The position numbers and the translations under genes are program-made. DNA of 64,000 nucleotides from Blepharisma japonicum (taxonomy: Eukaryota > Ciliophora > Heterotrichea > Heterotrichida > Blepharismidae). Position 1 is the stretch's first letter, and each line of letters begins with the position of its first letter. The stretch covers positions 472,787 to 536,786 of the forward strand of contig CATKHK010000019.1 in the NCBI GenBank assembly GCA_949751835.1. Reading direction: 5' to 3'. The notes beneath the pieces are model-generated. The model made no database searches, was not told where the DNA came from, and saw only the letters and a list, made by a program, of their open reading frames with translations. Positions 1 through 64,000 of this stretch are shown here, in pieces.

Positions 1-1
1 T

Positions 2-2032
2 GTTTTGCTCCGATCTCTTGGATTTAAAAAAGCAGCAGTTTTATATCAAAATGATAGCTGAGGCCAAGGTGGATATTATTATTTAAGACTAGGTATGAGT
101 AATCATGATATAAATTTAGTCAATTCTGAAGAATCGAGAGTTATTCCTGTTGGACTTGATAGAAATACAATAAAAAACTATTTAAATATTATACAAGGAG
201 TTATAGATTCTCAAGCAAGGCTGATTATTTTTATTATACAGTTTCCTTTAGTGCAGTATATATTGGAAGCTTTCTATGATTTAGGCTTGAGAAGAGGTGA
301 TGTAATGATTTTTACTGCTGTTCCTGATATTTTGACTAATATTTTAACAAAAGATGATTTTCTGTATAAAAGGCTCGAACTAGGTGTCCCTATGATAACA
401 TTTTTAGGGGAGCAATGGGTCGGAAAATTTGGGCAGGGGGTTCATTCAAAAATGCTTCAAGTTTACAATAATTCTGATCCAAGCTCATTTTCATGCCATT
501 ATTTTGATATAGTATATTTAATAGGTCATGCTCTTGATTTCATGATAAACCGAGGACAAGACTACACAAATCCTTATAAATTAGAAAAAGTTATAAGAAA
601 TACCCAATTTATAGGTTGTTCTGGGCGAGTAGTACTAGAAAAAGAGAGTAATGATAGATTCATGTCAGTTATAGACGCCCTAGCATCTAAATTTGATATT
701 AATGGAAATGTTGTACGATATCTTGTAGGGGAGGTAAAACCTGTTAGTACACAAATTTTGTATATGTATAATCCACTTATTTATCCCGACGGAACTACTA
801 ATAAGCCAGACGATTTAAGAAACCAAAACAGCAATTGTCCTTTTCCTGATAATGAAGTAAAAACGTTTGTTAAAGGAAAAATTCTTGTTTTTTGTATTTG
901 CTTTGTTATTGCATTTATATCAATAATAATTATCTATTTTATATGAAAAAGATGATGGAATATTCCAATAGAAGAGCTTAGAGAAAGGCAAGAAATTTCT
1001 TATGAAGATGTGCTGGTTGGTGTTACAATTGCTATTGAATTTTTCCAATTTGTTTCGATGGGTCCTAGTATATCGTATTTAAGTTCAATTTTAGGAAAAT
1101 TCAGTAACTCATTAACTTTGGAATTGACAAATATAATAAAACTCAAAAATGGGATGTTTTGATTAATCGTTGATGCTGTATATGGATTTATACTGCTTTG
1201 GATTTGTATGTGTGCTGTCATTATTTTTCGTTTAGATGAGAAATATTCAAAATTTTGAGTTTTCAGGTTTGTAAACTGGCTTGGAGATTTTTTAATGCCA
1301 ATTTTAGGAAATTTGTGCTTTATTCCTTTTATTTCAATTTGTCTTGATATTTTCGTGTGCGATCAATCAATAGGAGATAGCTTCACAGACAGTTTTTTAT
1401 CATATGATTGCTATTATTTTTGCTGAAAAGATGAGCATTTAGCATATGCAATTTTATCGATTTTTGCTTTATTGTGTTATGAGCCGCTTGCTGTTTTTTG
1501 TAGGCCACTTTGGCAAGAGCTACAGCCAATGCTCCATGTAAAAGCTGCTCCTTCTTTTTTAATGATAAAAACAATAGTCCAAGTGTCTTTAATTGTGATG
1601 AATAAAACAGTAAAAAGAGCCCAAACTATTACTCATGGAGTTTTATTTATTTTTGTTATGATTTTTTATATTGTTTTTCTTTTCAAATTTAGACCTTATA
1701 ACTATTCCAGATTCAATTTATGGCAAAATTTAAGTTTAATGGGAGTTGTATGGACAGCTGTTCTATCTACAATTGCATTAGGCGCACAAGGAAATTCCAT
1801 AATTTTAACAGTACTATTGTTTATTGGATGGTGTATTATAATATTATTTGGATTATATATCCAAAGGAAAAGATACCCAAGTTTATTATTTAGAAAGAAG
1901 CCTCATGATACCACAAGTTTATTTAAATTCGCCTTTACTTTTGGCAAGAGCTCTCGTAAAGCATTGACTAAAATAGCACCACCGAGTAGTTCATCGGAGC
2001 GCCAGAAGATAAATATTTTTGATAAAGATTAA
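2..2032 (+). CDS. Receptor A: Venus-flytrap multi-pass receptor, 5' end outside the window
   Basis: The frame is open from base 2 to a TAA at 2030-2032 if TGA is read as Trp; the start lies upstream of the window. The first ~260 codons are the second half of a type-1 periplasmic-binding (ANF-receptor-like) domain: an AVLYQNDSWGQGG stretch, then the lobe ending in YPDG..NKP-D-LR. A Cys-Pro-rich neck and a hydrophobic segment near 880-945 follow. About seven further membrane segments fill the C-terminal half, with a Cys-containing loop (CDQSIGDSF to CYYFCW) and a cytosolic KSSRKALTKIAP tail. The tail and overall sequence place it with receptors C and D. In-frame TGA codons occur at conserved Trp sites (after QNDS, in the KRWW neck motif, in FCWKDE). 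Role inferred: a surface receptor sensing small extracellular ligands; the ligand is unknown. Confidence 0.85.
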
Positions 2033-4247
2033 TTATAGTTTATTACTCAATAGCATTTTATTATATTCTTAGCTTAATAACTCTAATATGATTTATCACA
2101 TTTTAAAATACTTTGAATGTGAAATCAAATCTTTTAAAGAAATAATAGCCTAAGAGTTTCAAGTTAGTTAATTTAGGATAAAACTTTCTTTAAAAAATGA
2201 AACTTATAAGAATTAAATAAATATTTTGAAGTAATGGAGATGCAAAGCAGTGCCTATTATTTCAATTTAATTTGCAAAGATAAAGAAGCTTTAGAGAGCG
2301 AGAATTTTGGTATATTATAAAAATATTTCATATCAAATTTTTTAAACTAAAAAATGATTTTTGCATTCAGCGCCAGTAGCTGTAAATTCTTAATCCATTG
2401 TTTGAAGTAAGTCAGAGAATACTTTATTATTGATTAAACTAATCAAAGGTTTTGGTCAAATTTTTATTAACAAATTTGTCTTAGAAGTCTTGAAAACACA
2501 TATTCAATTGTAGACCATTTTCTCTGTTAATTGATAAAATGGAATGCCGACGTCATCTATATACTTTATATCGTCCCTTCTATTTCTGCTTTAGTTTATT
2601 CTTTGGGTCCAATTTTAAATTCTTGAATGGAAAATTTTATTTTATATCCTTACTTCATTTTTTGGTCATAGATTTTTTGTGAAATTTTTCTAATGTAACA
2701 TTTTTTATTTAATTATACAAGTCTTATTAAGAATTTCTGAGATCGCATTAATGATGAACTTATTTTTTAAATTAAATTCACTTAATAATGAAATTAAGTA
2801 GCAAAATAAAGACAAATTGGCTAATGAAGATATAAATTTTATTATTGCAGATATTCTTTGGCTGAAAAACTTATTTATATAGTAGAGCTTAAGTTCTTAG
2901 GCAAATATATAAATTATTTGAAAATTAGTTTTCGTACAAATTTGAATGGGACAAAAGATTGTAAAAATATAAAAAATATGCTTACTAACTAATTATATTT
3001 AAAATTAATGTGAAAATCAATGATATAAAATATCATGGGAGAGTATTAATATTAATTTATTTTCAAATTAATAGTATAAAACATTATAAAGATTTAATAA
3101 ATTTACTTCTATATAAGAAAAGGGATAAAAATTTAAAAGTAGCATATTCAAAAAAATTGCGTGTTAAGATATGATAAAAATTGAAGCTACGATTTATCAT
3201 GTTAGAATTATATTATCTCAATTTTAATCGATCAAAATAAATTTTTATAAGGGCTTCTATTAATAAAGGCTTCATATTATCTAAAATTGAAATTTAGAAA
3301 TTGTAAAAATTATTTCTATTTTTTAACAATAATTGATATACTATTTTATTGGTTTTTGGTATTTAATTCTTTATTCCTATTAAATTTAAAAAACTTGGAG
3401 CTTTTCATATGTAAATTTTAATTGAATCTAATAAGATTAGTTAATGAATTTGATCTTTTAATAATAATATATTTATTAGTATAATTAGCATTTAATAATA
3501 GGTATGGTGAGTTAAAGTGGCCATGAGTTAAAACTTGATATCTGAAAGCATTACCATTAGAATTAAAACTTATAAGAGAAGTCCTTATAAGGTCCTTGAT
3601 TCTATTTCCTTTATTCTGCCAAATTGCCCAAAGCCGGTAGACGCTCTTTTACCTTCTCAAGGTTTCTGATGCTCACACGGGCTCTGGCAATAGGACTGTA
3701 AGATAAAGAATAATTCTTAACACAAAATTTTGAAAGCAGCTTGATTATTATATTTTTATTTTTCATTTTAGATATTCCAAAAAGGGATAAAAGAATCAAG
3801 CAAATTCAATAAGAAGCTTAACTACCCTTTGCTAATTTTTGAATTTAAAGTTTATCTCTTACAAATTCTTAAGCACGAAAATTAAATAAACCTTGATTTT
3901 AAAGACATTGTTAAGAAATGGCTATTTTAATTTAGCTCAAACATTCAAAATATTTTTTTGTGCTATTGAATTATCAATAATTACTATAATTAATTTTGTT
4001 TAATTAATTAAATTCATCTCTTAAATTTATTTTTTCTAATAAATAAAGGAAAACTTATTTTGGTTGAGCTCTTATAAAAAATACCATGGTAAATACTATT
4101 AGAATAATCACTTATTTAAACTAAATCTAATAAATACATATAAAGCTTATAAAATTTCAAGTTTATTTCTTGAGTCCTTTTATTTAGATTATTATAAGAT
4201 TGGATCGCTTTTTTTTTAATTATATTATACATAAGATCTTATTCAAG
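2033..4247. other. AT-rich intergenic spacer
   Basis: This 2.2-kb spacer between receptors A and B has no coding frame I can support. Most of it is very AT-rich with stops in all frames. One patch at about 3618-3695 is richer in GC. On the minus strand it reads as the last ~27 residues of a short frame (3611-3799) ending in KERLPALGNLAE. It could be a decayed gene end; I do not recognise it and do not call it a gene. Confidence 0.5.
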
Positions 4248-7200
4248 ATGAGCTTTCTTCAGAATCTTTGAAAATTCGTGCTGCTATCTATTATATCCCA
4301 TTATTCAACCTCTTTAGAAATCATAGTTGCATATTCGCATGGAACAGACTTAATTTCTGACACTTATAATGAAACTTCTATTCTCCAAGTAACTCAAACA
4401 CTTACTTCATTCGTAGACTGACACCCCTGCCAGATCTTAGATCTTTCTTCATGTCTCAGCAGCTTCCCAAATTCCTCAATTCTGCTAGACTTATCAAGTG
4501 AGCTTGACATTCAAAATTCAATTTCCCAATTGTGCAGAAGCCATATGATTATCCATTTTGTGCTTCAAAGCAAAATGAAATTTACCGATGAGTGGACTTT
4601 TTCTGTTACTTCAACAAAGGAGCAACAGATAAAAGCTTTTTTAGCAGTTTTGGAATACTTGAATTGGACTCAGGGAGTTGGATTTATCAATAAGAAGAAT
4701 TATGATATAAAAGAAATAATTACAAATTATTCTTCAGATTTTAATTTTTTGATTGTTGAATCTGAGTCAAGCATTGAGGAACTTGTAGACAAAGTCGTGG
4801 TGAGGCAAGGCGCTACTGTTTACTGTATATTTACTGATTTAACAGAATCGCTAAAAATACAAAATGGATTAAAAGATGCAAAACTTTTAACAGTTGGAAA
4901 CGGAATTATTTTGGATCAAGAAAGTGGGTATAAATGCAAGATTGAGGGCTCTTTAATTGTGACTGAGTTTGGGCAAGAACTTGCAGGTTCTACAGAGGAA
5001 TTTTTGAAAAACTCAATAATAAATACTATCTCATATATTTTAAGCCAAAATTCAAAAGAAACGACTCAAGATATTCTTTCAATATTAAAAAACAGTCAAA
5101 ATAAACGCAAATTCTCTTTGATTAATATTCAGAAAGGAAAAAGAGTAGTTGTTGGGTCAATTATAAATGATAAAAGCCAAGGAGAAGAACATTTAACGGG
5201 CTCGACGTTTTCTTTTTATTTATCAAACAACTTGACTTTTCCTGGAAGCTCGGCGAATATTCCAAAATCAGTACAAAAAATATTAAATGTAAGTATGAGC
5301 GCTGGGCCTTCGAATCCAAATGCATTGCCTGCTTTAAGTGGTGTAATTGGTGCCTGGGGCACATATTTAGCAATGGACGAAATAAATGAAGGTCATGGCC
5401 TTATTCCTAATTTCCAACTTGCATTTTTTAATTATGACTGTGGGTCTACAGTTTATAATTCAAAATTCGCTTATACCTGCTATAAAAATGACATTGGCAA
5501 ATTTGGGCTTGCTCATATTCCTCCTTTTAGTTCTAGTGTAACCCTGGGAGTATTAAAAACATTTAAACAGCTAAATGTCACATTTCCTGTTGTTGGCTGC
5601 TCAAATACTGAGCCATCGCTTAATGTAACAAAAGATTATCCTATGTTTACAAGAGTTTGATTTTCTGCATCCTATGGAACAGCTTTGCTTTCAGTTCTTG
5701 TCAAAGTTATGGGATGGCAAAAAATTTCAATTTTATATCAAAATGACTCATGAGCCATATCTAAGTCTTGGTATTTAAATCCAGCAATAGAAAAGCAAGG
5801 TCTAGAAATAGTAAACCCTGAAAGCTCACGATATATACCTGCAAATCTTGATAGAGAAGGACTGAAGAACTACACAAGTCTTATACAAACTATTATCGAT
5901 TCTCAAGCAAGATTACTTATTCTAAGTGTCCAGTACCCAATGTGCAATTTTTTATTAGAAATGTTTTACGATTTAGGTCTAAGAAAAGGCGACTTGATTA
6001 TTTTTGCAACTTATCTTGATATGCTGACATATATAGGAAACAATGATACATATACTTATAAAAGACTAGAGCTTGGAATTCCTATGTTCAGGCTCATTTT
6101 ATCAAGCTGGGTCGGCGAAATTGGCCAAAGAACCAAAAACAAAGTCATAGAAATTCATAAAGAAAATCCATTAGTATACACCTGCCCATATTATGACGGC
6201 GCTTATCAAATGGCCCATGCTTTAGATTATATGATAAACAGAGGCCAAGATTACACTGATCCTTATAAGCTAGAAGCAGTCATAAGGATTCAGAAATTTG
6301 TAGGGTGCACAGGAACAATATCGACAGAAGCAGATAGCAACGACCGCATTGCAGACTCATATGATATAGAAGGTAATGGTCTTGATAGTACTGGAAGCAT
6401 TACTACAGAAGTAATTGGACAATTAAAGCCTTTTTCTTTACAGATTTTGACGATAGAAAATCCTATTGTATATCCTGATGGGACTAATATAAAGCCTAGT
6501 GATTTAAGAAATCAGAATAGTAAATGTCCATTTCCTGATAAAAAAATAAAAACTTTTGATAAAGGAAGAGGACTACTATTTGGGATTTGTTTTTTTGTTG
6601 CACTTATTACCATTGTAATTACAGTATTTATATGGAAAAAATGGTGAAATATATCAATTGAACAGCTTAAACAGAAAGAAGAAATTTCTTTACAAGATAC
6701 AATTATGGGAGTATCCATAATAGTGGAATTTTTCCAATATGCTTCTATGGGGCCTAATTTCTCACTTTTAAGCTCTCTTTTTGCGAAATTTTCTGATGCT
6801 TTGTCATTGGATTTGGATGATGTAATAAAATTAGAAAATGGGGTGTTTTGAGTTGTAGTGGATATCGTTTTTGGTGGGATTGCACTGTGGGGTATTCTTT
6901 GCGCTGTTGTTTTGCTAAGACTAGATGAAAAATGGAAAATTATTTCAATTTTTAGATTTTTATCATGGCTTGCAGACTATTTGATGCCAATATTGGGGAA
7001 TTTATGCTTTATTCCTTTTATTTCTATATGTCTTGATATTTTCTTATGTGATCAATCAATTGGAGATAGCTTTACAGAGAGTTTTCTTGCTAGAGATTGC
7101 TATTATTTTTGTTGAAAAGATGAGCATTTGGTATATGCAATCCTTTCATTTTTAGCATTATTTTTATATGTGCCTTTAGCTATTTTCTGCAGACCACTTT

Positions 7201-7676
7201 GGCAAGAACTGCAATCAATGTTGCATGTAAAAGCAAGCCCAGTTTATTTGATGGTGAAGACTATTTTTCAGATAACATTAATTGTTATGAATAAAACAAT
7301 AAAAAGATCTCAAGATATAGCTCATGGGCTATTATTTATAATAGTCTTAGTTATTTACACTATTTTTACATTCAAATTCAAGCCTTACAACTACGCAAGA
7401 TTTAGTTGGTGGCAAGGATTAGTTTTAATTGGAGTCTCATGACTAGCTTTTCTTTCTACAATTTCAATAGTGATAAAGCATGATTTTACTGCATTGCTAA
7501 TTGTTTTAATTCTAGGATGGTTTTCGATTGGGATGGTAGGACTGTATATTCAAAAGAAAAAATATCCAAGTTTGTTATATAGAAAAAGTGCTAAAGATAC
7601 GTCAACTTTGTTCAAATTTGCTTTTAATTTCAGAAAAACTACAGCATTTTCAAAGGGAAAAATCGTTCCAGATTAA
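4248..7676 (+). CDS. Receptor B: double Venus-flytrap, ~8-TM receptor
   Basis: Complete gene of 1142 aa; ATG 4248 opens a hydrophobic signal peptide (MSFLQNLWKFVLLSII) and the frame closes at TAA 7674-7676. Residues ~22-325 resemble a first ANF-receptor/Venus-flytrap domain, including NWTQGVGF, the GATVY strand, and a closing NLTFPGSSANIPKS motif like the end of class C receptor ligand domains. Residues ~336-745 are a second, clearer domain (ILYQNDSW, IDSQARLLI, GLRKGDLIIF, closing YPDGTNIKPSDLR). A neck with CPFPD and TM1 at ~774-796 follow, then about seven more TM segments with an extracellular Cys loop and the tail KYPSLLYRK..STLFKFAF. At least eight in-frame TGA codons are read as Trp. 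Closest to receptors E and F. Plasma-membrane ligand sensing is inferred; there is no cyclase or kinase domain. Confidence 0.9.
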
Positions 7677-8224
7677 AACCTAATTACTTATAAAAAAATT
7701 AAATCTTGAATATCTTAAATTATGGAATTGAGCATTCATTGGTGAAAATTAGAAAGTTTGTATAATTAATAAATTCTTTAATATATTATCTTATATATTG
7801 GAATTCCTTAGCTCAAGCATTTTTTAATTTATAAAAAAATTGCTGTTGATAAGCAAGTTGCAAGTAAAATTACAGTGTACTTTCAATTTTCTTTCTTTAT
7901 CAAAAATAGAGCTATTTTAAAAAAATGTGTATGAAGATATATTTATCTCAATTAATTTGCAATTAAAAATAATATTTTTAATCATATTAGCATGAATTAA
8001 AACAAATCAATAAGAAGTAAAAAGCTCTTGTGAGTTCTCAGATTTTTAATTTTGACTGATAATAGCTAAACATTGATTTAATGTAGAAAATTTTTTTTTA
8101 AAATATTTTAATAATCAATAGAATTTTAAGGGCTTGCTATTAAATGCCTTAAAATGGTATTTTATAAATATTTTTGGATTAAAATAGCTGAAATTTTCAA
8201 AAATCCCTATCATAAATTTAACCA
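7677..8224. other. AT-rich intergenic spacer
   Basis: This is the spacer between receptor B and the broken receptor copy. It is strongly AT-rich with no open frame or recognisable element. Confidence 0.5.
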
Positions 8225-8970
8225 TAAAATCAGCTACTTGGGGCCGAAGTGGCTATTATTATTTTAAGGTAGGGGTAAGCTCACATGATATAGATTTAGC
8301 TTATCCTGAAGAATCAAGAGCAATTCCTGCTGGACTGGATAGAGCGGGATTGAAAAATTATCTAAGGTTATCCAAGGCGTAATTGATTCCCAAGCAAGAC
8401 TAGTCATTTTTATCATACAGATTCCATTAGTGCTATATGTATTAGAGACTTTTTATGATTTAGGTCTAAGAAAAGGTTGATATATATATTTGGTATGCTA
8501 ATGCGTGTTCTCAGAAATATCAGGATAGAGTGTCTAGAGCTTTTACTCTCCAATTCAATTGGGAAATCGCTTTAAGTTGATAAAAAGGTATTAAGATCGG
8601 CTTATCATTATTAGATTGGATAGCCAAAACCAAGTTTCTATAAAGGCTTTGAGCACGCTAAATGAGTGCTCTATTCATATTTATATTTACTGCTGTCCCA
8701 GATACCTTGTCCAATATTTTGACAAATGATGATTTTCTATATAAAAGACTAGAAATAGGAGTCCCTATGATGACATTTCTGGGAAACAGTGAGTTGGAAA
8801 CTTTGGAAAAGGGTTCTATTCAAAAATATTGCGTAAATATAACAATAGTGCTCCAAGTTCATATGCGTGCCATTATTTTGATATTATTTATTTAATAGGC
8901 CATGCCCTGGATTTCATGATGGACCGAGGGCAAGATTATACAAATCCTTATAAACTTGAAAAAGTTATAA
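8225..8970 (+). pseudogene. Broken receptor fragment (A/C/D subfamily)
   Basis: Translating piecewise recovers the middle of the second Venus-flytrap domain: a WG.SGYYYF block, PEESRAIPAGLDRAG, VIDSQARLVIFII, YDLGLRK, then AVPDTLSNILTNDDFLYKRLEIGVP, and finally DFMMDRGQDYTNPYKLEKVI. Both ends are missing. A one-base loss after KNYLR (about 8365) shifts the frame, and ~200 bp of unrelated DNA splits the GDILIF strand (about 8484-8680). The fragment is closest to receptors C and D. No signal peptide, first flytrap domain or membrane part is present, so it is a dead duplicate rather than a spliced gene. Confidence 0.88.
8484..8680. mobile_element. ~200-bp insertion inside the receptor pseudogene
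   Basis: Aligning the pseudogene with receptors A, C and D shows foreign sequence between GGTTGATATA and TTTATATTTACTGC, where the paralogues are continuous. The edges are TA-rich, and a short TA/ATA duplication of the target is possible. The left part (GCTAATGCGTGTTCTCAG) and the reverse complement of the right part (TTTAGCGTGCTCAAAG) are similar, suggesting imperfect subterminal inverted repeats. It has no coding capacity. It could be a MITE-like element or, if this were germline DNA, an internal eliminated sequence. Exact borders are uncertain by about 6 bp. Confidence 0.5.
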
Positions 8971-9461
8971 GTAAAAATTACAAATAATGCTTTATAATGT
9001 TGACCCTATAGGACAATTATTGCAAAAAGTTGCAGGGAGTTTACCAGTCACTCCATATGTTTAGCAAACTTATTAGAATAAATATATTGTAGAAAATTTG
9101 ATTTTCTTGATATATAGGAAGGGGCTATCTAGGTATTTTTATTCTCACCAAACGAAAAAAAGTACCCTGCTTTAATTAATAGTCTTAAATTATGTAATCA
9201 ATGATAAAATGCTCTTATTAAGTCAGATTATCTAAAAATTTATATATTCGTATTTTCTTCTAATGATTTTTACTAATTTATAGGGGATACTCTGCTTCCT
9301 TCATTGACAAGATACTTTAATTGATCCTTTTTTTTATATTTGGTTATCAGTTTTCGATAAGCAGCACTGATATATATCGATTGCTTTGCGAATTTTTATT
9401 ATCATTAACTCAAATTTTTAATTTTCTAAGGAAATTAATTAAAAAAATCACAATGTCACTG
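8971..9461. other. AT-rich spacer upstream of receptor C
   Basis: No coding frame or repeat was recognised. It presumably holds the promoter of receptor C. Confidence 0.45.
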
Positions 9462-12400
9462 ATGTGAAAACAGAAATCTTTTATAAGGCTATTCTACTTA
9501 GCATGATTTATCAATCTTACAGTTTCCATAGAAGTCATTATTATTCAAGGGAGCGATGATAAAAATGACTTTTTGTGAAATGATATAACTATAACCTCCT
9601 CCCTTCAGAATTCTGCTCCTCAAATCGATTGGCACATTTGCCAATACATATCAGCCCTTCAATGTATCAATTCATATCCAAACGCCTATATATTGCTCGA
9701 TCTATCACAAGACCTAAGCACCCAACTTACAATATCCCAGCTCTGCCAAGAGTTAAAAATAGTCCACTTGGTTATCCAAGACGAGTTCAAATACCTCGAT
9801 GATTGAACTTATTCAGTCATTTCCTCTAAAACACACAGATTTAATGCTTTTTTTTCTATACTAAACTATTATAGCTGGAGCAAAGGAATAGTTTTTACGT
9901 CCTGGGAAGATGAAGAAAGGTTTTTGAATTTTACAACAAACTTTGAATTAATGATTATTGAATCGTGAACTGACATGGAAAATTTAATAATGCGAGTTGT
10001 GCCGCCTTTGGGATCAACTCTTTATTATGTTTTTACACAAAATAATGAATCCCTTTCTATACAACATTATTTAGCAAGTGCACATTTATTGACGGAAGGA
10101 AGTGGAATTATTTTAAATCAAAAAAGCGGGTATGGTTGCAAAACGGAAGGTGCTTTAATTATCACAGAGGAAGGACAAGAAAATGCAGATTCAGAAGAAA
10201 AATATTTGGAAAATTCCATTGTGAAATTTCTCAACGCTATAATAAACACTCAAAGCTCACTTGAAGCAATCACAATACTGAGCAATATCTGGAAATCTCA
10301 TTATGGGCAAAATAAATTTTCTCTTGTCAATCTACAGGCTGGAAAACGAGTTAAAATAGGATCAATTATTAATGAGCAAATTCTCATTCTTAATAACACA
10401 ATTTTTCCAGGAAAAACCACATCAATCCCAAAATCCAACAAAAAAATCCTAAACCTTAGCATTGAAGCAGGAATTACAAATCCAAATTATTCTCCCTCAA
10501 CAATCGGATCTATGGCAGCAAGAGGAGCTTACTTAGCAGTAGACTATATAAATTCAGGCACCTCTGGAATGTTACCAAATTATCAAATTGAGATGTTTAA
10601 TTATGACTGCGGCGTGACTGTTTATAATGCAGCCTATGCTACTGCTTGCTTTAAAAAGGATTTTAATAGTTTTGGCCTAGCTCATGTTGTGTCATATGCA
10701 TCCTCAATGGCTCTTGGGGTGCTAAAATTATTCAAGTCTTTGAACTGGACTTTTCCAATTATAGGGATCAATTCAGATCCTTCTTTTAATTCCTCTACAC
10801 TTTACCCATTTTATCAAAGGGTTTGGCCATCAACTTCATTTACGCTCCCTTTAATCCCTGTTTTATTGAGATCTCTTGGCTGGGAAAAAGCAGCTGTCCT
10901 ATATCAAAATGATAGCTGGGGCCAGGGCGGGTACTATTACTTAAGAATGGGAGCAAATACCCATGATATGCTGTTTGTGAATCCTGATGACACAAGAGCG
11001 ATTCCTACAGGACTTGACAGGACAACAATAAAAAACCACTCAGATATTATACAAGGAGTTATCAATTCAGATGCAAGGCTAGTCATTTTTATCATTCAGG
11101 TCCCATTAGTGCAATATGTAATTGAAACTTTCTATGACTTAGGCTTAAGAAGGGGTGATATATTAATATTTACAGCTGTTCCAGATATATTAACTAATAT
11201 TTTAACAATCGATGACTACCTTTATAAAAGACTGGAAATTGGAGTTCCCATGATAACTTTTTTTGGGGAACAATGAGTTGGAGAGTTTGGGCAAGGCGCC
11301 TATTCCAAGATTGTGAAATTGTATAACGCTACTCCAAGCTCATTTGCCTGTCACTATTTTGATATAATATACCTAATAGGTCATGCTCTTGATTTTATGA
11401 TCAACCGTGGACAAGACTACACAAATCACTATACACTGGAAAGAGTTATCAGAAATACACAGTTTACAGGTTGCTCTGGACGGGTGATAATCGAAAAAGG
11501 AACCAATGATAGAATTACATCAGTGTTAAATGTCCAAGCAGATAAATTTGATATAAGTGGAAATGTAATTCCTTATTTTATAGGAGTGCTAAAGCCTTTT
11601 AGCACACAAATTTTACATATTACTAACCCACTTGTCTATCCTGATGGGACTACTATAAAGCCAACAGACTTAAGAAACCAAAATAGTGACTGTCCTTTTC
11701 CTGATAATAAAGTAAGAACTTTCACTAAGGGGAAAATTCTGATTTTTGGCATCTGTTTTGCAATTGCTTTAATATCAATTATAATAACGTTCATTATATG
11801 AAAAAGATGATGGAATATCTCTATAGAAGAGCTCAAAGAAAAACAAGAATTTTCTTTCCCAGATATGATTGTTGGTATCACAATCGCTATCGAATTTTTC
11901 CAATACGCTTCGATGGGACCTAATATGTCATATTTAAGCTCGGTTATGAATAATTTCAGCAATTCTCTGACTTTGGAGCTTACAAATATTATAAAACTCA
12001 AAAATGGAGTCTTTTGGATAATTGTTGATGCAGTGTATGGGTTGATACTCCTATGAATTTCTATGTGCGCAGTTGTTCTTTTTCGCCTAGATGAAAAATA
12101 TTCCCATTTTTCTCTTTTTAGATTTATAGCTTGACTTGCTGATTATATGATGCCAATTTTAGGAAATTTGTGCTTCATTCCGTTTATTTCTATATGTCTT
12201 GATATTTTTGTATGTGATCAGTCAATTGGAGACGATTTCACTGATAGCTTCCTATCATACGATTGCTATTATTTTTGCTGAAAAGATGAGCATTTAGCAT
12301 ATGCAATTTTGTCATTTTTCGCTTTATTGTGTTATGAGCCGCTTGCAGTATTTTGTAGGCCGCTCTGGCAAGAATTGCAGCTTCTTTTGCATGTAAAAGC

Positions 12401-12890
12401 AGTTCCTCTTTTCTTAATGGTTAAGACGATTATCCAAGTTGCTTTAATAGTGATGAATAAAACTGTAAAAAGAGCCCAAGATATTACTCATGGAGCATTA
12501 TTTATTGCTGTGATGATTATTTACATTATTTTTCTCTATAAATTCAAGCCTTATAATTACTCGAGGTTCAATTTATGACAAAATTTAAGTTTAATCGGGG
12601 TGGTTTGACTCGCAATATTATCGACAATTGCATTGGGCGCTAAAGGAAACTCTGTAATTTTGACAATATTTTTATTTGTTGGATGATTTATTATTGGACT
12701 GATAGGGGTATATATACAAAGAAAAAAGTGCCCAAGTTTACTTTTTAGAAAGAAAGGCCATGATACTGCAAGCCTATTTAAATTTGCTTTTACTTTTGGC
12801 AAAAGTTCACGCAAAGCTTTAACTAGGATAGCTCCTTCTAGTGGCTCACTAGAAACCCAACACAAAAATAAAAATATTAATAGCAGATAA
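9462..12890 (+). CDS. Receptor C: double Venus-flytrap, ~8-TM receptor
   Basis: Complete gene of 1142 aa. ATG 9462 starts a signal peptide (MWKQKSFIRLFYLAWFINL, with two TGA-coded Trp), chosen because this frame stays open and aligns with the N-termini of B and D. The first flytrap domain contains FNAFFSILNYYSW and GSTLYYVFTQ and closes with NTIFPGKTTSIPKS. The second contains VLYQNDSWGQGG, LVIFIIQVPLVQY and closes with YPDGTTIKPTDLR. TM1 is near 11725-11800 and the remaining segments run to ~12720. The tail KSSRKALTRIAPSSGS marks the A/C/D subfamily. The EQ-W-VG tryptophan is TGA here and TGG in receptor A. The stop at 12888 lies only 84 bp before receptor D, which has the same orientation, suggesting a recent tandem duplication. 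Confidence 0.9.
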
Positions 12891-12974
12891 TTTTTTTCTA
12901 TCTAAGACCATTTTGAAGTTTTTTAATTCTTTTAGTCATTATTATTGAATATGGTATTATAAAACATATAAGAA

Positions 12975-15900
12975 ATGTGGCTTGTTTTAATTCAAAGACT
13001 TTTTGTAAGGTTTTATTTTATTGCATTGCTCATAAAACTTTCACTTTCTCTAGAGATTATTGTTATTCAAAGTGATATGAATTACAAAGACGATTTGTGA
13101 AATGGAGGGATTTTGATTAGTTATTTAGTAGATGCAAGTCCTCAAATAGACTGACACATTTGCCCATATATTTCAGCACTTAAATGTATAGAATTTTATT
13201 CAGATTCCTTCATTTTAATTGATTTGTCAGAAGACCTAAGCACCCAAGCTGCAATGTCTGAACTTTGTAGGGAGCATAAAAAAATTCATTTAGTGGCTCA
13301 AGATGAGTTTAAATACCACGATGACTTGACTTATTCAGTTATTTCGTCTAAGCAAAATAGATTTAACGCATTTTTTAATTTACTGAACTTTTTTAACTGG
13401 AGTAAAGGGACAATTTTTACAAATTGGTATTATGAGGAGAGGTTTTTGAATTTCACAGAAAACTTTAATCTAATAACAATTGAGTCAATGATTGATATGG
13501 AAGATTTAATAATGAGAATTGTTCCACCTTTAGGATCAACTCTTTACTATATATTTACACAGAATAACGAATCGATTTCGATACAAAATTATTTAATAAA
13601 GGCAAACTTATTAACTGGAGGAAGTGGAATTATTTTAAATCAGAAAAGCGGCTATAAATGCAAAATTGAAGGGGCTTTAATAATAACTGATATGAGTAAA
13701 GAAGTCACAGATTCTGAAGAAAGATACCTGGGCTCTTCTATTTTAGCTTTTCTCAAAGAAATAGAAAATTCTGAAAATATGCTTGATGCATTAAATATAC
13801 TGGAAAAAGCACATAAAAATCATTATGGACCAAACAAATTTTCTATTGTCAATATCCAGGGTGGAGAAAGGGTTATAATTGGATCGATTATTGAAGGAGA
13901 AGTTTTTATGCAAAATAATGCAATTTTCCTAGGAAATACTACATCAATTCCCAAATCAGATAAAAAAATTCTGAGGATAAGCATTGATGCTGGGTCAACC
14001 AATCCAAACTATTCTCCATCAACTGTAGGCCCTCTAGCAGCTCGAGGCTCATATTTAGCTGCAAGCTATATAAATGAAGGCAACTCTGGAATATTATCAA
14101 ATTTTCAAATTGATATGTTTAATTATGACTGTGGTGCTAGTGTCTATAATGCATCATTTGCTAAAGCTTGCTTTAAAAAGGATTTTGATAGTTTTGGCTT
14201 AGCCCATATTGTATCATATGCATCCTCAATGGCCCTTGGTACTGTAAAACTATTCAAGTCGTTAAATTGGAATTTTCCTCTCCTCGGGATCAATTCAGAT
14301 CCTTCATTTAATTCCTCCACATTATATCCATGGTACCAAAGAGTTTGGCCTTCCTCTTCGTTTACACTTCCCTTAATCCCTGTTTTATTACGATCTCTTG
14401 GCTGAGAAAAAGCAGCAATTTTATACCAAAATGACAGCTGAGGCCAAAATGGGTATTATTATTTAAATCTAGGTGCAAATACTCATAATTTGATTTTAGT
14501 AAATCCTGATGAGACCAGAGCAATTCCTATTGGACTCGATAGAAATACAATAAAAAATCATTCAGACATCCTACAAGGAGTGATAGATTCAAATGCAAGG
14601 CTGGTTATTCTTCTGGTACAAGTCCCATTAGTGCAGTATGTAATTGAAGCTTTTTATGATTTAGGCCTAAGGAGAGGCGATATACTTATATTTGTTTCTG
14701 TTCCCGATATTTTGTCCAACATTTTAACAAGTGATGACTACCTTTATAAAAGGCTGGAAATCGGAGTGCCTATGATGACTTTTTTTGGGCAGCAATGAGT
14801 TGGAAAACTTGGCCAGGGTGCTTATTCGAAAATTTTGCAGTTATATAATAACACTGCGCCCAGTTCTTTTGCGTGCCATTATTTTGACATAATTTATTTA
14901 ATAGGTCATGCTCTTGATTTTATGATTAACCGTGGGCAAGATTATACAAATCCTTATAAATTGGAAAGTGTAATAAGAAACACACAGTTTATAGGCTGCT
15001 CTGGAAGTGTGATTATTGAAAAAGGAACCAATGACAGATTTGTTTCAGTTTTAAGTGTCCAAGTAGATAAATTTGATATAAATGGAAATGTTGTCAAGTA
15101 TTTTATTGGACAATTAAAGCCGTATAGTACACAAATGTTGCAAATTTCCACCCCGCTTATTTACCCTGACGGGACCACCATAAAGCCTTCAGATTTAAGA
15201 AATCAAGACACTGATTGCCCTTTTCCTGATAATGAGATAAAAACTTTCGTTAAAGGGAAAATTTTGGTTTTTTGCATTTGTTTTGCTATTACTCTTATAT
15301 CAATGATAATTACTTTTATTATATGAAAAAGGTGGTGAGAATTTTCAATTGAAGAGCTTAAAGAAAAACAAGAAATTTCTTTCCAAGATGCTGTAGTTGC
15401 CGCAACGATCGCTATCGAATTTTTCCAATTTGCTTCGATGGGACCTAACATGTCATACTTAAGCTCGACTTTAGGAAATTTTAGTAATTCTTTAACTTTG
15501 GAGCTAACAAATATTATAAAACTCAAAAATGGGGTATTTTGGGTAATTGTTGATGCAGTTTATGGATTGATAATTCTATGAATTTCAATGTGTGGAGTAA
15601 TTCTTCTCCGCTTAGATGAAAAATATTTACATTTTACGCTTTTTAGATTTATAGCTTGGCTTGCTGATTATATGATGCCAATTTTAGGAAATTTGTGCTT
15701 CATTCCATTTATTTCTATATGTCTTGATATTTTTGTATGTGATCAGTCAATTGGAGATAATTTTACCGACAGTTTTCTCTCATATGATTGCTATTATTTT
15801 TGCTGAAAAGGTGAACACTTAGCATATGCAATTTTGTCATTTTTCGCTTTATTGTGTTATGAGCCGCTCGCAGTATTTTGCAGGCCTCTTTGGCAAGAGT

Positions 15901-16397
15901 TCCAATCGCTGCTGCATGTAAAAGCAGCCCCTTTATTTTTGATGGTTAAAACAATTATCCAGGTTACTTTAATAGTGATGAATAAAACTGTAAAAAGAGC
16001 TCAAGATATTACTCATGGAGCTTTGTTTGTTTTGGTAATGATCATTTATATTGCTTTTCTATTTAAGTTCAAACCTTATAACTATTCAAGGTTCAATTTA
16101 TGACAAAATTTAAGCTTAATTGGTGTGGTGTGGTTAGCAATATTATCAACAATTGCACTTGGCGCTAAGGGAAACTCTGCAATATTAACAGTATTATTAT
16201 GTGCTGGATGGACCATAATTGGTATATTCGGGCTTTATATTCAAAGAAAGAAATATCCAAGCTTACTTTTTAGAAAAAAAGGCCATGATACAGTAAGTCT
16301 ATTTAAATTTGCCTTTACCTTTGGAAGAAGCTCACGCAAAGCTTTGACTAAAATAGCCCCTTCAAGTGGCTCATCAGAGCTTCAGCACAAGAAATAA
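12975..16397 (+). CDS. Receptor D: double Venus-flytrap, ~8-TM receptor
   Basis: Complete gene of 1140 aa starting at ATG 12975, with signal peptide MWLVLIQRLFVRFYFIALL. It is the close sister of receptor C, with matching blocks throughout: LSEDLSTQAAMSELC, GSTLYYIFTQNNES, AIFLGNTTSIPKS ending domain 1, ARLVILLVQVPLVQY and YPDGTTIKPSDLR in domain 2, and the Cys loop CDQSIGDNFTDSF. The C-terminus is KSLLF-type RKKGHDT followed by SSRKALTKIAPSSGSSE. At least ten TGA codons are read as Trp. It converges with receptor E on the other strand, with 101 bp between the two stop codons, and marks the turning point of the array's orientation. Inferred function: ligand-sensing surface receptor. Confidence 0.9.
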
Positions 16398-16498
16398 AAT
16401 ATAAATAGTAAAATAATGATTTATTTGAAGCATTAATATATTTGTTTATTAAAAAATTACTCTGAAGAGAAATAAAATAATTAATTATTTATAGTAAG

Positions 16499-19400
16499 TT
16501 AGTCAGCACTTTTGATCCCAGATGGCATTATTTTGCCTTTTGAAAGTGTACCTTTTCCAAAAGTAAAGGCAAACTTAAATAAAGTAGACGTATCTTTACC
16601 CCTTTTTCTGAATAATAAGCTAGGATATTTTTTCTTTTGAACGTATAATCCAAGAGCAACAATTGCAAGCCACCCACCTATTAAAACTACAAGTAAAGGA
16701 ACAAAATTATCTTTTATTCCTATCGCAATTGTGGATAGTGAAGCTAGCCATACAACTCCAATCAAACTTAGCTCTTCCCACCAGCTAAATCTTGGGTAAT
16801 TATAAGGCTTAAATTTAAACGTAAAAATTATATATATAATCATCACAATGACGAATAAAACTCCATGTGCGATATTTTGAGATCTTTTTATTGTTTTATT
16901 CATCACAATTAATGTAATCTGGATCACACTTTTTACCATCAAATATAATGGAGCAGTTTTCACGTGCAGCATATGTTGTAATTCTTGTCAAAGAGGCCTG
17001 CAAAATATTGCCAATGGGACATATAAAATTAGTGCAAGAAATGATCCAATTGCGTACCCTAAATGCTCGCCTTTCCAGCAAAAATAATTGCAATCCCTTG
17101 CAAGAAAGCTGTCAGTAAAGTTATCTCCGATTGACTGGTCACATAAGAAAATATCAAGGCAAATTGAAATAAAAGGAATAAAGCACAAATTCCCTAAAAT
17201 AGGCATAAGATAGTCAGCAAGCCATGATAAAAATCTAAAAATGGAAAAAAACCTCCACTTCTCATCTAGCCTTAGCAAAACAACAGCACAAAGAAGTGCC
17301 CATACCCCAACCCCGCAAAAAACTATATCCACGACAATCCAAAAAGTTCCTTTATCAAAATTCAAAATATCCCATAGACTTAGTGAAAGTACATCTGAAA
17401 TTTTTGCAATAGCAGAGCTCAAAATATCGAAATCAGGCCCCATAGCAGTGTATTGGAAAAATTCTATAACAATAGACGCTGCTACTATTGTGTCTTCTAT
17501 AGAAATTTCTTCTTTTTGTTTTAGCTCATCAATAGAGATATTTCATCATTTTTTTCATATTAGCACTGTAACACCAAAAGAAATTAATGCAACTGAAAAG
17601 CAAACCCCAAATAGCAGCTCTCTTCCTTTATCAAATGTTTTAATTTCTTTATCAGGGAATGGACATTTACTATTTTCATTCCTTAAATCGCTAGGCTTAT
17701 TGGTAGTTCCATCAGGATAAACAATAGGATTTGTGATACTTAAAATCTGAGCCGAAAATGGTTTTAATTTACCTATAAATTTTGTAGTAATTGCACCAGA
17801 TAAATCATCCTGACTGACCTCTATATCTCACCCGTCAACAATCCTGTCATTCGTCCCTTTCTCTATTGTTACCCTTCCTGTGCATCCTTGAAACTGCTGA
17901 ATCCTTATGACTGCTTCTAACTTTTTAGTGTCAGTGTAATCCTGCCCTCTATTTATCATATAATCCAAAGCATGAGCCAAAAGATAAACTCCATCATAAT
18001 AAGGGCAAGTAAACGCATTTGTAGGCTCTTTATAGGTTGCCATGACCTTTGCTTTAGCTTTTTCCCCAATTTCTCCTACCCAATTTTGTTGAATCATCCT
18101 AAACATCGGAACTCCGACTTCAAGCCTTTTATATAGATAAGTATCATTGCCTCCAATAATAGTTAGCATATCCAAATAAGTCGCGAAAATTAGCATATCA
18201 CCTTTTCTCATGCCTAAATCATAGAGCATTTCTAGCACAAAATTGCACATAGGATACTGTACCGTAACTATCAATAATCTTGCTTGGGAATCTATGATTT
18301 TCTGGAACACATTGGTATAGTTTTTTATAGTGGTTCTATCAAGATTCGCGGGAATATATCAAGTGCTTTCTGGATTCATTATTTGTAAGCCCTGACTTTT
18401 GATGGCTGGGTTTAAATACCACGACCTTGAAATTGCCCATAAATCGTTTTGGTATAAAATCGCAATTTTTTTCCATCCCATAACTTTGATTAAAACTGAG
18501 AGTAATGAAGAAGCATAAGCTGTGGAAAACCCTACTCGGGTGTACATTGGATAGGTTTTCGTTACATTTAGAGAAGCATCAGAATTGGTGCATCCTACAA
18601 CTGGAAAAGATGCATTAAGAGATTTGAAAGTCTGCAATGCTCCAACAGCTACACTTGAGCCATATGATGAAATATGGCCTAAGCCAAATTTATCAATGTC
18701 TTTTAGAAAACAACTATAAGCAAATTTCGCATTATAGACGGTAGCTCCACAGTCATAATTAAAAAACGCAAGCTGGAAATTTGATAAGATGCCGTGGCCT
18801 GCATTTATCTCATCTCTTGATAATCATGCACCTCTAGCACCGATTACGCCACTTGTAGCTGGCAGTGCATTCGGGTTTGTTGGCCCAGCATTTATGCTTA
18901 AATTCAAAATTTTTTTGGTAGATTTCGGAATTATGCTTGATTTCCCAGGAAAAGTAAGGTTATTTGCTATAAAAACATCATTATTTATAATCGTCCCGAC
19001 AATGATTCTTTTGCCATTCTGGATGTTGACTAAAGAAAATTTGTTTTTATCAGGATAATTTTTAAGCACAGAGAGCAGATTTTGGGCATTTTCCTTTGAA
19101 ATGTGACTTAAAATGTAAGAAATGACATTTATAATAGAATTTTTAAAATATTCTTCAGAAGATTCAGTATATTCTTGCCCATAATCAGTAATAATTAAGG
19201 CTCCATCTGTATCACACTGGTACCCGCTTTCTTGGTTTAAAATAATTCCATTACCAAGTGATAAGAGTTTTGCATGATTTAAGTATTTTTGAATCTCAAG
19301 TGACTCTGAGATATGAGAAAATATATAGTAAACTGTGGCCCCTTCTCGAAAAACAACTTTATTTACAAGCTCTTCGATGCTTGATTTAGCCTCCACTCCT

Positions 19401-19915
19401 AAAAACTTGAATTCGCTTGAAAATTTTTTAACTTTTTCTTTAAAATCATAATTCTCTTGATTGTAAAACGCAATCCCCTGCGTCCAATCTAAATATTCGA
19501 GAGCTGCTAAAAAAGCATTTATTTGATCGGTTTTAGGCGAAGCAAGCGAGAAAGTTCAATTGTCAGAATATTCTAAGCTGCTTTCTAGAACCAAGTGAAT
19601 TATGAAATTGCTGATGCATAACTGTGAAATTTTGTTTTGGGTATCTAAATTGATAGATAAATCAAGCAAAATTAATGAACCCGGAAAATTGCCAATGCAT
19701 TCATCAATGAGTGAAATCTCGCATCTGTGTCAGTCGACAGATGAATTTAGTGATTGAGTCATATCAAGAATAATAGCTTCGTCTCACATGTCAGAATCTG
19801 AATCACTTCTATCTATATAAGCAATTATAATTTCTAACGAAAAGGATAATTGCGATATTGTGAATAATAAAAGAAGCATTCTGAAATAACGCTGAAGAAC
19901 GCCAAAAGCTGTCAT
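16499..19915 (-). CDS. Receptor E: double Venus-flytrap, ~8-TM receptor
   Basis: Complete minus-strand gene of 1138 aa. ATG 19915 opens MTAFGVLQRYFRMLLLLFTI, a signal peptide, then SLEIIIAYIDRSD. Domain 1 includes EYLDWTQGIAFYNQ and GATVYYIFS and closes with NLTFPGKSSIIPKS. Domain 2 includes ILYQNDLWAISRSWYL, ARLLIVTVQYPMCNF, YDLGMRKGDMLIF and the DYMINRGQDYT block. The membrane half keeps the CDQSIGDNFTDSFLARDC loop, and CRPL-W-QEL has a TGA Trp where the paralogues use TGG. The tail is YPSLLFRKRGKDTSTLFKFAF. These features match receptors B and F. Its 5' flank faces the UBA-like frame at 20294. Confidence 0.9.
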
Positions 19916-20293
19916 ATTAAAATTAAGTTATTTTTGTATAAAAAATAAAGAGCAGACAGAAAAATTACCTGAAAAAAATTTAGAGTCTGTGATATTTCTG
20001 GGAAGGAGGTGGAAAAAAGTTTTCCATTTTGCTTTTTGAGAACAAAAACTATTAGAGTTTTTTTCTAAGTTCTAGCAGCATATTTTTCGGTTTTAAAAAA
20101 GTTCAAAGAAAAAGAAAGCGTTTAAAAGCTTTTATCTGCTTTTAATATTTCAGAATATATCAAGTATCGATCGATGCGCATAAAAATAAAGGTTGCAATA
20201 AAAATGCTATATTTTCAAATTTTTGTATAAACTTAAAAATGTTGGCGTTTTAAAATTTAGCGTAAGCCATCCTAAAACCACTTACACATCGAA
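19916..20293. promoter_or_regulatory. Divergent promoter region (receptor E / UBA-like frame)
   Basis: This 378-bp AT-rich stretch between two divergent starts is where the promoters of receptor E and, if it is expressed, of the UBA-like frame should lie. No specific motif was recognised. Confidence 0.35.
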
Positions 20294-20614
20294 ATGGCTC
20301 CAGATTTTGTTGGAGATTGTAGACTAGCTGATAACAGTTGATTTTACAGTGATTCAGATGAAGATGAATTAAGCGGACTTGATAATATGGAAATATTGGG
20401 ATGGATATTGAGATATTTAGGCTACAAGAAAGATGAAGCAAGAAAAGCGCTTGAAGTATGTGAAGGGGATATCGAGCACGCTCTTGAGTTGCTACTAGAT
20501 TGTAGCGCAAAATCAAATAAAATTACTGAAATGGATTGGGAGCAAGATTTACTATTATTTATAGGAGGACTTGAAGGAAAGTTGCTGGAAGTAGACGAAA
20601 TCATTACAATTTAG
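20294..20614 (+). CDS. Small UBA-like protein
   Basis: A 106-aa frame from ATG 20294 to TAG 20612, with one TGA read as Trp (DNSWFYSD). The N-terminus is acidic (SDSDEDELSG). Residues ~32-65 (MEILGWILRYLGYKKDEARKA to EGDIEHALELLLD) look like a ubiquitin-associated three-helix fold: hydrophobic helix 1, the MGF-like LGY turn, and the A-L-x-x-x-x-G-D-x-E-x-A-x-x-x-L pattern of helices 2-3. The end (MDWEQDLLLFIGGLEGKL) could begin another small domain that is cut by the stop. Interrupted gene is a real possibility: after the TAG, the same frame reads sensibly (PEDWKRADVRLIYKEGEN) until another stop. UBA call is moderate. Confidence 0.5.
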
Positions 20615-20739
20615 CCAGAAGACTGAAAAAGAGCTGATGTAAGACTAATCTATAAGGAAGGAGAAAATTCCATTCGTGCGGCTACTGTTAAGCAAAAAGG
20701 AAGGAAGATTCAATAAAAAGAGAATGAGGCAGCTACAAG

Positions 20740-21264
20740 ATGCTGGAAGAGATGGCATACAATGATGAAATTGTGGGCAATAGACGATTAACATGTAAAT
20801 ATTTATCTGAAACGAGAGAAAAGAATAATGGATGCCAAGAACTGGAGGGATCATGATGGAGCTATGCAAAGCTTAGTAAAAGTTTGAGCGAAATAATCGA
20901 TGAATTTAGCAACGATGATGAAGTCCATAAATACAAAAGACGAAAGATAATTTCAGAAAAGCAAAGAGCAACAATAGATAAGCAAGGTGTAATGAATCGA
21001 AATGGAAGAAACTGGAAGAGTTTTAAACAAAAAAGGTTCATAAGGACAGTTAGGCCAAAAAATAGCTGAAGATATGAAATAATCGTGAAGGAATGGAGGG
21101 ATGCAGGTGGATATGAAGCTGCACAGGAAGTAGACTGAATACTTAAGGACTATCTCACGAAGATATTTATGAACAGAGGACTCAGACATACAGAGGATTG
21201 AAACAGAAGTGAATACGGCATCAAGCAACACAAGATCACAGATTGATTACTATGCGGTTCATAA
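20740..21264 (+). CDS. Unknown basic protein (possibly the second part of a broken gene)
   Basis: With TGA as Trp this frame has no stop from 20692 to TAA 21262; the first ATG is 20740 (174 aa). The protein is charged and Trp-rich (QELEGSWWSYAKL, KRRKIISEKQRAT, GRNWKSFKQKRF, GYEAAQEVDWILKDYL) and ends in KITDWLLCGS. I do not recognise the family. It lies in a different frame from the UBA-like protein just upstream. A 17-nt GT-AG segment near 20675-20691 would join the frames, but a TAG at 20612 would remain. It may be a separate gene or the distal half of a decayed one. The overlapping frame also reads sensibly if TAA and TAG are ignored. Confidence 0.35.
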
Positions 21265-21818
21265 CTAATAATAACTAAGCAAGAAAATATTTCAAGCCAT
21301 TTACTTTTTACCCCTCTACTACTGAGTAAACTATTTTATAAAGCTACCTGATAATCTTTAATATTATTTTTGAACAATTAAAATAAATAGAGAACCTTCT
21401 TAACCCTTTTGGAAATTTCAAAATAATTTATTGCTGCTTCCTCTGAGCAGAAGATTTGGCAAGCGGAAAATACAGCTGATTAAGGATCTTTTAAAGCTTA
21501 CAGAGTAAGGTGGCTAAAGAAAGATATATATATTATAATCATGAGCTAAACATGAAGACAGGTGTGAAAATTAAGAATAAATGTTGCAACTAAAATAAAT
21601 AACCAAACCTTGGATTTTTCATAACACCACTATTTTGGAATTTATGTCATTTTTAAGTTATAAATAAATTTTTAACTTATAATGAAATATTATTAAATTT
21701 TAATTTTTTTTTCAAAGATAAAATTTTATTGAGGCATTCAAGAAATCTAAATTTATTAAAATGAGCTTTGTATTCAAAAAGAAAAGAAATGCAATCAAAA
21801 GCTAATAATTATAACTTA
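21265..21818. other. AT-rich spacer
   Basis: Nothing coding was recognised. It forms the 3' flank of receptor F and of the unknown frame. Confidence 0.4.
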
Positions 21819-24800
21819 TTAAGAAATTTTGTGTTCTTTTGGGACTATTTTTCCCTTTGAGAATCCGACACTTTTTCCAAAAGAAAAAGCAAATTTAAAT
21901 AAAGTTGACGTATCTTTGGCGCTTTTTCTAAATAACAGGCTGGGATATTTTTTCTTTTGAATGTAGAGCCCAACAATTACGATAATAAGCCAGCCAAAAA
22001 TCAAAACTGCTAACAGAGGAATGAAATCATGCTGGATCCCTATAGCAATCATAGATATAAAAGCTAGCCACTCAACACCAATTAAGCTTAAGCCTTGTCA
22101 TCAGCTAAATCTTGGATAATTGTAGGGCTTAAATTTAAAAGTAAATATAATATAAATCAGCAGAACTATTATAAACAAAACACTATGGGCTATTTCTTGA
22201 GATCGTTTTATAGTTTTATTCATAACAATTAATGAAATCTGAAAAATACTTTTTACCATCAAATATAAGGGAACAACTTTGACATGAAGCATTAGCTGCA
22301 ACTCTTGCCAAAGAGGCCTACAAAATATCGCTAAAGGTACATATAAAAGCAGTGCTAAACAAGACAGTATTGCATATATCAAATGCTCATCTTTTCAACA
22401 AAAATAGTGGCAATCTCTAGCAAGAAAACTGTCAGTAAAATCATCACCAATTGATTGATCACATAAATAAACATCAAGACAAATCGAAATAAAAGGGATA
22501 AAGCACAAATTCCCTAAAATCGGCATGAGATAATCAGCAAGCCATGATAAAAACTTAAAAATAGATATAAACTGCCATTTTTCATCAAGTCTTAACAAAA
22601 TAACAGCGCAAAGAACAGCTCAGAGCCCAATTCCTCCAAAAACAATTTCTACAACAACCCAGAATACCCCATTTTCCATCTTTAAAATATCATCTAAATT
22701 CAGTGACAATGAATTAGAAAATTTCGAAACTATAGAAGAAAAAATTGAAGTTTCAGGTCCCATGGAAGTATATTGGAAAAATTCCACAATTATTGATACT
22801 CCCACTATTAAATCTGGCACTGAAATTTCTTCTTTTTTCTTTAGCTCATCAATTGATATATTTCATCATTTTTTCCATATTAAAACAGTAATTACAAATG
22901 TAACCAAGGCAACAACAAAGCAAATCCCAAAGAGCAGCCCCCTTCCTTTAGGAAAAGTTCTTATCTCTTTATTAGGGAATGGACATTTATTATTTTCATT
23001 TCTTAGATCGCTGGGCTTAATAGTAGTTCCATCAGGATAAACAATAGGATTTGTGATGCTTAAAATTTGGGAGGAAAAAGGCCTTAATTTCCCTATAAAC
23101 TGAGTAATAACATTTCCTGCTTCATCGAACTCATTTATTTCGATGTCTCAGACGTCAACAATTCTGTCATTAGTCCCTTTCTCAATTGCCACTTTTCCTG
23201 TGCAGCCTTGAAATTGCTGATTTCTAATAGCCGCTTCTAGTTTATAAGGGTCAGTGTAATCTTGCCCTCTGTCTATCATATAATCCAAAGCATGAGCTAT
23301 AATATAAATCCCATCATAATAAGGGCAAGTATATGAATTTGTAGGTTCTTTAAACATAGATGTTATTTTTTCTTTAATACTTGCTCCTTTTTTACCTACT
23401 CAATTTTGTGGAAGCATTCTAAAAGTTGGAATACCTACTGCAATCCTTTTTCATGCATAAATATCATCTTTTCCAGCAGCAGTTAGCTGATCCAGATAAG
23501 TTGCGAAAAAAAATAAATCACCTTTTCTAATTCCAAGATCATAAAAAAACTCCATCAAAAAGTTATACATAGGATACTGCATAGTCAAGACCAATAGCCT
23601 AGCTTGGGAATCAATAATGCTTTTTATTGTGCTGGCATAATTTTTTAAGCCTTCTCTATCAAGACCTGCAGGAATATATCAGGTACTTTCTGGATTCACA
23701 ATTTCTAATCCTTGCTTATCTATAGCTGGGTTTAAATATCAAGACCTTCCTATTGCCCAAGTATCGTTTTGATATAAAATCGCGATTTTTTTATATCCCA
23801 TAACTTTGATTAAAACTGAAAGCAATGAATAAGCGTACGCAATGGAGTAACCCACCCTTGTAAACATAGGAAAATTTGAAGTGGAGTTTAATGAAGCATC
23901 AGTATTTGAGCATCCAACTATTGGGAATGTTAAATTGAGCAGTTTAAATGTCTGCATTGCTCCAATCGCTACATTGGAAGCATATGATGACACATGGCCA
24001 AAACCGAACTTGCCAATATCTTTTAGAAAACAGCTATAAGCGAATTTCGCGTTATAAACAGTAGCGCCACAGTCGTAGTTAAATAGCTCAATATGAAAAT
24101 TCGGTAAAATGGTGTGACCATCATTTATTTCATCTTTTGCAAAATAAGTACCTCTTGCTGCAATTACACCCCCTGTTGCAGGCAATGCATAAGGATTTGT
24201 GGGGCCTGCATTTATGCTTAAATTCAAAATTTTTTTGGTTGACTTTGGAATAGTATTTGAGGTCCCAGGAAAAGTCAAATTATTTGTTATGACGATATTA
24301 TTATTTACAATTGATCCAACTACCACTCTCTCTCCGCTCTGGATATTCACCAAAGAAAACTTGTTTTCATTAGGACTATTTCGGAAGCCCTTCATAATGA
24401 CTTGAAGATCTGACGATGTTTCATTTGAAGTTTGGTCTATAATAAAAGAAATTGCACTTACAATAGAGTCTTTAAAATATTCACTAGAAGAAGCTGCAAA
24501 TTCGTGTGCGAAATCAGTGATAATTAAAGCGCCATCAGTTTCACACTGATAGCCACTTTCTTGATCAAGAACTATTCCATTACCAGATGTAAGAAGTTTG
24601 GATTTTTTTAAGTTTTTTTGGATTTCTAATGATTGTTCTCAGTTTGCAAAGAGACAATATACAGTTGCACCTTCTCTAAAAGCAACTTTATTGATAAGCT
24701 CTTTGATGCTTGACTTTGTTTCAACTGCCAAAAAATTAAATTCATATGAAAAATGTTTCATGGTTTCTTTTACTTCGTAATTCTCTTTATTATTAAAAGC

Positions 24801-25229
24801 AATCCCTTGAGTCCAATTTAGATATCTCAGTACTGATAATACAGCAGTTATCTGCTCAATTTTAGAAGAGCCAAGAGAAAATGTTCACTCATCAGCAAAT
24901 TTTATGTTGCTCTGGAGAACTAAATGAATCAAAATTCGACTTTTGCATAAATGGGAAATTGAACTTTGTGTCGCTATATCATTTGATAAATCTACTAGAA
25001 TCCTTGCATTTGGAAAGCAGTCAGCACAGCGAGGAAGATTTGTAATGCTACATTTGTGCCAGTCCACAGAAGCACTTAACGATTGAGTGATGCTAAAAAT
25101 AAAGGTTTCGTCTTGATAAAGACTGTCCTCATAAGCGATTATAACTTCTAATGGGGTGGATAAGTGTAAAAAAGTAAATAATGTCAAGGTTTTCCACAAA
25201 ATCTGTGATCGAATATGTGGAATTATCAT
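21819..25229 (-). CDS. Receptor F: double Venus-flytrap, ~8-TM receptor
   Basis: Complete minus-strand gene of 1136 aa starting at ATG 25229, with signal peptide MIIPHIRSQILWKTLTLFTF. Domain 1 includes RYLNWTQGIAFNNKEN and GATVYCLFANWEQS and closes with NLTFPGTSNTIPKS. Domain 2 includes RGTYFAKDEINDGH, ILYQNDTWAIGRS, the YDGIYIIAHALDYM block and YPDGTTIKPSDLR. The membrane region keeps GNLCFIPFISICLD, the CDQSIGDDFTDSF loop and CRPLWQEL. The tail is STLFKFAFSFGKSVGFSKG. It is closest to receptors E and B. Several TGA codons fall at Trp positions (TPQNWVG-type motif, YAWKR, FADEWTF). The frame is intact throughout. Confidence 0.9.
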
Positions 25230-25777
25230 ATTGGTTTAATTCTTAAAAATAATTGCAAATAAAGATTTAAAACATTAAAAGAAAAATATTTTTCAAAGAA
25301 GCAATTATGGCTTCAAATTTGTGTGTTTTTATTTTTGGATAAATACATATAAAACAAATAAGTATCAGAAACTTTAAACAAGCTAAATATTCTTATTCAT
25401 TATCTTTATATATTTTATAAGCGGTTTTAAATTTGGAAATAAGACATAAATCAAAACAATTAAAATCTAATTTTATATGAGAAGAATTTCTTAATAATTA
25501 TTGCATATTTATAATTAGCTTGTTTAGAAGAGCAGACACAAATTCTTTATCATTTAATAAAGAAACTTTAATAGAAAAATTTCTTCTTAATTCTTCAGAT
25601 GCTATTGTTACAGCTTTAGTAATCATTAATTTTATATCCATTTATTATTTTCCGATAGCCTGCTAAGCAAATAAAAATAATTTCCATTAATTAAAAATAT
25701 AAAATATAATAGATTAATAAATGTACTATTATTTAATGGCATCTATAAATTCTAAACTATGAGTAAATTTCAATAAC
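25230..25777. other. AT-rich spacer between receptors F and G
   Basis: No coding frame was recognised. It contains the receptor F promoter side and the receptor G 3' end. Confidence 0.4.
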
Positions 25778-28700
25778 TTATTCATCCATCAAATAAATAC
25801 TGCTTTTTAGGCTAAAGTTAAATGCGAACTTAAATAAAGCAGACTCATTTCTCGGTTTCTTTTTATAAAGTAAGCTTGGGTATTTTTTCTTTTGGATTAT
25901 AATGCCTACTAAGCCAATCAAAGCCCACCCTACAATCAAAATTGTTATATAAACTATTGAGTTTCCACCCTCGGACAATAAAATGACCGATAAGAAGGCC
26001 AATCAAATTACTCCAATCAAACTAAGGGCTTGCCAGAAGTTAAATCTCCCATAATTAAAAGCTTTGTATTTCAAAATATACCACACATACGCAGCCATTA
26101 TGATTATGAAAACAATTCCATGAGATATATCATTAACTCTCTTTAGCGTTTTATTTAAAGTAATTAGGACCATTTGTATGATAGACTTGACCATAAGATA
26201 AAGTGGCATTGCTTTAACATGGAGGGTTAGCTGTAGCTCTTGCCAAAGTGGTCTAAAAAAGACAGCCAGCGGCTGATATAAGAGTAAAGCTACAATAGAA
26301 AGAATTGCATACATTAAATGTTCATCTTTTCAGCAGAAATAATAGCAGTCTTTTGCAAGGAAACTGTCGGAGAAACTGTCTCCTATAGACTGGTCGCACT
26401 GAAAAAGATCAAGACAAATTGATATAAAAGGCATAAAACATAAATTCCCCAAAATTGGCATTAGGTATTCTGATAATATACCTAGATTCCTGAATATTCA
26501 GATATTATCATATATTTCGTGAAGCCTCAGCAGAACAACAGTGCAGAGAATGACTCATAGCCCAATAGAGCCTAAAACAATATCAACAATTACTCAAAAT
26601 ACTCCATTTTTAAGCTGTATAAAATCTTCTAAGTCAAATGTCATTGCTTGGCTGAGTTGAGATAATAGAGAGATTAAAGCTTCGAAATCAGGGCCCATAG
26701 ATGCAAATTGAAAAGATTCAATAACGATGGTTGCAGCTACTATGAAATCTTGCAAAGAAATTTCTTCACGCTCCATAAAATTATTTATTTTGGTATTCCA
26801 CCATTTTTTCCTTATCAAAAATGCTATAACCCCAGTAATTAAGGCTAAGGTAAAGCAGATCCCAAAAAGCAAGGCTCTTCCTGCTGCGAAGGTCTTGATT
26901 TTTTTCTCGGAAAATGGGCACTTGTCATCAATTATTCTTAAATCAGAAGGCTTAATGGTGGTACCGTCTGGATAAACTAATGGATTTTTAAAAAATATAA
27001 GCTGTGTGCTAAATGGCCTTAAAGTACCAACTAAAGAGATATTTGCAGTCCCTGCTGTTTGGTTCACATTGATGCATTCGAGTTGGTATAAATCGAAAAC
27101 CCTGTCATTACTATACTGTTCAATTTGAATATATCCAGTACAGCTTGCAAATCTTTGGACTCTCAGCGCTTGAATTAATTTATAAGGATTAGTATAATCT
27201 TGTCCTCTGTTAATCATGAAATCAAGGGCGTTTGCTACAATATAAGCACCGTCATAGTAGTTGCATCCAAATGTATTCGGCGCAATATTATACATCGCCC
27301 AAATTCTTTTTAAAGCATCTTGGCCTATATCGCCCAGCCAGCTTGGTGTTATAAGACGAGTCATAGAATGTCCAATTTCCAATCTTTTATATAAAAAAGT
27401 ATCATTATTTGAAATATATGTTAGAGGATCAGGATTTGCTGTAAAAATAATTATATCCCCTCTTTTCATTCCTAAGTCATAAAACGTTTCTAATACATAA
27501 TTGCACATTGGACATTGGAAGACCATAATAAAAAGCCTTGCTTGAGAATCAATAACTCCTTGGAACGCACCTGTATGGCTTTTTATGGAATTTCTATCCA
27601 AATTAGGAGGGATCGTTCGCAACTTTTCTGAATTAATAATTTCCAAACCAACACTTTTAGCAGCATTTTGAGTAATGGAATAAGTGTTAATTCCCCATGA
27701 ACTGTTTTCATATAAAATTGCTGCCTTTCTCCATCCAAGGGCTTTGACGAGTACTATATTTTCGGTGTAAGCCAATGCAGAAATAACTCTGACATACAAA
27801 GGGTAGTTTTGGGTAGATCTTAAGCTAGGATCACCATTGGCACTTCCAATACAAGGAAGAGATGCATTTAACTGAGCAAAAGTCTTCATTGTACCTATTG
27901 CCATTGCAGATCCATACGAAGTCAAATGAGCTAACCCTAATTTATCGATATCGTTGCTGAAGCAAGATTTTGCAAAGGTCGCATTGAATATAGTGACCCC
28001 GCAGTCAAAATTAAATAGCTCTGTATGAAAATTTGGCAAAACATCGTTGCCTTGATTTATTCTATTCAAACACGCATAAGCTCCCATTGATCCTAATTTC
28101 TGTGTCATGCTTGGTTGAGCGCCGGGGTTTGTTGTTCCAGCATTAATACTTAAATGCAAAACCTTTTTAGTTGATTTTGGGGTAGAATATACGTTGCCTG
28201 GAAATGTGATATTATTAAAAATAATTACTCCATCATTAGTAATGTATCCCACAATCTCTCTTTTGCCTTTTTGGACATTAACGAGTGAAAATGCTCGCAG
28301 ATTGTAAGAATTTGAGATTCTCGAATCAAGAAGAAGCTTGATTTCATCATAGGTTCCGCTTGTGTTTGATATGAAATTAATCATGTTTATGATAGAATGC
28401 TGAACATACTCTTCAAATGATGAGTCGTACTCATAGCCCATCTCTGTAATAATTAAAGCACCCTCTAGATTGCATACGTAGCCACTTTCTTGGTTTAATA
28501 TAATTCCATTCCCAGGTATCAAAAGTTTTGCATTTTTCAACGATTTTTGTAGCAACAGCGACTCTGAAGGCTCTAAAAGTGCGTAATAAAGAGTCGCACC
28601 CAATCTTGAAACCTCTCTGTTGACTAAATCGTCAAAACTTGTCATTGTTTCTACCGATAGAATTTTGAATTCAGTCGAAAAACTGAGAAAATCAGTTTTG

Positions 28701-29161
28701 GCTTCATAATATTTTTTATTAATAAATACGACTCCTTGTGTTCAATTAAAATACCTCAGCACTGAAAAAAGCGCTCACTGCTGGTCAGCCAGTGAAGATG
28801 AAATTGAATAGGTTTGCTGAGTTGAATATTTGAAAAATGTTTGATAAGACAAATGAATTAAACGGCTATCAAGACAGAGCTGGGAAATTGCATATTGAGA
28901 TCCATTGTCAGTTGATAGGTCAATTAGAACTTCAGCATTTGGAAATTCTTCTATGCAGTCCTTTATCTCAGAATAATAGCATGTGTGTCAATCTGTGTCA
29001 GAGTTCGTTTCCTTTGATAGGGAGATTTCTCATGAACTATTATTTTTTTCAGAAATATTTCCTCTGCTCCCAGGATAAACAATTATCACTTCCAGAGTGC
29101 TAGATATAATGAAAAAGCTGTAAAAAAGAAGTATCTTGCATTGAAAAAAGTTCTTTACCAT
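25778..29161 (-). CDS. Receptor G: divergent double Venus-flytrap, ~8-TM receptor
   Basis: Complete minus-strand gene of 1127 aa; ATG 29161 opens signal peptide MVKNFFQCKILLFYSFFII, then STLEVIIVYPGS. It is the most divergent member. Domain 1 keeps RYFNWTQGVVFINKK, GATLYYALLEPSES and the closing NITFPGNVYSTPKS. Domain 2 keeps ILYENSSWGINTY, GVIDSQARLFIM, YDLGMKRGDIIIF, NALDFMINRGQDYT and YPDGTTIKPSDLR. The neck DKCPFSEKKIKTF, TM1 and CRPLWQEL-type region (FRPLWQELQLTLHVKA) are conserved. TM3 starts from a changed linker (NIWIFRNLGILSEYLMP). The tail KKPRNESALFKFAFNF is shorter than in the others. It may represent an older lineage with a different ligand. Confidence 0.9.
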
Positions 29162-29540
29162 ATATACACTTTTTTTATTTCAGTAAAATTTAAAATAAAA
29201 CTGAGCTCAATTGTCTATCTTAGATTGAAAATAGAATATGCACATTATGCATCTACTCTATATTAATATTGACATCCAAAAAGCATTCTTTAACGCAAAG
29301 CAAGAAGACATTTTCAAAATAATAACATTATTTTTTACTGGAAATGAAAATTGACAAATTTCTCTTTGGTATGAGCTTTTAGATTTATCAAATTTCAATA
29401 TGAAGACGAAATAATAAAATAAAATATTCATACCTCATTATAGAGCTGGTCAAATATATGACAATTTTAAATAATAAATTACTTTTATTAATGTCAATAC
29501 TATTACTTTCTCTCAAATCATTAATCCTATATCTATTAGT
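29162..29540. other. Spacer between receptor G and mRPL24
   Basis: AT-rich, with no supported coding frame. It holds the receptor G promoter and the mRPL24 3' end. Confidence 0.4.
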
Positions 29541-30101
29541 TTATTCAGGAAACACAAGCCACATTGCTTCCTTTTCTCTCTTCTTTATGTATTCATTAAA
29601 TTCCTCCTTAATCTTTTCGAAGTCCTCCCCAAAATACGTCCTCTTCAGCGCTATCTCAGTCTTGGTATCTTTGACTCCATCAACTTTCTTCTTGTGCCTA
29701 TATTCATAGCTTAAGTATTTTCTCTTTGGTTTTGGTATGGCAGATCCACTCTTTTTGGAGATCCTGACCCTTGTTCCATCTTCCAAATATCCAATTTTCA
29801 CTCGAGTCGGCTTTTTTGTCTCTGGGTCTGAAAGCAGCATTTTGGACACATGAATCGGAGTTTCTTTCTGATAGGTCGTCGGCTCTGGGTTTGTTGCGCT
29901 TGCAGGCTTATGTCTCACTCTCAAATTGACCCCATGGACGATCACTTGGTTTCTCTTTCTCAAGACATACGAAACGCGCCCATGTTTACCTTTCTCGTGA
30001 CCTGAAATAATGTGAACGTGATCTCCTCTGGTGATGTTCCATTTCTTGAGCGGAATTTGCTTGGGTCTGAAAGAGAATGCTCGAAATAGAGCTGTAAGCA
30101 T
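29541..30101 (-). CDS. mrpl24: Mitochondrial ribosomal protein L24 (uL24m)
   Basis: A protein of 186 aa from ATG 30101; an in-frame TTG 21 bp upstream was not used because ATG is available and gives the basic MLTALFRAFSFRPKQIPLKK leader expected of a mitochondrial protein. The KOW motif is clear: ITRGDHVHIISGHEKGKHGR, then VSYVLRKRNQVIVHGVNLRV, which binds 23S-type rRNA early in large-subunit assembly. The middle part (PIHVSKMLLSDPETKKPTRV, GYLEDGTRVRIS) matches the eukaryotic mitochondrial form, which is longer than bacterial L24. Trp here is TGG only. The start lies 12 bp from that of the divergent gene at 30114. Confidence 0.92.
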   Translation of the reverse strand: MLTALFRAFSFRPKQIPLKKWNITRGDHVHIISGHEKGKHGRVSYVLRKRNQVIVHGVNLRVRHKPASATNPEPTTYQKETPIHVSKMLLSDPETKKPTRVKIGYLEDGTRVRISKKSGSAIPKPKRKYLSYEYRHKKKVDGVKDTKTEIALKRTYFGEDFEKIKEEFNEYIKKREKEAMWLVFPE

Positions 30102-30113
30102 TTTTATTAGACA
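30102..30113. promoter_or_regulatory. 12-bp gap between two divergent start codons
   Basis: Only TTTTATTAGACA separates ATG 30101 (minus) from ATG 30114 (plus). Any promoter or 5' leader must overlap the opposite coding region, unless one gene starts at a downstream ATG (for example codon 6 or 22 of the plus-strand gene). Confidence 0.5.
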
Positions 30114-31184
30114 ATGGCACAAAATTCTATGGAAAGCTCAGTATTTTTAACGCTGCCAAGACGAGCATCTTGCCACCAGATGAATCCCCAGAAGAGTAGG
30201 CAGTTTATGACTTTTTCGCCGAATTTCGAAAATCGGCATCAGTCGTTTATCGTGAAGCCAAGTTCGAGAATCAGCTTAATTTTCGGGTTACCGTTTAGAA
30301 AATACAATGAACGATTAATAAGGGATGAAGAATTCCAAACCTATGCTATTAATCAAGAGTTGACACTTATTGAGTCAAAATCCAAAGAATTGAACCAAAA
30401 GTTCAATAATGTAAAAAAAATTTAGGAAGAAATTGTAGAGCTATTTAAGAAACTTTCTTATGAAAGCCAAGTGACTTTAAACCGAAGCTTAGAAGAAACC
30501 TTAGGACTTTTAAAAGAAATTTCAACTATGGTCTTATATGGTAATTCTCGAGTAGAGCATGGAAATTCTCCTGAAGAAATAGGTTTGCCAAGCATCCCAA
30601 ATTTATTCTTTGAACTTAAAGAAAATGACGAGCTCAAGGTTTTTAAACAAAATAAAAAGCTGCATTATCACATGTTTAAAGCGCTAAAAGGTGCTATAGG
30701 TGCTTATAATATATTAAATAAACAAAAAGACCACAAGAAGTTTGATACCTCAGCATGCAATCTTTTATTTCAATATTTAGCTCGGGTAAGACTGCTGCAA
30801 AACAAACTAATAGAAATCATCAACATCCACAAAGAATCCCACACTGAAAAAATCACGTATACAAAAGAACCCCCGAAAAAGAAACTACTCATCCAGCTGC
30901 AGAAAAAAAGGCCATCCAGGATAAAACTGCCTAGTTCCTATTCATCAATACAGCTAATACAAGAAAATGCATCGTCTCCTATGGAAGCAAATACTTCGTT
31001 TAATAACATTTCTAATTTATTTTCAAACCCAAACCAAACAGGCAATATACCGTTGCCAAAAAGTTTGTATACAGTCAATAAAAAGCGAGATGTGAGAAAC
31101 GCTATACGATTAGGCAAAAAATTAGCTAGAGATCCTGCACTTGTATATAGGTTCCGCAGTATGGACTCAATCAGATTGTGTTAA
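30114..31184 (+). CDS. Hypothetical coiled-coil protein, one 15-nt intron
   Basis: ATG 30114 to TAA 31182. A GT-AG segment of exactly 15 nt (30411-30425) contains the only in-frame stop; removing it keeps the phase and joins NQKFNN to EEIVELFKKL. The spliced protein has 351 aa. It has a basic Ser/Arg-rich N-terminus, a helical charged middle (IESKSKELNQ, LEETLGLLKEIS, CNLLFQYLARVRLLQNKLIE), a lysine-rich stretch (KEPPKKKLLIQLQKKRPSR), and ends in RFRSMDSIRLC. I see no catalytic motif and do not recognise the family. It is divergently paired with mRPL24. Confidence 0.8.
30411..30425 (+). other. 15-nt spliceosomal intron
   Basis: GTAAAAAAAATTTAG: GTA at the 5' end, TTTAG at the 3' end, phase 0, length 15. 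It contains the in-frame TAG that would otherwise split a continuous coiled-coil frame. Heterotrich ciliates (Stentor, Blepharisma) are known for 15-16-nt introns. Confidence 0.85.
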
Positions 31185-31214
31185 TAATTAAGATAACTAA
31201 TAAATTTAGCTTAG

Positions 31215-32651
31215 CTACGCGTTCGCTTTAGCTGCGATCCACTGGCTGATTAAAATTTCTTCATGGTTTCTTGCGTACATAAGGGTTTGAGGATCGTATG
31301 GGGTAGGAGCTCTAAGGTCTACTGCAGTCGTGGCGTTTCTGATGTAGAAAACTGTTGTCTGAGTGTTAATTTCGTCTTGAATGCAGGAGTACTTGTATGG
31401 ATCAAGCTGCCCATAGGAGAAAACCATATTTGAAGCGTACTGCAAGGTCTCGTTTACGTTCGCAGCCATCCCGTAGTTAACAGAAATCCAGCTTGGCTTA
31501 GGGGTGACGCCAAACACACCTTGGCACATTTGAATAAATTGGGAAGTGCTCCATGGTCTGTATGGGAACATGTCATTTCCTCCAAGAGGGTCGTTAGGAA
31601 GCTTATAAGGACCATATTGTCCCATAGGCATCATTAACTCAGTGCATTGTTGGTACATCCATGGTTGTCCTTCTTCAAAGACATTGTAAATGTCAAAGCA
31701 TGTAGCTCTTCCAGTATAATTTAAATACAAACTAGCAACTTCATACATACCTTGAAGTGTCGACCACTGGTTAGTTGGGGCCATGTTATACTTTTGAAGC
31801 AGCTGGCAAGCCACGTCAACTGGCCATGGTGGAAGAGGGCCATAGACATTGGACACATAAGGGTAGTTGTATAAAGCAATGGACTTGAAAATAGAGGACA
31901 ACCAGTCTTGAAGCTGGACGATGTCGCCCATGTCATTTAAGGACTGGCAAGTATGAAAAGTGTCTTCAAGTGCAGTGTAAAGAGTAGGGCGGCTAATAAG
32001 GTTGCTCAAAATGTTGAAGCCATCAGTGATCCAGATGTGGCAGAGCTGATTTACGTTGCTCATTGAATAATCATAAGTCACAACTCTGGAGAATCCAGTC
32101 CCGCTTGTATCAAGCTGGGCAAGCAGAGGGGCTGAGCTTACAATCGCTCCATCGACCATATGAGGGTACTTAATTCTCAAGAAAGCGGCCAACATCCCAC
32201 TGTAAACGCTCCCAAAGGCAATAACAGCTGTGGTATTCGATGGGACGACTTGGTCTAAGATGTCAGCGAAGTCATAAAGGGCTTGACTTGTAGTCAGATA
32301 TTGGTAGTCTTCTTCACTTGGGACTGAGTCGCCGTAGTATCTATGCTCAATGAATATCACAGAAGCATTTAATTCAGGTTGTAAGTATTCAGTGATGAAC
32401 CCAGCACCTTGGTATTCGTATTCAATTGGATGATTCCCTCCAGTATAAACCAGAAGTGGTCCTGAAGGGTCGCCGTTCATAATCAAAGCTTTGATGTTGA
32501 TGAAACCTGAATCACGATTCATATGGTCAATCGGTTCTGTAAAATACTCAACTTGGTAGTTTGGATTAAGCAAAAAAGTCTCTGCGTTGCCGACTCTGAT
32601 GGAATTCACACCTAAAAGAAGTCCTGCGATAAGGAAAAGCGGAAGAACCAT
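31215..32651 (-). CDS. S28 serine-carboxypeptidase-like secreted protein, probable pseudoenzyme
   Basis: A protein of 478 aa from ATG 32651 (an upstream GTG at 32663 was ignored), with signal peptide MVLPLFLIAGLLLGV. The S28 (prolyl-carboxypeptidase/DPP7) fold is clear: QVEYFTEPIDH, GPLLVYTGGNHPIEYEY, IFIEHRYYGDSVPS, the nucleophile-elbow region, KYPHMVDGAIVSSAP, and SYGQLDPYKYS near the end. Active S28 enzymes have GGSYGG at the elbow; here it is GSVYSG, so Val149 replaces the nucleophile Ser (codon at 32205-32207). The catalytic His motif (GAHHLDLR type) has become NATTAVDLR. Asp of LDP is retained. N-glycosylation sequons suggest passage through the secretory pathway. Likely lysosomal or secreted, with a non-catalytic role. 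Confidence 0.88.
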   Translation of the reverse strand: MVLPLFLIAGLLLGVNSIRVGNAETFLLNPNYQVEYFTEPIDHMNRDSGFINIKALIMNGDPSGPLLVYTGGNHPIEYEYQGAGFITEYLQPELNASVIFIEHRYYGDSVPSEEDYQYLTTSQALYDFADILDQVVPSNTTAVIAFGSVYSGMLAAFLRIKYPHMVDGAIVSSAPLLAQLDTSGTGFSRVVTYDYSMSNVNQLCHIWITDGFNILSNLISRPTLYTALEDTFHTCQSLNDMGDIVQLQDWLSSIFKSIALYNYPYVSNVYGPLPPWPVDVACQLLQKYNMAPTNQWSTLQGMYEVASLYLNYTGRATCFDIYNVFEEGQPWMYQQCTELMMPMGQYGPYKLPNDPLGGNDMFPYRPWSTSQFIQMCQGVFGVTPKPSWISVNYGMAANVNETLQYASNMVFSYGQLDPYKYSCIQDEINTQTTVFYIRNATTAVDLRAPTPYDPQTLMYARNHEEILISQWIAAKANA

Positions 32652-32909
32652 TTTATTCCACACCTGAAATTAGTTGGCATGAAAAGTGGAGAGAAGTTTT
32701 ATGAAAAATTTCACCGAGAAAGAGACTCCATAAGAAAATAGGATGAATATATAAGGATAATTCCACAAAAAGTTTAGCTGAAAGAGAAATCCTAGAATAT
32801 TTTGTTTAGGATAATTAGAGGATTAAGATGAGTGCATGACAAATCAAGTTTCTTGTAAAAGTTTTGCACTTCGAATTTTCTAATTATTTTCACCGAGTTT
32901 ATATAAAAG

Positions 32910-34076
32910 ATGTGGATTCTTTTATTCATCTTGGCCTGCGATGCAGCACTTGTCAGCGTTGTCGAGACGTTTAGGCATGGGGCCAGGTCTCCAGTGAAGC
33001 AATTCTCATGGGATGATGCTGTTTGGCCACAAGGTTATGGTGAATTAACACCTGAAGGAATGAGGCAGCACTACTTAAATGGGGTGGAATTTAGAAGAAG
33101 ATATATAGAAACAGCTCAACTCTTAGGCCCAAGCTACAGCGTTGAACAAGTTTATGTCCGTTCAACTAATTTGAATAGAACTCTCATGAGTGCTGAAAGT
33201 CAGCTATTTGGTCTTTTCCCGCAAGGTGCTCAGATTAAAAACCAAATTTTAGCCCAAAAAGCAGTCCCTCCTATTCAGGTCACAGGAGTAGCAAATGTCC
33301 AAGCCGAGCTTGGCTTAAATGCTGTAGCAAACAGATATCAAATGATTCCTATAAATACGGTAACTGAGCCATATGATAATATGCTCAGCGGCTATCGTCT
33401 AGCAAATTGCCCCAGATTCGCAGAAATCCAAAAAGAGCAGCAAGGCACCTCAACCTACGAAAGAATGGTGACCCAATACAATGATGGGCTCCAGCAGCAA
33501 GTTTTAGAAGTTTTCAGGGTTAATGCCACATTTTCTGAGTGCGGACTTTTCAGTGATACCTTGCACTCTATGAAGTTCCATGGGTACAACTGGCCTGACG
33601 GAGTCACTGAAGAAATGTACAATTCCATGGAAGAAGTCCTCACTTATGATTATTCCTACTATTGAACTGCAGAAGCTGCAAGTCTCTCATCAACAGAGTT
33701 TATGGAAGCTGTTTTAAGTCAGTTCGACTCTACTATTAATGGGACAGCAACAGCCAAAATGTCCTTATACTCAACCCACGATGTGACTTTAATAGGCTTT
33801 ATGTTCTTTTTGGGGATTTGGAATAACATCAACCCTCCTTATGCTTCATCTCTCATTTTTGAGCTATATGAAGACAATGATATCTATCAAATACAAGTCT
33901 TATACAATGATGTCCTGCAGTCGATTCCTGGTTGTGGAAATCCATGTCCATATCAATCATTCAAGAATCTAATTACCCCCAAGCTGACTGCTGATGTAAG
34001 AAAAGCTTGCCAGCTACAAGGTAGCACGACCGAGTTTGATCTCGATCCTTTATCAGTAATTTATCGATATACTTAA
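32910..34076 (+). CDS. Histidine acid phosphatase, secreted or lysosomal
   Basis: A protein of 388 aa from ATG 32910, with one TGA (33663) read as Trp. After a short signal peptide (MWILLFILACDAALV), the branch-2 histidine phosphatase motif RHGARSP lies at residues 22-28; His23 would carry the phosphate. GYGELTPEGMRQHY, VRSTNLNRTLMSAESQ (the second arginine) and the C-terminal proton-donor STHDVT (His290-Asp291) are all present, so an active enzyme is expected. Several Cys near the C-terminus (CGNPCPY) suggest disulfides. It is divergent from the S28-like gene (258-bp shared upstream region) and 66 bp upstream of the SAMHD1-like gene. Likely digestive or lysosomal phosphate release. Confidence 0.93.
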
Positions 34077-34142
34077 CAATTTGCATTAATTTTCTTTTAC
34101 CGCCTTTAGAGATATTTTTGGCTGAATTTTTCAATTGTATAA

Positions 34143-35393
34143 ATGGAAAACTCGGATCATCATTCCTCACGCACGATTTTCGACCCAATTCATGGTCACG
34201 TCACATTTTCATCAAAGATCTGAACTTTTATTGATAACCCAGTCTTCCAGAGGTTGAGAAATGTAAAGCAGCTTGGCACATCAAATTATGTGTTCCCAGG
34301 AGCAATTCATAGCCGCTTTGAGCATTGTTTAGGAGTTGGATATTTATCAAGAAAGCTCTTAACCACCATCAAGAAAAAACAGCCAGAGCTCGAAATCTCA
34401 GAGAATGACATCACAAATATAACCCTTGCTGGAATCATGCATGATCTCGGACATGGACCTTTTTCGCATGTTTTCGATGCAGAGGTCGTCCCAGCACTTG
34501 GGATCCACAATTGGACACATGAAGATGCTTCAGTGAGCTTGCTTAAGTATATGATTGATACTTACAACTTGGACATCGAACAAGAGGATATAAGAAAAGT
34601 ATCAAATTATATCACAGGAGCAGAATGCGGGTTTATGGACCAAATAGTGAACAATCGACTGAACTCGATTGATGTTGACAAATATGATTACATTAAAAGG
34701 GACTGCTACTGCTTAGGCTTCAGAGAGTTTCCTCTAGATATAGACAGACTTATGAAGAACTCCAAAGTTATTGATGACACTATTTGCTACCATGAAAAAG
34801 TGGTCCATAGCGTCTACAGTCTGTTTCAGAATAGATTTTCACTGTTCCAGCAGTGTTACTCACATAGAGTGGAGCAGTCTATAGGATTAATGTTCACTGA
34901 TGCTATTGTAGCTGCAGAATCTGTGCTTAACATCAAAGAAAGAATCGCAGATCCAGCGCTGTATTACCAAGTGACTGATAATATCATCAATGAAATTATG
35001 ATAACCAAAGATAGCCAGCTTGATTCTGCAAAAGAGATTATCAACAGGATCCAGAGAAGAAATCTTTATAAACTTGTAGGAGAGTTGATTTACCCAGCAG
35101 ATGTTTCAATTCAGAATATAACTCGAGAAAACATTGTAAGCTATAACCCGACTTCTGAGTCATTATCTGTTGATGATATCATAGTAAAGCCATTTACGTT
35201 GACATATGGGAATCCTGCTGACCGGGTTTGGTTTTATAAAGGGAGCTCAAAGTTCTTGATCCCTAGAGAAAAAGTTAGCACCTTGATTCCTGGAAATTAC
35301 TGCGATAAATATGTAAGGGTTTTCGTAAGAAACCCTGAAAAACAAGAAGTCGCGAAAAAAGCCTTTGAAGCCTTCTGCCAAAAAGAGAGATAA
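34143..35393 (+). CDS. SAMHD1-like HD-domain dNTP triphosphohydrolase
   Basis: A protein of 416 aa from ATG 34143; the first frame segment is joined through a TGA-coded Trp at 34221. It opens with IFDPIHGHV and DNPVFQRLRNVKQLG. The FPGAIHSRFEHCLGVGYLS, MHDLGHGPFSHVFD and SIDVDKYDYIKRDCY blocks supply the HD-type metal ligands and catalytic histidines. Residues Asp31, Gln36 and Arg39 match the guanine-nucleotide allosteric site of human SAMHD1, so dGTP/GTP-regulated dNTP hydrolysis is plausible. The SAM domain found in mammalian SAMHD1 is absent, and the C-terminus is shorter. A housekeeping role in dNTP pool control or DNA repair is inferred. Confidence 0.92.
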
Positions 35394-36291
35394 ATGATTA
35401 ATAATATTTTATAAGTCAGTATTTTAAATAGAAACTTTGATAGAATTAAACTCTGATGAATTTCTATAATACTTATAATTTTTGATTTAATCAAAATGAA
35501 CTGATTATCTATTAAGAGCTTTTAATAACTCTTGCCATTAAAACTTTGCATAATAATTTTTAGGAATCAAAATAAAAATAATTACTTTATGATTTGAATG
35601 CAAACTATTAAATCAGTTTCAAATTGGCTAATTTGTCATATAGTAAATTAGAGTATAAGGTAAGCAATATATATTATTGAAGCAAATAATTAATAAAATT
35701 GTACTATATCAAACTTCTAGAGAAATTATTGGAAGTATGGGTTTACGCTCAAATCACTTATAATACCATTGAAAAGCTTATATTTTGAAAATTGAAAATT
35801 AATTTCATAGATGACTTTTGTTATAAAAGAATTGCTCTAAGATTATCACTCATTACCACATATTGAACTATAAAGAAAAAATAGTTTTAGTTTAAATTCA
35901 ATAAATATAAATAATGCATATATCTCCGAGTGCGTTCCCTACTAGACACTTAAAAAATTAAGCATTATAATTGCTATTAAAAATTGAAAGAATTTATATT
36001 TAATTAATAAAAGGCAAAATAATCTATAAATTTATCTATTGAGCATTAAAATAGTTTTAAATCAATTGCTTAATAGAAATAATTTATAAAATCGCTAAAA
36101 TCATATATATATAAAATAAACTACTGCCAAAATATTTTTGAAATTTTAAAATCACATTGCATAAATCAACAAAATGAAATTAGAATATTGAAAGTTTGAT
36201 TCGCAACGCCATACTGATGATACCATTGAAAACCATTTATTTTGCAAAATGGAAACTTTGCTATTTTCATAAATAAATAATTATATCTAAA
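35394..36291. other. AT-rich spacer with a ~45-bp imperfect repeat
   Basis: No coding frame was recognised. A block around ATACCATTGAAAA occurs at 35761-35810 and again, diverged, at 36219-36270, just beyond the end of the small gene at 36292. Confidence 0.4.
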
Positions 36292-36600
36292 TTAATAAAT
36301 CGAACAAGTACATGAGCACTTTCCTCTTGGAATGATTTTCGAGCTAACTAATTTATCTAAATCAGTTTCTGGTCTTTGGGAAATATCTGAACAAAATGAT
36401 TCCATTACGCTTGTATCTAGCCCACTCTCAAACTTCTTTATTGGTAGGCCTAGAGAATCACTCATAGCTGACCTGAAAAAATCTGGAAATATCCCGTCTT
36501 TGTGCAATAAAGCTCCATTCAACGTGTTCGATCGTGATGGAGGGTTGCTAATTTCTTTGGCTTCAGATATTTCAGAGATCACGCTTAGTCTTGCATTCAT
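36292..36600 (-). CDS. Small CaaX-ending protein, copy 1
   Basis: A 102-aa frame from ATG 36600. Its protein is clearly homologous to the 104-aa frame at 38102: shared start (MNxxLSVI-E...EIS), SNTLN, a middle with K-ES/SN-DTS, and a near-identical end (TDLDKLVSSKI to GKCSCTCSIY). Conservation at both ends with a drifting middle argues that both are real genes. The last four residues, CSIY, fit a CaaX prenylation box, and the two Cys just before it could be palmitoylated, as in small lipid-anchored signalling proteins. No known domain was recognised. Membrane anchoring is inferred. Confidence 0.7.
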   Translation of the reverse strand: MNARLSVISEISEAKEISNPPSRSNTLNGALLHKDGIFPDFFRSAMSDSLGLPIKKFESGLDTSVMESFCSDISQRPETDLDKLVSSKIIPRGKCSCTCSIY

Positions 36601-38101
36601 GATGGATGATAGATTTTAAGTTAATATTAATATAGAGATGGAGAAATAATAGAATATGCTCAAAGAATGTTGAGTCTACATAACTATCTAGCCAATAGAT
36701 ATAAATATTGATGTATAATCAGAGGAAAATTATTAAAATAGCAAACTGCTTCACATTTCATTATAACGTTCTAGAATATTTCTGCTAATTAATCAAATGC
36801 AAATGTTTATTTTATCATAAATTTGAAAAGATAAGAATATTAAATTATCAGATTATTTATATATGGCTTTTAATTTTTCTCAGAAAATACATTATTTAAG
36901 CAGATGACTTGCAGATTCTTCTGAAAACATAATTTGGACATATTTTGTCCTTAGCCTAAATTAAGACTTGTTTCACATAATTAATTATCCAGATTTGTGA
37001 ATAGCAAGCCTATTAAATCGTTTTTAAAAAATATCAAGTATCGCTTTCAGTGATGAGAGGATTTAGATTGGATTATATTTGTTAAGATTTATTTATTAAC
37101 TCACAGCGTCACTGTCTAAGCTGTTTAACTTGTCCTCAGTTACCCTTTTGACCTTGATCTAGAGGGCAGAATCATAATCCAACGAACTCTCTGTTAACAG
37201 AGCTGCCGGTCTTCTCTAGATGAAGAATTGACTGCATACCTAGAGGTTAGAGACAGAGATACCTTATCTCGCGTTTCATCTAAGTCATTACCTCAAAATT
37301 TGATAAAAAAGATTTCTAGTTACTTTCTGTTAAAATGAGATTTCGATCCAAGAATGCAATGCATAGTATTTGGCTAGGGGAAATGCCTGAACTACTTAGA
37401 ATAAATGGATTATCGAAAGTGAATTTTTCATATATTCTCTAGAGACTTCATAGATTAGAGAATATCAGAGTGATTTTAATTTATTATTGTTACATTAAAA
37501 ATTTAAACAATTGACAAACAGCTACTTCAATTTTCCTATCTATGAATTATAAGCTAATCTTTAGTGAAAATAAAAATTCTCTGCTCCTACATTTAAAATT
37601 TATTGGTTTAAATTGACTTTTAAGCTGTGATTATATTTAATTTCAAAATATGATAAAAATCTATCTTTCTCAGCTCTTCTATTTATTCATATGCTACTTT
37701 TGTATATTTAAATATTTTTCCAAAAATGAAAAATAATAAACTGTTTCTAATATTATCTTTGAATAAATGTTTATTCTCAAAAATCAAGATCAATTTTCAA
37801 AATAAATCGATATGAAAACAGAAAAGCAATTTTTCTAAATCTCTTATTTCCTCTTCCAAGCAATATCCTATATTTTCAACCACTTCTTATCTGATTTTTT
37901 TAGGTTTATCGGTTTCTATGTAACAGTAAATTCGAATTTAAAATATTTTAATTACCTTTAAGGAAATCTTATTATTTGTTATATAGCTGAGAAGTTTTTA
38001 TATAGATTTCTTGTTTATCCAGGTCGACTCTGCATTAATAAAATTTATATAAACCAAAAAAATCTTACATATTAAGTGCATTCGATTAATAATTACTAAG
38101 A
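36601..38101. other. AT-rich spacer with a GC-richer block
   Basis: A 1.5-kb divergent region between the two small CaaX genes. About 37095-37290 is distinctly richer in GC and contains the perfect 14-bp palindrome CTCTGTTAACAGAG (37188-37202 area). It has no coding frame and no tRNA B-box was seen; it is a candidate non-coding RNA or regulatory block. Confidence 0.35.
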
Positions 38102-38416
38102 ATGAACCGTGCTTTGAGTGTGATTCTCGAACAAACAGAAGAAAGAGAGATAAGTGAGCATCAATCTCCTTCAAACACTCTAAATAGTAATTGTAAGCAA
38201 AGTGAACGATCTTCTTTAACTGATGTGACGTCCAAGCGTGCTTCTTTGGCGTTCTCAGTAAGAAAGGTTGATAGTAACATAGACACATCCCTTCTTGACT
38301 CATACAATTATGACAAGTCCCCAAAAAATCAGCGACAGGATACTGATTTAGACAAATTAATTAAATCAAAAATTGTGTCTGGTGATAAATGCTCTTGCTC
38401 ATGCAGTATATTTTAA
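38102..38416 (+). CDS. Small CaaX-ending protein, copy 2
   Basis: A 104-aa frame from ATG 38102 to TAA 38414, paralogous to the frame at 36292-36600 and on the opposite strand. It starts MNRALSVILEQTEEREIS, has a Ser-rich middle, and ends TDLDKLIKSKIVSGDKCSCS followed by CSIF. CSIF is a good CaaX box (X = Phe suggests geranylgeranylation) preceded by CSC, possible palmitoylation sites. The protein is polar with no other membrane segment. I do not recognise the family; the C-terminal arrangement is like small GTPase tails, but there is no GTPase domain. Confidence 0.72.
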   Translation: MNRALSVILEQTEEREISEHQSPSNTLNSNCKQSERSSLTDVTSKRASLAFSVRKVDSNIDTSLLDSYNYDKSPKNQRQDTDLDKLIKSKIVSGDKCSCSCSIF

Positions 38417-39631
38417 TTTATGATTATGAGATTTTAATTTACTTTATTGAAATATCACCATCACCTTATAGTTCAAATATTCCAAGACCCATTTTTCACT
38501 TAAGACTCTAATTAATTTTAAGCAAACTGATATATCTCCTTTAAGATTTTAAGATCTTGCTAAACCTTACCTTAAGTTGCTTAACATTCTTGATAGATGC
38601 AGGAGGAAAACTGTTCAGATAAAAAATTTTCTTGAAATACATGTAATTGCTTCTTATGAACCTCTTTCATAGTTTATTCATTCAACAACCATAATTGCTA
38701 CTTTAATTTAAGTATTCTCTATCACAGTTGAATATCTATTTAGCGATGTGTCAAAATTAATTGAAAGTGCAAATTCATTGAATGAATTTGCGAAATCTGA
38801 TAAAAGTTCAAATTATAAGGAGTGGATACCTCATAAGGAAGCACCCAAGCCTTATGCCTACTAAGAATTATATGGTATAAGTCTTAAGTAATTAACGTTG
38901 TGTATCAAGAAAGCTACTCAACCAGCAGATTAAAAACTTTTAATCATGCAACACAGAATGATATTGAAAAGTCCAGAAATCATTAGCAATTATAATAATC
39001 TTAAGCTTTTGCAATATTTTTTAAACTCTGATAAAATAAGCTCTTGAGCAGAGAGATCAAATTTATCTATTCCCAAGGGAGCGCTTTTTCCAATCAGAAT
39101 ATTTAGAAATTATTATTCCTCCAATTTATAAATTCCTTATTTTGTATACTCAGTAATATTAAAGAGCATTTTTTAAATTAAATCTCTCATCATTCTTTCA
39201 ACTTAATCACCAATAAAATTTTGGCGAAAATTATTCAAATCATATTTCAAGTAAGTATGGCTGAAGGAAGCAGACTAATTATCAAGGTTAATAATTATTT
39301 AAAGTAATTCTTGATTGATTTCAAGGTAGCCTAGTTACTGGTTTTTATTCAAGATAATTTAATTAATAGCAGTGAAGATAAATTATCCTTCGAATATTAG
39401 CTAAGTCACTGTGCTCTGCCAAACTTTCCTGCTTCTAGGCGTTTCTCCAATTTTCCTCACATTGAGCTTAAATTTCAGGTCGAAAATAATAGCATTTTTA
39501 CCATATATCTAATTATTTGATATTATTTAGCACATAAGAGAGGTCTATCTAAGCTAAGCTATATCTTTTGTTTTCCTAAAATTAAAATATCTATGGTAAA
39601 TTATATATATATTAATTTGCAACAACTAGCG
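38417..39631. other. AT-rich spacer
   Basis: No supported gene or element was found. It contains the kinase-1 promoter. Confidence 0.4.
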
Positions 39632-41140
39632 ATGTCGATTTTTGATAATCTTAACAGTGAGGATTTCTGGGTGAGCATCAAAGAGCCAGTCGAGCAGCTC
39701 GTCAGCGATCTTATTTACCAGGGAACTTTGTGGGAACTTGTGGAGGAAGGCAGAATTATTTGCAAAACCATCATGCTCTTAGGTTCTTGTTTCTATTCAC
39801 TAAATAAGGATATGGAAACTGTAGGCAAAATGGCCATATTGAATTGGACGACAATAGAACCTTTTTCAGAAAGCTGTGAAAGCCATACGAGGTTTGGCTT
39901 CAGGCTTAAGAGACGCTCTGTTTTCAAAGATTTTTATACTCAAAATAGTGAAGAATTAGATAAATGGCTTGACTGTTTATCAAAAATTTGTATAAAAAAT
40001 GATATTGAAGACGACTATGAATTTGTTAAAGAAATTGGGAAAGGAGGTTTCGCTAATGTAAGGTTAGCCAGAGAAATGGAGAGCAATGAGATGTTTGCAA
40101 TAAAAGCAATATGCAAGGCCAATGTCATGGAGTTTAGCAAGAACTTTGATCCAATAATCGATGAGATCCAAATCATGAGATCGCTGAATCACCCAAATAT
40201 TGTTAAATTGCATAGCGTTTATGAGAGCGAAACCCATGTTTATTTAGTCCTTGATTACTTAGAAGGCGGAAACCTTCTACGGAGGCTAAAAAGCAAAGGG
40301 TTTTACTCAGAAGAATTAGCTAGAAAAATAACTCTTAAACTTCTTGAAGTGCTTGAATATTTGCACTCCAAAAATATTGTCCACCGAGACATCAAACTCG
40401 AAAATATCCTTTTGGTTTCCAAAAGTAACGACATTGAGATCAAAATTATTGATTTTGGCCTTGCCTGCGAAAGCAATGGAAGTTTAACGATGAGATGCGG
40501 CTCACCAGGCTACTTAGCCCCAGAAATTTTAAAACTGCAGCCTTATAATGAGAAGGTTGATATTTATTCTACAGGAATTGTACTATATACGCTATTAAGC
40601 GGGATTCATCCTTTTGAAGGATATTCCGGTGATAAAAAATTATCACAAAATCGAAATGGCAGATTATTTTTCGATGAGCATTGCTGGGCCCATGTATCGA
40701 AAGCAGCCATAAATGTCATCAATTTATTGGCAAATCCTGATCCCATTAGTAGACTAAACGCTAGCGAAGCTCAGAAAATCAAGTGGTTTCAAGTCTTAGG
40801 GTCTGGAGTCCGAGTCAATGTATTGCAGAGAACTCCGCCTGAAATCAGGTCGCCTTTAACGAGAGGGAAATCCCTTGAAAAATATAAAGCTCAAAAAATG
40901 AAGGCAACCAGAAGATTATTTATGAGCAGAGAAAGCATTGAAGAAGATGCTAAAACTATGATTGTGGACGCAGGAGAAAATAAATCCCCTGAAAGAAAAA
41001 GAAGGGAAGCCAATTCCAGGACTGAAGTGCTACCGAAATCTTCTAATAAAGGGAGTAAAAATAGAAAAAAGCACTTGAAAATTCTGGAAGAGCTTGAATT
41101 GGCGGATGAGGTGTGTAAAGCAAAAAGGTGTAAAAAATAA
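39632..41140 (+). CDS. PH-like/CAMK-type protein kinase 1
   Basis: A protein of 502 aa. ATG 39632 was chosen over an in-frame ATG 39 bp upstream because it aligns with the start of the paralogue at 42337. Residues ~20-120 look like a PH domain (IYQGTLWEL, MLLGSCFYSLNKD, and a closing EELDKWLDCLSKI helix). The kinase domain (~128-390) is complete: GKGGFANVRLAREM glycine loop, AIKAI lysine, HRDIKLENILL, IDFGLA, GSPGYLAPEIL and DIYSTGIVLYTLLSGIHPF. The order and motifs fit the CAMK/AKT-like group. The basic tail ends with a short block (KKHLKILEELEL) that is partly conserved in the neighbour. Likely a lipid- or membrane-responsive Ser/Thr kinase. Confidence 0.92.
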   Translation: MSIFDNLNSEDFWVSIKEPVEQLVSDLIYQGTLWELVEEGRIICKTIMLLGSCFYSLNKDMETVGKMAILNWTTIEPFSESCESHTRFGFRLKRRSVFKDFYTQNSEELDKWLDCLSKICIKNDIEDDYEFVKEIGKGGFANVRLAREMESNEMFAIKAICKANVMEFSKNFDPIIDEIQIMRSLNHPNIVKLHSVYESETHVYLVLDYLEGGNLLRRLKSKGFYSEELARKITLKLLEVLEYLHSKNIVHRDIKLENILLVSKSNDIEIKIIDFGLACESNGSLTMRCGSPGYLAPEILKLQPYNEKVDIYSTGIVLYTLLSGIHPFEGYSGDKKLSQNRNGRLFFDEHCWAHVSKAAINVINLLANPDPISRLNASEAQKIKWFQVLGSGVRVNVLQRTPPEIRSPLTRGKSLEKYKAQKMKATRRLFMSRESIEEDAKTMIVDAGENKSPERKRREANSRTEVLPKSSNKGSKNRKKHLKILEELELADEVCKAKRCKK

Positions 41141-42336
41141 CTGTATTAAAAAATTCTTATTTATATTGGCCTTTTCTATAATAAACTAAAGGAAGAATGC
41201 CTGTAAAAAGTAATAGTGTCCTTTAATTAAATCTTATAGGGATTAATAATATAAAAAGCTTACCAAGTTAGAAGATTTATCTTATTTAGTGAAAGATTTA
41301 CAATTGATCTTACAATATATCTATGACGGTTTTTTAATTGAAAAATTTAAATATAACTAAAAATGGGTATAGTAAGTTGTAAATTTTTTCTTGATTTTGA
41401 GATTTCAGACACAAAATGTCTAAGCGGTGGGAAATAAGACAAGAATATGCTAATATTCTCTACCCTTCAATATAGAAATTTTAGCTAGAAATATTACAGA
41501 AAGAAATGCCAAATACTTGATAAAATATAAATGATAATTATGTATTTTCCTTATTATTGAAATTTATCATTTTTATTAATTCTATAACTATATTGGCTTT
41601 AAAAAATAATAAGTTAAACTATTGAATAAAACACAATAATGTATCACAGACTTCCCTTGATTCGATTTAGAGTAATATAAGCTTGCAAAAGTCTGAGGTC
41701 AATCTAAAAATCATTAGTTTATAAAGCATGGAATTTTTATGCTTGATTTGATTTATATCTCCATTCAGCACGACAGATTTAAATCTTGCCAATTAGGGCG
41801 AGCAAAGAAGATTTTCTAATTATATCACACTTATTTAGGAATTGGAGACACTGTTAATAAGTTGCTTAAGACTGAAAATTTTCAACTGAATTTGAAATTC
41901 AATAACTTTAGTATATTTAAGCAATTTCTGATATCGCAATATGATACTTTGAATAATTTTAAAGTTGGGGTTATTTATTTCTATTTTCTAAACTTGCCTA
42001 TTAGAATTTTCGAATGCATATTATTTACTAAATTCGGCATTTTTTTAAAATTATCAATCAAAAATTCTGCAAAACAATTGAAAAACTTTATTTTTATTTA
42101 AAACTCATCTTAACCTCTGAATTAATGCAAAATCGCAACTCAAGAACTCTAAGAACATCCCATTTATTTCCTTATTTTTAATATCGTTTTTCCATTTGCG
42201 TTTCTCATAATATGAATAATTTCATGCAATAAATATGCGACACCTGTGAAACTTTTTTTATGTTTTAAAATTACTTCCACTTATCTGAATCTTATGGTAA
42301 TTTCATTAACACCATTTGTAGGTTTTTTATAAATTA
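41141..42336. other. AT-rich spacer between the kinase paralogues
   Basis: A weak 79-aa frame (41862-42101) is present but has low-complexity AT-driven composition and was not accepted. Nothing else was recognised. Confidence 0.4.
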
Positions 42337-43809
42337 ATGCAAACCATATTCGAGAAGACAGACTTTTCAAAATCAGGGGAGTTTTGGACCCCAGTAACGG
42401 AAGCCAAGGAAAAATTAATGAAAAGCTTGGCTTATCAAGGAGTCTTATGGGAACTAATCCAGCCAGGACTAATTAAGAAGAGAAATATTTTGGTTTCTGG
42501 CAAAGCTCTTTTTGTTCTAAAAAAGGATCTGAGCGTAACCAAAAAAATGGTAAATCTTGAATGGAAAATAGTGGAGCCTTTTGTTGAGACCTGCAATGAA
42601 AGATCTCGATATGGGCTCAGAATCATATATAAAAGCCATGGATTTGACTTTTATGCAGAAAGCAGTGAAGATCTTGACCATTGGGTCGAAAATTTGTCAA
42701 AAATAGCTATCATGACTAATGTCGAAGATGACTACGAATTCTCCAAAGTCATAGGTAGAGGCGGTTTTGCGAAGATTTACCTTGCTAAGAATATTGAGAC
42801 TTTGCAAGATTTTGCCATAAAATCTATCGAAAAATCGCAGGTGGTGAATTTCCCAAGCAATTTTGCACAACTTGTAAGCGAAATCAAAATAATGCGATCA
42901 CTTGACCATCCAAATATTGTAAAACTGCACAAAGTTTATGAAAGCGAAACTCATATTCATTTAGTGCTTGATTATTTGGCTGGTGGTGATCTGATGAAAA
43001 GGCTCAAATTGAAATCCTTTTACCCTGAGGAGTTAGCAGCAAAACTTGTGTATAAGCTTTTGCAGGTTTTGAGTTACTTGCACTCAATGGGTATTACACA
43101 CAGAGACATAAAATTGGAAAACGTTGTTTTACTGTCTAAGTCAAATGATATTGAGTTCAAACTCATTGACTTCGGGCTTTCATGTGAAACTACTGAAAGC
43201 ATGAAACTCAGGTGCGGCTCTCCTGGGTATGTAGCTCCAGAGATTTTGATGAAGCAGCCATATACATCAAAGGTTGATATCTACTCAGCAGGAATTCTCC
43301 TTTACACTTTACTGTCGGGAGTTTTCCCTTATTGCGAAATAGGCTGGAACCAAAAATCGATAGCCAAAAGCAAAGATTTCAGGCTATTTTTCGAAGATGA
43401 GCAATGAAGACATGTCTCAAGGGCAGCAATCCAAATGGTCATTTGGATGACAGATCCTAATCCCTCATGTAGGATCAGCATTGAAGATGCCCTGACCTCA
43501 AAATGAATATCGTCATTTATGACAGGCATAAAAGTAAATGACATACACAGAAACAGCAGATTAAGGATAGGCAAAACCAAGTGCGAGATTTCCAGAGTAA
43601 AAACATGCCACACAGAAAGAGATCTCGCACTAATCAATGAAAGGTCAAAAGAAAGCCCGGCCGTTGAAAAATCACCAAACAGTCGAGAAGAACACAATAG
43701 AAACAAACAAATAGAACTAAAAGAGACACAAACAGCAAAATATAATTCAAGTATAAGGAGGAAGTCTTTGCATATACTAAAAGACTTGAGAAAATTTGAA
43801 AATAATTAA
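42337..43809 (+). CDS. PH-like/CAMK-type protein kinase 2
   Basis: A protein of 490 aa from ATG 42337, continuous through two TGA-coded Trp codons (after EDEQ and in ALTSKW). It is a tandem paralogue of the gene at 39632. The PH-like N-terminus (AYQGVLWELI, GKALFVLKKDLS, EDLDHWVENLSKI) precedes a complete kinase domain: GRGGFAKIYLAKN, AIKSIEK, HRDIKLENVVLL, IDFGLSCE, GSPGYVAPEIL, KVDIYSAGILLYTLLSG. The tail is polar and basic and ends KSLHILKDLRKFENN, echoing the end of kinase 1. Its stop is 111 bp from the stop of the convergent adaptor gene at 43921. Confidence 0.92.
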
Positions 43810-43920
43810 TTTAATGTGTAGACATTTTCATAAATAGACCATCTTCAGTAAATTAATTTACTTTGCATATAATTTATGCGAAACCTTATAGAATCAGGAG
43901 ACATGAAATAGTTTTTAGTA

Positions 43921-45960
43921 TTATGTTAACTGTTCTTTCAATAGCTGAATTATTGCATTTCTCAGTTCGATTACCTCGCATCTGCATGCAAGTCTAACCA
44001 TCCCTTTCTCTTCATCTACTTCTGCCATCACAAAAATGAGCTTATCTTTTTGACTTACCCCAAATAGCTGATTTATTGCAAACGTGCTGACTTCGTTTGA
44101 ACTCAAAATCTGAAAAACTCCATTGAAAGACAGATCTTTGGCGATTTTCTTCAATGGTCTGGGATTTTTCAATTTTATTGAAATTTCTCTATTTGTCGAA
44201 GCTACCCTTTCTCACTCTGCAAAAATTTCATTAAGAGAAATTTGTGGACACTCAAGAAATCTAGCTAAAGTTATCGGGATATTTAAAGAAAGTTCTTTAA
44301 AGTGACCTTGCCTAATCCTGATTTTCATTTTTGGGATTGTGCCTGTCACTCTAGTAGATGTTGCGTTTAACCTTCTGTTATCCTGTGAACCTTGAGGTGT
44401 GATATTGGTAGAACTTATTGGCGTGACATTGATCGCAATCCCTTCTCTAGAGTAGTCAGGGACTTCTGTAATAAGCTCAGTGATTGGGTCTGAGCTTTTA
44501 TTTCCTATATAAATCATCCCAACGACTTGCTGATTTGATTTGGCGACCTGGATTCCAATTTGCACATCTTGGTTTTCGTATAAAATTCCTTTGCTTTTTC
44601 GGTTGCATTTTTTATAAAATTCAATGTTATTTACTAGAGCATCATCTTCTGAGCTGTCACTGCTCATAGAATCATATGGGTCTGGCTCTTTGCCTTTCTT
44701 TGGCGATTTTGCTTCTTCTTGGTTCACTTTCAGCTGGACTTCTGGATTAGTTCGTGGATTGACGCTTCCTTTTAAGCTTTGTATCTGTTGGTCTCTTTCT
44801 GTTAGCTGATTTCTCAACTCTTCTTTTTCTTTTTTGAGTTTATTGATTTCTGCTTGCAGCTTTGCAAGCTGGGATTTATCAACGGAGTTCTGTTCACGCA
44901 GCTGCATAGCGTTCTTTAAGGATTTATTTTCGTTCCTTAATTCTTGGAGCTCTTTTTCCATAGCAGCACTGCTTGAATTGCTAGACATCCCAGGGGCAGG
45001 GCCTTGCAAAGGTCTGGAAGGGACGATGTCTTCATCAACCTCTTCTTCTGAATCGGAGCCTTTTTTTAAATTTTTATAAGTTTCCAAGGCTAATGTTATT
45101 CTGTCGTTCAGTTCTAATAGTTCTCCAGCACCAGTATCATCACCTGAGTTCACTGCAGAATTGATTCTATTGGCAATTTCTTTTCGAATTTTATCCAGGT
45201 TTTTTGCAATGTCATCAAGAGTCTCTCTTTCATCTTCAGGATATTGGGTGATCTCTGAAAAGAAATTCAGCATGCTATCAACCTCAGTTTTAAATTCAGA
45301 AATAGGTTTTTCTTTTTGGCGCTGAATAGGCTGCGGATTGGAAACTGAATGGCGAGATGACAGAGGAGCCTGAGGAGCCTGAGGAGGCATAGGATACTGA
45401 GGTTGTTGAGGGTTAAGTGCAGGAATATTCACTGATTGAGAACGATTTTGTTGGATTGGAAAATAAACTCCTTCTTTGATTAGAGTATTGTAGGAAATCA
45501 AATAGGAGCTCGGCTTTCCATCTGGACCTCTTCCAAATGACAATCCCCAGGCTTGGATTCTGTTTAATAGCAGCACTAGAAATCGCTTGGAAGCATCTCG
45601 GTTTTCTGGAGAAGAAGTGCTCATTGGCCCGAAAATGTCCTCGCCTCTTTCAGGAGATGCGCTTTGCTTTTTGTGACGGCCCAAAATTGTAAGCCGACTC
45701 ATAATCTTTTTTTGAGCAAAATTAAGGAAATTAACATTGCCAGTCATCATACAAGCGTCGAATAATTGTAATGCTCGCAGTTTTGAAGGCGGATCTACAT
45801 GCTTATCTTTAATAGCTTTTTTAACTGCAGTAATAACATCTTTGGATTGGGTTTGGCTGGACTGTCGAATTACATCTATAATCGTTTGGGCATTGGCTTG
45901 ATATTCTTCTTGAGAAGAGATAGCTGTCTTTACTAAAGGCTGAAGCTTAAGAGTACTCAT
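43921..45960 (-). CDS. GGA-like trafficking adaptor: VHS, GAT, coiled coil, alpha-adaptin-type ear
   Basis: A protein of 679 aa from ATG 45960, continuous through one TGA Trp at 44212-44214. Residues ~1-150 resemble a VHS/ENTH superhelix (PPSKLRALQLFDACMMTGN). Residues ~222-300 look like a GAT three-helix bundle ending in LLELNDRITLALETYKNL. A Pro/Gln-rich linker lies before it and a coiled coil (~333-398) after it. From ~448 to the end is a two-lobed appendage: GILYENQDVQIGIQV and IYIGNKSSDPI in the sandwich, then NIPITLARFLECPQISLNEI with EIFAEW in the platform, as in alpha-adaptin. The TGA Trp is the conserved platform Trp. It should link ubiquitin or Arf-marked cargo to clathrin partners at the trans-Golgi or endosome. 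True GGAs carry a gamma-type ear. Confidence 0.82.
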
Positions 45961-46873
45961 TTTTATAATATTATGGAGATTTTTAGAAGAGTTTTGGTTT
46001 TTTGATGATTTGATCTATATATTTTATTGACAAATATTTTGAAAAGGATACTTTACAAACATTTTTATTAAATTATTCAATGCATTTAGCTTTTAGCATA
46101 AGACTTTACTATTTTGATTATATGGAATTTATTAATTTTAGAATGCAATCTTTAAATTGTTTATAGAATAAATCACAAGCTAATTGGATATTAATATTCC
46201 ACATTAATACGAGCACATTTTTTTATTATTGGAGGTATTCAAAAATTATATTATAAAATTTAATAAATGTTAAACTATGCTTTAATAAGACATAGATGAA
46301 AAAATTGAGATTAAAAAACTATTTATCAATATTTTTAAAAATATAATCTTTAAATTGTAAAAGACAATAAAAATAATGTTTGAGGCATCTGATATGAAAT
46401 TTGATCAGTAATTAAAATATCGATGCTATTATTAAAATAATTCCAAATTGCCATTTGAATTTAATGAAGTTTAGTTAACTTTTGCATTCAAATAGCAAAT
46501 AATTATGAAAAGCAATTGAGCCTGATCTCAATTTATAAATAGACTTTGATCATCCCTTTATGTAGATAAGCTGAAAAGGATTTTAAATCAATTTGGCAAT
46601 TTGTAAAATTGCCATTTACTGCTTTGATTTTTTGCTATTTTTCAAAGCGAGGCACGCATCAAAATATAGTTTATATTTAAAAATATGATAATTAATCTTA
46701 ACTTTTAGGCCAATTGAAAATTTAAGGCCTGCCTCAAGATCATAAAACCTAAATCCATGATACAGAAATTTAATTTTTTTGACGTAAAAGTATGCTCAAA
46801 AATGCTTGAACAGATATTGTCTTTTAACTTATCTCTCTAAGTTTAGAAAGTAACAAAAGTAATCGATATTAAA
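45961..46873. other. AT-rich spacer with a small perfect hairpin
   Basis: Divergent promoter region of the adaptor gene and the coiled-coil gene. It contains an inverted repeat, TGGCAATTT-gt-AAAATTGCCA, at 46594-46614. No coding frame was found. Confidence 0.4.
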
Positions 46874-47926
46874 ATGAAAAAGTTTTTCAAAAAAGTTGAG
46901 AGAGAAACCAGAAGAGTTGACCATCAGGTTAAAAACTTGTTGCATATTGGAAATCATCCAGAAGATATTAGAAAATTACATGCGAAGCTTGATTCTGTCA
47001 CAAAGAAAATTGAAGACTTAGATAATGAAGAAGATCGAAAAAGATCAGCGATTTATTTTGGTGAATCAAGATATGAAAATGATCCAGAATTAAAAGAGCT
47101 TGAAAATAGTGTGAAGTCACTAAGCTATAGAGAATTAATTGAGTTAAACGAAAAGATTGAGAATTCTAAATTCCCTTTCAACATTAGTAACATATCTCGC
47201 CCATATGAAAAAAGCAAAATAGTCTGTAAAGAGATGAAATTAAGAGAGGATAGGATATTTGATCACATAGAAATTTCAAAAATGGTCGAAATTTATAACA
47301 CAGATTTAAGCTACTATAAGAGCATTGAAAGCAAGTGTTTGAGTTTATTAGAGCAGGAGAATGGGTTTTCTAAAGTTAGTGCGTTAAAAGAAGGATATAA
47401 AAAAGATAAAATCGCTTCAAAAATTATTAATGATATACTTCTTGAAGAAGGAAAGCGCTTTTCAAAGCAAATGGATGAACAGCGAGCATTGAGGATTAGA
47501 AATAAGCTACTTTTAAAAGATGATAATGAATTAGCTTCATATGAGACTAAAAAATATAATGATGAGCTGATAAGAGAATTAGTTAGAGAAGAAAAGCAGC
47601 GTAGATAAGAAGAAAAAAACATTAATCTGCAGCTAAACCAAAAATTAACAAAATTAATAGACTCATACCAGGAAAAGGTGGTTAACAGTCAGCTGAAAAA
47701 ACTAGTAAACGAATGTATTGATGAGGAGGCTGTTCAAGAAATGCATCGAATCCGTCATCCAGAAGAATTTAAGCTAGAAAAGACTAAAGCTTCAGCCTCA
47801 GCTTCCAAGGATGATAAAGAAAGAGGACCTTTAAGAATAGACCCATCGAAGAGAGTTCAAAGCATTCATGAAAATGATATATTGCAAGATTCAATCCATA
47901 GGAGAGATGAGTGTGTGCTATTTTAA
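46874..47926 (+). CDS. Coiled-coil protein with CaaX end, interrupted by one in-frame TAA
   Basis: ATG 46874 opens a highly charged helical frame (MKKFFKKVERETRRVDHQVK; IRKLHAKLDSVTKKIEDLD) that meets TAA at 47606-47608 (244 aa). The same frame continues without a break in the same style (EEKNINLQLNQKLTKLIDSY; LKKLVNECIDEEAVQEMHR) for 105 more codons and ends in RRDECVLF, a CaaX-type prenylation box, at TAA 47924. I found no 15-17-nt GT-AG intron covering the stop. It may be a recent nonsense mutation, readthrough (TAA read as Gln would fit), or a sequence error. The shorter product is the safe call; the family is unknown. Confidence 0.65.
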
Positions 47927-48222
47927 TAGATATAATTCTTAAACCATTTCAAATCATAAAGTCTAAAAATTCTTTTATTCTAAGGGAAAATGATTTTAAG
48001 TAAAATTTTATAGCATGACTCTGAAACATCATTTAGATTTGATTTTTTTTTAATATTTCCAATAATTCAATTTCACGTATATACTAGCCTTAAGCTAAAA
48101 AGTAATGCAAAACATTTTTAAAGTCAATTTAATAACTGAGATGCCCATACAGTATATAAATAGTGCCTATGCTAAATTTATGAAGCTAAATGCCTTCAGA
48201 TAGTTGGATTTTCTACAAAATA

Positions 48223-51200
48223 ATGGTTTTTGTAATGTTTTCAAAGTGGATTGCAGTTAATCTACTTCTTCGCTATTGATGCCATGCAAATCCGAATTTC
48301 CGTACAAAAGGATTGAATTTAGAATTAAACTCTGTAGACTCTAATCAAGAATCTTTCTATACAGCAAGAAGATTGGAAGACTGTGGACAATATTGTGCTA
48401 ATTGCGATTCTTTTTCATGCTATCAATGCATTCTACCAAATCAAATGGTACTCGATCCAAACGACTCTTCTAAATGCATTTGCTCCAGTGGGGTTTACTG
48501 TCATGATCAAAATGAGTGTGTTACCTCCTGCAGCTCTGGCTATTATTTTTATTGTAATTCTGCCAGCTATGGATGCCTTGCTTGTGGGGAGAAATGCAAA
48601 ACTTGCTCTTCATATGAGTCTTGCTCAGAATGCACCCAATCCGATCGAATGCATGTTGTTGATTCTCTAGGAAACTGTGTATGTAATGAAGGTTACACAA
48701 GCAACCCAAATGATAATGGCCAATGCGTCAGCTGTCCAAATTTGTGCTCTGCATGCTTAAGTTTGACACAATGCACTGTTTGCCAAGAAAATGCAGAACT
48801 TGGCAGCGATTTACTATGCAAATGTAAAAATGGGTATTACTTGAATAGCTCAAATAAATGCATAGCTACATGCAACCTTCTCTGCACTTCCTGCAGTGAA
48901 AATGATGGGAATTTTTGTTATGGATGTGTATCAAATGCCGAGCTAAAGAGCAATTCCTGCTCCTGCACTGATAATTCCTATTTTGATCTTCAAACTCTGG
49001 CCTGTAGTTGCGGATATGGATATTATTTGTCTTACAGTAAATGCATCACATGCAAAAAATATTTATCAAATGCGCAGATTAGTGGCGCTTTCTTTTCTTC
49101 TTCTATGAGTTTTATATATGTTGCCTTTTATGTAAATATTGATACAACAGCTGATTCGGCATGTGATAAAGTGCTATTTGATTCCTCTTTAGAAAAAATG
49201 GGTAAAAATCCAATTTGTGCATGGACTGATTCCAGAACTTTAAAGATTTCCTTAGGATTAGATTTTACACAGAGAACCGATGAAATCTTATTAAATGGAT
49301 TGCACATACTTAAAAGTGGAGAAGACAAATGCACATTAGATTACGAGCCACTAATAGTCAAACCCCAGCTTGAAGTAAAAATATACCCTAAAGCAATTTT
49401 ATCGGGCCCTTCTTATTTTTCTATTTGTGGCATCGATCCTCTTATATTCTCTGTAGACCTATCAACTGGGTTTATTGGATCATCTTTTAATTATCAATGG
49501 AGTGCGGTTTTGAGCCCAACGAATTCATTAGTGTCATCAAAAATCGCAGAGAGCAAAGAACCTACAATTTATATTTCTCAGCTCTGATTCAATTCCGATA
49601 CACCTGTGACTGAATTAAACACAACTATAGTCATTACAAATGTACTGGGATTATCCAGCAACTTTACGATGACTACCAAAATTGTGAAAGAGAGCACCTT
49701 TTCAGTTCAGTTTGACCAGGGTAGTAGCATGACAATAAAAGCCAGCGATCAAGTTACATTAAAGCCACGAATTGTTCACATGTGCGGCGATTCTTCTGAC
49801 AGCATCAGTTGAATTTGGACTTACCAGATACTAAATTCATCAAAATATCAGTCAATTCAAACTCTTGAAAGCACTTCTGACAAATTCACAATATATCCTC
49901 ATTTTCTTGAAGTAGGAATGGCTTATATTTTTATTGCAACTGCTTCTCAAGCATCTAATGGTATAAATATTCTTGGAAATGCTTCTATTTCAATTCAGGT
50001 AACTGAATCTCCGCTATATCTTCAATTGTCAAGGTCCAGTGGAGATATTTCACCGAATATAGATTTAAAGCTGAGTGCTGATAAGTCATTTGATCTTGAT
50101 TCTCAATCATCAACTATATTCTACGATTTCTCTTGCAATAATCATGCAGACGGATCAGAATGTTTGGATTCAAATGGCGACAAATTGTTCGCTTCAAATG
50201 ATTTTTCAAGTACTTTAATTCCTTCATCAAGGCTAGTAAGGGGCGCCCGATGGGATATTAAAGCAAGAATTTATAGAGATGAAAGATCAGAGTCGAAAGA
50301 AATTGCTATCCATGTTCTTGATCAAAATTCTAGTATAGCAGTTGAAATTCCTACTGATAATTTAATGATCAATAGCCAGCAAGTAAATATATTTTCAGCT
50401 GCAGTCTCAGCAAGCCAAGGCTCTGAGTTGTGATGGAACCAGGTTTCGGGAAGAAGTGTTAAACTTTCTCCTAATAATTTGCCCACTATTTCTTTTCCAG
50501 CTTACACTTTCAATGAAGGAGAGACATATATCTTTCAAGTATTTGTATTAGAAAATTCTGTTATCTATCATTCTATATTGAACATTACCACTAATTTGGG
50601 TGCCGTTTGCAGAGAGTCCACATCAATTGTCCCTGATTCAGGGAGAGCATTATATGATTTTTTTACAATTTCAATATTTGGTTGTTATGATCGAGACGAA
50701 AGTAATTATCCTCTATATTACACATTCCAAGATGACTGAAATGGACTAAACTATACACTTGGATATGCATCTCAAAGCAATAAAATTATCACTTATTTAT
50801 TTTCTGGGAGCAATGCGATTAATGCTCACGTGTGTGATCAACTACTAACTTGCTCAGACTATCCGATGGAAGTTTTTGTAAATCCATATGATGAAAGACT
50901 TTGGCAAAACTCTTCATTAGCATATGCATACTGAAAAAGCACGATTGATTCTGATAATATTCCATCCTCTATCGCACTCTTTTGCAGCATGTCTATTATC
51001 GATACATATTTATTTAATCAAATGTGGAACGATCTGCAGAAATATGTTAAAAGTAATATAGTCAACAGTGGTTTATTGAGTTTAGTTCTCGACGCTGTGC
51101 TTTCTTTAACGCACCAAACAAATTTAATGAATATAGATTTCTATGATGGTATTTTCAAATTGCTTGGAGAAATTTTAATTAATAACTCATCATTAGTTCC

Positions 51201-52755
51201 TACAGCTCAGGATGTCAAAAAAGTTGTTTTAATTGGAGAAAATTATTTGATTTTTGGTAAAAATAGTAATTATCAAAATCAAATATTTGAAGAGTACATT
51301 AGAAATTTAGACCAATTTTATAATCAATGAATAATTGCTTCCACAGTGCTTGATTTAATAACTCAAAGCTCATTAGACGGGAGCCAAAATACAGAGCAAA
51401 CTCTTATTTATAATTATAAAAATTTTCAAAGTAAGTGATTGAATTGAACAATGGATCTTGGAAACTTTGGGCTTATCAAATTCCCATCATCGCTTTCTTT
51501 CAGCAATACAGATATTATTAATTTTAGAGTAACTTATTACAATAACTCAAATGAGGACAGTCTTTATTTTGGCATTATTTCACTTGGATTGTCTAGTTCA
51601 GGGAACTATAACAATTTTACATTATCAACTTATAAGGAAACTGCTCTTCCTTATCAAAACCTTCAATATCCTTTTACCATTGAATTATTTATTTATAAAG
51701 ATTTTCATCCTAATTGCTTTTTTTATAACGACACCCAGGGAAATTGGACAAACTCATATTGCAATATAACCAAAATTAGCAATTCAAGTTATGCTTTAAC
51801 AGTCAGTCATTTATCTATGTACAAAATTTCAGAAGATCCAACAATTACTCCTCCTAAAGGCCCTGAAGAAAAAGAAAATAAGCATAATTACGCTCCTGTC
51901 TTTATTCTTGTTGGCACTATAATCTCCCCTTTTATTCTGATTCCTATTTTAAGTTTTGGTGATTTTATTCTCCATAAATGTATAGATTTAAACAAAAAAT
52001 CAAAAGATCACCGAGAAAACAGCAGTGAAATAAAAGAGGAGACAAGCAGATTGCAAGGAAGTGCTGAGTCTCCAGAAACTGCTAATATTAGAAATAGTAT
52101 TCGATCCCCTCAAGAAGAAGATGAAAATTGAACTGAAATTTCGGTGGCCAAGCATAATAATGATGAGCAAGAGGAAGAAGAAAGTAAAAAGTCCAAATTT
52201 AAAAAATTCGAGATCGTGCTTGAACAGCTGATTGAAGGGCATTTGGTATTTGGATTTCTAGTTTTATACAGATCTAAAATTTCTAGGCTTCTAAAGCTTT
52301 TTACCATCATGACAATAATTTTATTAGAATTATTTTTGGAAGGGCTTTTCTTCTATTTATACGAGGACACTGAAACTCTAATAGCTAAATCTACACAGTC
52401 CTTGTTTGCTCGTTATAAAGCCCACTATTTTCTTTATACAATTTATGCACTTTTAATAACTTTTCCTGTAGAAATACTCATGCTTATGAAATTATGCATG
52501 GATTTTTCACCAAAAAGCTTTGGATTCATATTTTCTATTGCATTGGGGGTCATTCTACTTACTGGATCCATTGTGGGAATCATTATCCTTAACAATATTT
52601 TTCTTAAGCGCTCCTGATGTGGGTTTTGGGCAATTAGCTATTTATATGGAGCTTTAATAGAAATTTTTGGTATTCAAATTGTTTGGATGCTCTTCAGATA
52701 TATTTTTGTTTATTATATACCAAAAATTAAAAATAAATCAGTATATCAAAAGTAA
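48223..52755 (+). CDS. Polycystin/REJ-like membrane protein with Cys-rich N-terminus and degenerate GPS
   Basis: A protein of 1510 aa from ATG 48223 (signal peptide MVFVMFSKWIAVNLLLRYW) to TAA 52753; at least nine TGA codons are read as Trp. Residues ~40-275 hold furin/growth-factor-receptor-like Cys repeats (YCANCDSFSCYQCI, CSACLSLTQCTVC). The next ~800 residues resemble the REJ module of polycystin-1 and sperm receptors: beta-rich, Ser/Thr-rich, with LSADKSFDLDSQSS motifs. Residues ~1165-1205 resemble a GPS cleavage motif (CFFYNDTQGNWTNSYC, ending SHLSMYKI), but the usual last Cys pair is absent. TM1 is at ~1222-1246, followed by an acidic cytosolic linker and at least four more TMs. Likely a surface adhesion or mechanosensory protein. 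Confidence 0.85.
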
Positions 52756-53440
52756 TTAATTTTAGCATTTAAATTTATAAGTTTGAAATATTGACCAAAA
52801 TGTATATTATAATAAAATTGCAAATAATGGTTTACGATTATGTGATGCATTTATATTTATCCATGCCCTTATTTTCTTATAATAGCCCTTACCTTAGCTT
52901 AAGTTAACTTAGCCTAGGCATGATTTATTAACCTTAAGAGCACCACATAATGAAGGGATTTAATTCTTATACATTCAACGAATAATTAAGAAACAAATAG
53001 TATTGACTTGATGCCCAGCTTCCCATCAAAAATTGCTAAGTTAAGCTTAAACGAACAAATATATGATAATCATGAAGGGTTGCCAACAACAAAAAACGGT
53101 AGGTTTGTTTATCCTGCCTTTTTATTGTCGAAAATGACAGTGGGTTTTTTCTACATTTTTCCAGAAAAAAAAGTACGGTTTTTTAAAAAGATATTCATGA
53201 AAAAACCGAATAGCATGTTTTTCATGCAAATTTACAGTAAAAAAAACGATCAGCTAAAAAATAAACCACTAGAAAGAAATTATTTTAAATAGAGTTGGAG
53301 CTGAAAAAGTTTAATTATAAAGACTAGTTAAGAGCCATTATCTATTTTATTTTAATGGAGGCAATGTGAATAAAAGAGTAAAATAGTGTCTTAGTTAAAT
53401 ATTACCAATTAAATGTTTTTTAATTATTCTAGGAAAAGAC
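52756..53440. other. Spacer before the retrotransposon
   Basis: AT-rich. A 94-codon frame (53008-53292, ATG at 53011) is rich in Lys/Phe with no homologue I recognise. It might be part of the element's 5' region or chance. Confidence 0.3.
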
Positions 53441-55915
53441 TTTATGATAGAGCATTACTTCACAAGAATATGTCAGAAATGTAATAGAATTCGGCATTAT
53501 GGTGGCAAATGCATAACTATGAATATTAGTGAACGATACAGAACAGAATTAAAAAAATATATGGTTGAAATTGATAGACATATGAGTACTAAACTTACTC
53601 CAGTAAAATTTTTCATTTTCCACAAGCACTAATTAAAATCACACAAGAAAATGATGATGAAGTTATTGGAAGCTATATTGAAAAAGGGAAATAAGAACAA
53701 TCCTTCATATTGAGTTCTGTAATATGATCAAATGAATACTTAATTCATAATTTCTGCAAAGAAAATAACTGAAACTGCATATGCTTTGATATAAAGACAG
53801 ATGGACCGTTAAGTATGAAATTTAAATCATTGATTAGTTATAACATTCACGAAATAATTGATGAAAATCTGAGTAAGGAATTGAAAAATAAAAATAAATT
53901 AAAATCTGACGGAGATGGCATTAAAATTGCATATGTGAATATTCAAAACAATAAATTGGGCACTAAAAATTATGCTATAAATGAGATTGAATGATCAAAC
54001 TGTGATCTTGTAGAAGTATTAGAAAGTGGATTTGGAGAATTGATAAGCAAGAAATACTATAAAAATCTAAAAATTAGAAAATTGAGGCTTGCAGGCTTAT
54101 GCTAGATACATTGACAATTAGAAAATTTTAGATAAATACAGTAATAACGATTATCAATTTGTTGTTATCAAAGGATTAGGTTTCAAGATATGTTTTGTTT
54201 ATGTAAAACCCAAATGTAATAATATGCAGAATTACAAAAATTTAAGAAAGTATAGAAAAACATCAATGTGACGCAATAGCAGGAGATTTTGACTTACATA
54301 TCAAGGGATATTTATCAAGTAAATATGATAAGATAAGCAAAATCCTTTTAAGATTTTTAGAAGAGCATAATTATAAAATAAGAAACTCTGTAAACGAAGC
54401 AACTTTTAAAAGAGCTAACTGTCAAAAGATAATAGATTATACATTTAGCAAATTTCCTTTGGACTTATTTCTTTATGAAACAGAAAACACATCTCATAAG
54501 ATTCAATTTATTAAAATAAGCAGGAAAAGCAGATGCTTGGATTTTTCAAATCAATAAAAAGATTAAAATTGATTATGACACTTATGAAAAAATGAAATTT
54601 AATTTATACAAACTTGCTGACATTGATATCAGTAATTGAATATGAGTATTTCAAAATTCATTGGGATGAGCATATGGCAGATGTAGCAGAAGGATTTCTA
54701 ATATCAAAATATTTAATAAAAGGGAAATTATAGCTATTCATACGAAAAAGGTTTCGATATTATTAAACAGGAAAATGATAATCTAAAAAATTTAGATATA
54801 CTAAAAGAAATAGTATTCGTGGAGATGATAATATGGATGACACATGGAAAAATTTCTATAAAAAACTTTATGAGAGCGATGAAGAAATAATATATGATAT
54901 TGGAAATGAATTTTATATTCCTAATTTGGAAGAAAATAAAGAAGCAAGAAACAATATCAATTCAAACAAGTGTCCTGGACCTGACAGCTGTTGTGATGCT
55001 CATTTCTCTGTAGATTTTAATTATATTATTATAAATATCTTTGAAGACTGATGCAACAGACGAAGCATTGGAAAGGAAAATCGATACATAATTGTTCCTA
55101 TTTATAAAAATGGTAATAAAAATTTGGCAGAAAACTACAGACCTATTGTACTTATAAAGTTTTTAGTAAAATTATATGAAACTTCAATATTGAAAAATTA
55201 CCAAAACATCCTGAGTGAAAATATTAAAATTATCAATTTGGCTTCGCAGAAAAGAAATCGGCTAAATTACAACATGAAATACTAAACTCATGAATCGATG
55301 AAAAGTTTAATATTACCAAAGTAGAAAATGATTTTCTTCTTTTTATAGATTTTAAGAAAGCTTATGATTATATCAATAGAACCATTTTAATCAAAAAATT
55401 AGAAAGATATAAAAGGCCAAATGAACTGATAAATACTATCAAATTAATTTTAAAGGGCCAAACTTTAAGGGTATTAAATTCTAAAATGCCTTGAATAAAT
55501 ATTAGCAGAGGAGTTAAACAAGGATCACCACTAAGTCCGATTTTATTTAACTTGTATATCAATGACTTATTTGATATTTTAGAATTAAATAGCAGATTGT
55601 TTATTAAGGCATACGCTGATGATATCTCAATTGCTAGCGATGGTTATCAATCTATTGTTAAAGCATGTGAGGAAGTAGCTTTATGATGCAATAAAAATTA
55701 TATGGGAATTAACAAGGGAACAGACAAAACTGCTATTATAGTTTTATCTAGAAAGAATGAAATTTGTTTTGATAAATATAAAGATAATGATTATGCAAGT
55801 TTGACAAAGGCTATAAATATTTAGGTAGCATTATTAAATTAAGAAAAGATGGAAAAATATTTTATGAATCGATACTCTATTGAACAACGCAGAATAAGGT
55901 GGCCTAAGTTACTAC
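53441..55915 (+). mobile_element. Degenerate non-LTR (LINE-type) retrotransposon
   Basis: In order: a zinc knuckle with exact C-x2-C-x4-H-x4-C spacing (CQKCNRIRHYGGKC, ~53470-53515); an endonuclease of the APE type starting KIAYVNIQNNKLG (~53925), with Y-V-K-P, AGDFDLH at ~54278 (normally GDFN) and IDYTF near 54435; then a reverse transcriptase. Several frameshifts and stops interrupt it, and a 5' untranslated end and poly(A) tail were not found. TGA is Trp in the RT too, so it evolved in this host or one with the same code. It is inactive as it stands. Confidence 0.85.
54833..55915 (+). pseudogene. LINE reverse transcriptase (frameshifted)
   Basis: Motifs in order: NKCPGPDS, IIVPIYKNGNK, ENYRPIVLIKFLVKLYE, then in another frame FIDFKKAYDYINR (motif A), RGVKQGSPLSPILFNLYIND (motif B), and AYADDISIAS with the catalytic YADD at 55612-55623, VALW-CNKN with Trp as TGA at 55684, INKGTDKT and KYLGSIIKLRKDG (thumb). 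At least three frame changes exist (near 55060, ~55320 and ~55815). All catalytic motifs survive, so decay is fairly recent. Confidence 0.88.
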
Positions 55916-55982
55916 ATTTTAGACGACTCAATCTTTGAGTTTCTGATTTTAAATCTAAATTTTCATTAGTGCAGCACTTAAT

Positions 55983-56706
55983 TTGCTTTATAAATTATCA
56001 GTTTCTAATTGCAAATTTTGTACCACATCCCCAGCAGCATGTGATACTTGTCTGGATGGATATTATGCAAGCTCTAATGGAAGCACTTGTACAGTATGCT
56101 CCGTTTCCAATTGCCAAACTTGTACCACCAACCCAACAACAAAATGTGACACTTGTAAGTATAGGTACACTCTTAGCTCTGATAATCTTTCTTGTGCTTT
56201 AGTATGCTCAGTTTCTAATTGCAAATTTTGTACCACATCCCCAGCAGCATGTGATACTTGTCTGGATGGATATTATGCAAGCTCTAATGGAAGCTCTTGC
56301 ACAGTATGCGAGGTGTCTAACTGCAAAACTTGTACAACCAGCACAACTTGTGATGCTTGTCAGGATGGATATTATGCCAGCTCTAATGGAAGCTCTTGCA
56401 CAGCATGCTATGTTTCAAACTGCAAAACTTGTACCACCGACTCAAAAGCAAAATGTGACACTTGTAAGCATGGGTACACTCTCAGCTCTGATAGTCTTTC
56501 TTGTGCATGCTCAGTTTGTAACTGCAAAACTTGTATCACTGCCCCAACCACAACATGTGACATTTGTCAGGATGGATATTATGCCAGCTCTGGTGTGGAA
56601 GATCTTGTATAGTATGCTCAGTTTCTAACTGCAAAACTTGTATCACCGCCCCAAAAACAACATGTGACACTTGTAAGGAAGGGTATACTGCCAGCAATGA
56701 TAATAC
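55983..56706 (+). pseudogene. Fragment of a Cys-rich repeat protein
   Basis: Open frame 55983-56612 encodes repeats of VSNCKFCTTSPAACDTCLDG then YYASSNGSSCTVC type (furin/growth-factor-receptor-like, as in ciliate surface proteins). A block of ~90 bp at 56001 recurs almost identically at 56211, a recent internal duplication. There is no start or signal peptide. Around 56590 the frame breaks (YYASSG-VEDLV), while the reading continues in another frame (VSNCKTCITAPKTTCDTC). It ends abruptly at ~56706, where it meets a minus-strand Kelch fragment. Confidence 0.75.
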
Positions 56707-57160
56707 AATTGCTATCAATTATTAAAGTATTCCCAGAAACTGGATAGTAATTGCTCCCGAAACAGAATAGCTCACCATTTGGAAGTTTAGCAATGTATGT
56801 CGTATAATTTAAAAATCCTGCAGTCTCTAAAACTTTCGACTCTTCTCTTTCACTTTCAGTGTCATAAATAATCAAATTAATTCTCTTGTCTGATCTATCA
56901 ATAAGATAAAGAGATACTATTTGATGATAAGTTTTGAGATATTCTTGATATGCTTGGGTCAATGGCAAATCAGAAACAGAATTCTGACTTTCATATAATT
57001 TGCATATTCTTCTAAAATCTTGTTCTTTTTCAGGTTATTAATGGCTCTGTTTAAAATCTCAGATATTTTAGCTTTTAACTCTTCGATAGTTAGAGCTTGA
57101 CCTACGAGATCTAGATTGGGCTGATTATTGCTGGCATTATTATGCTATTGACATATATGT
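56706..57160 (-). pseudogene. Fragment of a Kelch-type protein
   Basis: The minus strand encodes PLTQAYQEYLKTYHQIVSLY, LIIYDTESEREESKVLETA, IAKLPNGELFCFGS, PVSGNTLIID. These match the linker and first Kelch repeat of the intact protein at 57897-60593 (QQAYQDYNLAYSQKTSLYG; IYDTERESREVRVLET). Upstream, a frameshift near 57020 separates a helical piece (EELKAKISEILNRAINN). It lacks both the zinc/coil start and the remaining Kelch repeats. Confidence 0.8.
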
Positions 57161-57896
57161 CGGAATTTCATTGAAAATTAAGCAAGTTAGCTTGATTTTT
57201 AGCATTTAATTCCATTTATAAATGAAGCCTCTATTTTTAACGACTCATGAAAGAATTAAATAGTATTGCTCAAATGCTTAAAAGATTATATTTTCATGCA
57301 ACAACTATCAATCATTCTATAATAATTAATAAGAAAGCGATGAGAAACTCCTGAATTTGTCTAATAAACTGCATAACATCCATATACCATACCATGGAGA
57401 GAAGAACCTCCTGCTAAAAATTTCTAGGTCGAAGGCTCTACCGAAGGAAAATACTACATATTGGGAATATGAACCAAAACTCATCCAAAAGTAGATTTGA
57501 GGCAAATTCTAAAATTTCATTTTGAAAATAGCTTCTCATTCATAGATTTCTGTAATTATTTATTTAATAAAATTATGTTTTAATACAAGTGATTATTTTT
57601 CGTAAAATTTCAAAATCAATGTTTATAAGGCTAATGAACATTTAACAAAGCCTAAAATATATCATCAAAAATTATCGGAATTAACAAGATGATTTCAGTT
57701 GAGTAATTGATAATTGAGCGGGAGAGAATTGTCAATTTCAAACAGCAGATCTATTAATAATATTTTAGGGGCATTTACAGCCTTAGCTTTGGCTAAATAA
57801 GTGTATGGCTATATAAACTCTATTGATCAATGGTATAATTTTTAAAATTAATATCCAATGAGTATTAAAAGAGATATATTCATTAAGCCACTTATT
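57161..57896. other. Spacer between the Kelch fragment and the Kelch gene
   Basis: No gene was recognised. A somewhat GC-richer patch at ~57340-57480 has no clear coding signal. Confidence 0.35.
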
Positions 57897-60593
57897 TTAA
57901 ACTTCCCACTCTAATAATGTCTTTTCTTTCAAATTAAACTTGAAGCATTGAATGCCACTTCAGTCACCATATGCAATGTTTATTGCTCCTTTGTTGTATA
58001 TGAGATATACTTGATCAAGATTATAAGGTATTATTGAATCTCCAATCCTTCTCCAGACAGAGTCATTTGAAACTTCACTTTCATAAACTGATCCATTTCC
58101 ACATTCAATTAAATATAATCTCTCTGAATTTATTAGAATTTTTCTTTTATCAATGGCAAAATCATAAGGAATTGTTATGAAAGTGTTGTTAGCAATTAAA
58201 TATCGTAAAATATTTTTATTATTCTGCCCAGAAATCAAAATATTTCCATTAAATATTATATTTGTGCATCTGTAATCAGCTTGCGGCAGTGGCTTTAACT
58301 TAATCCATTTCTTTTTATTCAAATCAAATCTCTCTGATAGAGTTAAATCACCGCATTTGCATCCTCCAAAACAATAAACACTATTATTGAAATAGATAGA
58401 TGATGAGGAACGGCATGGGGTTCCAGATGGCTGATGTTGAATTATATAATTCTCGTCAATTATCAAGCAAATGCCAGAAACAGGGCTGATACTACCAAAA
58501 AAAAATAAATTGCCGTTAGGCAGTTGAGTTATACATGTGCCATAGTCTAATGGTTCAGGAGTCTCTAGCACTCTGACTTCTCTACTTTCTCTTTCTGTAT
58601 CATAAATAAACAAATTAGGTTTGTTATTAACTTTTATAATACCATAAAGTGATGTTTTTTGACTGTAAGCAAGGTTATAATCTTGATATGCTTGCTGAAT
58701 AGGTGGGTCGTATATGCAGGTATAGTTTTGGTAGATTGAGCAATTTTCCCTAAATTCTTTTTCTAACTCTGGGCCATTTGGTTTATTTAAAATTTCTAAT
58801 CTCTTGTCTCTTATTTCTTGAAGTATATTTTGAGAGTTTAAAAACTGATTGTTTTTTTTGAGATCTTGATTTACATTGATTATTTTAGAATTAATTTGAT
58901 CCATCTCATTTTCCATTTTTAAGTTTATCTCTTCTTTTAAGTTTTCGAGAATTTTGCAGCATTTTTTATTCTCATTTATTAGATTAGAAATAGTATCTTT
59001 GATGTTTGCTAATTCATCACCCATTGATTTAATAATATTTTTATGCTCATCATTATTTGAATTGATAGCTTTATGGTGCCCTTCAAGAGTATTTTCTATT
59101 TTAGAAAATCTTTTACTTAAATCTCCAAATTTGATATTGCTTGAATTTTTAGCTTTATTATACTCTTCAAGGGCATTTTCTATGTTTGAAAATCTTTTAC
59201 TTATTTCTTCAAATTTTTCATTGCTTGAATTAGTAGATTTATTATGCTCTACAAGAGTATTTTCTATGTTAGAAAATCTTTTTCTTATTTCTTCAAATTT
59301 CTTATGGCTTGAAATAATAGCTTTATTGTACCCTTTAAGAGTATTTTCTATGTTAGAAAATTTTTTAATTAAATCTTCAAATTTGTTACTACTTGAATTT
59401 GCAGCTTTATTGTGCTCTTCAAGGGCATTTTCTATACTAGAAAATCTTTTACTTATATCTTCAAATTTTTCATTGTTTGAATTAGTAGATTTATTATGCT
59501 CTTCAAGAGTATTTTCTATGTTGGAAAATCTTATTCTTATTTCTTCAAGTTTCTTATTGCTTGAATTGATAGCTTTATTGTGTCCTTTAAGAGTATTTTC
59601 TATGTTAGAAAATCTTTTACTTAAATCTTCAAGTTTATTATTGCTTGAATTTGTCGCTTTATTGTGCTCTTCATGGGTATTTTCTATATTAGAGAGTCTT
59701 GTATTTAAAATATCAAATTTGACATTGCTTGAATTAATAACTTTATTGTGCTCTTCAAAAATATTTTCTATGTTTGTCAATCTTTTACTTATATCTTCAA
59801 ATTTGCCATTGCTTGAATTGGTAAATTTATTGTACTCTTCAAGAGTATTTTCTATATTAGAGAATCTTGTATTTAAAATATCAAATTTGCTATTGCTTGA
59901 ACTTGTAGCTTTATTATGCTCTTCAAGGGTATTTTCTATGCTAAAAGTTCTTTTATTTAAATCTTCAAATTTTTCATTGCTTGAAATGGTAGACTTATTG
60001 TGCTCTTCAAATGTATTTTCTATACTAGAGAGTCTTGCATTTAAATAAGTTTCAAATTTGTCTTCGATAAAATGCCCAATCATTTTTTCAACTTTTTCGT
60101 TGAACCCGCAAAATAATTTTGCACTGCTGTACATTTCTCGATTAGCTGGGATTATTTTTTTTAATTTCTCGATAGCTTCATCAGGATGTAAACTCAGTAA
60201 CCCTAGAATAGGATCTTGCTCTGATTTTAATAATTTTTGAATTTGTGATATCTTTGTAGAATAATTGCTTAGCTCAGCTGAATCTGAATCCAAATCTTTT
60301 AAAAGTCCTTCAATGTCGCTCTCTGATTCAATCAAGCGTTGGCTAAAGGATGCTAGTATCTTTTCCTTCAGCTTGCTATTTTTTGACTGCTCTTTTGTAA
60401 AAAATCCAAGAATCGCTTCTTTTGTCCCTTTGCATAGCTCTACAAATATTTTCTCAATGGCATGAGCCTTATTAGGTTGGGCCGCATGCTTCCCAAAATG
60501 CTTTTCACAGGATAAAATTTTAGGAGAATCGCATGGGCATGCATATATAACCTCACGCTTGCACCCTTGCTCGAAACATTGCATAAGCTCCAT
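57897..60593 (-). CDS. Zinc-binding / coiled-coil repeat / Kelch protein
   Basis: A protein of 898 aa from ATG 60593. A TGA near the end (YGDWSGIQ) is read as Trp and the true stop is TAA 57897-57899. Residues 1-50 have a B-box-like Cys/His pattern (CFEQGCKREVIYACPC, SCEKHFGKHAAQ). Residues 50-186 are helical. Residues 187-522 are twelve 28-residue repeats (pattern RFSNIENTLEEHNKATNSSN then KFEDLSK), four heptads each, so a long coiled coil. A helical linker leads to a C-terminal Kelch-like propeller (LPNGNLFFFGSISPVSG; VYCFGGCKCGD; ILISGQNN). A scaffold or adaptor role is inferred, similar in layout to TRIM-type proteins without a recognisable RING. Confidence 0.88.
59028..60035 (-). repeat. 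Twelve 84-bp tandem coding repeats
   Basis: Twelve units of 84 bp (28 codons) in the coiled-coil part of the Kelch gene, with no frame loss. Units 6-8 and 9-11 match each other in order (LKGHNKAINSS / EEHNKSTNSN / EEHNKAANSS versus LKGYNKAIISS / VEHNKSTNSS / EEYNKAKNSS), showing a 252-bp three-unit duplication. Confidence 0.88.
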
Positions 60594-61212
60594 ATAATTA
60601 TTATAATGCTGCCTTATTATAGTTAAATTTTAGTTATATGCTTTTAATATACTAAAACTACTTATAATTAATTTAGTTTTTAAGATTCATAAGCATTCAT
60701 CGACTTGATTTTTAGTAATTAAAAGCTCATTTCTTGTATTTTTATATGTTTTTGTTTTTAAAATGAGAATATTGTTTTGCAATTTTTATGTGTTTTTATT
60801 TTATTTCTTTAGTGTTGCTTAATTTTTAAATTTAATTTATAGCGATTGCAAGAAATATAATGTTTACTATATATTCCAATAGAAGTGTTTATTGCTTTTG
60901 AGGATCTTAAAAAGATGTTCCTTTGAATCTGTCTAGCAGAATGATTTGGAGCGAAATCGATGAATTAAATTAATGCTGATGCCGCTCCCTGATTTTCCTT
61001 GTAATAGTGTTATACTTAATGGAAATATTATAATTTCCAGATATAAAAATAGAAATCTTTTGAAATATTTTATTGATATCAACTCTTTCTCGAGTATTCC
61101 TTATGAATTTCCAAAGAAAACAAGGAAAATCTTTTAAAAATAAAAGAAAGATTATTTTTAATTGGACTTTTTTAATAGAAAAATCTATAAGCGAAATTTG
61201 AGATGAGTATAA
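60594..61212. other. AT-rich spacer upstream of the Kelch gene
   Basis: Nothing coding was recognised. It contains the Kelch gene promoter. Confidence 0.4.
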
Positions 61213-62356
61213 TTGGAAAAAATAGTAACTTCAAAAATTCCATTTTCCCCAATTCCAAATGCAGTACCTATATATTTCTTAGCCATTATTACTTTCCGCA
61301 AAGGTTATGTGTATCACAAAAAAGAGACAAAAATTAAAAGAGTTTCGACCATAATGAAGGTCACCCACCAAGACACCGTTGAAATAGATACCATTGAGTT
61401 CAAGGCAGAGAACAAAAATGATAAGCTTGAAACTATTGAGCCAGGCGACGAGCTCGAAAAGACCAAGACAATTTGGAGCGTGAGGATGAGTCACCGAATG
61501 CTTTGGAATATGGAAAGAAAAAGCACGCTAGCTTCGTTATTGTGGAAGAAGAGACAGGCAGACCAATCAGAGATATCCATTCTGAGCTTCAGGGAATTTA
61601 TAAAGAAGAAGCCAAGGTTTTTTATCCTATGCACATTATCATAATATGTGCAATTTATGCATGGGCAGTGCTTGCAGCTTTTTTAAGAGGGGATAGCAAT
61701 ATAAAATCAATTGGCGGTTGGTAAATTTGTACAAACGAGTATTGGGGATTTGTAGGAGTGTTCATCGCTTCTATGATTTCAATTGGTCTTATTGTTGCAA
61801 GGTATCTAAATAAAAACACCCATCATAAGTTAGAGCTGGGGTATGACTATGATGATCATGACCTAAGGTGGCATTTCAAAGAAAGCATGATGCTTATATG
61901 TTTTTCATTTATAGCTGGATTTACATCTGGACTAATAGGTATTAGCGGAGGTGTGATTATGGACCCTGTCCAATTAGCATTCGGAATTCGACCAGAGGTG
62001 CCTGCAGCTACATCCTCAGTCATTGTTGTTCTTACTTCCAGCTTGAATTTCATCCTATTCTTAAAAGCAGGTATGGTCACAGAAAATTACTCACTTTGGC
62101 TTATGGCTTTTTCAGTGCTTGGCTCAGTAGCTGGGATTTTAATCGTGAAAAAGATCGTTGAGAAGCAAAAATACATTCAATTATTGTATTCTGCTTGGGG
62201 AGTGTGTATATTTGTGCATTTTTGCTTATATTAGCCTACGGGATTAGAAAGATGTACAAAGAAGAAGAAGAAGAAGAAGAAGAAGAAGAAAAAGAAGAAG
62301 AAGAAAAAGAAGAAGAAAAAGGCATCGCCAAGTATGGCTTCCAACACTTCTGCTAA
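61213..62356 (+). pseudogene. TauE/SafE-like permease, truncated and frameshifted
   Basis: The second half is clearly of the TauE/SafE (sulfite exporter/anion permease) family: FIAGFTSGLIGISGGVIMDP, PEVPAATSSVIVVLTSSLN, FSVLGSVAGILIVKKIVEK. The first half keeps only one piece (PNAVPIYFLAIITFRKG) of the N-terminal repeat and lacks its start. Lesions: a frame change near 61460 (DELEK in one frame, DQDNLEREDESPN in another), an in-frame TAA at 61722-61724 within GGW-ICTNEYW, and a frame change near 62215 before CAFLLILAYGIRKMYK. The tail is poly-Glu from a GAA repeat, ending at TAA 62354. It is either a pseudogene or a gene with unusual decoding; I favour pseudogene. Confidence 0.72.
62258..62320 (+). 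repeat. GAA/GAAAAA microsatellite
   Basis: About 63 bp of (GAA)n with two AAA interruptions, encoding a Glu-rich tail of the permease remnant. Confidence 0.9.
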
Positions 62357-62800
62357 TAAATCTTTTAAGTAGCTTGAATAATCTAACATTCTTGTATAAA
62401 AATTTATCTGAGGATTTTTAGTTGACGAATCTATAAAATTCTGGATTTTGGGCATAGATAAAAGATTGTGGGAAGGAGAACTAGACAAAAACGGGTTTTC
62501 GGCTGAAATTTTGTGGTAGGAAAAAGAAGAGCTGAGAGTGATGCTGCCTTAAGTTTTAGTCTCCATTTTTCTTATGATAAAATTTAAAAAGAGCTGATAA
62601 TATTTTCATATAAATTATTGACAATTATTATAGCTTGCATTACACCAAGAAGAGAAAACACTATAATTTCAATTATCTTGAATTCTTGTTAAATTAATAA
62701 TCGGCATCTTGCATTAATTTACAATAATATTTATTTTCTACATGAACTAAAATAATTTTTATAATATTTTTCAAATTAAAATGCTATTATGCAGCTTCTT
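62357..62800. other. AT-rich spacer
   Basis: No coding signal was seen. Confidence 0.4.
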
Positions 62801-64000
62801 CTACTTTTTTTCTTCTTCTTCTTCCTCGCCATTTAGTTTTTTCAAAATCTTATCAGCGTCAAGTCGTCTGGCTACATCTTTTTTCAGTAAATATCCCAGG
62901 ACTTCTCCCAAATTGGATTTTTTGTATTTATTCATAAATTCTGACAATTCTGATTTTTTTTTCCATCTATACCCTTCACCATTTCCTTTCCTTCTCAAGC
63001 ATTGGCATAAAGTCAGCCCTAGAGAGAACATATCAGCCTTTTTAGGATCATATATTTCTTTTTTTAAGAGTCATTTGAGGCTTTCAATTCATCATAAACA
63101 ATTTTCAGCTCTGGGGCCATAAATCCTACTGTTCCTTGAACTGGGTATCTAGGCCCCAAATTTTTGTCTAAATCAAATGATATATTAAAATCAGCGATTT
63201 TCAAAATTATTTCCTCCTCTCCGAATCTGCTTTCATCTATTATTTTTTTAACGAAAATTTTTGCGGCTTTATGTCTAGATGCGCAAAGTTTTTTTCGTGA
63301 AGAATCCTTAGGCCTTCAAGCAGTTGCTTTGCAAATTCCAGGACTCTTTTATCTGAAGGCACGTTTTTTCTGACGTAATCCATCAAGTCTCTTCATAAAG
63401 CTCCATCACTACTCAATACTCGGAATCTGGCTCTTTATCAATTTTTACATACCCATAATATTTTACAAAATTTTCATTATAATGATTGTCATATAAGCAT
63501 TAATTTTTTGCAAAATATCGGACTCACTTTCTATCATTTTTGTATATCTTTCGTTTTTCTCAACTTTTGAACTGAACTTGTATACCTTTATAGCCACTTC
63601 ACATAACTCATTCTTTGGATTTCGCCATATTCCTTTGTGTACTTTTATTGAAAAATTGTCCTTTTTATTACTAGAATAAATTTCTTCATGGAATTCGAAA
63701 TCTTGACTATTGGGTTCTTTATGTATTTTACTATTTGCAAGATTTTATATAGCTTCTTAAATCGTCTAGAATCCATTGGATCAATAATATCTTTAATTAC
63801 CTTTGCTAGTTATGGGAAGTTCTGTTGTTTAAATTCTCCTCTATATATTGAAAGCAATAATTAATAAGCATAAGTTCTGTACCTCTCGTATCAAAGTCGT
63901 TTTGCCTCATTTCGAGGATATAATCAACAGAGCTTATCAAATAGCTTTCAAAGTTTTTTTCTTTGAAATTACTTCAATGCACCTGCCTAAATTATGCAGG
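62801..64000 (-). pseudogene. Protein kinase pseudogene, 5' end outside the window
   Basis: Piecewise translation of the minus strand gives, from high to low coordinates: a helical N-terminal piece (LISSVDYILEMRQNDFDTRG), VAIKVYKFSSKVEKNERYTK (VAIK lysine), FVKYYGYVKIDKEPDSEYW, DLMDYVRKNVPSDKRVLEFA, EGLRILHEKNFAHLDIKPQK (HLD in place of HRD), KIADFNIS (DFN in place of DFG), GTVGFMAPEL, and DPKKADMFSLGLTLCQCL, ending in an acidic tail at 62801. At least four small indels (for example near 63490, 63375 and 63075) shift the frame. HLD and DFN variants also occur in functional kinases, but the frameshifts make this copy dead. Confidence 0.75.

Follow-up and report, generated by a model that had tools for sequence, protein, structure and literature searches.

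The genes and their code

The 64-kb window, by which we mean the whole stretch of DNA from the heterotrich ciliate Blepharisma analysed here, raises the question of what a row of large and mutually similar genes encodes and what such a set of proteins may do for a single cell. An earlier note on this DNA had described seven open genes and one dead copy of a family of double-flytrap receptors. With NCBI table 4 (UGA = Trp) all of them were found, the first being cut by the window edge:

2..2032, + strand: g1, 3' part of a family gene (ANF_receptor E 5e-15)
4188..7676, + strand: g2, complete open frame, 1162 aa (ANF_receptor 1.9e-22)
~8167..8969, + strand: dead copy, second-flytrap pieces in several frames, nearest to g1/g3/g4 (tblastn pieces)
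9321..12890, + strand: g3, complete open frame, 1189 aa (ANF_receptor 2.3e-22)
12972..16397, + strand: g4, complete open frame, 1141 aa (ANF_receptor 9.4e-20)
16499..19927, - strand: g5, complete open frame, 1142 aa, reference for domain numbering (ANF_receptor 2.1e-23)
21819..25235, - strand: g6, complete open frame, 1138 aa (ANF_receptor 1e-22)
25778..29257, - strand: g7, complete open frame, 1159 aa (ANF_receptor 9.6e-16)

The dead copy spans just a part of the second flytrap, and g1 is whole beyond the window edge, where it forms a frame of 1216 aa (contig C19:471168-474815). From stop to stop the six complete frames measure 1138–1189 aa, so that the open frames of about 1140 codons, ascribed earlier to every complete copy, do exist if UGA is read as Trp. 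Each of these six contains 8–14 in-frame TGA codons and g1 has 6 of them; under table 11 all seven frames are interrupted and the longest piece has 683 aa. The claim of open genes hinges, therefore, on this reading of UGA. The seven proteins share 49–77% pairwise identity. The spacers of 84 and 101 bp named earlier are right as well: 81 bp separate the g3 stop from the frame of g4 (84 if the g3 stop codon is counted), and the stop codons of g4 and g5 lie 101 bp apart. In the right half of the window the distribution of intron lengths had no clear 15-nt peak.

Extent of the array

The observation of a receptor array is thus confirmed, and the earlier note understated it. The count of seven genes and one dead copy holds for the window but not for the array, which begins about 64 kb to the left, has one of its ends in the window and comprises, over ~95 kb, 19 intact frames of 1,135–1,216 aa, plus five copies that are broken or partial, one of which lies at the left edge of the DNA examined. 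It is the largest array found for this family in the Blepharisma genome (45 Mb), in which the genome-wide count called for earlier gave at least 161 loci, of which 118 have a neighbouring family locus within 10 kb. Array neighbours are 66% identical versus 55.6% in shuffled order, and none of 5000 shuffles gave a value as high, as expected of the local expansion that had been proposed. A subtelomeric position of the array was also considered and is unsupported, the window being free of CCCTAACA repeats. Such repeats, together with the use of UGA for Trp, point to Blepharisma as the source.

Selection on the family

Divergence was compared between parts of the proteins. Pooled dN/dS amounted to 0.27 for the N-terminal flytrap, 0.17 for the C-terminal flytrap and 0.12 for the membrane half, and the flytraps changed 1.7–2.6 times faster than the latter. 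Of 22 close pairs, which have genes in common and so are not independent, 22 had a higher dN in the C-terminal flytrap than in the membrane half, and in 17 the N-terminal flytrap was ahead of the C-terminal one. Since dN/dS stayed at or below 0.40 in every region of all pairs, the selection that the earlier note had read from the open frames is real, and it is purifying. At the level of whole domains the rate test proposed there gave the predicted order of flytrap and membrane half, while a dN/dS above 1 was registered in none of 1,092 windows. These values largely refute the idea that the family consists mostly of decaying duplicates with little function. The five broken or partial copies in the array or at its edge speak for decay, as does an in-frame TAG in one of 40 BLAST places; the 19 intact frames speak against it, and on the whole we regard this explanation as very improbable.

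One clear flytrap and a likely, diverged one

In g5 three parts can be delimited:

18932..19840, - strand: likely first flytrap, N-terminal and diverged, residues 30-332 (modelled beta-alpha repeats, pLDDT 34-82 by block; Foldseek; profile bridge)
17666..18931, - strand: second flytrap, residues 333-754 (ANF_receptor at residues 370-693; mGluR7/GABA-B1/ANP receptor by profile)
16592..17665, - strand: membrane half, residues 755-1112 (CPF start followed by 7-9 hydrophobic helices, a three-Cys loop and a basic C-tail)

ANF_receptor (PF01094) matched all seven window proteins with 55.8–83.4 bits at a curated cut-off of 25.4, which by profile places them in the type-I periplasmic-binding-protein/ANF_receptor superfamily. 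A PDB profile search with the ectodomain returned mGluR7, GABA-B1, taste receptors and the ANP clearance receptor (28 distinct sequences, E 0.01). As a sequence assignment the second flytrap is solid, and for this domain the flytrap identity postulated earlier was borne out by the HMM search. Of the mGluR contact positions some are kept, as are Ser/Thr at residue 424 of g5 and Arg at residue 464 in 34/34 proteins of the expanded clade, and some vary.

The first flytrap is less readily recognised. Compared directly by hhalign, that of the window family gave a probability of 0.2% with its own second flytrap and 0.5% with the second flytrap of four conserved family members. Intermediate profiles, built from small alignments, bridge this gap: the N-terminal profile of distant members matched that of the expanded clade with 99.9% and that of the conserved four with 97.7%, the expanded clade and the conserved four matched each other with 77%, and within the conserved four the N- and C-terminal flytraps matched with 94%. 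Two ANF_receptor stretches were found by Pfam in four of six relatives scanned. The AlphaFold2 model of full g5, made with the seven window sequences, had a mean pLDDT of 39; its top Foldseek hits were chains and amino-terminal domains of ionotropic glutamate receptors (E ~3e-9), though with TM-scores of just 0.25–0.58 depending on target, and these hits belong to the full-length model, not to the first flytrap taken alone. As the direct comparisons fail, the word “double” rests on the bridges and on a low-confidence model. Based on these data the N-terminal domain of the window genes is likely a diverged type-I flytrap, and the ectodomain likely a double one. Of the earlier double-flytrap claim, the second domain stands directly, and the first indirectly, by bridges, model and relatives.

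The membrane half and its possible mode of action

The membrane half begins with CPF in 46/46 aligned proteins and has a strongly conserved, polytopic core with preserved Pro, Trp and Cys motifs, in agreement with the preserved membrane part noted before. Of the nine hydrophobic segments that were distinguished, helices 2 and 6 are weak, and the number of helices may be seven instead of nine. Profile comparison with PDB gave no hits at E 10 in both runs, and Pfam offered nothing credible for the seven window members or for 16 membrane halves. Matches to S_4TM (3/7 members and 2/16 membrane halves, best E 0.004 and 0.009) were judged as chance; where a score was given, it lay below the cut-off. 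The AlphaFold2 model of this half, obtained with the seven window sequences, was too poor for fold assignment (mean pLDDT 41), and its best Foldseek match (E 0.81) was discarded. A scan of prokaryote genomes with the membrane half of one relative yielded 22 pattern matches and no relatives. The best reading of this part is a putative 7–9-helix transducer of unclassified type.

One can assume that these proteins work like class C GPCRs, flytrap closure activating a diverged 7TM domain and a heterotrimeric G protein. The ectodomain matches chiefly class C receptors, and seven helices would be left should the weak helices 2 and 6 fail to cross the membrane. Against this, the search for 7tm_3 (PF00003) gave no match, neither in the seven full-length proteins (E 0.1) nor in 16 membrane halves (E 10), and the three 7tm_3 loci of the genome are other genes, not flytrap genes. 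A cysteine-rich domain is missing too (no Cys in g5 residues 694–754), although GABA-B receptors are not known to have one either. The genome search for G-alpha (PF00503), run with no eukaryotic positive control, gave 19 matches with 38/38 candidates scored, all inside profile positions 159–264, the part shared with small GTPases; the sole locus above cut-off carries a piece of Arf (183 bits versus 32 for G-alpha). On the other hand, two of the three 7tm_3 proteins have an RGS domain above cut-off, an argument for some G-protein signalling in the cell, and G-protein effects in ciliates are reported in passages of PMC3226668. With no 7tm_3 match in the family and no G-alpha found, these proteins are unlikely to be canonical class C GPCRs, and we also consider the broader class C-like mechanism unlikely.

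A tentative yet more attractive possibility is a novel kind of ligand-gated channel that would operate in the manner of insect odorant receptors but carry flytraps as its ectodomain. The very conserved polytopic core with its Pro, Trp and Cys motifs, the short cytoplasmic tail and the failure to find G-alpha are in line with it. It lacks, however, a recognised pore motif, a fold match (E 0.81 at best, on a poor model) and a Pfam match to any channel family. With no relative of the membrane half recognised, “channel” is a guess.

A proposed repertoire of chemosensors

On balance we favour, with slight preference over doubt, a chemosensory repertoire of double-flytrap receptors with an unclassified membrane transducer. 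Each protein opens with a hydrophobic stretch, probably a signal sequence, and would then carry the diverged type-I flytrap, the well-kept second one, the membrane half with 7–9 helices and a short basic tail. Flytraps often bind amino-acid-like ligands, and an extracellular small molecule, plausibly of this class, may close the second flytrap, while the first would tune closure or mediate pairing. Closure would move the conserved membrane module, which may signal without canonical G-alpha, possibly as an ion channel, and alter ciliary beating or cell state. Tandem duplication combined with faster change of flytraps could then create a repertoire of specificities. The ligand class, the chemosensory role and the channel-like output are what we infer. 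The recognition repertoire suggested earlier is upheld in part, for its flytraps, conserved membrane half, expansion and order of rates; nothing favours self/non-self recognition over general chemosensing.

The family might also serve as receptors for the mating signal gamone 2. According to passages of PMC10892320 this is an amino-acid derivative common to Blepharisma species; the receptor for gamone 1 is described there as putative, and none is mentioned for gamone 2. A ligand common to species, however, needs one conserved receptor rather than a large and changing family, and we regard this role for the family as improbable. A bolder scheme, rather unlikely as a whole, would see here a eukaryotic receptor class with two flytraps and an unclassified polytopic module acting without G-alpha, probably a ligand-gated channel, more than 160 loci forming a repertoire of animal size and one conserved member receiving gamone 2. 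In the open-licence PMC literature, covered mostly at abstract level, no description of the family was met. If these receptors work, the flytrap repertoire of one cell is of a size comparable with that of animal olfactory families, and it sits on a membrane module of unclassified type, with no G-alpha found; chemoreception without canonical G proteins and the receiver of Blepharisma mating signals would then become testable in a culturable ciliate.

Comparison with known receptor systems

Natriuretic peptide receptors and receptor guanylate cyclases share the ANF_receptor domain with the family but have one helix instead of many and a kinase-like/cyclase domain, for which Pfam gave no match in the seven window proteins, whose tail is short. 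Ionotropic glutamate receptors, foremost among the Foldseek hits of full g5, begin with a type-I flytrap; they differ from the Blepharisma proteins, in which Lig_chan is unmatched (seven proteins, E 0.1), the second domain is again of ANF_receptor type and hydrophobic segments are more numerous. A similar C...CW...H loop may lie between helices of ciliate TmcB-like and fungal TRP-like polytopic proteins; in Pfam, 16 membrane halves did not match any family of this sort. From class C GPCRs (mGluR7, GABA-B1, taste receptors) the family differs in its likely two flytraps, in having no cysteine-rich linker and no 7tm_3 match, and in a genome where no G-alpha was found, yet these receptors combine a type-I flytrap ectodomain, the best PDB profile match, with a multi-pass membrane part, and vomeronasal V2R receptors form a tandem repertoire, as the Blepharisma family does.

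Organization of the array on contig C19

The window, C19:472787-536786, is the final 64 kb of a 536786-base contig belonging to a genome searched as 45.2 Mb on 224 contigs. Its long family frames require reading TGA as tryptophan; for Blepharisma stoltei the genome paper (PMC9942806) describes UGA as a tryptophan codon, an AT-rich macronuclear genome of 41 Mb and CCCTAACA telomeres. The word "receptor" is absent from the main text of that paper. The seven open receptor frames and one dead copy recognized in the earlier note were all found, the latter as a fragment at about 8167-8969 of the window. Overlapping pieces of C19 from position 407051 onward were tiled with zero conflicts, and a tblastn scan registered 19 intact family frames of 1135-1216 aa, lying at 408.5-502 kb. 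The same scan registered the following incomplete copies:

C19:407448-407690, family piece near the left edge of the examined C19 sequence
C19:430625-432927, broken or partial family copy
C19:445228-446007, broken or partial family copy
C19:466601-469981, broken or partial family copy
C19:480953-481755, broken or partial family copy

In the tree, one clade holds four consecutive plus-strand genes (C19 408-427 kb), another holds three further plus-strand genes (433-445 kb), and a third holds the minus-strand block of four genes at 450-466 kb. Mean identity of array neighbours was 66% versus 55.6% in shuffled order, and none of 5000 shuffles reached so high a value. Among the 22 gaps of the array, 20 are devoid of any frame longer than 89 codons and one contains a frame of 190 codons. 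A 706-codon frame with no match in the family tblastn scan was observed in a 4-kb gap (C19:426557-430624). Synonymous distance was uneven along two gene pairs, being 0.17 in the membrane half versus 0.39 in the second flytrap for the pair at C19:449963-457689, and 0.09 in the first versus 0.24 in the second flytrap for loci L034/L035, which gives a hint of gene conversion in both cases.

To the right of the array the window contains:

30426-31184, frame with no Pfam match at E 0.001
31215-43809, S28 serine carboxypeptidase, histidine phosphatase, HD-domain protein and two protein kinases
48190-52755, 1521-codon frame with no Pfam match at E 0.001

Three CCCTAACA repeats in tandem gave 168 matches in the genome, their reversed control 0. 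The 100 matches listed fall on 13 contigs. On seven of these they lie no more than 425 bases from the contig start, and on the remaining six at a single high coordinate, equal in the case of C4 to the contig end. Together with the genetic code and the telomeres described for B. stoltei, this suggests a macronuclear assembly of a Blepharisma. Telomere repeats are absent at window position 64000, so C19 is unclosed at this end.

Family size in the genome

With one window protein as a query, the best 40 of 346 candidates were scored and represented 40 places, the query itself included. In-frame TAA or TAG is absent from 39 of them over about 1100 codons each (the remaining one has TAG), and by this feature of the sequence the genes look intron-free; introns of 15-16 bp are described for Blepharisma genes in PMC9942806. 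At least 106 ANF_receptor matches were registered with 102 of 267 candidates scored, and a membrane-half DNA motif matched 106 times, its reversed control 5 times. Combined searches yielded at least 161 distinct family loci on 49 contigs (118 having another within 10 kb), a lower bound set by search depth that may count broken copies as well as alleles on small contigs. The motif is the sole basis for 35 of the 161, and the one such locus examined, L056, is a family gene with ANF_receptor; counting it, 47 loci were inspected. All 46 relatives chosen for having a frame of 900 aa or more, window genes among them and two truncated at a sequence edge, can be aligned across the CPF that opens the membrane half. 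This half is also present in all 16 loci chosen by flytrap profile alone (L001-L008, L041-L048), shortened in two.

Domain architecture

The second flytrap is clear by Pfam in the window genes, its profile matching mGluR7, GABA-B1, taste receptors and the ANP clearance receptor. The probable first flytrap of the same genes has no Pfam match, and two ANF_receptor stretches were found in four of six relatives scanned (L001, L002, L003 and L005, the "conserved four"). By profile comparison, N-terminal domains of distant relatives matched those of the expanded clade, which includes the window genes, at 99.9% and those of the conserved four at 97.7%; the expanded clade and the conserved four matched at 77%, and N- and C-terminal domains within the conserved four at 94%. 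Direct comparison of the expanded N-terminal domain failed with both the expanded (0.2%) and the conserved-four (0.5%) C-terminal domain. The full-length model is poor overall, its first domain consisting of beta-alpha repeats (block pLDDT 34-82). Its best Foldseek matches (E about 3e-9) are iGluR chains, several being isolated amino-terminal domains, with TM-scores of 0.25-0.58 depending on the target and rmsd values mostly of 5-8; they probably fall on the first domain. In the conserved four, tryptophan is nearly always TGG (78 codons versus 7 TGA); the expanded clade has 366 TGG and 319 TGA codons. The conserved four are possibly highly expressed or ancestral-type members.

Across the membrane halves of 16 diverse members 20 columns are invariant, including CPF, three cysteines of one loop (C...DC...C) with a histidine after them, an arginine within RPLW, and Pro/Leu within the final PSLL. 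Nine segments, including two weak ones, are indicated by hydropathy and a low-confidence model. If there are nine, the N-terminus and the cysteine loop would be outside and the basic tail inside, with K+R per loop residue of 0.19 inside versus 0.11 outside, although the loop following helix 6 breaks the charge rule by being basic. The membrane half has no credible Pfam match and no PDB relative.

Selection on the domains

The expectation of faster change in the flytraps than in the transmembrane half was borne out at the level of whole domains: dN of the second flytrap exceeded that of the membrane half in all 22 closest pairs, which share genes. Their median dN/dS was 0.21, 0.18 and 0.12 for the first flytrap, second flytrap and membrane half, respectively, and dN of the first flytrap exceeded that of the second in 17. 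Pooled values for seven independent pairs were 0.27, 0.17 and 0.12; all these estimates are rough because of the counting methods and because dS reaches 2 in some pairs. Mean site rates on the 46-protein tree followed the same order (1.28, 0.94 and 0.76). None of 1092 windows of 15 codons in the independent pairs had dN/dS above 1, and the top one (0.96) lies directly after the hydrophobic start. The family is real, large and receptor-like; it is under purifying selection, and its ligand-trap domains change faster. For the chemosensory or recognition repertoire proposed earlier, chemosensing would be the most economical reading, judged from architecture and expansion.

Relation to class C receptors

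The canonical class C GPCR mechanism requires 7tm_3 and G-alpha. The 7tm_3 domain was found in genes outside the flytrap family:

G000 contigs C5:680687, C25:371904 and C81:97858, loci L052-L054, three 7tm_3 proteins of about 430 aa, one above cut-off

All 19 G-alpha matches, obtained in a search run without a eukaryotic control genome, are restricted to the portion common to small GTPases. The sole locus flagged above the G-alpha cut-off consists of repeated pieces, the scanned one scoring 183 bits for Arf versus 32 for G-alpha; the row of Arf-like small-GTPase pieces at L055 (G000:C42:10900-13600), some of them broken, accounts for a false G-alpha signal. Two of the three 7tm_3 proteins (L053 and L054) nevertheless contain an RGS domain that passes its cut-off, despite no G-alpha found in the genome, and prior work argues for G-protein activity in Tetrahymena (PMC3226668). 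Given these RGS domains, the search design and the Tetrahymena work, likelihood of the canonical class C GPCR mechanism for the flytrap family is only lowered.
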